Shown: positions 1 through 64,000 of the stretch, one piece after another
How the letters are laid out: each line of letters begins with the position of its first letter
Numbering within the stretch: the first letter of the stretch is position 1
Source: Aphanomyces cochlioides
Taxonomy: Eukaryota > Oomycota > Saprolegniomycetes > Saprolegniales > Verrucalvaceae
Reading direction: 5' to 3'
Assembly: GCA_019828595.1 (NCBI GenBank)
Contig: JAHQRK010000019.1
Coordinates: forward strand, 434,001 to 498,000
DNA: 64,000 bases
Notes under the pieces: model-generated
Seen by the model: the letters and a program-made list of their open reading frames with translations, nothing else
What the model was told of the DNA's origin: nothing
Database searches by the model: none
Made by a program: the position numbers and the translations under genes

Positions 1-3000
1 AAGACGCAGAGCGTCTTGTCCAGATGCGACGGCGGCATTGGCAGCGTCATGAAAGCTCCAATGACTTTGGATTGAATCTGCTGCGAGCGGTAGATTTGCC
101 ACAGAGCGATATGGAGCGCCTTGAAGCATGGCAAGCGTGAGAGGAAGACCAAGCTCTTGGGCAGGAAATATATCGCTGACGTATCCTCTAGCCACGACGG
201 AATTGCCGCCTTGGACAAGTCTTCAGCGCTGTCGTAAAGCAGTGCTTTCAACTCGACCGTCGTTGTCCGCTGGGCAAAGTGGAGGCACGCGACGTAGATT
301 TGGTTTCCCTTGACATCTACAGAGTCCACGACGTTAACAAGTGCTTGGAGCATGCAGTACCTGTGAGAACAGTATCAAACCAGCGTGGAGGGGGCTCCTT
401 TGTCTCGACAACTACTGGCAATGGATGCAGGAATGTGCCGATTTCGTCCGGGACTTGGAATGCCGAGCAGCTTGGATGGTACAACTTGTCGGTCATTTGA
501 CTCATGACGCGAACATCCGACGCACTGGACGTCTGAGCGCATTGCGACGACGATAGCGGCTTGATGACGCTGCTGAGCACGACAAAGCAGTCTGCAATGG
601 CTTGCGGGGTTGCTCTGTCGATGGCAAAACGTGGCAATGTGTTTTCACGTTGAGTGCACGACCGCCTTGGAGTTTTTGGATTTCGCAGTCGATCTTGATG
701 GCAAAAGTCATGGATGGACGACAGCAAGTCGCCCGAGATGGGACTTGCATCGCCACAAGGCGTGGCGGCAATCAACGTTGTCAAAACTCGATGGAAGGTA
801 GCTGGGTCAGCTTGAGCCATCCATTTCAAGTAGTCCATGAAGCCAACTTGTGAAAGACCGCGGATGGCGCCATGGCAAGTTGTGTCAAAGTTTTCCCAGA
901 GCCACTCGAGCGTCGTGGATGAAAGAGGCGGCCAGCCGCACTCCAAGTTGATTTGATTCATCGCTTCCTCCGCGAGACAGTCGAGCGCCGCGCCGAATTC
1001 TTTAAAGATGAAAGAAATGATGAAGTGGAAGAACGGCGTGACTGTGAGAGGAGCTCCAGGCTGAATGGCGTTGAAAAAAGCGTGCCGGACAAAGATCAAC
1101 CCTTCGATCGAGGCGACAATGGAGCGCGTTTCATCGGGATGGAAGTCGGCAAGATGATCGAGCGCATCTTGGAAGAGCTCTCTAGCGACGGCGCAGCCTA
1201 GAATTCACTCAGGAATGGCGTCGGCGGTGGTGAGAATTACCCAAGGGCACATGGAGCGCGAGGTGGATTTGAGCCGTCACCAGATGAGACACATAAGTTA
1301 GAGATGGCACCATGTCGACCACGATGAGGTACCGCAGCCGCGCTTCGTTGAAATACATCGCGGCTGTCGCGTCGGGGTGGACGCTCCACAATTCAATCTT
1401 TTGATTTGGATGGACGGGAGCCACCGACAGAGTTGCGGCGAGCTTGCAATCGACACTGCGGTCCGTTTGAAACGAGATGACTTCCCCCGCAAGGACGAGA
1501 CAATGCGCCCATTGCAAGACACACTGCAGGACCAACTCGCCATCGTCGTCCATCGTGTCGTTCAAGCAGAGAGATGCCCAGCATGCATGGAGGTAACTCG
1601 TCGCTCGGCAAGCTAATTCGAGAACAATCGCCGCTCTACAAAGCTCGTCAAACATGCAGAGAGAGAGCGAGTCAAATACATGGCAGGAAGGCCAAGCTTG
1701 GCTGGCTTTGCTATCGTCGCTCGCCAGATTTGTTGCACGCAGACACTAATGGACGATGCGTACCGGAGAAGCATCCCCGCATAGCTTGCTTGCTCTTTGA
1801 CAGGCTCGGCGAGATGCTTCTCATACGCTTCACTCGCAGCGAGCCATTGATCCGCGACGAAGTCCAAGTCGGGCTCGTCGTTCTCGTCAATCTCGACGAC
1901 GATCGCTTCAAGCAACTCGTCAGCTACATCCAGTGACGCCCCGAGCATGGCGTTCATACAGTCAGCGCTCTCGTCTTGGTTGTCCACGCGGACGATCGAC
2001 TTTGCCGCTTGATTCGACACGATGGGCTGCGTGGAGAGTCTTCGACAGACCGCCACGTAGTCGGCGCAACGATCGTGTTGAAACGAGGCGACAAAGCAGC
2101 GATGAAAGTCCTGAGCGCCTTTGCGGAACTCGTGGCCGCTTGGATGTCGGGAGCAAATCGCGTCCACGTCTCGAGACGTGAGAGCGTGAGCGATCTCCTG
2201 GTAGACGATCTTGAGGCACATTGCAGCGTACTGAGGCTGGAGCTGTCGCTTTGACAGGAGAGCTCCATACTGCTCGGATTCGGCAGGTCCAAGCGCCATC
2301 AATTGCGGCGTCACGACGAGGCCGATGTGCGTAAATGCCCAGAGAAGACGGTGAAGACTCACGCGAACTTCTCCAGAGTCGTCCACGTCGTTGTCCAAGT
2401 GGAAGCAATGGACAAAGAGAGTCGCGAGGTCGTCCGTCGAGAGCTTGAAGCGTTTCTTCAGCTGCACAGCATTGACAAAAGCGCAAAATTCCGCAAACGA
2501 CAGCCGCGTCGACTCTTCACAGATCGGCGCTCCATTCGCGTGATGGAACGAACCCATGAGACGCAGCAGCGGCTTTGCAAAGGCATTCCGCGCGGCGACC
2601 ACTGCCGCAGCGTCGGCTAAATCGTCAAAGAGACTGAACCGCTCGAGGGACTTCACTACTGTAGACTTATCAAGCAAGAAGTCAAAGATGGAGGCGTTGC
2701 CGCTCCTATCCGTGATGTCGTCGAGCGCTGCGAGAAAGTCTTTGAACGAGAGTCCTCTTGCGCACGACGCATGGGCTTTGAACGCGATCGTCTTTTGCGT
2801 TTCGGCCATGCGCACGACGGCAATCCGCTTCGTCATGGCTTTGAACTGCTGCAAGTTGATGCGTTGACTCTGTCCCCACGGATTCTGCACCGCATGGACG
2901 AGAAAGACTTGATGGACAAGCTCCTGCGGCGTTAGTCCACGCCGATGCTTCGAACTACGAAGGACAAGATCCAAGTTGAAGCATTGAAGCTGATCGAGGG

Positions 3001-3190
3001 ACGTCTCGAGCCGCACAATCTCGGAGCGATCGTCGTACAATTCGCAGCGAGCTACCGACGCATCCACGTTCCAATACAGAAGTGCTTCAGCGACTACTTG
3101 GAAGAGCTTGAAATGTGCTGGAATCCGCGCCATGTAGCGCGGGACTTTAGCTCCACGGGGATCATGGAGCGTGATCGAGATCCGCAACAT
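1..3190 (-). CDS. DENN-domain protein, C-terminus beyond left edge (partial)
   Basis: Four exons can be joined in frame: 3190-1680, 1635-1241, 1197-361 and 316-1, with GT-AG introns of 44, 43 and 44 nt. The start is the ATG at 3190. Exons 3-4 carry a uDENN-like core: the motif FDTVLTDVKGNQIYVACLHF spans intron 3, and a segment like the DENN hallmark (YFLPKSLVFLSR) follows near position 150. DENN proteins are usually GDP/GTP exchange factors for Rab GTPases in membrane traffic, so a Rab GEF role is inferred from the family. The N-terminal 500 residues are not recognised; one stretch, LDNDVDDSGEVRVSLHRLLW, resembles a weak EF-hand. The rest of the DENN domain lies outside the window. I see no lesion in the reconstructed frame. 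Confidence 0.8.
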
Positions 3191-3421
3191 TAGCTCATCG
3201 GACGTCCACAGTTTGAACAGTCTGGCTGAAACGGCTGACGACGCAACGCATCGACCTATCGCGCCGTCTTCCCTGCTTGCGCATGAGTGTGTTCTCCCCT
3301 GTCTTTAGCGAAGAATGCCGTCTCTGGATGCATTGAGGACAGGCGCAATCGTGTGAGTTGTCGCCATGTTGTTCTTCAATCTCGGACAGATTTTAGCCAA
3401 TCCACCGAGGAGTGTCAAAAC
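3191..3421. promoter_or_regulatory. divergent intergenic region, probable bidirectional promoter
   Basis: These 231 bp separate the start of the DENN gene (minus) from the start of the ankyrin gene (plus), so both promoters must lie here. I could not identify a convincing TATA box or oomycete initiator. Confidence 0.35.
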
Positions 3422-4705
3422 ATGAGCCATGCGGTCGTCGCGTCGAGAGAACTCTTGCCGCTCATCGTCCAGTTCCAGCATGGGATCTTCAACGAGCTCC
3501 GTCCATTCGTGCGTGCGATCTATGCCAACAACTTCGACATGTTTCCGTTCACGCAAATGACGTTCGTCGGGTGTTACTCGATGCCGATCGAAGGGAAGCT
3601 TGAGACCGACCTGACGTCGTTCGACCAAGTCTTTCGGCCGTACTACGCTCAGTACGGACTTGCAGGCGTGGACAAGCTCCTCGAATGCTTCCCGGCGCTG
3701 CGGACCATCGTCATGGCGTACTCTGCTCGCTTTGGACACTTGGAGTTGCTCACACATGTCCACACGGGCGAGGATTTCTTTCGAGGCATGCCGACGCTTA
3801 GTGACCTCGCAGCTCGACACGGCCACTGCGACGTGACTGACTTCCTGATCGCTCATCGGTATCGCATCTGCTCCTTGGACGTGCCAGCAGCCAGCGGTCA
3901 TCTCGCCGTCCTCCAGCGGCTTCATTCTGCGCATGGTTTTGCCACCCCTCGCGCGATGGACGATGCGGCGGCACGTGGACATTTCCAAGTCGTCAAGTAT
4001 TTGCATGAGAACCGCCAAGAAGGATGCACGACTGCCGCCATGGACGCAGCCGCTGCGAATGGCCACTTCGCCGTCGTTGCGTTTCTTCATCTCCACCGTC
4101 GAGAAGGATGCACAGAAGCCGCACTCGACCAAGCGGCGGCACATGGCCATGTTCAAATCGTGCGATTTCTCCTCCATAACCGCTTCGAGCGCGGCACGAT
4201 GGGTCTTGTAGACAGAGTTGCGGCGGCGGGCCACTTGGCTGTCTTGAAAATGCTCCACGAGCACGGCATGGACTGCACGGTGGCTGCGATGGATCAAGCC
4301 GCAAGACATGGCCATCTTGACGTCATCGAGTTCCTCCACGCGAGCCGTGACGAAGGTTGCACGACGTGGGCAATGGACGCCGCGGCAGAACATGGTTTCA
4401 TCGATGTCGTTCGCTTCTTGCATTCGTCGCGACAGGAAGGCTGCACGCCGTACGCAATAGACCGCGCAGCCAAGAATGGATTCATCCAAGTCGTCGCGTT
4501 CCTCCACGCGAATCGAACTGAAGGCTGTACGACGAATGCGATCGACTGGGCGGCGCGGAATGGCCAGCTCGATGTCGTCGCCTATCTTTGCAAGCACCGC
4601 CAGGAAGGTTACACCGAGAGGGCCGTCATGGACGCCAAGACAATGGGCCACGACAAAGTTGTCGAGCTCCTCGAGCAGTTCCCGAGCCTTCTCCAGTCGC
4701 CGTAG
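3422..4705 (+). CDS. ankyrin-repeat protein, 427 aa
   Basis: A single-exon gene starting at the ATG at 3422. The open frame extends upstream only through a GTG and non-coding-looking sequence. After an N-terminal region of about 110 residues come roughly ten ankyrin-type repeats of about 33 residues, with cores such as MDAAAANGHFAVVAFLH and AARHGHLDVIEFLH followed by an R-x-E-G-C-T linker. This repeat style is common in oomycete ankyrin expansions. Ankyrin stacks bind protein partners; no enzymatic domain, signal peptide or membrane segment is visible, so the partner and role are unknown. It converges on another ankyrin gene whose stop lies 31 bp away. Confidence 0.85.
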   Translation: MSHAVVASRELLPLIVQFQHGIFNELRPFVRAIYANNFDMFPFTQMTFVGCYSMPIEGKLETDLTSFDQVFRPYYAQYGLAGVDKLLECFPALRTIVMAYSARFGHLELLTHVHTGEDFFRGMPTLSDLAARHGHCDVTDFLIAHRYRICSLDVPAASGHLAVLQRLHSAHGFATPRAMDDAAARGHFQVVKYLHENRQEGCTTAAMDAAAANGHFAVVAFLHLHRREGCTEAALDQAAAHGHVQIVRFLLHNRFERGTMGLVDRVAAAGHLAVLKMLHEHGMDCTVAAMDQAARHGHLDVIEFLHASRDEGCTTWAMDAAAEHGFIDVVRFLHSSRQEGCTPYAIDRAAKNGFIQVVAFLHANRTEGCTTNAIDWAARNGQLDVVAYLCKHRQEGYTERAVMDAKTMGHDKVVELLEQFPSLLQSP

Positions 4706-4736
4706 TGTCAATAAATAAGTGTTTCCATTATAAAGT
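4706..4736. terminator. shared 3' ends of two convergent ankyrin genes
   Basis: Only 31 bp separate the two stop codons. AATAAA at 4710-4715 can serve as the poly(A) signal of the plus-strand gene. The 3' UTRs must overlap the opposite gene. Confidence 0.45.
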
Positions 4737-5486
4737 TTACTTGAATCCATTCGTGCGGAGGTACTGCACGGCGAGGTAGTGCACGACGGCGAGACGGCCA
4801 TGACGTGTGGCCTGCCATAGCGCTTCCTTCTCAAGGTCTGTGTCGTGGTAATGCTCCATGATGAACTTGACCACGTCGATGTGACCATTCGCTGCGGCAT
4901 CGGTGAAAGCGCCGGCTTGACAATCGACGTTGCATTCGTAGAGGAAAGCGACAACGTCAGCGTGGCCGTTCCTTGCAGCATTCGCCATGGCAGCGTGTGA
5001 GACGACAAATTCGTTGGGACGTCTCGACTTGAGGAATTCCAACACATCAAGATGGCCATTCGAAGCTGCAGCGTCGAGGCATCCCACTGGGCATCTTTGA
5101 CTTTCCAAGTACTCGACGACTGTGAGTTGACCATTGCGGCACGCAAGTTCCATGAGTTCTCGTCGTACGGAGAGGGAGAACGTCGTGTGGACGAATCTGA
5201 AAATGTCATCATGACCAAAGTAAGCAGCATGAGCGAGTACAATGTTGGCAAGGCTTGGTTTCCAGCTCAAGAGCGCAGATGCACCGATCACGCCATGTTC
5301 TCGATACAAACCGCTCACCGCGTCTTCAAAATCCAGGACGCTGCCGAGCGCGACGTTCATATCACAGTAGGAGAAATGCTCAAACGCATAGCGGTGGATC
5401 GAAGAAGGCAGCAGGCGGAGCATCTCAGAGTCTTCGTCGTCGTCAAACGTCGGGATCATGGCTGGAGGGCGCGGAACACTGAGCAT
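4737..5486 (-). CDS. ankyrin-repeat protein, 249 aa
   Basis: Start taken at the ATG at 5486 (MLSVPRPPAM). The frame is open further upstream, to about 5675, but that part is not ankyrin-like. After an acidic N-terminus (FDDDEDSE) and about 80 residues, ankyrin-type repeats follow: ELACRNGQLTVVEYLES, DAAASNGHLDVLEFLKS, NAARNGHADVVAFLYE, DAAANGHIDVVKFIMEH and QATRHGRLAVVHYLA. Both halves resemble the convergent neighbour at 3422-4705, consistent with an old inverted duplication (inference). No other domain is visible. Confidence 0.8.
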   Translation of the reverse strand: MLSVPRPPAMIPTFDDDEDSEMLRLLPSSIHRYAFEHFSYCDMNVALGSVLDFEDAVSGLYREHGVIGASALLSWKPSLANIVLAHAAYFGHDDIFRFVHTTFSLSVRRELMELACRNGQLTVVEYLESQRCPVGCLDAAASNGHLDVLEFLKSRRPNEFVVSHAAMANAARNGHADVVAFLYECNVDCQAGAFTDAAANGHIDVVKFIMEHYHDTDLEKEALWQATRHGRLAVVHYLAVQYLRTNGFK

Positions 5487-6714
5487 GATGGCGACCGTGG
5501 GGAGAAATGCAAAATGACCGAAAGAACGAAATCCACCTGGCGATGACAAGTCGACGTTGGTACATTCTATTTTTGGTGAGAAAATTTGGTAAATAGATGT
5601 ATTTAAATAGTGTGACAACGCTAATACGATGGAAAAGATTCCATCCATGGAGAACGACTGACTGCACAGGTACAATCACGACGAGGCTGCCCATGGCAAG
5701 GAGGTATTGCTATAGCTATAGCGAATAGAATACGGCCAGGGGCAATGTCAAGGACTTGGCGCAATGGGGTAAAAGCGTTGGGGAAATGGACAGTTTCACT
5801 GCCCGATGAAAATCACGATGACTACAGCTACGACGACAGACGTAATGTTAAGGATATCAGAAGAGCTATGCTGTAGATTTAGGTGAATTGACTGGGGGGC
5901 TAAATCTTGCTAGCTATACATGAACTAGAAGAGAGCACTCTTTTATCCCCCCCTCCTAATCATCCTCGCAACTGACTGGTGGGGATCACAAGATGCTTCG
6001 GGCGCGCTCTTTGCTGTATCCCACGGACCAAGTCAAAGGAAGCCCCTTGGTGAAGAAAACAATCGAGAACAATGCTACAGTGTAGAGCCCCCTAAAAATG
6101 CACCCACCACGTCTCAACCTTCTCCCTTGAGGCTCATACACGGCAAGTTTTCACTTCTGCAACTTAGTCTTACAAAGATCACCGTCATAAACATCGCTAG
6201 GATAAGAGGCTCACGCGAAGAGCTTTCGACTTTCTCCGAGACCTGTGAAAAGTGGATCTCAAGGTTTCAATGAACCTAACACTAAATTCAAATGCATCTG
6301 GATTAAGTAGTTGAGGGTTGATATCTATATAGATATTGAAATTCCTCGCACAATCGTTGCCCATCACTCTCCTGGAGAAATCAACAAAAAAATTGATGAA
6401 ATCGACTTTTTCTCCAATGAGGAACGTCCGTCTCGACCACCGAGACGGCCGTCGGAGAAGTGTCGGCAGGTCGTGAAGGTCTCTACGGTCGTGTGCTATT
6501 TGGGGCAACAACTCAAGCTCGACGTTGAAGATCACTGAGAGAGGGAAGGGTTTCTATTGAGTTTGGCTCTTGCGTGGTCTCAGCGGTGACGACGAGAGCG
6601 TCGACCACGTCGAAGATTTGAAATCTTACAATTGTCAACAGATGCCTCTGGGTTGGAATTGCCGCGGCGCGATGGAGCCTTCTGTTGCTGACGAGTCGCT
6701 TCGACTCTACGATC
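5487..6714. other. intergenic, no gene recognised
   Basis: 1.2 kb between the ankyrin gene and the ABCC pseudogene. A 112-codon minus frame at 6197-6535 has no recognisable features and I do not call it. Confidence 0.5.
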
Positions 6715-9700
6715 TCACCTCAGATTGTGCGAATGCGAGAGTAACGTTGCAAAAGCGCCATCTTTCACAGCGAGAAGATTGGTCGGCGTGTCGAACTCAT
6801 AGACCCGGCCTTTATCCATGACGAGGATCCGATCGCTGTCCAAAATGGTGTCCAGTCGATGAGCAATGACAAGCAATGTCACCCCTGCGAAACTTGACTT
6901 GATCGTCGCTTGGATCAACCGATCCGACTCCAAATCGATGTTGGCCGTCTACTTGTCCAGCACGACGATGCGACTATGGCGTAGTAAAGCTCGAGCGATG
7001 CACACCAACTGCCGCTGTCCGACGGACAGATTGCCGCCTTTTTCAGCCACTTGAATGTCCAAACCTCCCTGGGATTGAATCACCTCTTTCACATGGACTT
7101 CCTTGAGCACGCGCCATACGTCGTCGTCGGTTGTAATGTTGGATGGATCCAAGTTGAAGCGCAGCGAGCCGCTGAACAAGACGGGATCTTGAGGGATGAT
7201 GGTCAAACGTGAACGCAAAGACTGCAGATCGATCGTCCCAATGTCGACGCCATCGATGCGAATGCATCCAGCCGCCGCTTCCACCGTTCGAAAGAGCGCC
7301 ACCATCAATGAGCTCTTGCCAGAGCCCGTGCGACCGCAGATGCCAATCTTTTCACCCGCCTCCACGCTAAAGTTCACATCTTTCAGAACAAAGTCGAGGC
7401 CCTCTTGGTAGCGCATCGAGTAGTTTTCAAAGACGACACTCCCTTGACTCGGCCATTCTTTCGGCCCGGGGTTCGTTACAACCGACGTATGGCCTTCCGT
7501 GTCGAGACTGTTGTAGTGCAGAAGTCGTTCGACCGACGTCATTTGATCGCCCACTTCGGTTTGGTACATGACGACACGAGAGAGAAACCCCGAGAGCTGC
7601 GACGCATACGTCAAGGCTAGACCTGCCGCCGTGACTCCAATCGAGGCTTTGAACACCACGCAGAGGAAGGCGACGCCAGTGACGACAATGGCCGAAAGCC
7701 AATCGAGGCGCATTTGGAGCCATCTCGACGACATGAATTGAATTGCGCATGATCCACGGCGCTTCTCGCCTTTTGCTGGAAGTTCGCCGTCATGCCAAAT
7801 GCTCGAATGGTCGAGAGACCGTTGATGATTTCCGCGATGGAGTTGACGACTGGCGTCCGTGAAATCGACGCCATGCGCTTCAATTCGGCCGACGAGCGAC
7901 CAAAGTAGACTTGGATCTTGTGAAAGAGAAAGAGCAGCGGCACGTAGAGCACGAGCATGTATGGCGACGTGGCCGCACACACGACCATGATCCCCGCGAC
8001 TTGGAACGAATGCTGCAGCAGGTACAAGCCCGAGTTTGGTAGTCGCGTCTCGATTTCGCTCAAGTCGCTCGAGAATCGATTCAAGATGCGACCGACTGGA
8101 GTCACGTCGAAGAACGTAGTCACTGGCGCTCGGACGACTTTGTCGAGGAGATTTTCATGAAGTGTTTTCACACAAACGAGATTTGTGACGAGAGCAAGGA
8201 GACTGCGGCCAAAGATGAGGATTACAGATCCAAGGACGAGCCCTACGTAGATTGCCGCTGACGTCGTCGTCGATAAACCATCTTTGCCTCGAGCCCAGCG
8301 TCCCATGAACCAATCCGCCATCACGGAGTTTGTCTGGGACACCAAGTAAGTCAAGGACAGGCACAAGATGATGGTAGGTCCATGCCAGCCACTCGCTGCA
8401 AAGTAGGCAACGTACGTTCGACGGGTGACGAGTCCAAGGTGCAGCTACTCGCGCTCGACAAGGCCACCTTTCGTCTTACTTGGCTCCACTTTGACTTCAC
8501 CTTTGTCGATCGCAGCCGAGTCGTCTGCCTCCACGACGGACGATTCTTGCGGCTGCAATCGAGTTCCTTGCTTGAGATGAGGAAATGTTTCTTGCAATGA
8601 ATCTACAGTTCCTTGGCCGACGATGCGTCCTTGGTCCATGACGAGAATATTGTCGACGAACTGGAGCAAATGGTAGTGGCTGTTTAGCACCAACACGAGT
8701 GTCTTGCCACGGAGTAAGCCTTGAATGCCTTCGCGGAAGACAGCGCCTGCAACATGCACATCCAGAGCGCTCAATGGATCGTCGAGCAGGAAAATATCAG
8801 CGTCACGGCGGTACATGGCACGAGCAAGGCTCACGCGTGCCTTCTGACCACCGCTCAAGTTGATGCCGCGTTCACCAATCTCAGTCGCATCCCCATGAGG
8901 CAGGATGGCTAGATCTGGCTTCAGTTGACAGGCAGCGATGACAAGGTCGTAGTAGTTGTGGTCGAGAGGCTCCGAAAAGAGGATGTTGTCGCGGACGTTG
9001 GCGTGTTGGATCCAAGCTTCTTGGGCAACTCGGCCTTGGACGGTGCGTTTGCCATGAACTTGGTGGATTTCACCGAGCATGGCGCTGATTAAGCTGGTCT
9101 TGCCGCTGCCGTCTGGTCCAACGACCATTGTGATTTTGCTCGGTGGGATTGAAGTGTTGATGTCTTGCAGGAAGCATCGAGTCTTCTCGGGGTTGTGCTG
9201 CTTCTGGTGCGCGGTCCAGCCAGTCGAACGCTCCATCTACGATGCTAATGACTGGCTACGACGTGTTTGGAGCCTTGGTTGCGATCGATTCGACTTCATC
9301 CGCTAGTAAAAACGCCCCGATCCGATCCGCCGATGCAATCGCCTCGGCGAAATTCATCACGCCAAAGTAGAACAAATTGCAAGGAAGGCGAGCGATATTC
9401 AGGTACGCCAACGCTGTGAATGCGATCGGTGGCGTCAGTGTGTTGCCTTGGGCCACGTAGACAACCAAACACACAGCCAGAGCAAACGGAGGAGCGACAA
9501 TGAGCCCGATGGATCCCAATTGACTCGACAAGATGTAGCGTCGTTGGACAGCGAGTTCCTGGTTCCGAATCGCCGCGACGTGCTCTTGGAGAAATGCTTC
9601 CCAGCCGTACATCTTGATGACATGAATGCCTTGAAGGATCTCATTCGTGAGCTTGACGCGCTCGGCCTGGATGGCTAGAAGCTGCCTCTGGAGTTTTCCA

Positions 9701-10512
9701 GCAGTCTGGGCAATACAGCAGCAGATAACCATCAAGACGAGGAGCGAGAGACCGCCGACGAGGCCGACGAGCCAGCCCATGTTGCGGCCGATGAGGACAA
9801 AAATGAGCGGCAACGAGATGATTGGCATGACGACCCATGGAAGATATGGAAAGCCCGTGAACATTCGTTGTGAATCGACGGAGAGCATGGTGACAATTTC
9901 ACCAGAAGTCATTGATCGCTGGACAGAGCTGGACAGCTGAAGTGCCTTCACAAAGACAACGTCCATCGCAATCGACTTGGCATTCGTCGCAACTTTGGCC
10001 ATCACGTACAAGGAGGAATCAAAGATCGTCATTGAGACAAACGACAAGCCAGCGAGCAGACCTGCCAGACCGTAGCCCGAGGGGATTCCAAAGATCGGCG
10101 CGGCGTCTGAATCTTGGAGGAACTCGAGTAATGATTTGATCACGGTTGGCTGGAGCAAGAGCAAGACGGCATACACGACAGCCAAGGCCACTCCAATGAG
10201 AGTTTCCCTTTGAAGAATGCGCAGCACCGAGCGAAACATGCGTGGCTTGGGCAGCGCAGCCTCTGTCCTCCAGTGTTGGATGAATCGTTCGTGAAGAGAT
10301 GCCGCCGTGTCGTCAGGACCCAACTTCCACACATCATTTTCCATCAAAGTCTGTCTTGCACCCCGTCGAAGCAGCGGATCGAGCCAGAAAAGCAGCGCCA
10401 GTGCAATCTGGTTGCTCGTGGCCATTGGATTCGGTACATCTTGCCATAGTACAGCCGTCGACCGTCGTGGAGACGCCACTTGGCTGTATGAGGCGCAATC
10501 TTCCGTGGTCAT
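6715..10512 (-). pseudogene. ABCC-type ABC transporter pseudogene
   Basis: The ATG at 10512 starts a protein colinear with the two intact ABCC genes in the window (TMD1-NBD1-TMD2-NBD2, no TMD0), but it is broken several times. After TMD1 there is an in-frame TAG at about 9256, then a shift into another frame before NBD1. NBD1 has Walker A GPDGSGKTS and signature LSGGQ but lost three residues just before the Q-loop. A second in-frame TAG lies at 8445-8447. A frameshift near 7740 falls in TMD2. In NBD2 the Walker B sequence VVLDEATAS of the intact copies reads VVLDK followed by TAG (about 6949), so the catalytic Glu is Lys. Introns do not explain these lesions. Family role: export of conjugates or drugs. 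Confidence 0.9.
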
Positions 10513-11479
10513 TTCGCTGTCGAGTGTGAACTGAGCCGAAGTCAACTCTTTCGGTTTCACAGTAAAGAACTTTATCCGGATGCATGCATAATCGTCCACG
10601 AGACTCCATCGACGACGGCGACAAAGCTCAGCTCTCCATGCTTGTGGCTGACAGCACAGCATCTCGTTGAGTGTGTCGATTTCACCGATGGATAGGGCTC
10701 TGTTTCCGTTGCAATTCTTGCAACATGGATTGATGGTACAGTACTCAAGGTTCACTGCTAGTTGAGTTGATGCGGACACAACTGTCATGGACTACTTGAA
10801 GATTGACATTTGAATACCCAATCCATCGAACGCGACTTGAATTCCATCTCTATTCTTCATTCTTGGAAGGATTTTCGCGCGATCCTGCCTCGACTTGACT
10901 TCGCCTTCACTTACACTGTTGTGCCACGAGCACCCATATTAAAGTGCAAATGTCCTCGTCATGGCGCCGTTTCTAACGTTAACGTTGACTGGCAGCACAC
11001 CTCAAAGACCGTCTCGAGGACGGGATTAATAGCTAGAGTTGCTCCACTTTTAAACTACAATAGAGATCGATGCTTGAATTTCGAGCTACGAGCTCACCGA
11101 GCAGTTGACTAAGTTGCCTGTAAATTGAAGTGCATCATCCCCTTCCAAGGGGGTTCTTCTCTCACTTGATTGGTGTCCTTAAGGCTTTCTGTGCTCCAGT
11201 GCATGTGTAGCGGGGTTCCTCTTCCTCGCCTTGCTTGTATTGAACATGCCATGAAGAATTGCCTCTGGGTGAATCGAGATTCTGTCTGTTGACCATTGTG
11301 ATTCGATCCGTTTGTGAATTTTCATTGGTTAAAAATATTTCATTGGGCCAATCAAAATGTGTAAAAGTTCATTAATTTTTATGCTTATCGGGAACACAAT
11401 GGACGACATTGCCAATTGTCACCCGACTCAGACGCCATCCTTGTGCCGTGCCTTTCTCCATTTCGAAACCTGCGTTCCC
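10513..11479. other. intergenic, no gene recognised
   Basis: About 970 bp, including the 5' flank of the ABCC pseudogene and the upstream region of the poly-Asp gene. A stretch TCCATTTCGAAAC about 20 bp before the ATG at 11480 resembles the oomycete initiator type; this is weak. Confidence 0.4.
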
Positions 11480-11947
11480 ATGCGTGTCCTTGCCTTGTCC
11501 TGCCTAGCTCTCGCTGCTGCTGCCTCCGCTCAAACGGACCTCAACACGGCCGTCAAACGCAATCTGCGAGAACGCACTCAAGATGAACTCAACGACGCCT
11601 TTGCCCAACGGGAGAACAGGTACTTGCACAACATCCAAAACGACATTGCGCAGCCGCAAGGCATCGCTGTCGGCGGAAACCCGAACACGTGGGGCTCCAA
11701 CCCTTTCACTCGCGAAAGGAAACCCGGCGGCATCCACTTGGCAGTCATGGACCCTGCAGAACTCGGAAAAGGTATTGAAGGAGACGTAGCAGCCAAGTCT
11801 GACGATGATGACGATGATGATGATGATGATGACGACGATGACGACGATGACGATGATGACGATGATGACGACGACGATGATGACGATGATGACGATGATG
11901 ATGATGACGATGATGATGACGACGACGATGACGACGTTGTCGAATAA
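11480..11947 (+). CDS. secreted protein with C-terminal poly-aspartate tail, 155 aa
   Basis: I chose the ATG at 11480 because it gives a clean signal peptide (MRVLALSCLALAAAASA, cleavage before QTDL). The in-frame ATG upstream at 11399 would bury it. The mature protein has a charged helical segment (VKRNLRERTQDELNDAFAQR), a Gly/Asn/Pro-rich middle, then an uninterrupted run of 45 Asp (11801-11935) ending in VVE. I do not recognise a family. The extreme acidity suggests binding of divalent cations or of basic partners outside the cell (inference). NLRER after the signal peptide is not a canonical RxLR motif. Repeat length probably varies between strains because the tract is built from GAT/GAC codons. 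Confidence 0.7.
   Translation: MRVLALSCLALAAAASAQTDLNTAVKRNLRERTQDELNDAFAQRENRYLHNIQNDIAQPQGIAVGGNPNTWGSNPFTRERKPGGIHLAVMDPAELGKGIEGDVAAKSDDDDDDDDDDDDDDDDDDDDDDDDDDDDDDDDDDDDDDDDDDDDDVVE
11801..11935 (+). repeat. GAY trinucleotide tract encoding 45 Asp
   Basis: 135 bp of mixed GAT and GAC codons with no interruption in frame. The codons are mixed rather than a pure repeat, so the amino-acid run appears to be maintained beyond simple slippage (inference). Confidence 0.95.
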
Positions 11948-13209
11948 ATTAAGCAATACAACAACTTCGTGCTCACCGTATCGATCCCCCATGGGAGTAA
12001 AAGCTTCAATGGCCCATTGAGGTGTATCCTCCGCTGCGGCGGAAACCTTGTCAAAGCTCGGCTGAGAGAAATCGCTTTCATGGCCAACGCACAATTTGCT
12101 GCGCATTCAAAAGCCACGTTAGATCGACTAAATCGTGACACTATTTTGCTTACACCTTCAAATGTCCATGTGTCATGCTATCAATCTTCCATCATCAGTC
12201 GTTCTCGTGCAAGCGATGAAGATGCTGCGTACACTCTGCGTGGAAAGCCTTATAGAATACCTCGAGCAATGGGGTTTGAAGCGGCACAACGATTCCACGG
12301 TCAGTGCTTGATTCAGTGGAGGCAGGGATGGCCGTGCGCGCCACCCTCACGACAAAGCGAGGCGCTTTGAATCGTCCAGGGGATGGAGATATTCTCGTTT
12401 GTACGAAATGTGATCTTACATGACCTGGCTTGGATATGACACTTCCTGACCCCGCACCGAGCGACGTATATGTGACACTGGTTGTGCAAGACGTGGACTT
12501 GACTTGATCGATGGACCATGGACATACTGGGAGTTTGAGAGAGACTCGATCGTGCGAACGATTGAACGATCGCATGCTGCTTTGTACCGCGCAGGAGTCA
12601 TTCCATGGCCTCGTCATTTCGACCTAGGAAACAAAAGTCAGATGACCAGGCATGTTGAGCCCTCTGGGTATGTCTGCTATCGAATGCACATGTCAAACTT
12701 GTGATGTAGTTGTGATGGAGTTGTCGGTGAGTTGATTCTCATTGCTATCATCCACTTGGCAACCCGACTCCACAAGATCCACGACCGGCGACACTGGATT
12801 ATGGTCGCACGATTGTCGTGGCTTCACAATCCCACGACACGCGTGGAGTGCTGAGGGATGCAACGTCAGACAGCAGCTTGTCTGGCCATGAATTCTTGCT
12901 TCTATTCAAGCTTGTCGTCGGTCGATGCTCGTTTTCTTGACTGTGAGGTCGTCCACATGAATCGAAGGTTTAATTGGGCCACCGCAAGATGCGACGCGTG
13001 AGTCCAAGTTCGTCCATAAAGAAGCAGAGCAACTTTGGTGTATCATTTAGAAAGATCATGCAAGAATGGCTTCCATCCAAGTTGAAATGAGTCAAGGAGA
13101 TGGAGACACTGGTCCACACGAAGCGCAGGCTTATCAAACTGCTCATGTCCAAGCATCTCAAGTCGACGTGAGCACGATAGACGAGGAGCTTCTGCTGACC
13201 TCTTCCCAG
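11948..13209. other. intergenic with a dispersed repeat copy
   Basis: No gene recognised. Positions 12330-12450 match, imperfectly, sequence at 48757-48895 (see repeat there). At 13095-13168 a frame reading METLVHTKRRLIKLL looks coding and ends at a plausible GTGAGC donor, but its phase does not fit the next ankyrin exon and a TGA lies just upstream. The 5' end of the next gene is therefore unresolved. Confidence 0.4.
12330..12450 (+). repeat. dispersed repeat, copy 1
   Basis: Shares ordered blocks with 48757-48895: GGCCGTGC, CGCCACCCT, GACAAAG, GGCGCTTT, GATGGAGATAT and GGATATGAC, with small gaps between blocks. I cannot assign it to an element class. Confidence 0.5.
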
Positions 13210-14589
13210 CCACAAAACACACTCTTGGTGTATTCAAGCGCTATTGGCGATCTCATGTTATCTTGGATCTGCTCCAGACCCAAGGCATTGATCCAAATCG
13301 TCCCGATGCCGTCAGGAATAATTGATCATGCACATCGTGGCATTGTGACTGTAGGCTGGCCAACGAGCATTGCATGCTGCGGCTGAAAACAACCATCTTC
13401 ACGTCGTCCAAGCTCTCCTTGATGCTGGAGCTGATCCGTCGCTGACAAACCAGGTAAGCTTTGACAAAGTTGGGCCGTTTACGTAGCTCTGGGGTAGAAT
13501 GGTCTCATTCCAGCCGCGGTAACTACCGACATCAATATCCGTCGCTTGCTGTTCGAGCGCGGACTGTCCCTTGCCGATTGCGTCGCACGTGGAGCGTGGG
13601 GCGAGCTCAAGCGGCGAATTCTTGCTCGGAAAATCGACAATATCAACTTGCGTTTCGGCCAGGTCAGTCTCATGACCTCAGCCTCTCATTCATGTCGGCT
13701 ATAGCTAGCTTGGACGCTCCTTGGGTACGCAGCACAGCACAACCAACATGACATCGTGACGCACCTCCTCAACGATGCTAGGATAGACGTGAATGCTGCC
13801 GATCTCGTAATGCCGCTTTAGTTGTGGAACAATTGACATGATCGTAGTATGGCACGACACCTCTCCACGCTGTAGCGATTCAAGACAACTTGGTCATTCT
13901 CCAGCTATAGGTAGCAGCAGGCGCAGACACCACACGCCGCAACTTGGTATGCGCAGACCATAACATTGTTCCCAATGAGGTCTTAGGCCGGGCAAACTCC
14001 CGCAGATGTTGCTTTGCCACAAACCCAACTTTGCATGCTCCCTGATCTTTTCGAGTTTGTGCCGTGCGCAAGATGCAACTTTTGGTATCCTCGAGCGGGC
14101 GGCGATTGCAGCCTCTGCCCCGTGTTCGAGACGGAAGCATTGATCGCGCGCGTGGTCGAAATCGAATCGTCCTTTCAATGCGTCTACTGCAACGACAACG
14201 TGAAAGAGATGATCTTTGCATGCGGCCACGAAGCTTGCCGCACTTGTGTCATCCGTTTTCGAACTTGTCCTGGTTGCAATACGCATGTCACGAAGCGCAT
14301 TCGTCGTTTTGGCATCGACAGATACAAGCAAGTCATTTCAAGCGCCGATTCTATTGTCGAAGGAACCACGGAGCCAGTGGAAAAGCGACGACGGCTGGAC
14401 GACAAGCAAGACTTCTTGGACCACATGCGTCTCCTCCACGAGGTGGACGAATGTGAAATCTGCCTCGAGGCAACCAAGGCGATCGTCTTTCAATGCGGCC
14501 ATGAAACTTGCACAACTTGCGCTGCCAAGTTGACAAACTGTCCTCAGTGTCGCGTTCGAATCAAGTCGCGCATTCAGCGTCGTGGGTAG
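13210..14589 (+). pseudogene. ankyrin-double RING gene with one premature TAG
   Basis: Exons 13210-13310, 13355-13453, 13498-13662, 13705-13806, 13848-13946 and 13987-14589 join in phase 0 across introns of 44, 44, 42, 41 and 40 nt. They encode four or five ankyrin repeats (RALHAAAENNHLHVVQALL, GYAAQHNQHDIVTHLL, YGTTPLHAVAIQDNLVILQL) followed by two RING-HC fingers: CVYC...CGHEACRTC...CPGC and CEIC...CGHETCTTC...CPQC. Such proteins are usually E3 ubiquitin ligases using ankyrins for substrate choice. The only lesion found is TAG at 13908-13910, where a Leu is expected inside a repeat. The C-terminal exon alone (from an ATG at 14038) could still give a RING-only protein. The 5' end is not resolved. 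If the TAG is a sequencing error, this is an intact gene. Confidence 0.65.
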
Positions 14590-15211
14590 CTCTAGGCCAT
14601 GCATGGGCTTCTTGAAGTGTTGCAGTCCGCAGCCTGGAAAATGACGAGAAGACATTTGAAAGCTGTGAACTTCTTAAATAGATGAAGAATCATTTATTAA
14701 TTTAAAAGATGACAGCTATTTTATCAGCTTATTTCGACCGCAGATCTTTGAAGCAGCAAGGGACGAGCAGTCCCTGCAACCACGGACGACCTCAGGCGCC
14801 GTCACCCACATGACTACCACCAAGAGTCAACTTTGTAATGACAAATTCAATATTCAGTGGCGAGAGACGAAGTCAATCTACGGGAAGACTCAACATCCGA
14901 GATGGACGAGTTGCCTCAATTGAAGCCGTTGAGCCTGCCGCGGGGGAATCGATCCAAAAGAGAAAAAGGCGCGCACTCCACGCGGTATCTTATGCCGAGA
15001 GCCCACAATAGATTCTCGAACGTGCGATGCAGTGTCTCTTTCTCGATGGCTTCACATGTCCTGTGACGACAACAGTGGGATGATGTCCGAGGGCCGCGCA
15101 TTGTACTTAACGTTGACGTGTGATTGACAATCAAACTTTGTCATCCGATGGGATCTGGTCACACAACATTTTTCAATTTCATTGCCCACGTCACTTGTCT
15201 CACGTGTCAAG
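14590..15211. other. intergenic, no gene recognised
   Basis: Upstream region of the ABCC gene. A 22-bp stretch at 14651-14672 (GACATTTGAAAGCTGTGAAC...) recurs nearly unchanged at 22171-22192. Confidence 0.4.
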
Positions 15212-18200
15212 ATGCTGCCGAAGAAGATCGAAAGCAAGAGAGAGACTCCGCATCCGCTGGATACGGCGTTCTGGTTCAGCCGTGTCTTTCTCCTGTGGCT
15301 CGATCCGCTTTTTCGACTGGGGGCGACCCGACAGCTCTCTATGGATGATGTGTGGAAGCTGAGCCAGCAAGATACAGCGAAAGCTTTGCACAACCGCTTT
15401 GAGCACCATTGGAAGGCAGCATCCCCCAACTTTCTCGTTGCTATTTGTCGCACGTTTGCCTTTGAGATGAGCCTTGTCATGACGATGGCCGTGGTGTACT
15501 CATTCCTGGCAATGACGCAGCCCATGTTGATCAAATCATTGCTCAACTACTTGGAGCCCAACGAAGAATCTACGCTGTCCGGGTATACCCTGGCATCGTT
15601 GCTTGGTCTTGTTACTCTCGTCTCGGTGACGATCTTGGACAGTTCATTTTTCATCACAGCCAGACTGGCTACGAACGCCAAGTCAGTCGCGATGGACGCC
15701 GTGTTCCTCAAAGCGCTGCGGTTGGCAAAGTCAAGCGTGTCGTCGGGGGATGTCCTCACGATGCTCTCAGTGGACTCTACTCGGATGTTTGTTGGCTTCA
15801 CTGCGCTGCCATGGACAGTTGTGCCCCTCATAACTTTGCCCCTGCTGTATATCTCGATCGGCTATGAGTTGGGCTGGTCCGTGGGGGCGACGGGGGGGGC
15901 TTCCTTATTGTTTGTTATGGCACTTGGTTACAAGTACGCCAACTCGGCTGGTCACCTTCGCCAGGATCTCATGACAACGCAAGCTGAGAGAGTCAAGATG
16001 ACGAATGAACTGCTCCAAGGCATCCGCGTGGTGAAAATGCATGGATGGGAAGCTGCCCTTGAGCGTCGTATTGCAACTGTTCGTGATCGAGAGCTCATGT
16101 TGCAGCGGCATTATCAATTTGGCAGCGAGATGAATGCAGCCGGCCTTCTCATCGCGCCATCTTTCTCCATGGCTGTGATGCTTGTCGTCTTTGTTGCACA
16201 AGGCAATACTTTGACTCCTACTATTGTCTTCACACTACTGGCGTGCATGAATGTGGCTCGACTGCCTTGCAATCTGTTTGCCTTTGCGGTCATGCGAGTC
16301 ACTGAAGCGTGGACATCAGCAGACCGTATCGGTACCTGTCTCATGGCCGATGATCTTGGCCCACGCTCGCTCCAAGTCAACGCAAAGCCAAAAGTTCAGA
16401 TTGTTCACGGCACGTTTAGCTGGTCTACGCAAATCCCTGTCGAAGTCCCGACTTCAAGCGTCTTGCGAGACATCAATGTATCTCTGCCTCCAGGAAAGCT
16501 CACCATGATCGTGGGGCCAGTCGGCAGTGGAAAATCTAGTTTTATCAGTGCGATTTTGGGCGAACTCCACCAAATCCACGGGGAGCGCCATGTCCATGGT
16601 CGTATTGCCTACATGGGACAAGACGCCTGGATCCAACACGCAAGCGTCCGCGGGAATATCCTCTTTTCAGAGCCTCTAGATCCCATCCACTACGACCATG
16701 TTGTGTCAGCATGCCAGCTCAAGCCCGATCTTGCTCTGTTGCCTCATGGAGATGCTACTGAAATCGGTGAACGCGGCATCAATCTGAGTGGTGGCCAAAA
16801 GGCACGCGTGAGTCTTGCGAGGGCCTTGTACCGCCAAGACGCTGATATTTTCTTGCTGGATGGTCCCTTGAGCTCGCTGGATGTGCACGTAGCTGGGGCA
16901 GTCTTCCACGATGGCATTCAAGGTTTGCTGCATTGCAAGACAGTCGTGCTCGTGCTCAACAGCCACTATCACTTGCTCCAACATGCCGACAATATTATCA
17001 TCATGGAACAAGGACGGATTATAGACCATGGGACGTTCGAATCATTGTCAAACTCATTCGACCGACTTATTCGCTTGAAAGAGTCGCATGAACCAGTCCA
17101 AGCAGCTCCCAAAGCTCCAGAATATGCGCTGAGTGTCTCTGATGACACCAAAAATTCCAAACAATTAGTTCAAAACGAAGAGCAAAACGTGGGCAGAGTC
17201 ACCAGAGAGACCTATCTGGCCTATTTCGGCGCGAGTGGATGGCACGGTTCTACCGTTCTTGTGGCATTATTTGGTACTTACGCCATCTCTCAGGCTTTGG
17301 TCGTCTTGACGGACTGGTTCATGGGCTGGTGGGCTGCTTCCTCCTTGTCGAAGCATCGTGATTCAACTCCAACAAACATGGGGATTGTTTACGTAGCCCT
17401 CTCTTTCTTGTCCATCGTCCTCTTGTTTGGTCGCGCTGTCTTTGCCATGCAGATCAATCTAGCATGTGTTCGCCATCTTCACTCGGCAATCCTCAATAAA
17501 GTCACTCGAGCGCCTGTCAACACGTTCTTTGATGTGACACCGACTGGACGTATCTTGAACCGCTTTTCCAATGACCTGAACGACATCGATAGCCGCATGC
17601 CCACGTCAGCGCTCTACCTCTTGCAATGCCTGGTCCAAGTTGCCGCAATCCTCGTCGTTTGTGGCGTCGCCTTACCGATTCTCGCAGTGACTTTCTACAT
17701 CCCGTTTGGCCTTGTCCTGTACACCATCTATCGTGCATTTAGCTCGACGTCGCCTGAGCTTTCTCGCTTGGCGTCCATCGCAAGAACGCCGCTCTTGAGC
17801 CAAGTCACAGAAACTCTCAATGGTCTCGTGACCATCCGTGCATTTGAAGCCACGGCGACAATTCAGTTGCGAGGCCGCGAAGCACTTGATAATGCCCAGG
17901 GGTACCTGTTGATTCAATTCCTCGCGTCGAGGTGGCTACAAATGAGAATGGATTGGCTCTCAGCTATTGTCGTTGCTGCCGTTGCATTTCAATGCGTCTA
18001 CTCGAAAGGATCCATCGATGTGGCCACGGCCGGCATAGCTCTGACCTATGCTGCTCAGCTATCGGGATTTCTTTCACGAGCAGTTATGGGCCACGCTGAA
18101 GTCAGCGAGCACATGACATCCGTTGAACGATTGCTCCAGTATGCTGCCCTCAAGGAAGAATCTCACATTACCCGTCAGCTCACATGCAACCCATGCAAGT

Positions 18201-18949
18201 CATGGCCCAGGTATGGACGGCTTGCCTTTGAACAATATTCAATGCGATATCGTGACAACTTGGATTTGGTTCTCAAAGACGTGAGCTTTACAGTCGAAGC
18301 GGGTGAGAAGATTGGTATCTGCGGTCGCACAGGCTCTGGGAAGAGCTCGCTGATGGTTGCTCTCTTTCGAACAGTGGATGCCGCTTCGGGATGTGTTCGT
18401 ATCGACGACATTGACATCGCGACGGTCGATTTGCCCACACTGCGATCACGGCTGACTATAATTCCTCAGGACCCCGTCTTGTTTAGCGGCTCCCTTCGAT
18501 TCAATCTCGATCCGTCCGACAACGCAACAGCAGAAGAACTGCAACGCGTGCTCAAGCAAGTCCACCTGATGGATCTCGTTCAAGCCCAAGGGGGATTAGA
18601 CTTTCAAGTGGCCGAAAGAGGGGGAAATCTGTCCTTGGGTCAGAGGCAATTGGTATGCATTGCCCGAGCGCTATTACGATGCAGCCGTGTCGTTGTCCTG
18701 GATGAAGCCACTGCCAGCATCGATGTTGTGTCGGACAAGTTGATCCAAGCAACGATCAAGGCGAGTTTTGCTGGCGTCACCACACTGGTCATAGCCCATC
18801 GGCTTGATACTATTTTGGACAGCGATCGTATTCTCGTCATGGACCAAGGCCGCGTCTCCGAGTTTGATACTCCCAAGAACCTCCTCGCAAAGAAAGATGG
18901 CGCGTTCACTTCGCTCGCAAGACACGCCCACTTGTTGCATTGTCCGTAG
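15212..18949 (+). CDS. ABCC-type full ABC transporter, 1245 aa
   Basis: Intact single exon. The ATG at 15212 gives MLPKKIESKRETPHPLDTAF, which enters the conserved LWLDPLF element of short ABCC proteins. Order is TMD1, NBD1 (Walker A GPVGSGKSS near 435, signature NLSGGQ near 524), TMD2, NBD2 (Walker A GRTGSGKSS near 1038, signature NLSLGQ, Walker B VVVLDEATAS with Glu about 1165). There is no TMD0. Walker B of NBD1 reads FLLDGPLSS: the residue that is Asp in the sister genes, already non-catalytic in ABCC proteins, is Gly. That fits asymmetric nucleotide binding with hydrolysis mainly at NBD2. Expected location is the plasma or vacuolar membrane, exporting conjugates or drugs; the substrate is unknown. 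Confidence 0.93.
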   Translation: MLPKKIESKRETPHPLDTAFWFSRVFLLWLDPLFRLGATRQLSMDDVWKLSQQDTAKALHNRFEHHWKAASPNFLVAICRTFAFEMSLVMTMAVVYSFLAMTQPMLIKSLLNYLEPNEESTLSGYTLASLLGLVTLVSVTILDSSFFITARLATNAKSVAMDAVFLKALRLAKSSVSSGDVLTMLSVDSTRMFVGFTALPWTVVPLITLPLLYISIGYELGWSVGATGGASLLFVMALGYKYANSAGHLRQDLMTTQAERVKMTNELLQGIRVVKMHGWEAALERRIATVRDRELMLQRHYQFGSEMNAAGLLIAPSFSMAVMLVVFVAQGNTLTPTIVFTLLACMNVARLPCNLFAFAVMRVTEAWTSADRIGTCLMADDLGPRSLQVNAKPKVQIVHGTFSWSTQIPVEVPTSSVLRDINVSLPPGKLTMIVGPVGSGKSSFISAILGELHQIHGERHVHGRIAYMGQDAWIQHASVRGNILFSEPLDPIHYDHVVSACQLKPDLALLPHGDATEIGERGINLSGGQKARVSLARALYRQDADIFLLDGPLSSLDVHVAGAVFHDGIQGLLHCKTVVLVLNSHYHLLQHADNIIIMEQGRIIDHGTFESLSNSFDRLIRLKESHEPVQAAPKAPEYALSVSDDTKNSKQLVQNEEQNVGRVTRETYLAYFGASGWHGSTVLVALFGTYAISQALVVLTDWFMGWWAASSLSKHRDSTPTNMGIVYVALSFLSIVLLFGRAVFAMQINLACVRHLHSAILNKVTRAPVNTFFDVTPTGRILNRFSNDLNDIDSRMPTSALYLLQCLVQVAAILVVCGVALPILAVTFYIPFGLVLYTIYRAFSSTSPELSRLASIARTPLLSQVTETLNGLVTIRAFEATATIQLRGREALDNAQGYLLIQFLASRWLQMRMDWLSAIVVAAVAFQCVYSKGSIDVATAGIALTYAAQLSGFLSRAVMGHAEVSEHMTSVERLLQYAALKEESHITRQLTCNPCKSWPRYGRLAFEQYSMRYRDNLDLVLKDVSFTVEAGEKIGICGRTGSGKSSLMVALFRTVDAASGCVRIDDIDIATVDLPTLRSRLTIIPQDPVLFSGSLRFNLDPSDNATAEELQRVLKQVHLMDLVQAQGGLDFQVAERGGNLSLGQRQLVCIARALLRCSRVVVLDEATASIDVVSDKLIQATIKASFAGVTTLVIAHRLDTILDSDRILVMDQGRVSEFDTPKNLLAKKDGAFTSLARHAHLLHCP

Positions 18950-20565
18950 TGTTGGCATCACAATCCAACGACACAAAATGACCTGTCAAAACGTATAAAA
19001 CCTGCAATTTATTATATTTAACAATCACATGCTTGGTTCTTCTAGTCGAAACCTCCACCTCTCTGGCCCTGTTTTTTGCCGGCTTTGCAACGAATAAAGG
19101 ATGCGATGGCTGCAGGATTCCTGGTCACTCCTCCAGACCCTCGAGCATGTCGGCATAAGCTTCAAAATTGGTTCTTAAAAATGTATTGCAATATTGTGAG
19201 ATTCATTCTAAATAGTGAGATGGGCTGGAAATGTATCGATTTTTTAAATCGATTTCCGAATCTCGCAGCCAATCAGAATCGAATATTTAACTAATTCACG
19301 CAAACACACCCAAACACACCCTAACTCACATGCAATTAATTTGGCCAATATTCAGTTGAACTTGGCTTCAGTATGGTCAAATCGATTTGGAAATGCATTT
19401 GATTTTTGGTAAAAAACACAAATTTGACTGAAATTGACAATATCAATTGAAAATAAAACGCGTTTTATATTGTGTTTTCGAGCCAAAATTCGAATTTGAG
19501 ATCGATTCGAAACACACACGAAATCGATTTGTTTTCATTTTATCCGGAAAATCCGGTAAATGTTGACAAGATTCTACCATTCGCACATGCAAACGATCAT
19601 GATCACTGATGTCGTCGAGCTCAATCATGCAGCTCTCTCCATCGCGCTTCATGCACTTTATATGAATTATAATAAGAATGTCTCCAAGCTGCGACTTGCC
19701 GACCTCTTTCACCAGGATCTATCGACCATCGCAATACGAAGGCGAGGCGTTGCGAGCCCAAGGCCACCACGGGCGAATCCACCATACCGAAGGTCAAAAG
19801 CCATGGCTCACACACTACACTGACGGTAACCCGCCATTCCTGGACGAAGTCAAGTTTGCGTTTCATCGAGAATTCAAATAGACGTCACTCATGTCAACTG
19901 TGTGTTATAGTGTTCACAACTTCGGCATAACCTGGTATATTCTAGAGCGTCGATGCGTTCAAGTGAAAGAAAGAATATCATCCGCCTGGTCAATGAAGTG
20001 GCTTCTGTCGACTTGGTCAAAAGAGTGTCTTGTTTCTTGACAAGGAAGAATCGAGTAGGTACTACAGACTACTAATTTTGATTAGTACATACTAAAATCA
20101 GGGAAAATACACCGAAACACACGCTCAAAACACACATGAATCGATTTGCGATTCGAATTTCGAATCGAAAGCACAATATATTTCACTGGAGATAAGACCA
20201 TCATTGTTGGTGTCTTTTCTACAAGTTGAGTGTTGGTTCTCGTGCACGGTCGTGTTGAAAATTCGTCACAACCATAGAAGTGGGAACAATCTGCACGTTT
20301 TACGACTTAAGGTGCTACAGAGTTCAAGCCACTAGCGCGCTTGGTTTTGATGGCCATTAGCTTTTCTCGGCAATAGAAATTTTGATTCAAATTTTATTAA
20401 TTCCAGCCAGTAATAATTGATTATTTTGAAATAGAACAGTTTAATTGGTCAAAAATTAAATTAATTGAATTTGAACGTAAAATATCTTCAAAAATAAAAC
20501 GTACTTTAAGTTTTGACGTCATCCACACCTGTGGTTCCATTTTCCATTTGAACCCAACAAGCACA
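18950..20565. other. AT-rich intergenic, no gene recognised
   Basis: 1.6 kb of AT-rich sequence with runs of ACACACCCA-type repeats (about 19300-19325 and 20110-20140) and several GAATCGATTT-like words. No coding frame with recognisable content. Confidence 0.5.
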
Positions 20566-22114
20566 ATGGTCTTCGCGCCACCTCACGAGACGTTCAGCCC
20601 ACAGATTATGCGCGCTCTAGACATGATATTGGCAGATATTCCAACAGAACACACGATTCACTACACGAGAGGGTACGCTACTTCCACCTTCCACCTGTTC
20701 TAACGCTTCTACCAGTTTGACACAAATTCGATCCTTTATGAAGAATACCCATCGAGCAGCAACAACATTTGAAGACATGGTAGCGCGTGAATCTGCAGTT
20801 TGGCAAGAACATTTTGAAAAGGCAAAGCGGGCAAAGGATGCTATGGCAATGCCACGTCCAATGCTCGACTTTCTTCCAAATGTAGTCGGCATTGACATTC
20901 GAGTGCACTCGCGCGGACGACCTGACGATGCGATTTACAATGCGAGTGAGTATGCACGCAAGTACCTTCCCCGTGGAAATTACATTGCCGAATGGTCTTT
21001 GGCCGACGGACGCAAGTTGTACTTTCCAATGGTGCGAGCGTATCCAAAGTTTACAGGACACGAAGACGATGGTGAGTTGCTTGAAGATGGTGACTCGACG
21101 TCAAACGAAGCGTTATCGAAGTACTTCACAGAACCTGCTTCCAACACCGTTGCAGTTATTTCGACCGTCAAGGAGAACGGTGAAGCTGCCCATTTGGCTG
21201 TACTCAAGCTAGCTGACGGAACATTTGTCTACTTGGTTGGATCCAAGAATGTGCACATGGCAATTCGAAGCGAAGCAGACATTGAACCTGCTTGCCAAGT
21301 GGGTGTGACAACTCCAGGATCGAATCCGTTTGCTGGTGCCAAAGCTGTCGCTGATGGCATTATGCGCATGCTCAACGCTCTCGAGCCAGAAAAGCGATTA
21401 CTCTTTTGTGAATTCCTCTGGCAGACAAGACTCACTGCATCATTTGAGCTTCTCTGCCCTGGTCACCAGCATGTGGAGCTCTTGGACGTGCCTCACGACA
21501 CTCCAGTCCTCTTCGGTTATTCGTTGCCATGCATGCAGTCAATGGAAGGTGCCGAGATCTGCGTGAATCCACTCGTTGGGTATGCATTTTCGCGCTTTTG
21601 CGGCGTGCGAACGGTTCAATTTGACGTTGTGCCGTACACTGGCCTCGAATTCAAGGCAGTGCTACATGCAATTAAGAGTGGATACCAGACTGAAGGCAAA
21701 GTCAATTTGTACGTGAACGGTGCTGGCAATGTCATCGGGCTCCAGAAGTACAAGACGGCTTGGTATGTGAGTCTGCGAGCTATTCGTGAAAAAGCCAAGT
21801 CGTTCCTCTCGTCTGTCCTTGGAAAAAAGCATCTACCTGTCGCCCAAGCGCTTGTTGAGTCGCACAACAGCATTGAGAAACGATTCCGAGCGATCCAAAA
21901 GTTTCTGCAGCTCCCAGATGCGAGTGTTCAGCAATACTGCGCTTTAGGCCAGGCTTTTGTCACATACATCGCTCAAGTTCGCCTCGCCAACTGCGGCGAC
22001 AGCGCGCCCGCCATGAAAGTCGTCCAGCACGACGTGACCGACCTCTTTCCTGTCGTGTGGCAAGCGTTTCTCGCTTCAACTGGTGCCAGCGACCGCATCG
22101 ACTGTTCCTCGTAG
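20566..22114 (+). CDS. putative nucleic-acid-ligase-like nucleotidyltransferase, 501 aa
   Basis: Exon 1, 20566-20672, begins MVFAPPHETFSPQIM. A 43-nt intron (20673-20715, GTACGC...CTAAC...CAG) leads in frame into exon 2, 20716-22114. The protein shows the motif series of covalent nucleotidyltransferases (numbering from the second exon; add 36 for the full protein): motif I K152-ENGE, GSK at 175-177, motif III FELLCPG with Glu 244, motif IV EGKV from Glu 327, and motif V QKYK with Lys 344 and Lys 346. Ligases of this superfamily adenylylate the motif I Lys and join nucleic acid ends. Whether this one acts on RNA, DNA or a cap-like substrate cannot be told. The C-terminal 110 residues are not recognised. 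No lesion seen. Confidence 0.72.
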
Positions 22115-22630
22115 CAATTAATGAAATTGTTGGTCGCATTCGCGTCACGTCAATTGCCTTTTGTCCAGTGGACATTTGAAGCCTGTGAACTTTACAGGAA
22201 CTCTCATACAAATCCTCACATTGATCATGATGGACATTTCAAGTTTGTGCATTTTCTCCATCATACAAATTTATATATTAAAAGGGCGATGGACATTTCA
22301 CATATGTGAGATTGAAGTGCAACCAATGGACAAGTGTACAAACCTTCATATAAAAATGCACTCGTTGGTTGTCCTTCCAAGTCATTCCATGGACTAGATG
22401 GATGAACACCCATTGCTTTTCAGCCGAGCTTTTCCACCTCACCTGGTGCATGAGACGCTTGTATCCTGTCGGCTGTCCATGGAACTCTTCTTGTGGCTGG
22501 TGGATGCGTCGCTTGATTGCGCAAATCATGTAACGATTCCGGACATTTTCCGGCATTTTGAACGTTGTCGAAATGGTGTTCCGCGTCGGTTTTTCGTGGC
22601 CATGGATCCACATTTCATCTTCTCGCTCTC
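22115..22630. other. intergenic with degenerate short repeats
   Basis: Three spaced copies of a GGACATTTsAAGnnTGTG-like word (22170, 22232 and, weaker, 22291). No gene. Confidence 0.45.
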
Positions 22631-24151
22631 ATGGGAAGTGTTGCTCCGCCGCCGATTGACTACCTCGAGCGCATTCTCAATGCGCGAGTCTATGACGTCG
22701 CCGTTGAAACGCCGCTCGATCATTTGCCGGCCTTGTCCGCTCGAACAGGCAACACGGTCTACCTCAAGCGCGAAGACACACAGCCCGTCTTCAGCTTCAA
22801 GCTCCGTGGCGCATACAACTGCATGGCTCGCCTCTCTGCCGCGCAACGCGCTTCTGGTGTCGTTGCAGCGTCGGCTGGAAATCACGCTCAAGGTGTGGCG
22901 CTTGCCGCGAAGCGACTCGGATGCAAAGCAACGATTGTGATGCCATCGACCACGCCTGGGATTAAAATCCGCGCCGTCGAGCAACACGGCGGCAATGTGA
23001 TTCTCCATGGCGATTCCTATTCAGACGCTTACGCCCATGCCATGGACGTCGTTGCGAAGACGGGCTGCACATTTGTCCATCCTTACGACGACCCTGATGT
23101 GATTGCTGGTCAAGGCACGATTGGCATGGAAATCCTTCGCCAAGCATACGACCTCGATGCCATTTTTGTTCCCGTCGGTGGCGGTGGTCTTGCAGCAGGC
23201 GTCGCCGCGTACGTCAAACGCGTCCGTCCTGAAGTCCTCGTCATTGGCGTCGAGCCCGTGGATGCGGCGTCCATGCACGACTCGATTGCAGCTGGAGAGC
23301 GCATTGTCCTTCCGCAAGTCGGTCTATTCGCCGACGGTGTCGCCGTCAAGCAAGTTGGCGTGGAAACCTTTCGATTGTGCAAAGATCTCCTGGACGAAGT
23401 CGTTTTAGTCGACACGGATGCCATGTGCGCCGCCATCAAAGACGTCTTTGAAGCCACGCGGTGTATCCTCGAAGCTGCTGGCGCTTTAGCTCTCGCCGGT
23501 CTCAAAGCATGGAGCGCCCGCCCTGGCAACCAAGGCAAGCGTCTCGCGGCGGTGGCGAGTGGAGCCAACATGAACTTTGATCGGCTACGGCATGTTTCGG
23601 AACGTGCAGAGCTGGGCGAAGCGCTGCTCGCGGTGTCGATCCCCGAGCGACCAGGCAGTCTCAAGCAGTTCTGCCAAGACTTTCTCGGTCCTCGCGCCAT
23701 CACGGAATTCAACTACCGCTACCGCGAGACTGGCGTTGCGCATATCTTCGTGGGCTTAGCGACGCCAAGCCGTCAAGACGTCGCGACGCTCGTCGAGCGG
23801 CTCAATCACGGCGGGTTTGCAACGATCGATTTGACCGAGAACGAACTGGCCAAAGTCCACATCCGCCACTTGGTCGGCGGCCGCGCGCCCGAGACGTGTC
23901 GCCATGAGAAGCTCTACCGCTTTGAATTCCCCGAGCGGCCAGGCGCATTGATCGACTTCTTGACGCGCATGGGCCGCGACTGGAATATCAGTTTGTTCCA
24001 CTACCGCAACCACGGCGCCGACTATGGCCGTGTCTTGATCGGGATGCAAGTTCCCCCTGAGGACGAAGAAGCGTTCCAAGTCTTCCTCGACACCGTCGGC
24101 TACGTCTGGCATGACGAGCGAGACAACCCCGCGTACAAACTCTTCCTTTAA
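22631..24151 (+). CDS. ILV1: threonine dehydratase (ammonia-lyase), biosynthetic, 506 aa
   Basis: Start at the ATG at 22631 (MGSVAPPPIDYLERIL). The PLP-binding fold is clear: SFKLRGAYN with the Schiff-base Lys at about residue 57, the phosphate-binding GGGGLAAG loop near 183, and SGANMNFDRLR closing the catalytic domain. Two C-terminal ACT-like domains follow (LLAVSIPERPGSL and LYRFEFPERPGAL). This is the arrangement of the biosynthetic enzyme that converts threonine to 2-oxobutanoate for isoleucine synthesis and is inhibited by isoleucine through the ACT domains. An organelle presequence is not visible from this ATG. An upstream ATG at 22573 (MVFRVGFSWPW) lies in another frame. The gene converges on the ABCC gene with 29 bp between stops. 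Confidence 0.93.
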   Translation: MGSVAPPPIDYLERILNARVYDVAVETPLDHLPALSARTGNTVYLKREDTQPVFSFKLRGAYNCMARLSAAQRASGVVAASAGNHAQGVALAAKRLGCKATIVMPSTTPGIKIRAVEQHGGNVILHGDSYSDAYAHAMDVVAKTGCTFVHPYDDPDVIAGQGTIGMEILRQAYDLDAIFVPVGGGGLAAGVAAYVKRVRPEVLVIGVEPVDAASMHDSIAAGERIVLPQVGLFADGVAVKQVGVETFRLCKDLLDEVVLVDTDAMCAAIKDVFEATRCILEAAGALALAGLKAWSARPGNQGKRLAAVASGANMNFDRLRHVSERAELGEALLAVSIPERPGSLKQFCQDFLGPRAITEFNYRYRETGVAHIFVGLATPSRQDVATLVERLNHGGFATIDLTENELAKVHIRHLVGGRAPETCRHEKLYRFEFPERPGALIDFLTRMGRDWNISLFHYRNHGADYGRVLIGMQVPPEDEEAFQVFLDTVGYVWHDERDNPAYKLFL

Positions 24152-24180
24152 ACACAATTCTAGATGTCGGTAGGCTATTC
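24152..24180. terminator. 29-bp gap between convergent stops
   Basis: The threonine dehydratase and ABCC stop codons are 29 bp apart, so their 3' ends must overlap as antisense transcripts. No clear AATAAA lies inside the gap. Confidence 0.35.
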
Positions 24181-27100
24181 TTACAACTTTGTCGCCTGGA
24201 CTAGCTTGGCTAGCATGCCGCCGCTTCCTCCATTCGCCGCCATCAGCTTGGCCGGCGTGTCAAACTCGCAGACGCGGCCTTGATCCATCACAAGGATGCG
24301 GTCGCTGTCTAGAATCGTCTCGAGGCGGTGGGCAATCACGAGCAGCGTGACGCCGCTGCGGAAGTTTGCTTGGATCGTGGCTTGGATCAACCTGTCCGAC
24401 TCGACGTCGATGCTAGCCGTCGCTTCGTCGAGGACAACGACACGACTCTGGCGGAGCAGAGCTCGCGCAATGCAAAGCAATTGCCGCTGCCCGACTGAGA
24501 GGTTGCTTCCATGCTCCGCGATTGGAAACTCAAGGCCATCCTGGACGAGATCCATCAAGTGAACCTGCTTGAGCGCATGCCACAACGCGGCGTCGGTCGT
24601 CTTCATGGACGGATCCAAGTTGAACCGCAGCGAGCCGCTCAAGAGGACGGGATCTTGTGGAATAATCGTCAAGCGCGACCTCAAAGTGTGCAAATCGACC
24701 GTCGCGATGTCCACGCCGTCGATGCAAATGCATCCTGATGCTGCTTCGACCGTGCGAAAGAGCGCCGCCAGCAACGAACTCTTGCCAGAGCCCGTGCGGC
24801 CACAGATACCAATCTTCTCGCCGGCCATGACGGCAAAACTCACGTCGTGGAGCGCCAAGTCCAAGTTGTCGCGGTAGCGCATCGAGTAGTGCTCAAAGAC
24901 GACGTGGCCTTGCCGCGGCCAGCCTTGAGGACACGTCTGCGTGAGTGGAACGAGGTCTTGGCCTTCCTTGTCGAGCGATTGATAGTGATCCAGCCGCTCT
25001 GCGCTCGTCATGACGTTCTCCATGTATGTAAACTCCATCGTCGTCCGCGACAAGACGATCGTGAGCTGCATGGCGTACGTGAGCGCCAAGCCCGCCGCCG
25101 TGACGCCCATCCAGCTCTTGGTTTCAATGGCCAAGAAGGCGACGCCACACACGACAAGGACGGACAGCCAGTCGAGACGCATTTGGAACCACTTGGTCGA
25201 GATGAAATGCGTCACGTCGAAGCTCATGTTGTAGTCCACGGCGCGGCGGTAGAGCGCTTGGATGTCCGCCGCGCGGTGGAACGCTCGAATGGTCGGCGCG
25301 CCTTGCATGGCTTCCGTGAAGAGATTCAAGACGGGAGACCGTGTCACGCTCTCCATGCGCTTGAGTGCCGTCGCCGTCGCGCTGTAGATCGCTCGGATCT
25401 TGACAAAGACAACCGTGAGCGGGACGTAGACAATCAGGATGAAGGGCGACGTGACGGCGCAGACGAGAAGCGCCGCGAGGATTTGAAAGAGGAGCCCAAA
25501 GATGTGAAGTCCAAGCATGGGCACCATGTTGTCGACCTGAGAGAGATCGCTCGAGAAGCGATTGAGGATGCGGCCGACGGGCGTGACGTCGAAGAAGGAA
25601 GGCACGGGGGCGTAGACGACTTTTGCCAGGAGCGTCTCGTGGAGATGCTTGGAGCAGAGGAGGATGAAGTGGAGGACGTAGAGACTGCGGCCAAGGACGA
25701 GCCCGACGGCGACGAGAGCAACGGCGACGTAGATGACAGCATACGCGGCGTTGGACGGATCGACTGTCGACGCCCAGTGGCCCAAGATCCAGTCGAGGAG
25801 AACCAAACTCGCTTGAGCTAGCGCAAACGCGAGGAGGACTGTCAACGCGACGGAGAAACCATTCCATCCCGACGCTGCAAAGTACGTCGTGTACGTCGCG
25901 GCGGTGATCTTGCCGACGACGCGCTCTTCGGCTTGAACGAGGGTGGAGGCGGCGGCGCTTCCCCCTTCTTCCCCCTCGTCGGGGGAGGCCACGTCGTCGG
26001 TGGCCGAGGTGGTTTCGACCAGCGCTGTCGGTTGTTTTTCATCGGCACGATCGACTCCAAGATGGGGGAAACGATCCAGGAAGGAAGAAAGCGGGCCCTG
26101 ACCGACGAGACGCCCTTGATCCATCACGAGAATGGTATCGGCAAAGGGGAGCAAGTGGTAGTGGCTGTTGATGGCGAGGAGGACGATCTTGTCGTGCAAA
26201 AGGGCTTGGATTCCATCGCGGAAGACATTGCCGGCGACTTGGACGTCCAGCGCGCTCAATGGGTCGTCCAGAATGTAAATGTCAGCGGCGTTGTTGTACA
26301 ACGAACGAGCGAGAGCGACGCGAGCCCTCTGCCCGCCGCTGAGATTAACGCCCCTCTCGCCGATTTCAGTGGCGTCGCCGCCTGGCAATGCCGCCAAGTC
26401 GGTCGTGAGCTGGCATGCCGCGACGACGCGGTTGTACAAAGGCTCGTCAAATGCACTCGTGAAGAGAATATTGTCGCGCAGACTTGCATTTTGGACCCAC
26501 ACGTCTTGACCAACGTAGGAAAAGCGGCCACGCACGCCGCGCTCGCCTTTAATGTGGTGGAGCTCGCCCAAGATGGCGCTGAGCAAGGTGGATTTGCCGC
26601 TCCCGACGGAGCCCACGACCATCGTGAGCGATTTCGGCTTGAGTTGGAGCGTAATGCCGCGGAGATCGCAAGCCGTGGAGTCCTGGGAGTCCTTGTGCCA
26701 TGAGAAAGAGGCGTCCATGAGCTCCACGCACGGCGCCATGTCAGCCTGGACGCTGTTCTCCAAAAGCAATGGCATTGTGACTTCGTCGAGGGCAAAGAAA
26801 GCATCGAGACGGGAGCAAGAATGCAAAGCGTCGACCAAGTTCATGATGGAGAAGGAGAACGAGCTGCAGGGAACGCGCGCAGCATTCACGTACGCCAACG
26901 TGATGAACGCTAGCGGCGGCGAGAGGGAATTGCCCTGGGCGACGTAGACAGCCAGCGTCAAGGCGAGGGAAACGACGGGAGCGAGCAGCAGCGCAATGGA
27001 TGACACTTGGCGGCGGGAATGATATGCTCGGAGGAGCTTGAGCTCAGCAGCACGCAGCTCTTCGACGTGTGCAAGGAGATCTTGCTCCCAGCCGTACAAC

Positions 27101-28011
27101 TTGACGGCTCGTACGCCCTGGAGCAGCTCGTTGGTGAGCTTGACACGCTGGCCTTGGACGCCAAGGAGTTCTTTCTGGACGATGCCGACGGCGGATGCTT
27201 CCCGGCAGCCAAAGTAGAGCAAGCCAATCATGATAACGCCGCCGAGGACAGCAGGAAGAGCGCCAAGATCGAAGCCAAGGAGGATAAAGATGGCGAGGAG
27301 CATCACGGGCGAGATAAAAGTCCACATGAACCACAGGCCGCACATGAATAGCCGCGTGGAATCGACAGACGCAAGCGTGACGACGTCTCCCGATGACGTC
27401 GTCCGCTTGGCGTTCTCGGAGAGCCGCAGAGATTTGCGAAAGACCAAGTCCATGGCGAGTGTCTTGGCATTGCAGCCGAGTTTTCCAGCGATCACCATGC
27501 CAAGATCCATCAAAGTCACCGCCGCACACGAGAAGACCGTCAGCAGGGCAGCTAGTGCGTAGCCCGACGAGATGCCCAAGTCGGTGTGGATGTCGTCACG
27601 ACGTGGCGCATGGAGGAACTGAAGAAAGGATTTGATCACGATCGGCTGGGCCAGAGTAAACACCGCGCTGACAGCGTACAACGCGAGGACGATCGTAATT
27701 TCTCGCTGGAACGTGCGCACGATGGCTCGAAAGCACGATGACGACTTGGAGTCTGTCCTCGACACTCTTTCAAAGCGACTATGGAGCGCTGCAGCAGTGT
27801 CTGCCGGTGGGAGATGCCACACGTCGCTCTCTTCAAGTTGTTGCCGTGCTCCTTTCCAAACTAGTGGATCAAACCACAGCAGGAGCGTCCAGCTGAGCCA
27901 GTTGGTGGTCGCGATCGGCATGGGTTTGTCGCGCCACGAGGACGCCGACGCTGTCGTTGGCGACGCCAGCCCTTGGTACGTCACCTCGCTGTCGTTGGCA
28001 CTCTTGGACAT
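24181..28011 (-). CDS. ABCC-type full ABC transporter, 1276 aa
   Basis: Intact single exon. Start at the ATG at 28011 (MSKSANDSEVTYQGLASPTT); upstream the frame is open only to a TTG. The layout matches the gene at 15212: TMD1 beginning at LLLWFDPL, NBD1 with Walker A GSVGSGKST (about 465), signature NLSGGQRARV (about 555) and Walker B YILDDPLSALD (the usual ABCC Asp), a charged linker with a Glu/Gly/Ala-rich stretch, TMD2, and NBD2 with GRTGSGKSS (about 1070), NLSVGQ and VVVLDEATAS (about 1190). All catalytic elements of NBD2 are present. It is an exporter of unknown substrate. With 15212-18949 and the pseudogene it forms a dispersed local family. Confidence 0.93.
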   Translation of the reverse strand: MSKSANDSEVTYQGLASPTTASASSWRDKPMPIATTNWLSWTLLLWFDPLVWKGARQQLEESDVWHLPPADTAAALHSRFERVSRTDSKSSSCFRAIVRTFQREITIVLALYAVSAVFTLAQPIVIKSFLQFLHAPRRDDIHTDLGISSGYALAALLTVFSCAAVTLMDLGMVIAGKLGCNAKTLAMDLVFRKSLRLSENAKRTTSSGDVVTLASVDSTRLFMCGLWFMWTFISPVMLLAIFILLGFDLGALPAVLGGVIMIGLLYFGCREASAVGIVQKELLGVQGQRVKLTNELLQGVRAVKLYGWEQDLLAHVEELRAAELKLLRAYHSRRQVSSIALLLAPVVSLALTLAVYVAQGNSLSPPLAFITLAYVNAARVPCSSFSFSIMNLVDALHSCSRLDAFFALDEVTMPLLLENSVQADMAPCVELMDASFSWHKDSQDSTACDLRGITLQLKPKSLTMVVGSVGSGKSTLLSAILGELHHIKGERGVRGRFSYVGQDVWVQNASLRDNILFTSAFDEPLYNRVVAACQLTTDLAALPGGDATEIGERGVNLSGGQRARVALARSLYNNAADIYILDDPLSALDVQVAGNVFRDGIQALLHDKIVLLAINSHYHLLPFADTILVMDQGRLVGQGPLSSFLDRFPHLGVDRADEKQPTALVETTSATDDVASPDEGEEGGSAAASTLVQAEERVVGKITAATYTTYFAASGWNGFSVALTVLLAFALAQASLVLLDWILGHWASTVDPSNAAYAVIYVAVALVAVGLVLGRSLYVLHFILLCSKHLHETLLAKVVYAPVPSFFDVTPVGRILNRFSSDLSQVDNMVPMLGLHIFGLLFQILAALLVCAVTSPFILIVYVPLTVVFVKIRAIYSATATALKRMESVTRSPVLNLFTEAMQGAPTIRAFHRAADIQALYRRAVDYNMSFDVTHFISTKWFQMRLDWLSVLVVCGVAFLAIETKSWMGVTAAGLALTYAMQLTIVLSRTTMEFTYMENVMTSAERLDHYQSLDKEGQDLVPLTQTCPQGWPRQGHVVFEHYSMRYRDNLDLALHDVSFAVMAGEKIGICGRTGSGKSSLLAALFRTVEAASGCICIDGVDIATVDLHTLRSRLTIIPQDPVLLSGSLRFNLDPSMKTTDAALWHALKQVHLMDLVQDGLEFPIAEHGSNLSVGQRQLLCIARALLRQSRVVVLDEATASIDVESDRLIQATIQANFRSGVTLLVIAHRLETILDSDRILVMDQGRVCEFDTPAKLMAANGGSGGMLAKLVQATKL

Positions 28012-30934
28012 GTTTCTAAAATGACAAACTGACGGCACGAGACGCTGCGACCCGGCGATCGCCTCGTCATGGACCACCAACCTCGATAAGCTTCAACTTT
28101 GAACTTTCCGTGCCTGATCGGTCAAAATAATTGATGAAATCCTGAAAAATATTTTGAATGAATAAATAATTTTTTTTATTTATTTTTAAGAATTATGACG
28201 TGGCATGCTCCCAACGCTGTATTTCAACATCGAGGCGATTCAAAGATCTTCATTTGATGGAAATGCATGGATGGAAGGACACCGAGAGAGAGATGGAAAC
28301 CGCGCGATGCATGTAAATGTGAGCTCGATGGAGGATGGAGAGGCTTTTGTGAGGACAACTCTCGACGGAGTGGTGTCAATGTCCGCGTGAGAGTGATCGT
28401 GAAGGATGCATGTCGTTGAGAATCTATTGCCGTCTCTGCTGTCTCTCTGTGTGCGACTGTGCGTTGAAAGGATATGGAGAATTGCAACGAGTCGGTGAAT
28501 GGCGTGCAGTGGAAGAAGCCTCCACTCGTGCGAATACTCGAAGATGACGTGAAGAAGCGACCTGCCACTGCATGAGAGGAATCCCGAGGCATCTCGACGA
28601 CAAATGCGACTCTCTGGTGAATTCCAACAGCCAAAAAAGCGAGAGGCGATGCGATCGAGGCGTTGTACTTCTCGCCCAGGCGCTATCCTGGTGTTTGGGG
28701 TGACAGTCGCCCTGGAAAGTTGCATCATGCTGGTCGATCGCAACTTTGGCTGTCAACCACAGAAGAATTCCAACGAGGGATGCGAAACTTGGTACCTTCA
28801 TGCGTGCAACTTCTCAGTGCCATGTTGGACAGAGATGATTTGGACCGAGAGTGCGACCCCACGTGGCAGCAGATGCAGAGAATTCCATCTCCAGTCGTTC
28901 AACGGAGTCCCATGAAGCAGCAGGGACAACACATCTATCTCCCCATGGCTAACAGAGTCCAGCTCAGTGTCAAGAGAGTCGAAGAGAGCGTGCCGTAGGT
29001 TCTAGACTGTGGAATTCCACCATGCTTGACGACGAGCGCACTGATCGGGCGACTTTGAACTCAAACGGGGACCTGTTTCCACTCTGGTACAAGCATGGTG
29101 GGTGTCGGAGTTTGGTGGTTACAAGCGACAGGAGGCGTAGCTACAGTAGTTCCTCCATCGTCGACACATATCCGCTTGGCTGTCACAACGCCATTCGAGC
29201 AATCCACTTGGTAGGACATCTCGGGTTGCATGTCTAGATCGACGCTGGATCCCTTGGGGCTGTTGAGCTCACTCACTTGTTCGGTTGGTCCTTTGCGATG
29301 GTTGAGTCATTGCAGTGCAACCAAGTGAAGATTGAAGGAACTCACAATCGAGCTGTCTTGCGCAAGTCATCGAGAGCTTTGGTCACCGTTCGATCTCAAG
29401 GAGCTTCCCAAGCTCGCAGTGCAGTTTAAGCGCATCATTTGACAAGGCATCGGGTTCGAGGCACACTTCTCGAAGCAGCTTGATGCGAATGGATGGATTG
29501 AATCTTTGTTAGCAGGATGGAAAGCGATTGACCCATGGGAGGACGACGGTAAGAACGGTGTCAAAACCACTAACAGAGTCTCTCTGTGTGTGCCTCCAGC
29601 TATTGATGTGAACGACGTGAAGTGGCGGCTTGCCATGGCGCGAGCATATTCCAAGCAGCATCGAATCTACAAACTCGGCAATCTGTGAAAGCTCAGCCGC
29701 CAAAGCAAGTGTGATGGGAGACTACGAACAACTTGCCGAGTCGAAGTCCTCCTCGAAGTCGCAAAGTCATCAGTTGTCGTGGGAAGTGTCGTTGTTGCCG
29801 ATGTATTTGGTTTGTGAATCTTTGGCACGACCAACTTTGGCGAGCCTCAAATCCATGACACGTCTAGACAGTCGTGGTTGTTGCGTTTGTGAGTCATTGC
29901 CACGCTAAGCTCTGTCCCTTGCGAGTGTTGAGTCACTCCAGAGCGCACGTGATGAGATTCGAGGAGTTGAAATGCACTTCCAATTGAGGTGTCTCGCACA
30001 AGTGCAGCCTGTCGAGGGTCGTAAGCATGCGCTAGCCTTCTATCTTTTCGAGAACCACGACAGCTCTCCTCGATGGAAGGAGCCACAGCAGCAGCGGCCC
30101 TAAATGCTTTGCCTCGCGTGTTCTTGGCTCACAACCTGACGGTCATGGAGTGCATAAAACGGGATGGTAAGGCGATTAGTGGCACTTGTGTTCGTGTTTG
30201 TAGCATGGATCGCCCTGTTTGCCCTTTGCGTTTCAAGCAGAGCTGCGTTTGTCGTTAGATTACAAGCATGTGTGCTTTCAAAGTTGGAGCAACCGCCGTG
30301 ACACGAAAGAGATTTTCATGCACGCAACGAACTTGTCTGTCCAAGCGATCAGTACCGACGACATGAGCTCTGATCGTTCCAACGGTGGATTCAGCGGCAG
30401 TCGCATGCGGCCATTTACTTCGCGGGAAACATCGCCGGAAAGCCGAGGCTGAGCCGCGGGCAACGACTGGCGAGCAGGATGACGTACAGACAGGTGCACT
30501 TTGACAATCCTGCTGTCCAGGAGTGGGCCATGTGAAACACAAAACCCCAAGGCGATCGTACGAACAATTGATTCCGGCTCAGGGATAGTCCGATATGGAA
30601 AAAATATGGAAATACCATATGGTTTCCCCATCACTGCGTGGATAGCCCTCACAGTCGACGCACTCTTGCCAAAGGTACAAGGCAGCTCACGTGCTTGCTC
30701 TAGCTAATGACATCTGTGTTCGCACTTGTTCCACGCCATGGATTTCGATGAACTTTCAGCAGTTATCAACATCATGGAGGCAAACACAGCATGGAGGAGT
30801 GCATGTGGACGGTAGCCTCTGGAGGTCGTTGGGATGCCAGGAACGTTAGCGTGGGCATGGGATGGACGTCAGTGTCCTACTGACCTCTCGTACAGACGCT
30901 CCAGCATTGGATTTGTCATTTCGCTTTCGATACC
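28012..30934. other. long intergenic region, no gene recognised
   Basis: 2.9 kb. An AT-only patch with runs of T lies at about 28140-28200. A 111-codon frame at 28663-28998 and other frames of 60-135 codons have no family features, so I leave them uncalled. This may hold decayed sequence. Confidence 0.45.
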
Positions 30935-31642
30935 ATGAGCCACATGCAGCCGTTTGCTATCCTTTCTCTTCACAATAGCAGCCGCATTCGCTTGAGCAAC
31001 TTTCCACCAGAATCGACGCAATGGATTGAAGAAGCGGTGACGATGGCATGGCCACACAAGACAGAATCCACTGGTGCCATTGACCAAGCAGTGGAAATCA
31101 AATTGGGAGGATCGCCATGGAAGCCTAGCCTAGAGCAAGCCGCGCGCCTCATGCTCAACATCTTGACCATCTTTCGCATGCATGGCTACGCATTGTACAC
31201 CTCGACGAACGTGAGCAATGGCTTTGGGAGCAAGGATGTTCTCTTCTTTGAACGCCGCGAGCCTTGCCGAATGTCCATGTTCATCGTGGCGCGCCACAAA
31301 GACAACAAACTGCGACTCATCGACGCCCCTGTCGACATGGTCGACGTCGTGACTGAGTGCATTCAATCCAACTACACTGGAGGTAGTGCCCGCGTCTCCG
31401 AGTACATGCCAGCCTGCCACGAGTTCAAGCTGAAGAGCGATCCATGGGAGGACGGCCGTTCCCCCCACGGCCGGCTCTTGCTGGCTCACTTGTTTGCGCA
31501 GCTAAATGGACATGGCTGGCGGCTCTCAGCCACGATTCTGCACTCCCGTGAGGACGAAGCTGAAGAGACTTGGTACTTCAGCTACGAACCTGTCGCTCAA
31601 GTGGTTGGCATCGTGCATGCCCCCAAGATGGACATGATGTAG
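30935..31642 (+). CDS. duplicated-domain family protein, subfamily A, 235 aa
   Basis: Intact single exon from the ATG at 30935. I do not recognise the family. It is a paralogue of the genes at 46677, 48058, 49399 and 50759. Each protein looks like one domain repeated twice: the first half has IRLSNFPPESTQWI, KLGGSPWK, ILTIFRMHGYALYTST and DVLFFERREP; the second has LRLIDAPVDMVDVV, KLKSDPWE, LFAQLNGHGWRLSATI and ETWYFSYEP. The shared pattern is R-[LV]-x-[ND]-x-P, KL-x3-PW, GY/GW-x-L and D/T-W/L-x-F. No signal peptide, membrane span or catalytic motif is visible. The C-terminus (VHAPKMDMM) is shared with the truncated copy at 48058. Confidence 0.75.
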   Translation: MSHMQPFAILSLHNSSRIRLSNFPPESTQWIEEAVTMAWPHKTESTGAIDQAVEIKLGGSPWKPSLEQAARLMLNILTIFRMHGYALYTSTNVSNGFGSKDVLFFERREPCRMSMFIVARHKDNKLRLIDAPVDMVDVVTECIQSNYTGGSARVSEYMPACHEFKLKSDPWEDGRSPHGRLLLAHLFAQLNGHGWRLSATILHSREDEAEETWYFSYEPVAQVVGIVHAPKMDMM

Positions 31643-31686
31643 ACAACTTGGCTATAGCAATAATACGATATTGTTACAATACATAA

Positions 31687-32957
31687 TCACCCCAAGGTAT
31701 GCCGCCGACCTTCTATTCTAGTCGTTGTGGCAAGAGATGGCCGTCCATCGCACGTGGGGAACGAGAGAAGGAGAGATGGCACGCCGCACCTTGACGTTTC
31801 ACTCGTGTTGCGCACGTAGTACTCGATAAACTGTGGTTGAGGAGTCGCAGCCCCTGACGGATCGATGAACACTGGCCTGCTACACAACCACATGAGCATT
31901 CACGCCGGTAGCGGGAAGGGATGGTACCTCTCGTCTTCCTCTTGGTCAACTTCCATGTCTTGGTCAGCCGTCGCCTCTTCCAATGGAGACCACGGCGGAA
32001 TAATCTGAAGGGTGTCCACGAATTGGACACATTTGGTTTCGTATGTGATGAAGACTGGATCGCTCGTGACGACTGAGGGTCGTGTACGCTTTCTTGACGG
32101 GGCAGGGGCATCCCCTTGCATATTGCAGTCTTCGGTGACCTCTTCGGTCTCCTCCTGAACATCTTCGTTTGTGTCTGTGGATCCCGAAGCAATGCGGTTC
32201 GATTCTATATCAGAGTTCGTAAGAGAGGTGTGCGACCTCCAAAGTGTACTCTGTGGCCATGGGTTTGTTGGAGGTGGCATGCAAGCCGTCATCGGCCCAT
32301 CGAGTCTGTATGAGAGGAAGCGGTTCAAGAGCGTGTTCATCTGCAGCTCGCGTTCGTCGTCTTGAAGTCCCACCGCGACTTGAACACGCTGTTCGATCAT
32401 TTGCCTGGACTCGTACGACTTGAAGCGGTACGTGCGAGAGGACACGCCAAATCTACATCACATGAGCACTGCGATTCAAGGCGAGACGGTGGCATACCGA
32501 AGCTGAGCCCCATGGGAGAGGAGTGTCGGTTGAAGGGGTTCGAGTTTTTCGCCATCTAGGAAAGTTCCATGGCACGAGCCAAGGTCGATCAAGTAGACAG
32601 CTCCGTCGTTGTGATGGACTAGCGCAGCATGCATGCTATAGACGAGCCAGTTAGTGTGCCATGGCTTCCCGCAATCGCCTACCGTGAGATCGAGCAGTGT
32701 TCGAGGACAATATCGCAGACGAGGGCATTGCGTCCAAAGAGAAAGTACGGTTTCGAGTCGACATTGACACTCGTGATCACTTCGTTCGCTTTGTACACAT
32801 CGATCAACGCAATCGCATGCGGTTTCTGCGCCGCTGCCCAACTTGGTGCTTGGAATGGAATCGTCGGTTTCCCGACCCGTTCCAAATACCGGCTGCTGTT
32901 CTTAAAGATGCCCAAATCCAGGCGTGGTAGATGCAGCGCTTCCATATCTGTAGCCAT
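31687..32957 (-). CDS. FHA-domain protein, NIPP1-like, 376 aa
   Basis: Exons 32957-32683, 32635-32498, 32452-31928 and 31879-31687 join in frame across GT-AG introns of 47 nt (with a CTAAC branch site), 45 nt and 48 nt. The start is MATDMEALHLPRLD. The FHA domain spans the first two introns: FLFGRNALVCDIVLEHCSIS, then MHAALVHH, YLIDLGSCHGTFLDGEKLEP and LRFGVSSRTYRFKSY. These are the phospho-threonine-binding residues (GR, S-x2-H, S-x-H-GTF). The order resembles nuclear NIPP1/PPP1R8 proteins that bind protein phosphatase 1 and splicing factors. The C-terminal half is acidic and holds a PSRKRTRPS basic patch that may be nuclear targeting. A PP1-binding RVxF motif was not found, so NIPP1 identity is tentative. 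Confidence 0.78.
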
Positions 32958-34600
32958 CTTGGTCGTCGTTGTGTGTCTGTCAATGAGGGTCGCGTCGCCA
33001 AGTCAGGAGCGAGATGAGACTGGAGAAATCCGTCGCACCTCCGTGGGTGTTGGCCACTCCAGTGTGTAACGGGTTGATATTGAACCCTCCACCTTCGAAT
33101 TTCGACTTTTAGCCAATCAAAATTTAAGGTCTATTTTGTATTTGGGTGCTCGTCTATACAAACTCCAAGTGATCGAAACAGACTTCCGGATACGATGGCG
33201 ACAATTACTCACAAAAGAGTAGGTGACGGCGGGCGGCGGTGGAACGCCATCTTCCACAACGCAGGGTGAAAGAGCTCGATGTGTACATTCATGTGGGCAA
33301 GCCGATCGACAAGTCACACACTCTTGTAAGCAACATCGAACGGAGTCGACGTGTACGCGACATGGTCGCCACATTGCCAAGTTACACGCGTTCGACAAAT
33401 CAGACTCCTCTCGCTGGTGCCGTCGGTTCTGCCGCCGCCTCTCGCCACCGCCAGGAAGAAGATGGCGCGTTCAATTTTAGAAGAAGTAACAGTGCGGTGT
33501 GCCAAGATGTGTGGAACTCCTTTGTTTAGAAACAGGACCTTGTTCGTTCCTCGCAGTGTGTATGTGTTCGCGAGTGGGAGAGTGTGTTGCTCATCGGCGG
33601 GACGGCGAGAGAACGTCAGCGGCAGCCATTAGCACCATGCTTGCACACTGGATATGGGCCGACTCTCGAATGATTGTCGAGTGTTACAAGGCCCTTGGTG
33701 AGAGCGTAGTAAACGTTACAACAGCGGATTATCGAGGCTCGTCCACGATCGATCAATGCAATGCACGAGCTCAAAAGGACGTAGTTGCAGTGCGACTTGG
33801 GTGAACTCAGGGAACTACGATCAATCGAACGCAGTGAAGACTATGGAATCTGTGGCTAGTGTAGCAGTAGAGAATAGGGGATGTTGCAGAGCAGGACAAG
33901 TGAGACACGTTGTGTGTGTTGGCCTTGCGACTGTTGTGAGACTCGCACGACGGCTGACGGAATCTTGATCTGGGACATACAACTTCACAACAAATGTCGA
34001 CAATCCAAAGAGTCTTCTTCCTCTTCCCTCATTTAACACAGCAGTAGACAGCGCTCTTCTCCTTTCTAGTCTAGTTATACTGGAGTCGCGGCATTGCTTG
34101 GCTTGGTCTTCCTATGAATAGCTTGGAGCTGAAGAGAAGCTGTTACACCATGCAGTGAATACTGTGTAGAATCTCAAGAACGTGGAACACAGTACATGGA
34201 ACAGCTTGGACTTCACGCGTCTCTGCTGTTGGCTTTCAAGCGGCGGCTTCTCAAGGCCTTGGATGGACGTAAGCTGTCAGTATTCTGGAGATGGAAGTCC
34301 ATCGCGATGGCGCCAAATGTATGGTGATGCAGTGGGAATAAAAAACATTAAAAGAACGTTTGGGGGAGTTTTAGCCAATAAAAGAATGAGTTTAAAAAAC
34401 CGAGTGCAAGTCAGTCGTGATTGATGGCATGCATCTTACATATCCAAAAGAAAGTCAATTTTGCGAGGAAGCAAGGAGCAGGGGGTGATCCACCACTACA
34501 GTAGAACAGTCGTCGGTCAGGACAGACATATTTGGTCGTTGCCGCCTCCCATTTCGTGTACCATACTTTATCTATACGAGGACGGACCTTATTGTGATCG
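32958..34600. other. intergenic, no gene recognised
   Basis: 1.6 kb with short frames only. None carries a recognisable domain. It includes the promoters of the FHA gene (left end) and the Pumilio gene (right end). Confidence 0.45.
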
Positions 34601-36780
34601 ATGGACCCAAAGAAGCCTCACCGGTCATTCAGTCAACAACGAACTCGACCTTTTGCCGACGCGTCAACAAACCCCGCCGCGAATTCCTCGCTCTTTTATC
34701 GTGACTTAGACTTTTTCGACAGGTATGACGACTCCCTACACGCCACTGGCGTGCAGATCCTCACGTGTTTTCGTGCGTAGACCGTCGTACGAAGAAACAC
34801 AGCCGCGGCCATCGCCCACACCAGCACATGAAACCATCGACCCTGTATGATTATCCCTGTCGACGAGCGCGTCAACTGACTTGATTTACAGGAGATGTAC
34901 TCGGCGTACTACGATCCCTCGGCGAAAGCCAGCGACTTTGACGCCCTCCCGCAACGGAGAAAGAGCAGCATCGAAATGTTTTTATCGCGGAGTCCAAGTC
35001 AACATCTCGGGAGCGATTTCTTTAGAATGTCGCTGGACGAACCGACAGCATTCAACCTTGACGGAAATGCGCCGTCGAAGCCATTGCGATCTCCTTCGTT
35101 GCAAATGCCGCCTCAGCAACGATTTGGAAGCACCAATCAATACGAAAATGTCGATGAAGCGACGTGGTATCGAGAACCGGGCCATCACCCTCAACTGCGC
35201 AAAGATGACTCAGCTCTTTTGTATTCACGTACGAATCGAATCCAGCAGCAGCAGCAACAGTACCAGCAACAACAATGGCAACACCATCATCCGGCCTTGA
35301 ATGCACCTCCGCCGTTGCCAACGACGGCTGGATATGGTATGATGCGTGCACCAAACAATATGCCATCGCGACGATTTCCAGCGCTCCTTTCGCCCGACAA
35401 GCCTCCGATGCTCAAGCAGTGTAAATTCTTTGCGCAAGGTCATTGCCGTATGGGCAACAAATGCAAATTCGCTCACATTACCGGCGGTGGTGGCAGTGGC
35501 CCTGGGTCAACGGCGTCGAGCTTTGATGAAGATTATCATCCATTTGGTTTCCGTGTCAACCCCGAGTTGGCATCGCCATCGGGTTTGCCGTCAGAGTCGC
35601 CCCCTTATACTTCGATTTCCATCGATGATATTCAAGGCCGCGTGTTTGCAATGGTACGACCAGACTCCCCAAGCTGTCATTGAAGTTATCACGCGTAGAG
35701 CAAAGATCAAAATGGCTGTCGCTTACTCCAAGAGCAGCTCGAGTTCGACGACCGCGCAGATTTGTGCGATGTCATTTACGCCGAGTCGTTACCGCACTTG
35801 GTCGATATGATGGTAAACAATGCTTCATCGTCGAGGCTTGAGCTTCTTTGCTGTAGGTGGATCCATTTGGAAATTATTTGTTTCAAAAATTGCTTGAGCG
35901 AGTCTCGGATGCCCAGCGTCTTGTGATTGTCCAGCATGTTTCTTACCACCTTGTCGCTGCTGCGCTCAATCTGCACGGCACGCGGTCTGTGCAAAAAGTG
36001 GTTGAAATCTGCGCCTCGTCGTCTCATCCGCTTCTCATTGAGCTCATTGTGGATGCTCTCAAGGAGGATGCCGTGCGTCTGTGCATTGACTCGAATGGGA
36101 ACCATGTGATTCAACGAGCGCTTCAATTTATGCCATCCGAGTACAATCAATTTGTGTTTGACGCGGTTTGCGCTGAATGCACTGTTGTGGGCACGCATCG
36201 CCACGGCTGTTGTGTGCTCCAGCGATGTGTCGATGCAGCCAACGCCAGCCAAAAGAAGGAAGTGATCGCTCAAGTCGAGAAGCATGCGATGAAATTGATG
36301 CAAGACCCTTACGGCAACTACGTCGTCCAGTACGTCTTGGATGCTTGTTTGCCCGCGGATGCTCTTGGCGTGATGGAAAAATGTGTCGGGCACGTTTTTG
36401 AGCTATCAATTCAAAAGTTTAGCTCGAATGTGATTGAAAAATGCCTCGAATTGGCCCCGGACTACCTTCGGCAGACATTTGTCAAGGAAATCATTGCATC
36501 CCCTCGTATGTACCGCATGCTTCAAGATCAATATGCAAACTACGTCGTTCAACGCGCGCTATCGGTCGCGTCGGAAGAAAATTGCTTGCAACTCGTTGCT
36601 GCCATTCGACCGCATCTGGCGTCGATGAAAAATACCCAAGGTGGCCGACGGATCCAAGCGCGTATCCTCAAGCGTTTTCCTCACCTGGACGTTGGGTGGG
36701 ACCCCGACTACGGGGACCTCTCGTCCCCTGCTGGTCCCCGCCCGATGAATCCTCATGGCAGCTATGGCCGCGTGGCCTAG
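34601..36780 (+). CDS. Pumilio-family RNA-binding protein with CCCH zinc finger, 661 aa
   Basis: Exons 34601-34722, 34781-34844, 34892-35653, 35699-35812 and 35857-36780 join in frame; introns are 58, 47, 45 and 44 nt. The start is MDPKKPHRSF. A low-complexity N-terminus contains a poly-Gln patch (about 35241-35280), then a single CCCH finger (CKFFAQGHCRMGNKCKFAH). The C-terminal PUF domain has eight repeats with recognition cores NGCRLLQ, GNYLFQ, GTRSVQ, GNHVIQ, GCCVLQ, GNYVVQ, SSNVIEK and ANYVVQ. PUF proteins bind 3' UTRs and repress or localise mRNA in the cytoplasm. The core residues fit a UGUAUAUA-type site. In oomycetes PUF proteins are tied to sporulation, by family knowledge only. Confidence 0.92.
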
Positions 36781-36867
36781 TGTGTATAATATGAGTGTGT
36801 TATAGTATGAACAAGCAAGCGGTACAATAGGTGGATGTATTTTTTTCTCGATAAGAAAGTGAACCAG

Positions 36868-37847
36868 TTACTTGAGCGTTGCGTGGAGTTTGTTGATCAA
36901 ACCAGTCAGCATGGTATTGCCGCCGAGCGATTCAATTTCGCCGAGAATGTCTTGGTACAAGGCATCGAGATATCTCTTTGTGTAGGTAAACGCGCCGATG
37001 TCGGCCATGTATTCGATCGCATGTTCTTTCACTTTGACGTTGGTCGTGCGCTGCTTGATAATATTGATCAGCCGCGTGTCGGTCGTGTTGGCATGGATGG
37101 CAAAGATCAGCGGGAAGGAAAACTTGCCTTCTGTTAAATCTTCGCAAAAGCTCTTCCCTTCCATGTAACTTTCGTCGACGAGATTGATGTAATCGTCACG
37201 AATTTGAAAGTAGAGCCCCAACTGATTGACGAGAGGCACGAAATTTTGCTTGTTTGCGCTAAACGCCTGCATTAGTCCGACCGCCAAGCGAAAGAGACCG
37301 CCGGTTTCTAAATGAAGTAATGTCAGACGGCATCGAACACGAGATTCAACGTACTGTTGATCACCATGGCTTTGTACGCTTCCTCGCTTGGACATGTGGT
37401 CGTGTCACGCCATAAAATATCCTGGCCTTGACCACGATGCAAGTGAAGCATTTCGTCGATGTATACGTCCATTGCTTGGGTATTTTGTAGCGAGTGGCAC
37501 TTTTGCAGGGCCAAGAAAAAGACAAAATTCGCGCAGTTGATTGACATCGGCACTCCATAAATCGCATGGGCAACAGGTTGACCTCGCCGCAGCTCTGAAT
37601 TGTCTTCGATATCATCAATCAGCAGGGATGCATCGTGCAAGCTACCAATAATCTCCTTGATGGTCGTCATCTTGTCTGTTGGAATTTGCAGCCACAATTG
37701 GAATGCATCCACAAGAATTGACCGCACGTTCTTCTGTGGCAATGCGCGGATATAATTCCATGGCTCTAGGAGTACCTAAATGGTCTGTTAGCTCCATATG
37801 CAAGGCTGGAATGTACTTACGCGGTCGTCATCAAGCGACGTGTTCAT
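36868..37847 (-). CDS. geranylgeranyl/farnesyl diphosphate synthase, 295 aa
   Basis: Exons 37847-37821, 37775-37355 and 37307-36868 join in frame across introns of 45 nt (consensus GTAAGT, CTAAC branch) and 47 nt. The protein begins MNTSLDDRVLLEPWNYIRAL, the typical N-terminus of eukaryotic GGPP synthases. The first Asp-rich motif DDIED lies near 62-66 after SLHDASLLI, the second (DDYIN) near 187, and GKFSFP follows. These bind the Mg-diphosphate of allylic substrate and IPP. The small size and GGQP-like start favour GGPP synthase over FPP synthase. Product length depends on residues before the first motif and cannot be settled by eye. It supplies prenyl groups for protein prenylation and other isoprenoids. 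Confidence 0.88.
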
Positions 37848-38460
37848 CTGCGAGCAGATCCAAGTTTGAGAGAAAATCACGATCCTTATCCCACACAGAC
37901 ACAACATTCATCTTCGAATCAAATGTTGTGAAAATAAATAATTATAGCCAATTAAAAGGGAATATTCCAAGTTAATCTAAAAACTTTCGTTGTTTTAGTG
38001 TCAAATTTCGTTGTTTTAGTCTCGAATTGCGAGGATAAGCATGTTCTTTCGGGAGAATGGGACGTCTTCTTTGATGCAAGAATTCCCTCTCTCTTGCGAT
38101 TGAGTCAAGTGATTGATGGTCACGACTGACAAATTCCAACATAACACAACACTGGCTGAACTTGAGTGCGGTACAACAACAGTTCTACACAAACAGCAGC
38201 ACTGTCAACGTCAAGGCGTGGACCAAGAGAAAAGTGCCTCTTCTATACAGTGAAGTCGATATTGTACCAACAGCTACAGAGCTTAATCTAGAGGAATATT
38301 AGCTCTCGAATCTTTAGTGCTGAGCCTTTGACAAACGTAAATATTCCATTTTTGACCAATGAGAACTCTCCAAGTCATATTGATGGACGAACAATAAATT
38401 AATACTTGCACGACAAACTGCCACGTCATAGCAGTACACTCTCATAAGCTTGAGCCTCTT
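37848..38460. other. intergenic, no gene recognised
   Basis: About 610 bp of AT-rich sequence between the prenyl synthase start and the START-FYVE stop. It contains a near-direct repeat of TTTCGTTGTTTTAGT (37984-38022). Confidence 0.4.
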
Positions 38461-39769
38461 TCAGCTGTACGCTTTGAGCAATTTGGCCGCGTCTGGACGA
38501 TAAACATGGCGTGAGCTCGAGTGCTGTTGGGCACAGACCAAAGATTCACCGACATCGGAGCCGACGTCGTCGACAGATTCATCCTCCCCGTCGTCGTCAT
38601 CGACAATAAATAGTTTCTTCTCTTCTTCAGGAGTGCTCAGCGCTGTCGACGAGATGATGTCCGACGCCACATTGACACAGCACGCTGTGCAAACACGGCG
38701 TTTGGTCGGGATGCCGCCATCTCGAACCAGCCACACTTTACTACAGCCCCAGCAAACAACCTACGACCGTCGCGTGAGTGATGGAGAAGGCAAAGTCTTG
38801 GAGCTACCTCGCCGCATTTGCGACATCGCGCTTTGGGTAGCAAGAGATTGAACGCTTTGTCACAGAGGCCACATCGCTGGCGACTTGCTTTTGGCACGAG
38901 GTCGCACTTGTTCTTGAATCCACTGCAGCTGAGGCGGTAACTACGGAGCATGCCGCTGAGTTTCTTGGCCATCGAGTTCATGTATCGAGAAGCGTGGAAT
39001 TTGACAATGTAGTCGTTGACTCTCCCCTTGGGGTTGATTTGAGTGAGGTGGAAGACTTGGAGCAGATTTGGTTGATTCGTCTCGACAAAGACAGCGCCAA
39101 AGCGATAGATTTCACCGCGGACGACGCCGGGGGAATTCATCCAGTAGGGCTCCTCCCTCAGTTTGATCGACCTGACTGCTCGAACCCAAGCTCGAGTGCC
39201 TTGGATTTTTGTGTCTTGGTGGATCTACAGCTTATAGCTCAACTCAAACGATTGCCATCCATCCATACCTCAACAACGCAAAAGTCTCGAGGCTTGACAC
39301 CCATTCCATTGAGCTTACTGGTTTGTTTCAACCAGTTCACGCCGATAAAGTGATGCGGGTTGTCATGCGTCGGCCTCTCAATGTTGTAGAGGCGAGCTCC
39401 GTCTGTGAAGATGGAGCCCGAGGCGTCAATGAACTGCTTGTACTCGGCTGTGCTCTCACAGTAGCTCATGCGCGCAACATCATCGAGGCTAGCTTGGAGA
39501 GTCGACACTGACATCCACGTCGAGACGTTGGGCGGCGCTGTCTTGTCCACTCCAGAGTAGATCTGAATGCCTTGGTCGTCAGACGAGAGCTGCCAGTTGA
39601 TCGGACTCGTCGTGAAGAAGGCGTACTTGACCTGCGACGGTGCAAGATCACTCAATGAACGCCTGCATGTCGTACTCACCGCTTCCTGGGCCACTTGACG
39701 TGCAACAAGCTTGAGTTGACGGACATCGTCTAGATCCAGAGGCGCACATTGAAAGCCTGTCGATTCCAT
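38461..39769 (-). CDS. START-FYVE lipid-binding protein, about 389 aa
   Basis: Exons 39769-39680, 39631-39269, 39224-38808 and 38760-38461 join in frame. Introns are 48 nt (GTGAGT...CAG), 44 nt and 47 nt. The N-terminal two thirds is a START-like lipid-binding fold (DFCVVE, AWVRAVRSIKLREEPYW, VFHLTQINPKG). It is followed by a FYVE-type zinc finger: RCGLCDKAF, RCRKCGEVVC, CSKVW and VCTACC, giving paired Cys for two zincs. FYVE fingers bind PtdIns3P on endosomes, so an endosomal lipid-transfer or tethering role is likely; this pairing is expanded in oomycetes (family knowledge). The usual R-R/K-H-H-C-R is RKARCRKCGE-like here, so PI3P affinity is uncertain. The C-terminus is acidic (VDDDDGEDESVDD). 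Confidence 0.8.
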
Positions 39770-40770
39770 TAAACAACTTTGGTGTCTGGACTACAGTGGC
39801 GAACGTGCTCGCGGCCGAGAAAAGCGATTGTGATGGTAAGAACTGCGACTGTATGTGGCGATCCAGTCTCTTTTGCGCGTCGCAACGACCAGGTGACCAG
39901 ATGCGCTGTGAGTACATGTCGACAACGGCACATTGTTGCTTCGATGCTGTCGACCATTGGCTCGACAGGGGGCTTGAGTACATAGTACCTAACCGTACGG
40001 TGGGTGCTCTAGATCCTTTGTGACTGTTGAATCAGACGGAGCTTGCCAGCCGATGCCAATGCCATTGACATTTCCCCCTTCATACTGTCTTTTCCATTCC
40101 CAACAACACGACGACACTTCCGTCGGCGTCTTGCCACTTGCTTGCGACTGTCCGTGATTGATTTCATCAGCGTCAAATTCTCTCAGATATTCAAAGATGA
40201 TGGTGGCATCGCATGATACCGTAACTTGATGCGAGGACTCTGCAGCGCACCCAGCAAATCCCAGCGGGTGGGAAGCCCGCCTTCATCAAGAGCGCTGGCT
40301 GGTTCCAAGAAGGAGCCAGCGTTCGAGCATGAGCTCGTCGAGAAAGTTCCATCACGAGACCGCCGCCTGACGACAGAGAGACAGTTACCACACATGGATG
40401 GTACAATCTGAATGCCTCACCAAATTATTTTGAGCATGAAGCTGTCACCAGATATGAATTTCATGGTCAAATTATACCTAGAAGGGATCTTAGGTCGAAT
40501 TTCCAATATAAATTAATCGTTCAAAATAGTTCAAATTGGTGTGAAATTATGACAGAGGACAGCTGAATGTCCTGTGAGGACATTTGGCCGTGTGAATCTT
40601 CAGCGACTGGACAAGGCAATAATGGCTTATGGTGAAAACAACGGTTAAAAGAGGCGATAGGTAAACATTCCGTTGAGATCGCGGCCATACAATTTGTATG
40701 TCTATTGAAGTGAAACATTCTCAACCATTCTTAAAGTCGTTGACCTTCAAATCCATACTAGTGAGTGAAT
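39770..40770. other. intergenic, no gene recognised
   Basis: 1 kb, AT-rich toward the right. Short overlapping frames on both strands have no recognisable content. Confidence 0.4.
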
Positions 40771-41091
40771 GAGTGATGCCGAAAAGGCAGCTGTGGCATG
40801 CTTCTTGCAAGATGTTTCTAAGTCGAACGTGGAAGTGGTTGACCGTCGCAGCTATGCCGATGGTTTATTGATGGATAAACGACGTCGCATTGAAGAAAGC
40901 TCGCTGATTTGAAATTCACCCCGCCAACTTCCAATCTTGTCGAACGCTTGTTTTCTCGTGCGAAGTTGGTGAATAGTGATCTTCGCATGCGTATGTTGCC
41001 TCTTGATTTGGAGATGCTAACCTTTCTCTCGTGCAACAAGCGTTTTTGGGGACTTGGCCAAGTCGAACAAGCCATGGAAATGAATGATTAG
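40771..41091 (+). pseudogene. hAT-type transposase remnant, C-terminal piece
   Basis: Two frames, separated by a stop and frameshift near 40910, together give the end of a hAT-family transposase. The second reads PPTSNLVERLFSRAKLV...RMRMLPLDLEMLTFL...NKRFW, which matches the hAT dimerisation region, where P-T-S-x2-VER-x-FS and an RMRM-x-P block are typical. The rest of the element is missing. No terminal repeats found. Confidence 0.7.
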
Positions 41092-41548
41092 GATGTCCCT
41101 AGTACACCTAACGACTGCATAAGCTACATAATGCATGATTTTTGTTGAAAATACAGCAATCCCATACGTCAATGATGCATGGCAATCTCGCTAGGCATTT
41201 TGATGCATTCCGACAAAGGAGTCCTTCGCAACTGGTTATGGACAATACAATTCAAACGCCCCTAGGTACGGCAGTGTAACTCTTGCAGCAAACTTCAGTA
41301 TGGATGAATAATCATCATTTCTCCGATCCTATATACTTTAACTATGTCCCATTTTGTCCAATGAACCGCGCCAGGTAGATACTGATCCAATCAGAATTTT
41401 AATCCTGTTCGCGACACTCTTCCTGTCCAATCAAATTTATTAGGGTTAGGTAAGTAGGGTGAGTCGGACGGAGCCTCCGACATCGAAAAGTCGGAGGATA
41501 TGAAAAAATATGAGTATGCATATACAAATTTAAAGAGCATCACATATC
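41092..41548. other. AT-rich intergenic with a strong hairpin
   Basis: At 41474-41497 CCTCCGAC and GTCGGAGG form an 8-bp stem with an 8-nt loop. The upstream GTCGGA (41463-41468) can pair with the same TCCGAC, giving a competing hairpin. No gene. Confidence 0.45.
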
Positions 41549-41551
41549 TAA

Positions 41552-41576
41552 GAGCATCTCCACCAGCACGTCTATT
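41552..41576 (+). repeat. left TIR of Harbinger element
   Basis: 25 bp, GAGCATCTCCACC + AGCAC + GTCTATT. 21 of 25 positions match the right TIR; the four mismatches are clustered at positions 14-17. Confidence 0.92.
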
Positions 41577-41658
41577 TTAAACAGGTGATATCCGCATAAA
41601 AACGTCACTTCTATTTTTATGATCCCAGTTTGTGGTTGTTCTCCACCAACACAGCCAA

Positions 41659-42755
41659 ATGCAAAGCCCAGTCGTTGTCAGCTTGAAGTCGCGTTCGGAA
41701 GTAGATCTCGTGGCCGAACTCATTGACGAAGATGAGGAGGAGGAAATGCTCGCTGAGCTATTGCAAGCCAGACCACGTTGGATGTTGCATGAATCAGCCA
41801 AGCCAGGTGGATCTCGACCAGGCCGTTCATCCAACAAGCAACGTAACTACCACGCTCGTCATTTGCGGTTGATGGAGCAATACTTTGTACTCAATCCAGT
41901 CTACAACAGTCTAGACTTTCGGCGTCGCTTTCGTGTGAGTCGACGCCTCTTTGACAAATTGATGAATGGTGTCCCCGCCGTCGACAATTATTTCGAGCAG
42001 AAGGCTAACGCTGCTCGTTGTGTTGGCATATCGACACACCTCAAAATAACTGCAGCTCTAAGAGTCCTGGCCTACGCAACATCGTTCGACTCTATTGATG
42101 AAAATCTCGAGATGGCCGAATCAACAATAGACCTCTGCTTGAAACGTTTTTGTTTGGCTGTGCTCAAGGCATTTGAACCCGAGTATCTTCGACCCCCAAC
42201 ACCAGAAGAGGTGAAAAAGCTACTTGTCGAGAATGCAAGCAGGGGTTTTATAGGTATGATTGGATCAATTGACTGCATGCACTGGCAGTGGAAGAACTGT
42301 CCAATGTATGCGGCTGGAATGCATAAAGGAAAAGCTGCCAAGCCCACAAAGGTTCTTGAGGCTGTTCCTGACTACAGCTTGCGGGTGTGGCATTGTAACT
42401 TTGGCTCTCCAGGCTCACTCAACGACATCAATATTCTTGACCAATCACCATTATTCCACAACCTCCTGCGTGGTGAATCTGCGCAAGTGCACTTTAAAAT
42501 CAATGGTACGACAACAAAATGATGTATTTAAATATTCCAATGCAGGACATAGCTACGACACACCCTATTTTCTCGTAGACAATCTACCCTAATTGGCCTG
42601 TGTTTGTCAAATCTATTGAGCACCCCCACGGCTCAAAGCGGCAGCACTTTTCTCAGTGCCAAGAATCATGCCGCAAGGACGTGGAACGTTGCTTTGGCGT
42701 ACTGAAAGCTCGATGGCACAGAAGGCGCATCTCACTGTCGGCTGGGTTAGCTTGA
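41659..42755 (+). pseudogene. PIF/Harbinger DDE transposase, frameshifted and truncated
   Basis: Exon 1, 41659-42505, starts at an ATG (MQSPVVVSLKSRSEVDL). A 40-nt intron (42506-42545) leads to exon 2. Recognisable parts are the helix-turn-helix-like block (RLFDKLMNGV...), the first catalytic Asp in GSIDCMHW, the second in GSLNDINILD, and, after a frameshift near 42586, the Glu in CRKDVERCFGVLKARW. So all three DDE residues survive, but not in one frame. The normal C-terminus after KARW is missing; the frame runs on only to a TGA at 42753-42755. In an intact element this enzyme cuts and pastes the transposon together with its SANT partner. Confidence 0.88.
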
Positions 42756-43448
42756 CTGTAAACAAGTTGATTTCCATTTGTTCTTGGACAATGCGCATGC
42801 GCATGTCAGAGTTCGTTACCGCACGTTCAGCAGCTTTCACCTCTCGAGCATACAGAGCCAGATTATTGCGTTCCAGTTTAGCCTTGCTGACACCTTTTTC
42901 GTCATTTTTGTCGACGTGTGAGATCGATTGTGAGGTCTTCGCTCGTGAAGTTGCTGTTTGATCATGAGTGAAGTCCTCGGACATTGTCTCGAGTGGCCTC
43001 TTTGAGGATCCTTTTCGCTTTTGATTTGCATCGCGCCGAGCTCCCCACTTTGCCGAGTCTTTTAGCAAGCTCCAACATTGTGCAAACTTGAACACTCCGT
43101 TAGATTTTTCCGATTCGTAGAGTGCAATGGCATCTCTTTGGACATCAGTAGGACTCCGCCAACTGCCAAGAGTTTCAACAACATGCTCGTAACAACCGAC
43201 AAACTTTGACACAGCACGAAATATGGTCTGGAACCTTTGGGCAAGGGATTCAGGCGTTCTTTCCGCAACAAACTTGTCGTCTGCCCGAAGGATTTCTTCG
43301 AACTTGGCCTTCACCTTGATATAGAACTCATCACTGGATTGATAGATCCCTTGGATAGGATCACAGCTGACAAACAACCACGCGCTGCAAACGCCACGTC
43401 TTCATGCGACCGGTAGTTGACCCCTCGCACTTTCGACGGCTCCTCCAT
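42745..43448 (-). pseudogene. Harbinger SANT/Myb-like partner protein, frameshifted
   Basis: The minus frame from the ATG at 43448 begins MEEPSKVRGVNY. It shifts by one base near 43390 into a frame with FVSCDPIQGIYQSSDEFY and KVKAKFEEIL. Further on come SKFVGCYEHV, GSWRSPTDVQRDAI and NGVFKFAQCWSLLKD, the arrangement of the NAM-associated or SANT-like second protein of Harbinger elements, which helps the transposase bind the ends. The frame continues to a stop at 42613, but the part beyond about 42745 is antisense to the transposase, which marks a deletion junction. Confidence 0.8.
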
Positions 43449-43604
43449 CTCAACCGTTTTCGAAATTGTCACCTGCTATTCCCGAAGCTAAATTTATCAG
43501 GCTGTTTGACATGAAATGACCCTTTTCTAAATTTAAAGGCAAGTTGAAAGGACTGGTGGCTCGATAATATCAAAATCGCGGTTAAATATTTGTGATACAA
43601 CTTG

Positions 43605-43629
43605 AATAGACGCATCGGTGGAGATGCTC
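43605..43629 (-). repeat. right TIR of Harbinger element
   Basis: Read on the minus strand: GAGCATCTCCACC + GATGC + GTCTATT. Confidence 0.92.
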
Positions 43630-43742
43630 TAAGACATATTTGATCATCGTCCGACTACCATCTATATCCGGATAGCACAGGCTGTTATTCGAATTTCGCA
43701 GTCCACAGGGGGGCATTTTTCTTGTTCTGCGCACCCCAATCA

Positions 43743-45798
43743 ATGGGCTTGGATGATTCGCAATCAGGGAATACCAAACGAGCAAGGTCAACAGCGCTAA
43801 ACGCGTTCGGCAGGTTCCTCAAAGTGGAGAACGTTGCCATTGAGTATGTGAAGCAATGTATCCAGAATGACCCAACTGGACAATGTTTTGTGTCGATTAT
43901 GGACAAATTTGGTATGTTTCTCGCGTTCAGCGAACGAAACTCTGGGAAGCAACTCGCCAGACATTCATGTATGCAGTACTACCGACAGGTGAAACACTGG
44001 CTGCTAGACCAGTTTCCTCGGCTTCGAGTTCATTTGGAATCCCGACTTCTCAAAATGGGTAGAACCTTAGAAAACTATTGCCTCAAACGAGAAGAAGGCG
44101 GGTTCGTCAGAAAAGCACCAGCATGTACGGAAAGCGATTTATTCTGTATGATACGGTATTTGTACACGAATGCCAACACCTTGAGTGACTACCAGGATGC
44201 ATCGCTGTTATGTATGATGTGGTTCATGTTTGGACGTGCGTCCGATCTGTCGTTTGTTCAAAGACAAAACATTTCAATTGATGCGGGTGGTGTTTTTTTT
44301 GTGCGTTTGATCCGTCTCAAGACAAGCGAGGAGCAGGGGCTATCTCTATTTCCCTACTCCGAGCCCTTGATGTGTCCTCTGTTTACAATGGCAGTCGCAT
44401 TGATGAACAAGTGGCTCCATGTGCTGATCTTCTTGACAATTTACCACCCACCATGTCCAGGCCAACTATACAACTCAACAACGATGTACCGTTGATTGAT
44501 CTATTGGATCACCCTGATATCGTTGTTGAGGCAGAGACACAAGATGCACACTATTGCAACTCGAAAATTGCGCCACAGTCTACGCTGCACACCCACGTTA
44601 ATCGCTTACTCGATTGCTTAGCAAAGGAAGCTGGTGTGAAGTTGCAACTGACATCGCATTCGTTCCGTCGTGGTGGTGCCCAATTTGCGAACAGTTCAGA
44701 GCACTTGACCGCTCGATGGATCTTTGACCGTGGCGCATGGAACGTTAGCACGACGAACAAGGGGTTTGGATATGTTTTCAATACTCTAAAGGAAGATCAC
44801 AAAGTTGCTCAAGGCTCAGCGGACATTCACCGTCAGAGCGTGTTAAACTTGTAGTTTGATTGCCGTTTGATAGCGCGACAAGACAGCAAATCGGGCAAAT
44901 GCAACGGCTTGTCTTTTCTGCTTGCTCTGGACTTGTTACAAGAAAGTACAACGTCGAAGGAGATGTATTAGATGTGTTGATAGCCTACTTGATCTTGCAT
45001 TACCCGCTGTTGAAAGATTTAAATCCAAACGGCCCTGCGGCGATCCGTCTCGAAGCGTGTTTCACTCAAGCTGGTAGCACGATACCCCAGCTGCTCGCAT
45101 GGTCGGCTCATCTCGCTACAACTATGGCAAATCCCAGCGAAAGCACTACAATCGATGACAGTACCTCAAACATTGAAACATGTGAACGCCAGATGATTCG
45201 GCATCAAGCTTCTGTGATTGACAATTTCATTCAGCATTCCAAACGCCAAGATGATAGAATAGACGCCTTGGAAAAAATGCTGTTTGCTCAGACGCAATCA
45301 ACTATCCGCAATGACCAAGTTCAAGCAAGTCAAGTCGTCGCACCAATTTCTGTGGTCACTCCACAGGATACCACCAAGTGCCGCCGGCAATCCTCGACTG
45401 TGCCAGTAAAGTCAGTGTGGTTCGAGTGGTACACATTGGAGCCACGGTTGTGGATCAAATCCGAGAACAAACAGAAAAGGACAGATTCGAAGATGCTTGT
45501 CGCTTACTTGAAGCTGTTTCTTGATGCTGGATTTACACTCGATGAAAGCGCCACAACGTATCGCGACGAGGTTATGACTTTGGGATTGATCGTCGAGGAA
45601 CGGGTGTCGAAGTTCTTGAGTCAACATGGGTCAAAGTCCAAAGGAGCAAACGCAGTGCTCAAGAAGATGCGCTCACTCCATCGGACAGTGAAGCTCAATG
45701 ACAGAATTGCTACGTATCGAAGGCTTCTAAGTGCTGGCTCAATCATTGATCCATCTCCTTCCTACACACAAGATGTTCTTGACATTCACAGTCAGTAG
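43743..45798 (+). mobile_element. Crypton element 1 (tyrosine-recombinase DNA transposon), decayed
   Basis: Three consecutive frames make one Crypton protein. Frame 1 (43743-44410) holds the N-terminal SAM-like part and the first catalytic Arg in MFGRASDLSF, with Lys in RLIRLKTSEE. A one-base frameshift near 44405-44415 leads to frame 2 (to the TAG at 44852-44854), which has HSFRRGG (His-x2-Arg) and the candidate nucleophile Tyr in GFGYVF. A further shift leads to frame 3 (44860-45798), the long Crypton C-terminal region, ending VLDIHSQ. Cryptons integrate through a tyrosine recombinase with no reverse transcriptase and no TIRs, and are known in oomycetes. The ends could not be set from sequence. 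It begins 110 bp after the Harbinger duplication. Confidence 0.85.
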
Positions 45799-45914
45799 AT
45801 ATACTGCTACATTCTCCAGCTGAATCAGCTAATACATCAACCTGTTTCATTCTTGTTCATGTCGATTTCATAAATCGCTTTGCTGCGTCTGACGCTTGTA
45901 AGTCAATTTTGCTA

Positions 45915-45985
45915 TGATCGTGACTGGAATTGAACCAGTTCCTCAAGGACTGACGCCCTGCGCTCTACCAATGAGCTACACGATC
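45915..45985 (-). tRNA. tRNA-like gene, anticodon UCA (reads UGA), 71 nt
   Basis: The minus strand folds as a full cloverleaf: acceptor GATCGTG/CACGATC (7 bp perfect), D arm GCTC/GAGC, anticodon stem CAGGG/CCTTG, T arm ACTGG/CCAGT with loop TTCAATT, discriminator A. Internal promoter elements fit: box A TAGCTCATTGG and box B GGTTCAATTCC. The loop is CGTCAGT, so positions 34-36 are TCA and position 33 is G instead of the near-universal U. It is too short for tRNA-Sec. It may be an opal suppressor, a tRNA pseudogene or the head of a tRNA-derived SINE. Confidence 0.6.
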
Positions 45986-46676
45986 TTTGGGCTGCCCTTG
46001 ACCGTAGATTTGGTTGTTCACACTTTGTCCATCATCATTTGTGTTGGTGCCAAAGCTTTGAGTCTCGTTGGTCTGCGTCGTTGGTCTTGATGGTTGTTTC
46101 TTCGCCACACACAGAATGAACACTTGGCTTGGGCTCTTGGGTGGAAAATCGGGAATGATCTATCCGGTTACGTTGTGGCCCCCTTGTTGTGAGGCTGGAA
46201 GTCATCTCCCACGAAACTCTGCAAAACAATACAAAATCTCAGAGTCCTATTTCCTGCCTTGGCCCTCATTTTTGAATTGCCATAGAGTCGTCAGGTCGAT
46301 ATACTTCGACCAGACATGCTAACTTCGACTTCTCCAATCTCGGCCCACAGGCACTTTCAGAGCATTCTGTGAGCATGTACAAAAGCACCTCTCACAGCAC
46401 CATCCAGTTCGAAGTTCGATTAAAGAGTTTCTCATATGTGTGTCACAGGTATTATCCTGCACTCTCATTGGTAGGATATCTTCTGATATCCGACCTCTCA
46501 GGTCGGACTTTTTATGGTATGGCCACGCAGCTCTAATTGTTCCATTGCCGTTCTTGATATTTTCCCAATCACTGTATCCACCAACTGATCCCTTCGTATC
46601 ATTGCGACGATGCTGCGCCCTCTGTGCATGCTGACAACGATGGAATGCAAAACGAAGCACAAGTTCAAGTTTAACG
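45986..46676. other. intergenic with overlapping hairpins
   Basis: At 46474-46491 GGATATC-TTCT-GATATCC forms a 7-bp hairpin. At 46489-46507 TCCGACCT-CTC-AGGTCGGA forms an 8-bp hairpin that shares TCC with the first, so only one can form, and a T run follows at 46509. No gene recognised. Confidence 0.5.
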
Positions 46677-47582
46677 TTAGGTGAAGCCGACAAGTTTGGC
46701 TTCAGGAGCGTAGATGTTCTGGAACAATAGTCCTGCGTCCCTCTGCGCAGACTATTTATACCTATCCTATCAGACAACTCACGAACATCCTCCCATTGTG
46801 CAGATTGGTCGAACCAACGAGTGGTCCCAGTCCAGGATGTGCCTCTACGGCAGTAGGATAGGCAGTTTGGAATAGCCATGAAGTAATCAAATCGTGTCAA
46901 ACTCACCTCCCACGCAGTGCTCCCGGAAGTCAGAACAGTAGACAAAGTACCAAGAGTCTTTGGCATTCTTGTCGCTCTTGGTTGTCTGCTTGATCGTGGC
47001 GTAGAGTCGCCAGCCCGCAGAATTCAACTGAGCAAAGACATGAGCAACGATCATGGTCCCGAATGGCTTGAGTCCATCGAACCATGGAGAGCTCCAAAGC
47101 TTGAACTGCTGGCAGCCTGACGTGTACTCGGAGATGCGGACGCTTCCACCGGCGTAGTTGGTGTGGATGCAAGTCGTGATGAGCGCGACGATATCATGAG
47201 GAGCGTCAATTACACGGAGCGTGTCGTGTTGGTTGAGTGAGATGGAGAACATGGACAGAGTGCATGGCTCGCGCTGCTCAAAGATCAGAACATCTTTGCT
47301 CAATTCCAAGTTGAATATTCCAGTCGACGTATAGAGAGCGTAGCCATTCGTGTGGAAGGTAAACAAAATCTGCTGCATGAGACGGCGGGCATGGACCGTG
47401 TCCTCACCGTTGGGCAGCCATGGATATCCTCCCAGTTTGAACTCAACGTAGGTGTCCTTGTGCGGCCAGGTCGATGCGACTGCGTCAGTGCTCCATTGAG
47501 TGGCTTCGTTTGGAAAGTTAAACAATTGAATGCGGTCCGAGCGGTGCATGGCGAGCGTTGGGAAAGGCAGGATTCTGCTCAT
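46677..47582 (-). pseudogene. duplicated-domain family, subfamily B, split by a solo LTR
   Basis: The ATG at 47582 (MSRILPFPTLAMHRSDRIQ) starts a protein close to the intact copies at 49399 and 50759: KLGGYPWLPNGEDTVHARRL, then GYALYTST, FKLWSSPWFDG and GWRLYATI. Right after DSWYFVY the frame enters a 223-bp insertion (46715-46937) and stops at 46887. The rest of the normal C-terminus, EAKLVGFT and stop, is found on the far side at 46677-46705. The lost part is only about a dozen residues, so a protein ending in LTR-encoded residues (CSDFREHCVGGEFDTI) may still be made. Confidence 0.85.
46715..46937 (-). mobile_element. solo LTR, 223 bp
   Basis: Ends are TGTTCT...AGAACA (inverted 6-bp termini, TG...CA). 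It is flanked by perfect 5-bp duplications GTAGA at 46710-46714 and 46938-46942. A TATAAATAG box lies on the minus strand at 46752-46760, as expected for an LTR promoter, which puts the LTR in the same direction as the host gene. No internal retroelement genes remain. Confidence 0.9.
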
Positions 47583-48057
47583 GGTCTTCTTGGAGGTGCT
47601 GAAGGAAGTTTAGAAAATGACAAGCGCAAGTGCTCCATGGACGCTCTCATGGAACAATAATGAAGAAGGCAACATGATTGCATGATGGTCAGCTACAAAC
47701 ACTCGACGACATCAACGACTCCAGGAGAGATCCCAAGAGCTTTACTCACAAGACGCTCTGGACTCTGCTTGGATTGGAAACTTCCATGACTCCGATCAAA
47801 GCACGAGTCTTCGTCATGTTGTTCCCAGCAGTGTTAGTTGAGATCACTTCCAGCGGATGGTCAGTGGAGGATTCGTCCCAGCCACAAAGCCGAAAGAACA
47901 AAATCTGTGCGTCCAAGCATCCGCTGGGAGTCTTTCTTGACTATGGAATAGACGCTCTTCTCCATGGTCATGAGTAAATCGGACGTCTCCCTCTCTCGTG
48001 GATGACCATTTTGTCACCAATGCTGGAAGAGATGCTTTGAATCACGATTAGCTCAGC
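47583..48057. other. intergenic, no gene recognised
   Basis: 475 bp between two family copies. A 99-codon plus frame at 47678-47977 has no recognisable content. Confidence 0.4.
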
Positions 48058-48640
48058 CTACGACAAGTCCATCTTGGCGACTTTCCCAATGCCGACGACT
48101 TGAGCCAAAGATTCACTGCTGAAGTACCATGTTTCTTCAGCGTGGTCTTCTCTGGAGTGCTGAATGGACACTGAAAGACGCCAGCCAAGAGAGCTTAGCA
48201 GGGCTAACAAATGAGCTAGGTGCCGGCCAAAGGGTGAACTACCATTCTCCCATGGGTCGCTTTGAAGCGTGAACTCGTGGCATCCTGCCATGCTTTCTGA
48301 CACGTCAACTGTACCCCCGAGATTGACTCGTTGGATGCACTCGGTCATGACTTGGACAATGCTGACAGGAGCGTCGATGAGACGAAGTTTGACGTTCCCG
48401 TGGCGTGCACGTATAAACATGGGCACTCGACTGGGCTCGCGGCGTTCAAAGAAGAGTACATCGTTGCTCGCAAAGGCGTTACTCAAGTTTGTCGACGAGT
48501 ACAATGCATAGCCGTGTGATCGAAAGATGAACAAGATGTTCAGGATGAGGCGAGCAGCAAAGACTTTGAGAGTCCGTTGGGCCTTCCATGGCGAGCCGCC
48601 GAGCTGGACATCTATTGCTTTCGCTCACCGCAGCGAAGCG
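48058..48640 (-). pseudogene. duplicated-domain family, subfamily A, 5'-truncated
   Basis: Homology to the gene at 30935 runs from AKAIDVQLGGSPWK (about 48625) to the shared end GKVAKMDLS at 48058: ILFIFRSHGYALYSST, DVLFFERREP, FTLQSDPWENG, GWRLSVSI and ETWYFSSE. The first 50 or so residues are missing and replaced by repeat-like DNA with an in-frame TGA just upstream. No ATG restores the N-terminus. An internal ATG at the SMAGCHE region would give only the second half-domain. Confidence 0.8.
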
Positions 48641-48895
48641 GAGGTCGAGTGAAAAATTTTCTGCAGGCGGATGACTCCGAGGAGGGAGCCCCCAACGTGC
48701 ACGAAAAAGGGGTTTCTTTATATTTTCTCTCATCGGGTAAGGCGGCAGGTAGGCCGTAAGGCCGTGCCGCCACCCTGATGAGGCCTGCTAGAGAATGACA
48801 AAGTTTGGCGCTTTAACTCTTCCTGGTGATGGAGATATGTTCAATTTTGTAGTGTGACCCAAAAGTGTGACCTGACCCGGATATGACCTGTCTCG
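48641..48895 (+). repeat. hairpin-bearing repeat joined to the truncated gene copy
   Basis: Contains a GC-rich hairpin at about 48740-48771: GGCGGCA and GGCC pair with GGCC and TGCCGCC around a GTAA loop. 48757-48895 matches 12330-12450 in ordered blocks. A CTGATGAG stretch follows at about 48774 but no GAAAC-type partner was found, so a hammerhead ribozyme is not supported. Confidence 0.5.
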
Positions 48896-49398
48896 GACAC
48901 TACCGAAATATTGTCTGCATGATTAGCATTCTTGCTGTACTTTGTTGGAACGCAGAAGCAAATTGCCACGCAGTTGCTCTCAAGTACTTCCTCCATGGAT
49001 TTCCTCCAGTGCATTTCTCAAGTGGAGCCTCCGAAGTCTGTGGAGAAAGCTCTGATTGTAGTTCGTAATTCAATGGCGAGACGCAGTTTATACCGATTGA
49101 CAGTCGTGGCTCAGCCTTGACGCGCTGAAAAGCATACATCGAATGAGGGTTTCGCCGTGGTTGTTCATGCAGTCGGTCTCTGCGGCGAAAATGCGCGTAC
49201 AACTGCAAACCAAGGAGATCTTCAACGAGCTGCCCTTTGCAAACACCACTGGGAGCCATTGTTTGCTCACATATTGGAGCAGATAAGTTTTCTCGCTTTG
49301 AAGGCCGAAACAAGGTGAGCAAGTCGCCGAAAGGAGGCTCTACATGTCAATAAATGAAGCATTGCGTGGTATTAATAGAGATAATGGTTCGACAAGGT
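48896..49398. other. intergenic, no gene recognised
   Basis: 500 bp between the repeat and the next family copy. No coding content recognised. Confidence 0.4.
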
Positions 49399-50094
49399 TT
49401 ACATGCCGATGAGTTTCGCTTCGGGTTCATAGGAGAAGTACCACGTGTCTTTGGAATTGCGTTCGTCCTTTGTGAGCTGGTTGATCGCAGCGTAGAGTCG
49501 CCAACCAGAAGCATTGAGGTGAGCAAATAAGTGGCCGACAATCATCGTGCCAAAGGGTTGGTATCCGTCGGTCCACGGAGAGCTCCAAAGTTTGAAATTC
49601 AAGCAGCCTTGGGTGTAGTCGGACACACGGACGCTGCCACCCTCGTAGTAGGTGTTGATACAATTTGTCAGCATTTGTGCAATCTCTGGAGGCGCGTCAA
49701 TCACTCGCAGTGTGTCGTGTTGATTGAGCGAGATGGAGAACATGTTGAGCGCACATGGCTCTCGGAGTTCAAAGACGAGAACATCCTTGCCAAAATCGTC
49801 ATTGAAAATCCCAGTTGAGCAATACAAAGCATAGCCGTACATGCGAAACAAGAGTAAAATTTGCCGCAGGAGGCGGCGGGCATGCACGGTGTCTTCCCCG
49901 CTCGGTGACCATGGATATCCACCAAGTTTGAGCTCGACATACTTGGTGTCAGGAATGATCGAGATGGTCTTGTGCGGCCACTTGGCGTTCACAGCATCGG
50001 TGATCCATCCACAGGCTTCCTTTGGGAAATTAAACAAGCGAATGCGATCCGAGCGGTGCAACGCTAGTGTCGGCAAAGGCGGCAGTCGGCTCAT
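49399..50094 (-). CDS. duplicated-domain family protein, subfamily B, 231 aa
   Basis: Intact single exon from the ATG at 50094 (MSRLPPLPTLALHRSDRIRL). The two half-domains align well with each other: IRLFNFPKEACGWITDAVN, KLGGYPWSPSGED, ILLLFRMYGYALYCST and KDVLVFELRE in the first; LRVIDAPPEIAQMLTNCIN, KLWSSPWTDGY, LFAHLNASGWRLYAAI and KDTWYFSYEP in the second. I do not recognise the family and see no catalytic motif, signal or membrane span. My weak recollection is that single segments of the type K-L-x2-YPW...GEE...LL...L in uncharacterised fungal proteins look similar; a profile search is needed. Confidence 0.8.
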   Translation of the reverse strand: MSRLPPLPTLALHRSDRIRLFNFPKEACGWITDAVNAKWPHKTISIIPDTKYVELKLGGYPWSPSGEDTVHARRLLRQILLLFRMYGYALYCSTGIFNDDFGKDVLVFELREPCALNMFSISLNQHDTLRVIDAPPEIAQMLTNCINTYYEGGSVRVSDYTQGCLNFKLWSSPWTDGYQPFGTMIVGHLFAHLNASGWRLYAAINQLTKDERNSKDTWYFSYEPEAKLIGM

Positions 50095-50758
50095 GGCGAT
50101 CCAAAGTCCAATTCAAGAATACCTTGGATGGACTCTAGGTCCAAGCACTTCCTGCCAACATCATGTGGACTCAATCTGTGCTTTTGATTGGTCCGAATAA
50201 TTCCTAAATTCCTAATAAAGTGTGCAATAGGCAATGTTATCAATATAAATTTTTCGGACATCAAGTTTATGCATTTATTCAAGGAAATCGAGAATGACTG
50301 TCAACCAAAATGCCCCTGGCATCCCTGGAAGAATCATGATGACGCCTCCCTTGTACGACTTGACGACGACATAGGAATCCAATGGCGTTTGCCGCTCTGT
50401 GGAGGAGAAATCGCTCGAGCGGCGAGAGGGAATGCGCCCATGGAGATGTAGAACTTCTCGTTTCAATCCTCAAAGTGCTTTTTCAACGAGACGGACGCTG
50501 TCAGGCTGACACCGAACATGATACAGCTTTGTTGGTCTCATGAAAGTCATACATGACAGTTCATGCCCTAACTCCATGGCTAAGTTGGATTGAGAAGTCC
50601 AACGTTCAGTGTCGAATGATTGGCACTCGACTCGCATCTTGCGGCGGAATAACGGGGGCGTGTAGTAGATGGATGATCCAAGCGGCTAGAGGGAAATCTC
50701 ATCATGGATTGAGTGACGATCTGGGCGGACATTGAGATGGACTGAAGTTTATTTCAAC
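50095..50758. other. intergenic, no gene recognised
   Basis: 660 bp between two intact family copies. The 5' flank of 49399-50094 lies at its left end. No domain-bearing frame. Confidence 0.4.
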
Positions 50759-51445
50759 TTACGTGAAGCCAATGAACTTGGCTTCGGGGGCGTAGACAAA
50801 GTACCAAGAGTGTTTCGCACTCTCGGTCGTCTTGATGGATGCGTAGACTCGCCACCCTGCTCCATGCAAACGGGCGAAGATGTGACCGATGATGAGCGTT
50901 CCAAATGGCTTGAACCCGTCGAACCACGGAGAGCTCCAAAGCTTGAACTGCTGGCAACCTGCAGTGTACTCAGAGACACGGACGCTTCCACCGGCGTAGT
51001 TGGAATTGATGCAAGTCGTGATGAGCTCGACAATGTCAGCGGGAGCGTCGATGACTCGCAGCGTATCGTGTCGATTGAGGGAGATGGAGAACATGGACAA
51101 CGTGCATGGTTCGCGGAGTTCAAAGACGAGCAAGTCCTTGCTAAAGTCGTCGTTAAAGGCATGAGTGGAGCAGTATAAAGCATAGCCATGCATTCGAAAC
51201 GTGAGAAGAATTTGCTGTAGGAGGCGCCGCGCATGGACTGTGTCTTCTCCGATCGGCTCCCATGGGTAACCACCAAGCTTGACCTCCACACACTGGTTGT
51301 TTGGAACAACGGACACGTTCTTGTGCGGCCACTTGGCATGCACTGCTTCTGTGATCCATTGAGTGGCTTCCTGCGGGAAGTGAAACAAGCGAATTCGGTC
51401 CGAGCGATGCAGCGCAAGTGTCGGCATCGGTGGAACTTCCGACAT
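50759..51445 (-). CDS. duplicated-domain family protein, subfamily B, 228 aa
   Basis: Intact single exon from the ATG at 51445 (MSEVPPMPTLALHRSDRIRL). It is closely similar to 49399-50094 over its whole length, with the same two half-domain cores (KLGGYPWEPIGEDTVHARRL and FKLWSSPWFDGFKPFGT) and the tail YAPEAKFIGFT. A tandem duplicate in the same orientation as the copies at 46677 and 49399. The second half has a shorter loop before HSWYFVY than its sisters. Function unknown. Confidence 0.8.
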   Translation of the reverse strand: MSEVPPMPTLALHRSDRIRLFHFPQEATQWITEAVHAKWPHKNVSVVPNNQCVEVKLGGYPWEPIGEDTVHARRLLQQILLTFRMHGYALYCSTHAFNDDFSKDLLVFELREPCTLSMFSISLNRHDTLRVIDAPADIVELITTCINSNYAGGSVRVSEYTAGCQQFKLWSSPWFDGFKPFGTLIIGHIFARLHGAGWRVYASIKTTESAKHSWYFVYAPEAKFIGFT

Positions 51446-52183
51446 TGAGTGTGCTGACTAGGAAGAGAAGTGTTGTCGATTGAAGAGATCCGTTGAAGTA
51501 TCCTGACGAGCGCGGAACACGGTTGAGAGGAGCTCAAAGTTCGGCAAATCCTCCGAATGTTCGACGTGGACTAGAGTGGGTGCATGCTCTTCTGTCGAAC
51601 AGTCGTGATCCCTCGCAGACACGTATGCCTGCGTGCATCAAGATTGTCAAACTCCATGGATGCGTCCGCGATGGCATTCTCATATCATCTTGTCGCAGAG
51701 ACGAATGGCAAGGACTGAAGAGCCTTCCGTCAATCTTTGTCGTTTCATCCATGCAGCCAGACATTCGAATGCGTGCATTGAAACTTATCCCAACCAGCGC
51801 ACTGTCCACCGTTTCCAGTTACTGCATGATCCATTTCATGCGGTTCTCCTTGGACTCTGCTGATTTGCGTCATAGCCGTGTCGAGATGTTTGTTGACGGA
51901 GCTTCAACGCCATCATCCAGGCAGGCATTAGTCGACAACACGACGTTTGACTCCCAGTCATGGCAATCCACTGCTCAATTCACGGACTGTCAGGTCGCTC
52001 ATGTTTCGTTTGGTCCATGGCAGACTCATCATATCCATCAACTTTTCAATTTGAGCCAATCAGCGTCCGAGTTATCCTCCGAAACGGATGAGTCCATGGC
52101 CAACCTGACAAATCATTTAAAGTAGTTTAAGCTGTAATCATCCGATATCCGGATGATCGGATCGAGGAGTCGGTTATGTGCGG
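51446..52183. other. region without a confident gene
   Basis: A plus frame from 51493 to 52125 is 210 codons long but opens at TTG; its first ATG is at 51625 (MPACIKIV). It resembles no family I know, so it may be chance. Near 52136-52156 TCATCCG and CGGATGA form a 7-bp palindromic stem. Confidence 0.35.
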
Positions 52184-54403
52184 ATGGAGTGGTGGTTTGT
52201 ATTTGATAAGCGCCGAGGAATCATGGAAACCATCCATCGCTCCGAAGTACCTCCACATGATGATCTCTCAATGACTGATATGTCAACTCTTACGGACATC
52301 CAACATACAGAACGTGATGAGCTGGTGAACCTGATGGACACCAAATATGCTCAGGCCACCAACCAACATGCTTCATCTGCGATGAAGAAGTTTGCACAGT
52401 TCATACGGGAATACACAAACGACGAAGTTGAGGTATCAGCACTCACAGCAGCACATGTGAACGAAGACATGATGGGAAAGTTTTCGTCATTTCTCGTGGC
52501 AGATAGCACAATTGGGTTCTCCTCATCAACCACTTACTTAAGCAGTGTAAAGCGGCAGTTGGTGGACCAAACACGCACGACGTTTTTTATCGAAAGGAAC
52601 GATTGGTACAAAAGTCTGCGCTCGGCTCTATGCAATAAGTATCTCCAAAAAGCTGTTGATGATGGACGACCGCTCCAAGATAAGGCACCTCTCATGACCA
52701 TGCAAGATCTCTGCGTCATTTGCGAGAGTCTATTTTTGAAAGGCGAAACAACAGCTATCAAGGATAGAACACTTTTGTCATTTCAGTGGAGTCTAGTTGG
52801 ACGAAGCTCTGACGTCGGCGATGCACCCTTTTCCCATCTCAAATGGTGTGAGAAGTACCTCCTTATGCGAGTGCTTCGTAAAAAGACACGACAAGAGCAT
52901 TCCGTGGCCGTTTTTCCATCTGCATTCTTGTGGCAAATCGATCCAATACACTCTCTAGCAGCGCAGCTTGCAGTCGACCGCTTCTCTTTGTCAGACTGAT
53001 TATTCAGCCAAATTGCTTTCGAAACGTCTCAGCAAAACAACACAGCAGCCTATATCAATCGCTTGCTCGAAAATGTCACAAAATCAAGCGATCCATCAGA
53101 TCTTACACCTGGTTTGCGCTCTCATTCCAGCCGCCGAGGAGCTGCTGCAGTTGCTGCTGCGAGTTCAGATATCAATTTGAGCGACTTAGCTCACCGTGGC
53201 AGATGGCAACTCGACAACTTGAGCACTGTGCTTGAGTATATTTCACCTACCTGTAGCAGCGATCACAAGGTGGCAAGGGTGCTTGGGGGATGGGAAAACC
53301 CTGCGCGTGACATTCACCCTGCTACCTTTAGCACGAGCGACCCACCAGCGCTTGATCAGCGCGCTTTTGCCCGAAACCTCTTCTTGCACTATCGGGAACG
53401 GCTCGGTATAAGTGCTCTCATTGATGCTCTTGCTGCTTCCCTTTTACTCTATTTCGATCAAACATTTGGTGTCATGGCAACACACAAAGTGCATGAGGTG
53501 ATGATTGAGTCGGTTCAAATGTCCAATGAGTCACTAAGTCGCGAGGCCGCAATTGCACAGCTTGGAGTGTGGGGGCGAGACATCAAGCAGCGTTTTGTCA
53601 GAAGCAACCTCAATTCAATCCCTCTTGACCGCGCCGAAGATAGTGACACGGTGATCGATCTTCCTGTAAAGCTTCCACTGAGCGACACAATCACTCGACT
53701 GTCAATTGCCCAACGTGACATTGCCTCAGAAGTTTCTGGTCTCTCGAGTCGGCTTTCATCTCAAGCCGCTGTTCAGGAGGAGCTTCTATCACTCCAGAAG
53801 CAAGTTCTGGCTCATCAAAAAGATATGATGCAGCAACAGGCACGACAAGCTGCCCTATTAGAAGAGTTACTGAACCAGAGCTATGGTGCTACCCCAAGAC
53901 AATCTACAGTGAGACGGCAGGCAACACAAGAGCAAGAGACAGAGACAGCTCAATCTGCAATTCACTCTGAAGCTACAATAAGTGAGCCACCCCTCGACAG
54001 ACCACTAGTGTTACCCGCAGAGCTGCCACGAACTTGGCCGAACGACATGTGCTCTCTGCGTGGCTGGAAGTTAGCTGATTTGGTGTATCGTGTATGGCTT
54101 GACCGTCTTCTGGAAGTTCCATGTGACTATCAGCACCATGCACAGCGCGACGCGCGGCAAGCAGCCTTGTTGGCAACTTCAGTACTGGGCGAATGGGCAC
54201 CAGCACCGTTTCCTCTTGATGGCTCGTCTTCTGAAAAGGAAGCGTGGATGCGTAATGCACAAGCCTTAGCACGTGTAGCTCAAACAGAAATTATAATCGC
54301 GGTACGTACTGATGGAGGGCACCGCAAACGCTCACGAACAGGAAGTGTGTCGGGTCTACTGAAAGCTTGGAGCAAGAAGAAGAAGTCTAGTCATGTTGTA
54401 TAA
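52184..54403 (+). mobile_element. Crypton element 2, nearly intact, one in-frame TGA
   Basis: From the ATG at 52184 (or 52223, METIHRSEV) one frame runs to 54403, about 740 codons, broken only by TGA at 52997-52999. Catalytic residues of the tyrosine recombinase are all present: Arg in LVGRSSDVG, Lys in VLRKKTRQE, His-x2-Arg in HSSRRGAA, a second His in AHRGRW and Tyr in VLEYIS. The long C-terminal part has a coiled-coil, Gln-rich stretch (KDMMQQQARQAALLEEL) and a basic end (RKRSRTG, KKKKSSHVV) that may be nuclear targeting. It is distinct in sequence from Crypton 1. The single stop suggests recent inactivation, or read-through. The ends could not be set. Confidence 0.87.
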
Positions 54404-55491
54404 AGTCGTGTTTCTGTAAGACCATCGTACATGTATCCACTGTATAATCTTTTTCAGCTCTCATATGTCGCTGAGTAAATGTTGTCTGTGATCTCTTTGA
54501 GCTCTCATTTGTCGCTGAGTACATGTTGTCTGTGATCTCTTTGAGCTCTCATTTGTCACTGAGTTCGATGTCTAGTTGATACCACGTGCCTTCCAGGTGA
54601 TTGAGTAAGCTATCCTGTGTTGATATCAATAAATATACCGAAAGGGAGCCATTTACACAATGCAACCAATCTCAAATGGCATACATGTTCGTCAATGCAC
54701 TTGCTCGATCTAAGCGTCATTTTTGAGTCGCTAAATGGCTCATTCACAGCTTCCAGACGATGGGAAATGTGTCTACAGATCTGAAGTCATATTCTATCCT
54801 AATCGACATCGCGATGGACGTAGATATTTTACCATGGAGTACGCTCGGCTCATGGCTCATAATCTTCTTGGTTGCATGATCTCACGTCCGAAACCCACTA
54901 TATATGCGTTCACATATAGCTATTGATGCGTCTTGGTCGGTTTTACTTGCCTACTAAGAGATATTCATTGATCTCTGACTTGTTTTCAAAAGGGGCAGCT
55001 TACACGTTCATCATCGAAACAAAAAAGTCGTATTCGTCGTTATACTCGGATCAAACGACATTTGGATAGCTTGATCCACGTGATCTGGACCTAGAGTACT
55101 TTGAATTGGCGTTTGGAGTTGCGTTCTTACCGTTGCTGACAGCCAGCCTTTGGGCTTGTGGTCGGCTCCAGGGAGATCGTGATTTGAGATGTGTGAAAGA
55201 ATCGCATGAGCCAATCGTTACTCGTTGTGCAGGACAAATTCGAACTTCGAAGTGTGGTAGATGTTCGTCGGACAAGGTGCTATAATTCTGACAAATGGAT
55301 GTGCTTTTCAAGTCGACTGGATATTTCCCGTTTAATGCTTATCGTCCGAAACAGTGTTGATGACAACGATAGATCGGACGTTCAGTCGGACGTTAAACAT
55401 TATAGCATATGACGGTCGAAATGCAACTTTAGATTTTGGGGGATAAAGCTTCCGTCCAGCCCCACTTTTAAATTTCGCTCTACTGCCCACG
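54404..55491. other. intergenic with a tandem repeat
   Basis: AT-rich. Holds the 44-bp repeat below and, at about 55365-55392, a short direct repeat TCGGACGTT-x3-TCGGACGTT whose complement CGTCCGA lies about 35 bp upstream. No gene recognised. Confidence 0.4.
54457..54565 (+). repeat. 44-bp tandem repeat, about 2.5 copies
   Basis: Units start at 54457, 54501 and 54545 with GCTCTCATNTGTC; the third is partial. Copies differ at only a few positions. Confidence 0.92.
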
Positions 55492-56517
55492 ATGACTTCC
55501 AACGATATCTACACCGGCCAAGCTGCTTTTGAGCCTGGTCTGACTATCAAGACGCACTCGTTCCCGGCCAAGACTTTCGATGAAGACTACGACGTGGAGA
55601 TTTGCGCCTTGGACATCCACACCACCACGGGGGATGGGGAAATACGTTGTACCCCTTGATTGTGGGCCATGAGATCGTCGGCGAAATCATACGCGTGGGG
55701 GCGAAAGTGGATCCTGTCAAGTACGCCCTTGGCTCCCGTGTCGGGAATGTGCGGAAGCTGCCTCAACTGCAAGCAATGCAACCGCGGCAAGGAACAGCTT
55801 TGCAATGACGTTGTCTGGAGCTTTGGTAGCAAAACCCCCGAAGGATACATCACCCAAGGCGGATTTGCTGACTACTACCGCTGCCATTTCAAGTTTGCAG
55901 TGCCAATCCCAGACGGACTCACTTCTGAAAGCGCTGCACCGATGATGTGTGGTGGCATCACAACTTGTGCGCCTCTCAAGAACCACGGCGCAAGGCCAGG
56001 GAAGAACGTGGCTGTGCTCGGCGTGGGAGGCCTCGGCCACCTTGGCATTCAATGGGCGGTTGCCCTCGGCGCTGAAGTGACCGCGCTCTCGTCGTCGGAC
56101 AAGAAGGAAGTCGAGGCCAAAGAGCTCCTCGGGGCTCATAACTACGTCAACTACAGTGACCCTGCAGCCGTGCAAGCAGCTCAAGGCACCTTTGACATTA
56201 TTCTCTGTACGTCCTACGGCGACACCACCGACTGGAACATGCTCATGAGCATGGTAGCGACGGAGGGCAAGTTTGTTCTCGTGGGACTTCCCGAGAAGCC
56301 TATCGCGATGTCGGCCTTTTCGATGGTCCCCAGACAAATCACTCTCGTTGGCTCAGCTACTGGTTCCATCGCGCAGGTTGAAGAAATGCTCGCGTTGGCG
56401 GTCGAGAAAGGCATCAATTCCATTGTCCAAGTCATGCCCATGTCCAAAGCGACGGCAGCATTTCACCTCGTCCACAATGGCCAAGCCCGTTTCCGCATTG
56501 TCCTCAAGAACGACTAA
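55492..56517 (+). pseudogene. zinc-type alcohol dehydrogenase (cinnamyl-type MDR) pseudogene
   Basis: The ATG at 55492 gives MTSNDIYTGQAAFEPGLTIK. Near 55600 about six residues just before the first zinc-ligand Cys are missing (DVEI runs straight into CALDIH). A one-base frameshift at about 55633 is followed by GHEIVGEIIRVGAKVD, and a second near 55745 leads into CGSCLNCKQCNRGKEQLC, the four-Cys structural zinc loop. From there the frame is open to 56517 with the Rossmann motif GVGGLGHLG. Three lesions make it non-functional. The family reduces aldehydes with NADPH. It converges on the aldo-keto reductase remnant. Confidence 0.85.
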
Positions 56518-56645
56518 GCTGACTTTGCCCAAGCACTACGCTTTGGATCTTCTGCATGAGCTAACTCGATAAAGTTTTGTGTTCATCCTTTGATCCTGAC
56601 GACAATACTGCAAGTGTTAGGGCATTTATAGAGACTAAATGACGA

Positions 56646-57250
56646 TTAGACATGGTCCATGTGCGCATTGAAGGTGCTGTCAGGTCCAGAGTAACGAGCG
56701 CCTTCAATGGATTCAGCGGCCGCAGCAATTGCTTGGACGTCTTCAGGTGACAACTTGATAGTGACTGCTTGAGCGTTTTCGACAATGCGAGTGGAAGTTT
56801 TCGTGCCAGGAATAGGGAAGACATCGTTGCCTTGAGCATGGACCCAAGCAAGGGCAAGTTGAGCAGGCGTGCAGTTTTTGGCCTTGGCAATGTCGAAGAA
56901 TTTAGCAACTTTGGCCTTGCTGGCTTCCAATTTGTCACCCGAGACGAGGAAGCGATCGACGCCAGTCGTTTTCTTCGAGCTTGTCAAATGTGTCGATGGC
57001 TGTGAGGAAACCACGGCACAAAGGGGAATAGGCGACAATTCCAACGCCAAGCTCACGGGCGGCTGGGACAACAGCAGCTTCCAAGTCACGGGATTGGAGC
57101 GAGACGTGCATTGAGGACACTCGATGAAGCAGCACTCGTTTGGTCTTGACCGCGTTTGGGGATATCGAATGGGTTGGAGAGCAACAGGCTGTCGTCCTGC
57201 CGAGTGTGTTGAGGTTTCTGTCGAAAGGACATTCAGGAAGTGTGAAGCCA
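56646..57250 (-). pseudogene. aldo-keto reductase remnant, N-terminus missing
   Basis: Two minus frames joined by a frameshift near 56960 give the C-terminal half of an aldo-keto reductase: SLQSRDLEAAVVPAARELGV, GIVAYSPLCRGFL, then LAWVHAQGNDVFPIPGTKT and LSPEDVQAIAAAAESI. The phosphate-binding PIPGTKT segment that holds NADPH is present. The N-terminal barrel with the catalytic Asp-Tyr-Lys-His is absent. Confidence 0.82.
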
Positions 57251-57463
57251 AGCATTTAAAATGGTTTGAAATGTGGTGTGATAGCGTTGCATGACGTGTG
57301 TGTGCGTTTGGAATGGTTTTGAAATCCATCGTCTGCCGAAGGATATCAATCCCAAGCCGTATTTAAAATATACTTTAATTCACCAATCACTTTCCCTTTT
57401 GCTCGCAAATTTCGAGATCCAAACCCACGATCGAGACGCTCTTAAAGCAGGTACGACGACGAC

Positions 57464-58206
57464 ATGGATCCGAGTCTCACGCAGCACGTGCTTAGATTAC
57501 TACATTCGACGTCCACGCACCTTGGAGTGAACAACTCCAAGCCCTCGCGGACATCAAAGCGGTGGTCGAACAAGTCCTCCAAGTGGACTCGCTAGACGCC
57601 GTCGTCGACACATTGATCATTCTCACGGTAATCCTTGTCGCGCATGTCCTTTGATTGTTTCGAGTGTGTAGGAACCTTTCAAGACTGACTGTGGATCGAA
57701 TCGGTCCGCGCCGACGTCGTCCATAGAGCGCGTGGATTCCTCTGCGGTCTCGCGACCACGTTCGGCTTTGCCTTGGGCCAGTTTGTCGACGATATGATGG
57801 TGTCGCTCATCGACGCCGCACGGTCGCACGTCCAGAAGATCTGCCAAGCCGGCGACGATTGTGTGGCTGTGTTGGCGAGTCCTTCGCGATACGACGTCAA
57901 CAAGTTGATCCACATCTTTGACACTGTGCGTGGAGGTACGTTTGCTAACACATTGTTCTATCGCCTCACGGGAACGCACGTAGATGACGTACGGCTGCTC
58001 ATCATGAGCCAACTGGAGTTCATTGTGAAATCGTGGTCCCAAGCCGACTTGGACCCCTACGTCGAAGGCACCAGGAACGTCTTGGCGAAAGGTCTCCATG
58101 ATAAGAGCGAGCCAGTGCGAGTGAAGGCTCGCGACATTCTGTCTCTGCTTCGTGATACGCGGTACAAATACCTGTTGTGGATTTGTGTGACCTCTCCTCT
58201 CGGGTA
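57464..58206 (+). pseudogene. HEAT-repeat (TOG/CLASP-like) gene fragment
   Basis: From the ATG at 57464 the frames MDPSLTQHVLRLLHS, EQLQALADIKAVVEQVLQV, SVRADVVHRARGFLCGLA and RNVLAKGLHDKSEPVRVKAR read as helical HEAT repeats. The last resembles TOG/CLASP-type repeats that bind tubulin (family knowledge, tentative). A 48-nt intron can be spliced at 57936-57983. A frame slip after HLG (near 57526) and a TGA before SVRADV suggest decay. The frame ends at 58206 and the sequence passes directly into the fatty acid synthase remnant, so the two were joined by rearrangement. Confidence 0.55.
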
Positions 58207-58239
58207 GGCACGAGACATTCCATGGTGTTCTGGAGACGG

Positions 58240-59428
58240 CCGTCAAGGAGCCGATGTGACATTCTCTTTATTACCAAAGATCGTGACCCGATTTACTACG
58301 AAAATGAATCGGAGAATCCGTCGGCAGTCGACTTTGCTCATGCACAAGCCGCATTGGCTGCCGCTGAGGCTGCCACTGAAGAAGTCCCAGAAGAAGCTGA
58401 AATGACTCCTGCTCCTGTCGTCGCTCCTGTTGAAGTGGCTCCTGTCGTTGTTGTAGCCCCAGTGGTCGCTGCTCCTCCTGCCGCTGCACCTGCTGCTGCT
58501 GTCACGGATGAACCCGTGAGTGTCAACCACGTACTCCGTGTCTTCTTGGCACACCGCTTCAAGAAGCAATTGAGTGAAATCGATGACAACGTTACCATTC
58601 ACGGTCTTGCTGCCGGTAAGTCGGCCGCCCAAAATGAAGTCGTGGGTGAGTTGGAAAAGGAATTCGGTGGAGGTGTCGATCGTGTGCCTGAACTCCCAGT
58701 GTCGATTTTGGCCACGTCGTTCAAGTCGTACAAGCAATTCAGTCCTGTCTTCACGACATTGACCACGGACTTTGTCCGCAAGCAACTCCCTGGTGGCTTC
58801 AACATCTCGCAAGTCAAGAGCTATTTGTCGTCTGAGTTTGGCCTTGGCGCCGGTCGCACGGACAGTGTCTTGATGCACTCGCTCTTGTTCCCACGCGTTG
58901 TGCGTTTGGCGGACAAGACGGTCGTGGCTATCCTCGGCGACAAGGCTTGGTTCACTTTGGCCGCGAACCAAACCCTCGCAGCTGGTGCGAGCTACAAATT
59001 TGATCTCAAGAGCTCGTGCGTGTATGCCGATGGCCATTCGACCTTGGCATCGTTCGATATCCAAGGTTCGGTGTACGGTGGCCCCAACTTTGACCACCTT
59101 GTTGGTGCGGTGGCAATCAATGCAACTGGTGTGCCAAAGGACCCCGTGGCATCGTACTTGGACCGCGTGGCTCCTATTGCGACCGAAGGTGCCAAGACAC
59201 AATGCAACTTGCTTGCCACTCCCGTGACGATTGAGATTCCCGTGTTTGATGGTGAATACGTCCGTGCCTCGCGTGATTTGAACCCCATCCATCGTTGCGC
59301 GTACTCCGCAGCCTTTGCCAACTTGCCTAATGGCCAGCCGATCATGCTCGGCATGTGGACGGCCACCAAGGTCCGCAACTTGATGATGGATGTGATGCGT
59401 GACCCAGTTTACTCTTTTCAATCAAGTC
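58240..59428 (+). pseudogene. type I fatty acid synthase remnant, ACP region fused to dehydratase region
   Basis: A long open frame, but the order is wrong for a working enzyme. After an Ala/Pro/Val linker comes an acyl-carrier-like block (FLAHRFKKQLSEI, AAGKSAAQNEVVGELEKEF) and the following PGGFNISQVKSYL...GLGAGRTDSVL, as in the fungal alpha subunit. At about 58890 it jumps to the MaoC/hot-dog dehydratase of the beta subunit (RASRDLNPIH with the catalytic-type His, then LGMWTATKVR). Large domains between (ketoreductase, ketosynthase) are absent, so this is a deletion fusion. The carrier phosphopantetheine Ser motif was not seen. Confidence 0.75.
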
Positions 59429-60250
59429 GACAAGTTTGAACAGAGCTGTCTCGTCTAACAATTTAGAGCCAACACGGCTGGGATTTGCTGCGACCATGCC
59501 AAAGTCAGACATTCCGCGCTCGTCACGTTCAACAGCGTTCTGCATGACCATTCCCCGCAAAAATGCAAATTCTGCTAAGTCTGGTGTGGACAAAATCTCA
59601 GCGAAGGAACTCAAGGCGGCATATTCACCCAAAGAATGCCCAGCAAAGTAACAATCGTTTAGCACAACACCATGCGACTTGGCTTCGTTGTATAGAGCCT
59701 TCTCCATCAATACCAAAGCTGGTTGAGTAAACTGGGTTGCAAATAGAAGACCCATTGGGGCGCTAAATGTAAAGCTTTGCGTCCTTCCATTGATGTCAGG
59801 GAAAAGAGGCACGGATTTGAATCCAGTGGGAAAAGTCGCATCTGGGCTATCACAACGAAGGGCCATGTAGTTTTCACGGATGCTCACGCCTCGTTTACCA
59901 CCAAAGTGAATCGTCAAACTCGTTGGGTTCTTACGAACGATTTCCAAGATAGAAAAGCCAAACTTGTTCGACAAGTGCTGGTCACCTTCGTCCCAAATCT
60001 TGCGCACGACAGGTGACGTCGCGTACAAGTCCATGCCCATGCCAACTTGTTGCGAACCTTGACCAGTGAACACAAACGCCGTCTTTGGCATAAACACACT
60101 GGCCTTCGCGCCAAACACGCTCTCTCCACGGATGTTGGCCACATTCACATTCAACAAGATCAAGCCGTCACTGACGCCAGATTGAGTCACTTGCAAGAAG
60201 AGTCGTTCGTCGTTGTACACCATGCCCTTGAAGTCGGCATGGTACGATTT
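59415..60250 (-). pseudogene. fatty acid synthase malonyl/palmitoyl-transferase block, inverted
   Basis: Read on the minus strand: a second hot-dog segment (GMVYNDERLFLQV), then the acyltransferase with AFVFTGQGSQQVGMGMDLY and the active-site GHSLGEYAAL (nucleophile Ser), down to ALFKLVDLIEK. The flanking parts of the same domain, the dehydratase before and QVVNFNVQDSQYVVAGD after, lie on the plus strand. The block is therefore inverted in place. Breakpoints fall near 59415 and 60240-60260. Confidence 0.82.
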
Positions 60251-60257
60251 GAGTTGA

Positions 60258-60735
60258 GTGACTTGGAACTTGTGTCAAGTTGTCAACTTCAACGTCCAAG
60301 ACAGTCAATATGTCGTGGCTGGTGACTTGGTCAACTTGGAAGTTCTCTCACGTGTTATGACAACTGTCCGTGAGCAACCTTCGGCATTAGACTCTGTTGG
60401 CCTGGAAGGTTTGATTCAGGAATCCTTGGCAGTTGTTGAATCCCAGAAGAATACTTTGGCGAGTCAGGACAAGCCATTTACTTTGAAGCGTGGTACGGCT
60501 ACGATTCCGTTGAGCGGGCTCGATGTTCCATTCCACTCGCGATGGTTGCTTGGTGGTGTGCCAGCGTTCCGAGAGCTAATGCGTCCCAAATTTAAGAAGG
60601 AAATTTTGTATGGCAACAGACATGAGTACATTCATGACCGTTGTTTACCAAAGGAAGTGTGTGAGCGGTCCCCTCTGGCCAAATCGCGGGGGGAATGGAC
60701 CTGGACGGCTTTCAACTATAACCAAGCCGCTTAAA
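60258..60735 (+). pseudogene. fatty acid synthase malonyl/palmitoyl-transferase C-terminal part
   Basis: CQVVNFNVQDSQYVVAGDLV, then KRGTATIPLSGLDVPFHSRW with the catalytic-type His of the transferase, ending VPAFRELMRPKFKKEIL near 60600. Beyond that the frame is open to 60734 but no longer resembles the family, so homology ends there. Confidence 0.78.
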
Positions 60736-60970
60736 TACATAACCAAGCCACTTATCGTATAAGAAAGCGAGTGGGCTGTCCTTGATGCGATCCCTGTGAC
60801 GCAGCTTTAAGGGCATATCGAGGGGGCAGTGTGTTGACGATGACGAGGACCCCTTTCCGTGAGGCAGTGCACGCTGAGTCATTCGACATGAGAATGCGGT
60901 TACTCTTTTAGTGAAAAAGACTGGCCATTGCGCGCGTTGTCGTAGCAAAGGCCACCACAATATCTCGGCT
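60736..60970. other. short gap, nothing recognised
   Basis: 235 bp between the fatty acid synthase remnant and the ATPase remnant. No feature seen. Confidence 0.4.
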
Positions 60971-62307
60971 CAATTGTGCTCGATAGACTCTTGCTTAGGA
61001 TGGACACGTTGAATTTTAAAGGCTGCACAACGAAGTAGATTCATCGCAGCTGCAATCTGCAAGTCTCTCGAAGTTAACTCTCTGTGGTTGTGAAGTGGTT
61101 TACCTCGAACCGACGAGGACGGGAGAACCATCCATACAACTCTCGGTCATCAATAGCGTCCATACTGGAATTGAGAGTTTCGTCGACAAAGTCGAGCAGT
61201 TTCTTTTGTTGATGATGTCAGGATGCGATAAAGTCTCTAAGCAAGACATACTTTCAACGGCTTTCGGCCGTCAATCTGGCGAGTCAGGACTTTCTCCATG
61301 ATATCCGCAATGGCCCGGACTTGGCCAGACTCCACAACGTGGAACACAGCGCCCAAATCAATGCCATGGCTTCACTAAGCAAGTTAGCCAGTTTCACCAT
61401 TACCTCGCCGTAGGATACGTGGTCCAGGCCTTTCGTACGCACTCGTCCATTTGCTTGGAACCCTCGAAGCAAGGGTACGCGCTGTTGACATGGTGAGACT
61501 AAAAACGACGAATCGACTTGGATAGGTTGGTGCTGACAAGCAATTTCTTTTGCTTGCTTCGTGACGTCCTTACCATCCTTTGTATCAAAGCAAGATGTGG
61601 GAAAAGGTTACCTTGGGCTCAAATGCATCCATCATGATCACAGTGTCGGCAATGGAGAAGTAATCGCCAGCCCCTCCGACCACCAAGATCGACGAAACTC
61701 CAAGATCTTTGTATAGAGCTTGAGCCTAAAGCAACGATCGTCAGAGCCCTTGTCATGTCTACTTATTTTCGTCAAGAACGGCGAAATTGGCTCTTTGCTT
61801 TTGGCCACAAGTAGCTGCATCTTCCTACAGCTCCACTGAGTCGATCGACTTCGGCCTTGGAATACCTGTCGCGAATCATGAAATTGGTTGCACATGTATC
61901 TTCATCCATCAGCAAAGTCGTTGCCCCAGCCTAGACGACGTCGGTATCTATTGAAGATGAAGGCACACTAAATACCTCGAGAGCTTCCATGATATTGGCA
62001 GCTTGTGAAGTACTTCCAGACGCATTTGTGGAAGAGGAGTCAGTTGTAGTCTGACCTGTCGGTAGATCAGAAATGAATGGACTCACGTCACACGAGACGA
62101 CGTTGCGGCCATCTTCAGCACGTCATGGCGCAACCCTTGGCCTCGAAGTTCATTGTAAGCTCCGTAGTTGCTCCCATCAAGACTCTGAATGACTGAGCTC
62201 AGCGTCTCCCAAGTACGTTCTTGAATGTGATGTCTCGAACGCGAGCGCTCCATCGCCATCGACCCATGAAGATGCTTGGTGAATTTATCCAGATCCGGAT
62301 AAATCAT
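60971..62307 (-). pseudogene. ABC-class ATPase (DUF2791-type), central region deleted
   Basis: The ATG at 62307 gives an N-terminus with VIQSLDGSNYGAYNELRGQ, typical of this family of predicted ABC-class ATPases. At about 62115 it jumps to the C-terminal half: DGRNVVSCDVSPFISDLPTG, NASGSTSQAANIMEALE, LLMDEDTCATNFMIRDR (Walker B-like), KMQLLVAKSKEPISPF, SILVVGGAGDYF and GLDHVSYGE, with short GT-AG introns, ending near 60971. About 150 residues including the P-loop are missing. One exon junction near 61765 does not keep frame. The family function is unknown. Confidence 0.75.
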
Positions 62308-62611
62308 GATATATTCATGGAAATTGAAAATTTATCGAAATTTCCAAAATTTAGTGAATTTTTCTCCAAAACTTGAATTCGAGACAATTTTCGTGTCCAT
62401 TTGAGGCTGGTCGGGTATCGTCGATGTCGTCGCCCATCGATGCCATAAACCACGAAATTAGATATGATTGGTTCATTGTATCCGGAATATTCCATATGTC
62501 GATGTCTGGGACGATGTTTTGAGGGCATTTCCAGGCATTGACTCTGAGTCAGTGTCAGTCGTGGTTTGGCTTGCTGCTTGCCGTACGCATCCGCACTGAG
62601 ATACAAGAGAG
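62308..62611. other. AT-rich gap, possible left end of the second Harbinger element
   Basis: About 300 bp before the SANT-like gene. The left terminal repeat of the element should lie here or further left, but without the right end it cannot be identified. Confidence 0.35.
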
Positions 62612-63722
62612 ATGAGCAAGAACAAGCAAGCAAGCTCCAAGTCGCACATAGTGTCAAGGTTGGTCAAGGCGTCGGGCAGAGCCACACAAGCACCAATATC
62701 TGAGGGTACGATCAGCTTCGACACTCTATCCTATTGTTGTTTGTAGAGTTAGCTGATTCGACTGACGCGTACGGAGAGTCAACATCAAAGCCCAGAGGCG
62801 AGGAGTCCAGTCAAGCTGTTTGGTGCGACATAAGCGTTGCTCTAATGTTTAAGCTTCGATACAAGTCTCCATTGTCACTGCGATTTCAAACAAGAAATAA
62901 CAACGACAAAGGTTTGGCGTATGGATTGCTCGCTTCCGAGCTATCAGTTGATATGAGACGAGTATTCACACAAAGACAAGTAAAAGATAAGGTAGAAGTT
63001 GTAGTCTTGCATTGCGATTCACAATTGTAGCTGGCTAAAATGAAGTCTGAGTGGTCCAAGTCGAATCCCTCAACACCGCTGCCAACAGGGAATGATAGTG
63101 CAAGGTTTGATCCAACATATTAGAGATATCAAATGATTGAATAGGTTTGTGCCTGCCCATTATGATGTCATGTTGGAGTATTGGGGTGACAAAGATGGTT
63201 ATCGTCGTGAATCGCTTATGACGACGGATGATGGGTTCGAAGCTGAAGAAAAGGATGAACCAAATCGATTCAATGAGATGGCTGCTGGATTTGATGCTCA
63301 ATCGGACAGACATCATGAGGATTAACACGAATGTAAGTTGTGTCATTTCTTATTCGATTTACATTTTATCTTAACAACTAGTTGATTCATGGAACAATGC
63401 AAAGCATGCACAGCGTGATGCACGCAACAAGAAGCGAGTTTTTTCTCGCACCAAGGACGAGACGAAATCATCAAAGCAGAAAACGCATGCTGATGCTATT
63501 GAGGCTGGTCTTTTTGCAATAAAGGATGGACTGGTATCACTTGGACAAGCAATGAGCTCAAGTGGAAGTGAACGAGCAATGAGCTCAGGTGGAAGTGAAC
63601 GAGCGACGAATACAGCGACCATGGACGATGTACTGATTGCTATACGAGCTCAAACAGAAGCAATGCAAGCTCAAGCCCAGGCATTTCAGCAGTTTATGAA
63701 TGCGTTTGGTAAGCAACAGTAG
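62612..63722 (+). pseudogene. Harbinger SANT/Myb-like protein, 313 codons with one TAA
   Basis: Exons 62612-62705, 62747-62991, 63031-63104, 63145-63332 and 63382-63722 join in frame; introns are 41, 39, 40 and 49 nt. Key parts are VWCDISVALMFKLRYKSPLS, QVKDKLAKMKSEWSKSN and HYDVMLEYWGDKDGYRRESL, the DNA-binding protein type found with PIF/Harbinger transposases. The Gln/Ala-rich C-terminal helix (IRAQTEAMQAQAQAFQQFMN) is a likely oligomerisation coil. The one lesion seen is TAA at 63323-63325, seven bases before a donor. A 24-bp direct repeat encodes QAMSSSGSER and RAMSSGGSER (about 63550-63603). Confidence 0.8.
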
Positions 63723-63768
63723 ACATAGATAAGAAAGGAAATAAACAAGTAATGTCATTTCCATTGAA

Positions 63769-64000
63769 TTATCTCATTGAATTACTCAACGCATCTCGTT
63801 TCGCAATGGCAATACTACGGAGTAGTGATGATGGCTCAACTTCTGTTGGGTCGCTTGGTTGGAAGTGATTATTTCGATCATCAAAATTGCTGAACATGTC
63901 GTCGTCGAGCATAAGCATCATGTTGTGAAGTACGAAGCATGCGGTTACATGCTTGATAGTTCGATCGAGGGATTTCTCACTCATGACGCACTTGAGTATT
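63769..64000 (-). CDS. PIF/Harbinger DDE transposase, C-terminal end (partial)
   Basis: The minus frame ends at 63769 and is open to the right edge. It reads SLDRTIKHVTACFVLHNMML followed by an acidic stretch, matching the last helix of DDE-Tnp4 transposases (x-C-x-LHN). The catalytic core lies outside the window, so whether it is intact cannot be judged. It is the part that was deleted from the first Harbinger element. Confidence 0.8.
   Translation of the reverse strand, partial: ILKCVMSEKSLDRTIKHVTACFVLHNMMLMLDDDMFSNFDDRNNHFQPSDPTEVEPSSLLRSIAIAKRDALSNSMR

Follow-up and report, generated by a model that had tools for sequence, protein, structure and literature searches.

Tandem Two-Unit Proteins of Aphanomyces cochlioides as Likely Distant Kin of the Kinetoplastid Q4D6Q6 Family

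Introduction

The kinetoplastid proteins Q4D6Q6, Q586B2 (Tb927.6.4140, PFC4) and PFC16 belong to a family (PDB 6xyb, 6xyd) in which each chain carries one unit and the assembly is a homotetramer. As described in the accessible text of PMC10899635, Q4D6Q6 and Q586B2 have a bb-a-bb-a-bb topology and a propeller-like tetramer, with Q586B2 running at about 55 kDa on sizing; in that same text Q586B2 is vesicular and released, induces IL-10 and has moderate tautomerase activity, and the portions of the literature available to us call it a virulence factor of trypanosomes. Section 7 of that 2024 paper (PMC10899635) reports homologues to be absent outside Bodonidae and Trypanosomatidae. PFC4, which is the same gene as Q586B2, and its paralogue PFC16 are listed in the paraflagellar rod proteome (PMC2813431, in the part available), and the accessible part of PMC2766642 describes two-hybrid binding of PFC4 and PFC16 in both directions, for which a common 21-residue motif was insufficient. 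Here we characterize a gene cluster of the water mould Aphanomyces cochlioides whose products, in contrast to the kinetoplastid chains, carry two tandem units.

Results

Five Family Copies in the Window

The stretch of DNA analyzed here (the window) comprises 64,000 nucleotides of A. cochlioides contig JAHQRK010000019.1 (contig positions 434001-498000), from a genome of 76.2 Mb in 94 contigs. It holds five copies of the family, one on the + strand (30935) and four on the - strand (46677-51445), with the following features:

30935..31642, + strand: copy 1 of 235 aa, from the KMDMM-tailed subfamily; its two units span residues 4-110 and 112-220
46677..47582, - strand: copy 2, two units; open frame stops at 46887 owing to an insert, the old 3' end being 46677
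46715..46937, no strand: MITE-like insert in copy 2, 223 bp, bounded by 7-bp terminal inverted repeats; 5 bp of target sequence are duplicated
48058..48753, - strand: copy 3, a decayed copy in which unit 2 is still open (frame 48058-48534) and three stops interrupt unit 1
49399..50094, - strand: copy 4, an uninterrupted frame of 231 aa that was used for structure prediction
49756..50082, - strand: unit 1 of copy 4, residues 5-113, predicted bb-a-bb-a-bb; also modelled alone
49420..49752, - strand: unit 2 of copy 4, residues 115-225, predicted bb-a-bb-a-bb
50759..51445, - strand: copy 5, an uninterrupted frame of 228 aa; its two units span residues 5-113 and 115-221

An earlier note, made from the sequence of this DNA alone, had placed a family copy at each of these five positions, and a member is present at all of them: three are open throughout, one is open but interrupted at its end and one is decayed. 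Two of its entries stand as members only in amended form, since at 46677 the frame is open only to 46887 (the 223-bp insert lies near the end) and at 48058 the first unit is not intact, the match at 48091-48753 containing three stops. Genome searches with three family proteins found no sixth copy (counts are lower bounds), and a weak match on contig C23 (E 0.05) was set aside as chance, with a best unit-profile score of 1.8 bits. Transposon-like genes flank the tandem cluster.

Elsewhere in the genome the insert element is matched 21 more times; 12 of these matches reach at least 95% identity over 193 to 223 bp. The A. euteiches database protein P0003 is 94% identical to the 46677 copy and represents the same gene without the insert, which is therefore a variant between strains. 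The nearest database proteins are from A. euteiches, with P0001 95% identical to the 49399-50094 protein; apart from the 46677 copy, the three remaining open copies also have close relatives in other A. euteiches records (P0001, P0002 and P0068).

The two subfamilies proposed in the earlier note are real, as the 48058 copy groups with the 30935 copy at 66.5% identity, as compared with 42.9 to 43.2% to the other three. Pairwise comparison of four copies (6 pairs) gives dS values of 1.12 to 1.65, which are imprecise at this height in our home-written Nei-Gojobori count, and dN/dS values of 0.15 to 0.30. The duplications are old and have been kept under purifying selection, and old selected duplicates together with one decayed copy and one carrying a transposon-like insert fit the birth-and-death evolution suggested earlier.

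Two Copies of One Unit

The motifs said to recur in both halves are found in the 49399-50094 protein, where they pair (half 1 / half 2) as RLFNFP / RVIDAP, KLGGYPW / KLWSSPW, GYALY / GWRLY and KDVLVF / KDTWYF. A profile built from the N halves of four copies scores the four C halves at 13.4 to 20.7 bits against 12.9 for the best shuffle (4,000 made, 3,352 scored), and the reverse test with a C-half profile gives 10.0 to 27.6 bits for the N halves against a best shuffle of 8.3 (3,042 scored). The halves thus find each other above shuffles in both directions in the comparison that the earlier note had proposed, the margin of the weakest pairs over the best shuffle being small (0.5 and 1.7 bits). 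Comparison of half with half by hhalign gives a probability of 91% (P 1.1e-6) over 100 columns at 18% identity, and in crosswise matches that arose in the genome searches between one Basidiobolus and one Achlya protein and some window copies, unit 2 aligns to unit 1 or the reverse.

The single-chain model of full-length copy 4 (pLDDT 90.2, pTM 0.89) shows the DSSP elements E-E-H-E-E-H-E-E twice over, and unit 1 of this copy predicted alone shows the same eight elements by DSSP (pLDDT 88.5). A single non-repeating fold is ruled out by the half-profile test and both models. As modelled, the protein is two tandem copies of one bb-a-bb-a-bb unit of about 110 residues; the mutual match of the halves, their like fold and the unit counts given below all agree with the two copies of one domain that had been read from the sequence.

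Likeness to Described Folds

The family looked undescribed at first sight, and it does lack a Pfam or NCBIfam model: neither collection matches the window copies, with nothing in Pfam at E <= 10 for five window ORFs. DUF4177 is matched by 3 of 30 family members (best E 0.068, below the curated score), and no other Pfam family hits more than three of the 30. PADLOC and PHROGs give no family for three proteins each, Foldseek against BFVD gives no viral relative at E <= 0.001, and no relative was confirmed in viral_contigs or genome_contigs (two peptide patterns each, over 172 and 203 stretches respectively, a weak negative). Five locus tags of relatives were not found in the literature searched.

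The picture is different for structure, where Q4D6Q6 (PDB 6xyb) aligns with both units over 98 to 103 of 107 residues and scores 6 Z units above KCTD and GFRP. The bb-a-bb-a-bb topology is common to the water-mould unit (DSSP, two models) and the Q4D6Q6/Q586B2 family, and the three-dimensional fold of the modelled window units is the same over the whole unit. By sequence, Q4D6Q6 is the first match of three profiles with weak E values (0.018, 0.035 and 0.04), and 6xyb was not found by a ten-fungus profile, a five-copy profile or a single protein. The whole two-unit model has no Foldseek match at E <= 0.001, a designed protein ranking first, and it should be kept in mind that absence of a family from such structural lists does not exclude that family. 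Homology of the units to the kinetoplastid family is likely, though distant; the two units per chain in the window, and in 63 of 77 sequences overall, lead us to file the window proteins as likely distant kin rather than members. The claim of a novel system is upheld only in part: the family does look undescribed, and the domain has a known fold that resembles Q4D6Q6. This match is not fully the hit to a well-characterised single-domain family that the earlier note named as refuting it, as the Q4D6Q6 family is itself poorly understood.

Further neighbors share parts of this picture. In the assembly intermediate of the Trypanosoma brucei mitoribosomal small subunit (6sga, 9hny), five different chains, FQ to FU, have the same fold as the unit; they belong to a mitochondrial complex, are 215 to 277 residues long in our lists and have a single matched domain. 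The H1 domains of KCTD8/KCTD12, the C-terminal domain of KCTD1 and GFRP have a related core, KCTD and GFRP being the folds that rank next, and are, in the accounts available to us, ring-forming scaffolds or regulators, the rings of GFRP and KCTD1 being pentamers in the accessible text of PMC7618933.

Distribution and Unit Counts

Three protein searches, the third of which scored only the 7,998 candidates with most words in common, gathered 73 relatives. Those with names come from oomycetes (Aphanomyces, Achlya), from many ascomycetes including Clonostachys, Fusarium, Diaporthe, Exophiala and Lipomyces, from other fungi (Mortierella-type fungi, Basidiobolus and one basidiomycete, Cutaneotrichosporon) and from the rotifers Brachionus and Rotaria, so that a family of Saprolegniales alone, as might have been supposed, does not describe it. 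None of the 73 is a named kinetoplastid protein. Many rows among the relatives are environmental sequences.

A unit profile seeded solely from the window matches all 77 sequences (the 73 relatives and four window proteins, which had been gathered as relatives), with two units in 63, three in one, four in six, one in seven and five or more in none. Four full units are present in P0007, P0046 and P0047, while in each of P0008, P0015 and P0019 one of the units is partial; Brachionus is among the carriers of four-unit proteins, P0046 being one of them. The one-unit rows (127 to 177 aa) may be fragments. In a tree of 66 units, which has few columns and leaves the order of duplications partly unresolved, units cluster by position (9 label changes vs. 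32.0 shuffled) and the three-unit P0048 falls beside the second, third and fourth units of the four-unit proteins. The tree of two-unit proteins places the seven oomycete rows in one group with support 100/100 and the ascomycetes in a second, unstarred group (86/74). A topology in which the fungi form a common group, separate from oomycetes plus Rotaria, is not rejected (p-AU 0.0765). Transfer of the gene from fungi is, on this tree, neither shown nor excluded.

Conserved Residues and Tails

Eleven residues (D16, R19, E54, K56, G59, P61, W62, R73, G87, W88 and D104, in copy 4 numbering) are conserved in both units of 44 two-unit proteins, in 40 to 44 of them for unit 1 and 36 to 44 for unit 2 when set substitutions are allowed. 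That the same residues are conserved in both units supports the view that the units play equal parts. F108 is present in 43 of 44 first units but only 18 of 43 second units, and the window copies deviate at a few conserved places, such as S for G59 in every unit 2.

The N-terminal tails of relatives are rich in PPxY, with 13 of 48 carrying it (1.4 expected; 0 of 2,000 shuffles as high) and 20 of 48 carrying [LP]PxY (1.9 expected), counts from tails thinned for likeness in which shared ancestry is not fully removed; among C-terminal tails 1 of 8 has PPxY, which is not significant. No 15-residue tail precedes unit 1 in the window copies, and PPxY is likewise missing there. PPxY is a ligand for the WW domains of Nedd4/Rsp5-type ligases, and its presence in these tails hints that WW-domain proteins may be partners of the relatives.

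Discussion

The tandem units, their predicted fold, the match to Q4D6Q6, the unit counts, the same residues in both units and purifying selection are directly supported, and we think it somewhat probable that the window proteins are distant tandem kin of the Q4D6Q6 family that make a ring scaffold of about four units. The unit would share a distant common descent with Q4D6Q6, Q586B2 (PFC4) and PFC16. Four one-unit chains make up the propeller-like ring in kinetoplastids, two window chains with two tethered units each would close the same ring, and a single chain of the four-unit Brachionus proteins would suffice for the complete ring, so that the simplest reading would be one four-unit ring made in three ways (1x4, 2x2, 4x1). 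Such a ring would most likely be a passive scaffold or adaptor offering several equal binding faces to a putative cargo, and in the relatives its flexible PPxY tails would dock WW-domain proteins. The pentamers formed by GFRP and KCTD1, and the five mitoribosome chains with the same fold, are a warning that the number of units may differ from four.

The likeness to Q4D6Q6 could also reflect a shared arrangement without common descent, with the protein a ferredoxin-like or GFRP/KCTD-like pair of units, perhaps a ligand-sensing regulator, either pentameric or with a metabolite bound between its units. This seems unlikely to us, as Q4D6Q6 stands well above KCTD and GFRP (the 6 Z units), is aligned over nearly the whole of both units (98 to 103 of 107 residues) and comes first by sequence as well in three profiles. 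An enzyme or small-molecule binder acting as a two-unit monomer is, in our estimate, a little less plausible again: the charged D16, R19, E54, K56 and R73 of both units could line a pocket, the pTM of 0.89 suggests a firm mutual placement of the two units in the model, and Q586B2 has its moderate tautomerase activity, but that activity is far below that of MIF (both from the accessible text of PMC10899635), no enzyme family was matched, and conservation of these residues in every unit, those of four-unit proteins included, fits a structural or contact role better than a single active site.

The genomic setting raises one more alternative, a lineage-specific family of secreted effectors of this plant-infecting water mould that grows by birth and death. 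A tandem cluster with decayed and interrupted members amid transposon-like genes would be in keeping with it, as would the distant relative Q586B2, which trypanosomes release and which the sources available to us describe as a virulence factor. Unit 1 starts at residue 4 or 5, however, which leaves no space for a signal peptide; the family is also present in rotifers, Mortierella, Lipomyces and further organisms; dN/dS is 0.15 to 0.30, and there are five copies only. We regard the effector explanation as very improbable.

Returning to the ring scaffold, a broader form of this proposal can be offered tentatively, as possible but short of probable: the family may be an overlooked eukaryotic scaffold of ancient origin. 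It would be a propeller ring of four units, put together from four one-unit chains in kinetoplastids (1x4), two two-unit chains in fungi and water moulds (2x2) and one four-unit chain in rotifers (4x1), and the tails of many members would dock WW-domain proteins, Nedd4/Rsp5-type ligases for instance. If this is true, a fold reported as kinetoplastid-specific is a module of wide occurrence, and one trypanosome member was recruited late to its role in virulence. The fold confined to two kinetoplastid families by PMC10899635 would extend, as tandems, to fungi, water moulds and rotifers, and one name for many "hypothetical proteins" would follow. The unit arithmetic (1x4, 2x2, 4x1) makes a sharp and cheap prediction of assembly, and the function of the fold would become testable in harmless organisms.

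Sequence context of the four-copy cluster

The cluster of four family copies on the reverse strand (46677-51445) is accompanied in the window by the following features:

34895-36780, forward strand: CCCH zinc finger, then PUF repeats, in adjacent open frames
41632-42522, forward strand: transposase of the Plant_tran family (PF04827; Pfam match, E 1.7e-37)
43722-45798 and 52178-54403, forward strand: two open-frame sets bracketing the cluster
45915-45985, reverse strand: putative tRNA-SeC, anticodon tca (ARAGORN call), adjoining the cluster
46715-46937: MITE-like element of 223 bp, within copy 2

The CCCH and PUF frames are perhaps a single RNA-binding gene with an intron or a frame change. The frame sets on either side of the cluster contain HSFRRGGA-like and HSSRRGAA-like stretches, which we take to be reminiscent of Crypton-type tyrosine recombinases, and the Pfam search of both sets returned a sole match at E 0.008. 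When the genome contigs were searched with the DNA of the tRNA-SeC call, 15 additional matches were found, mostly arrayed at a spacing of approximately 230 to 240 bp, on the contig carrying the window (C11) and on contigs C12, C14, C32 and C67.

Among the 73 database relatives, P0050 (Oculimacula yallundae), a two-unit member, carries in one source a name derived from opioid growth factor receptor; this name may have been falsely transferred, because the unit content of the protein matches that of this family.

The MITE-like element in copy 2, with at least 12 other genome copies at 95% identity or more, is a short transposon that has been active recently in this genome.
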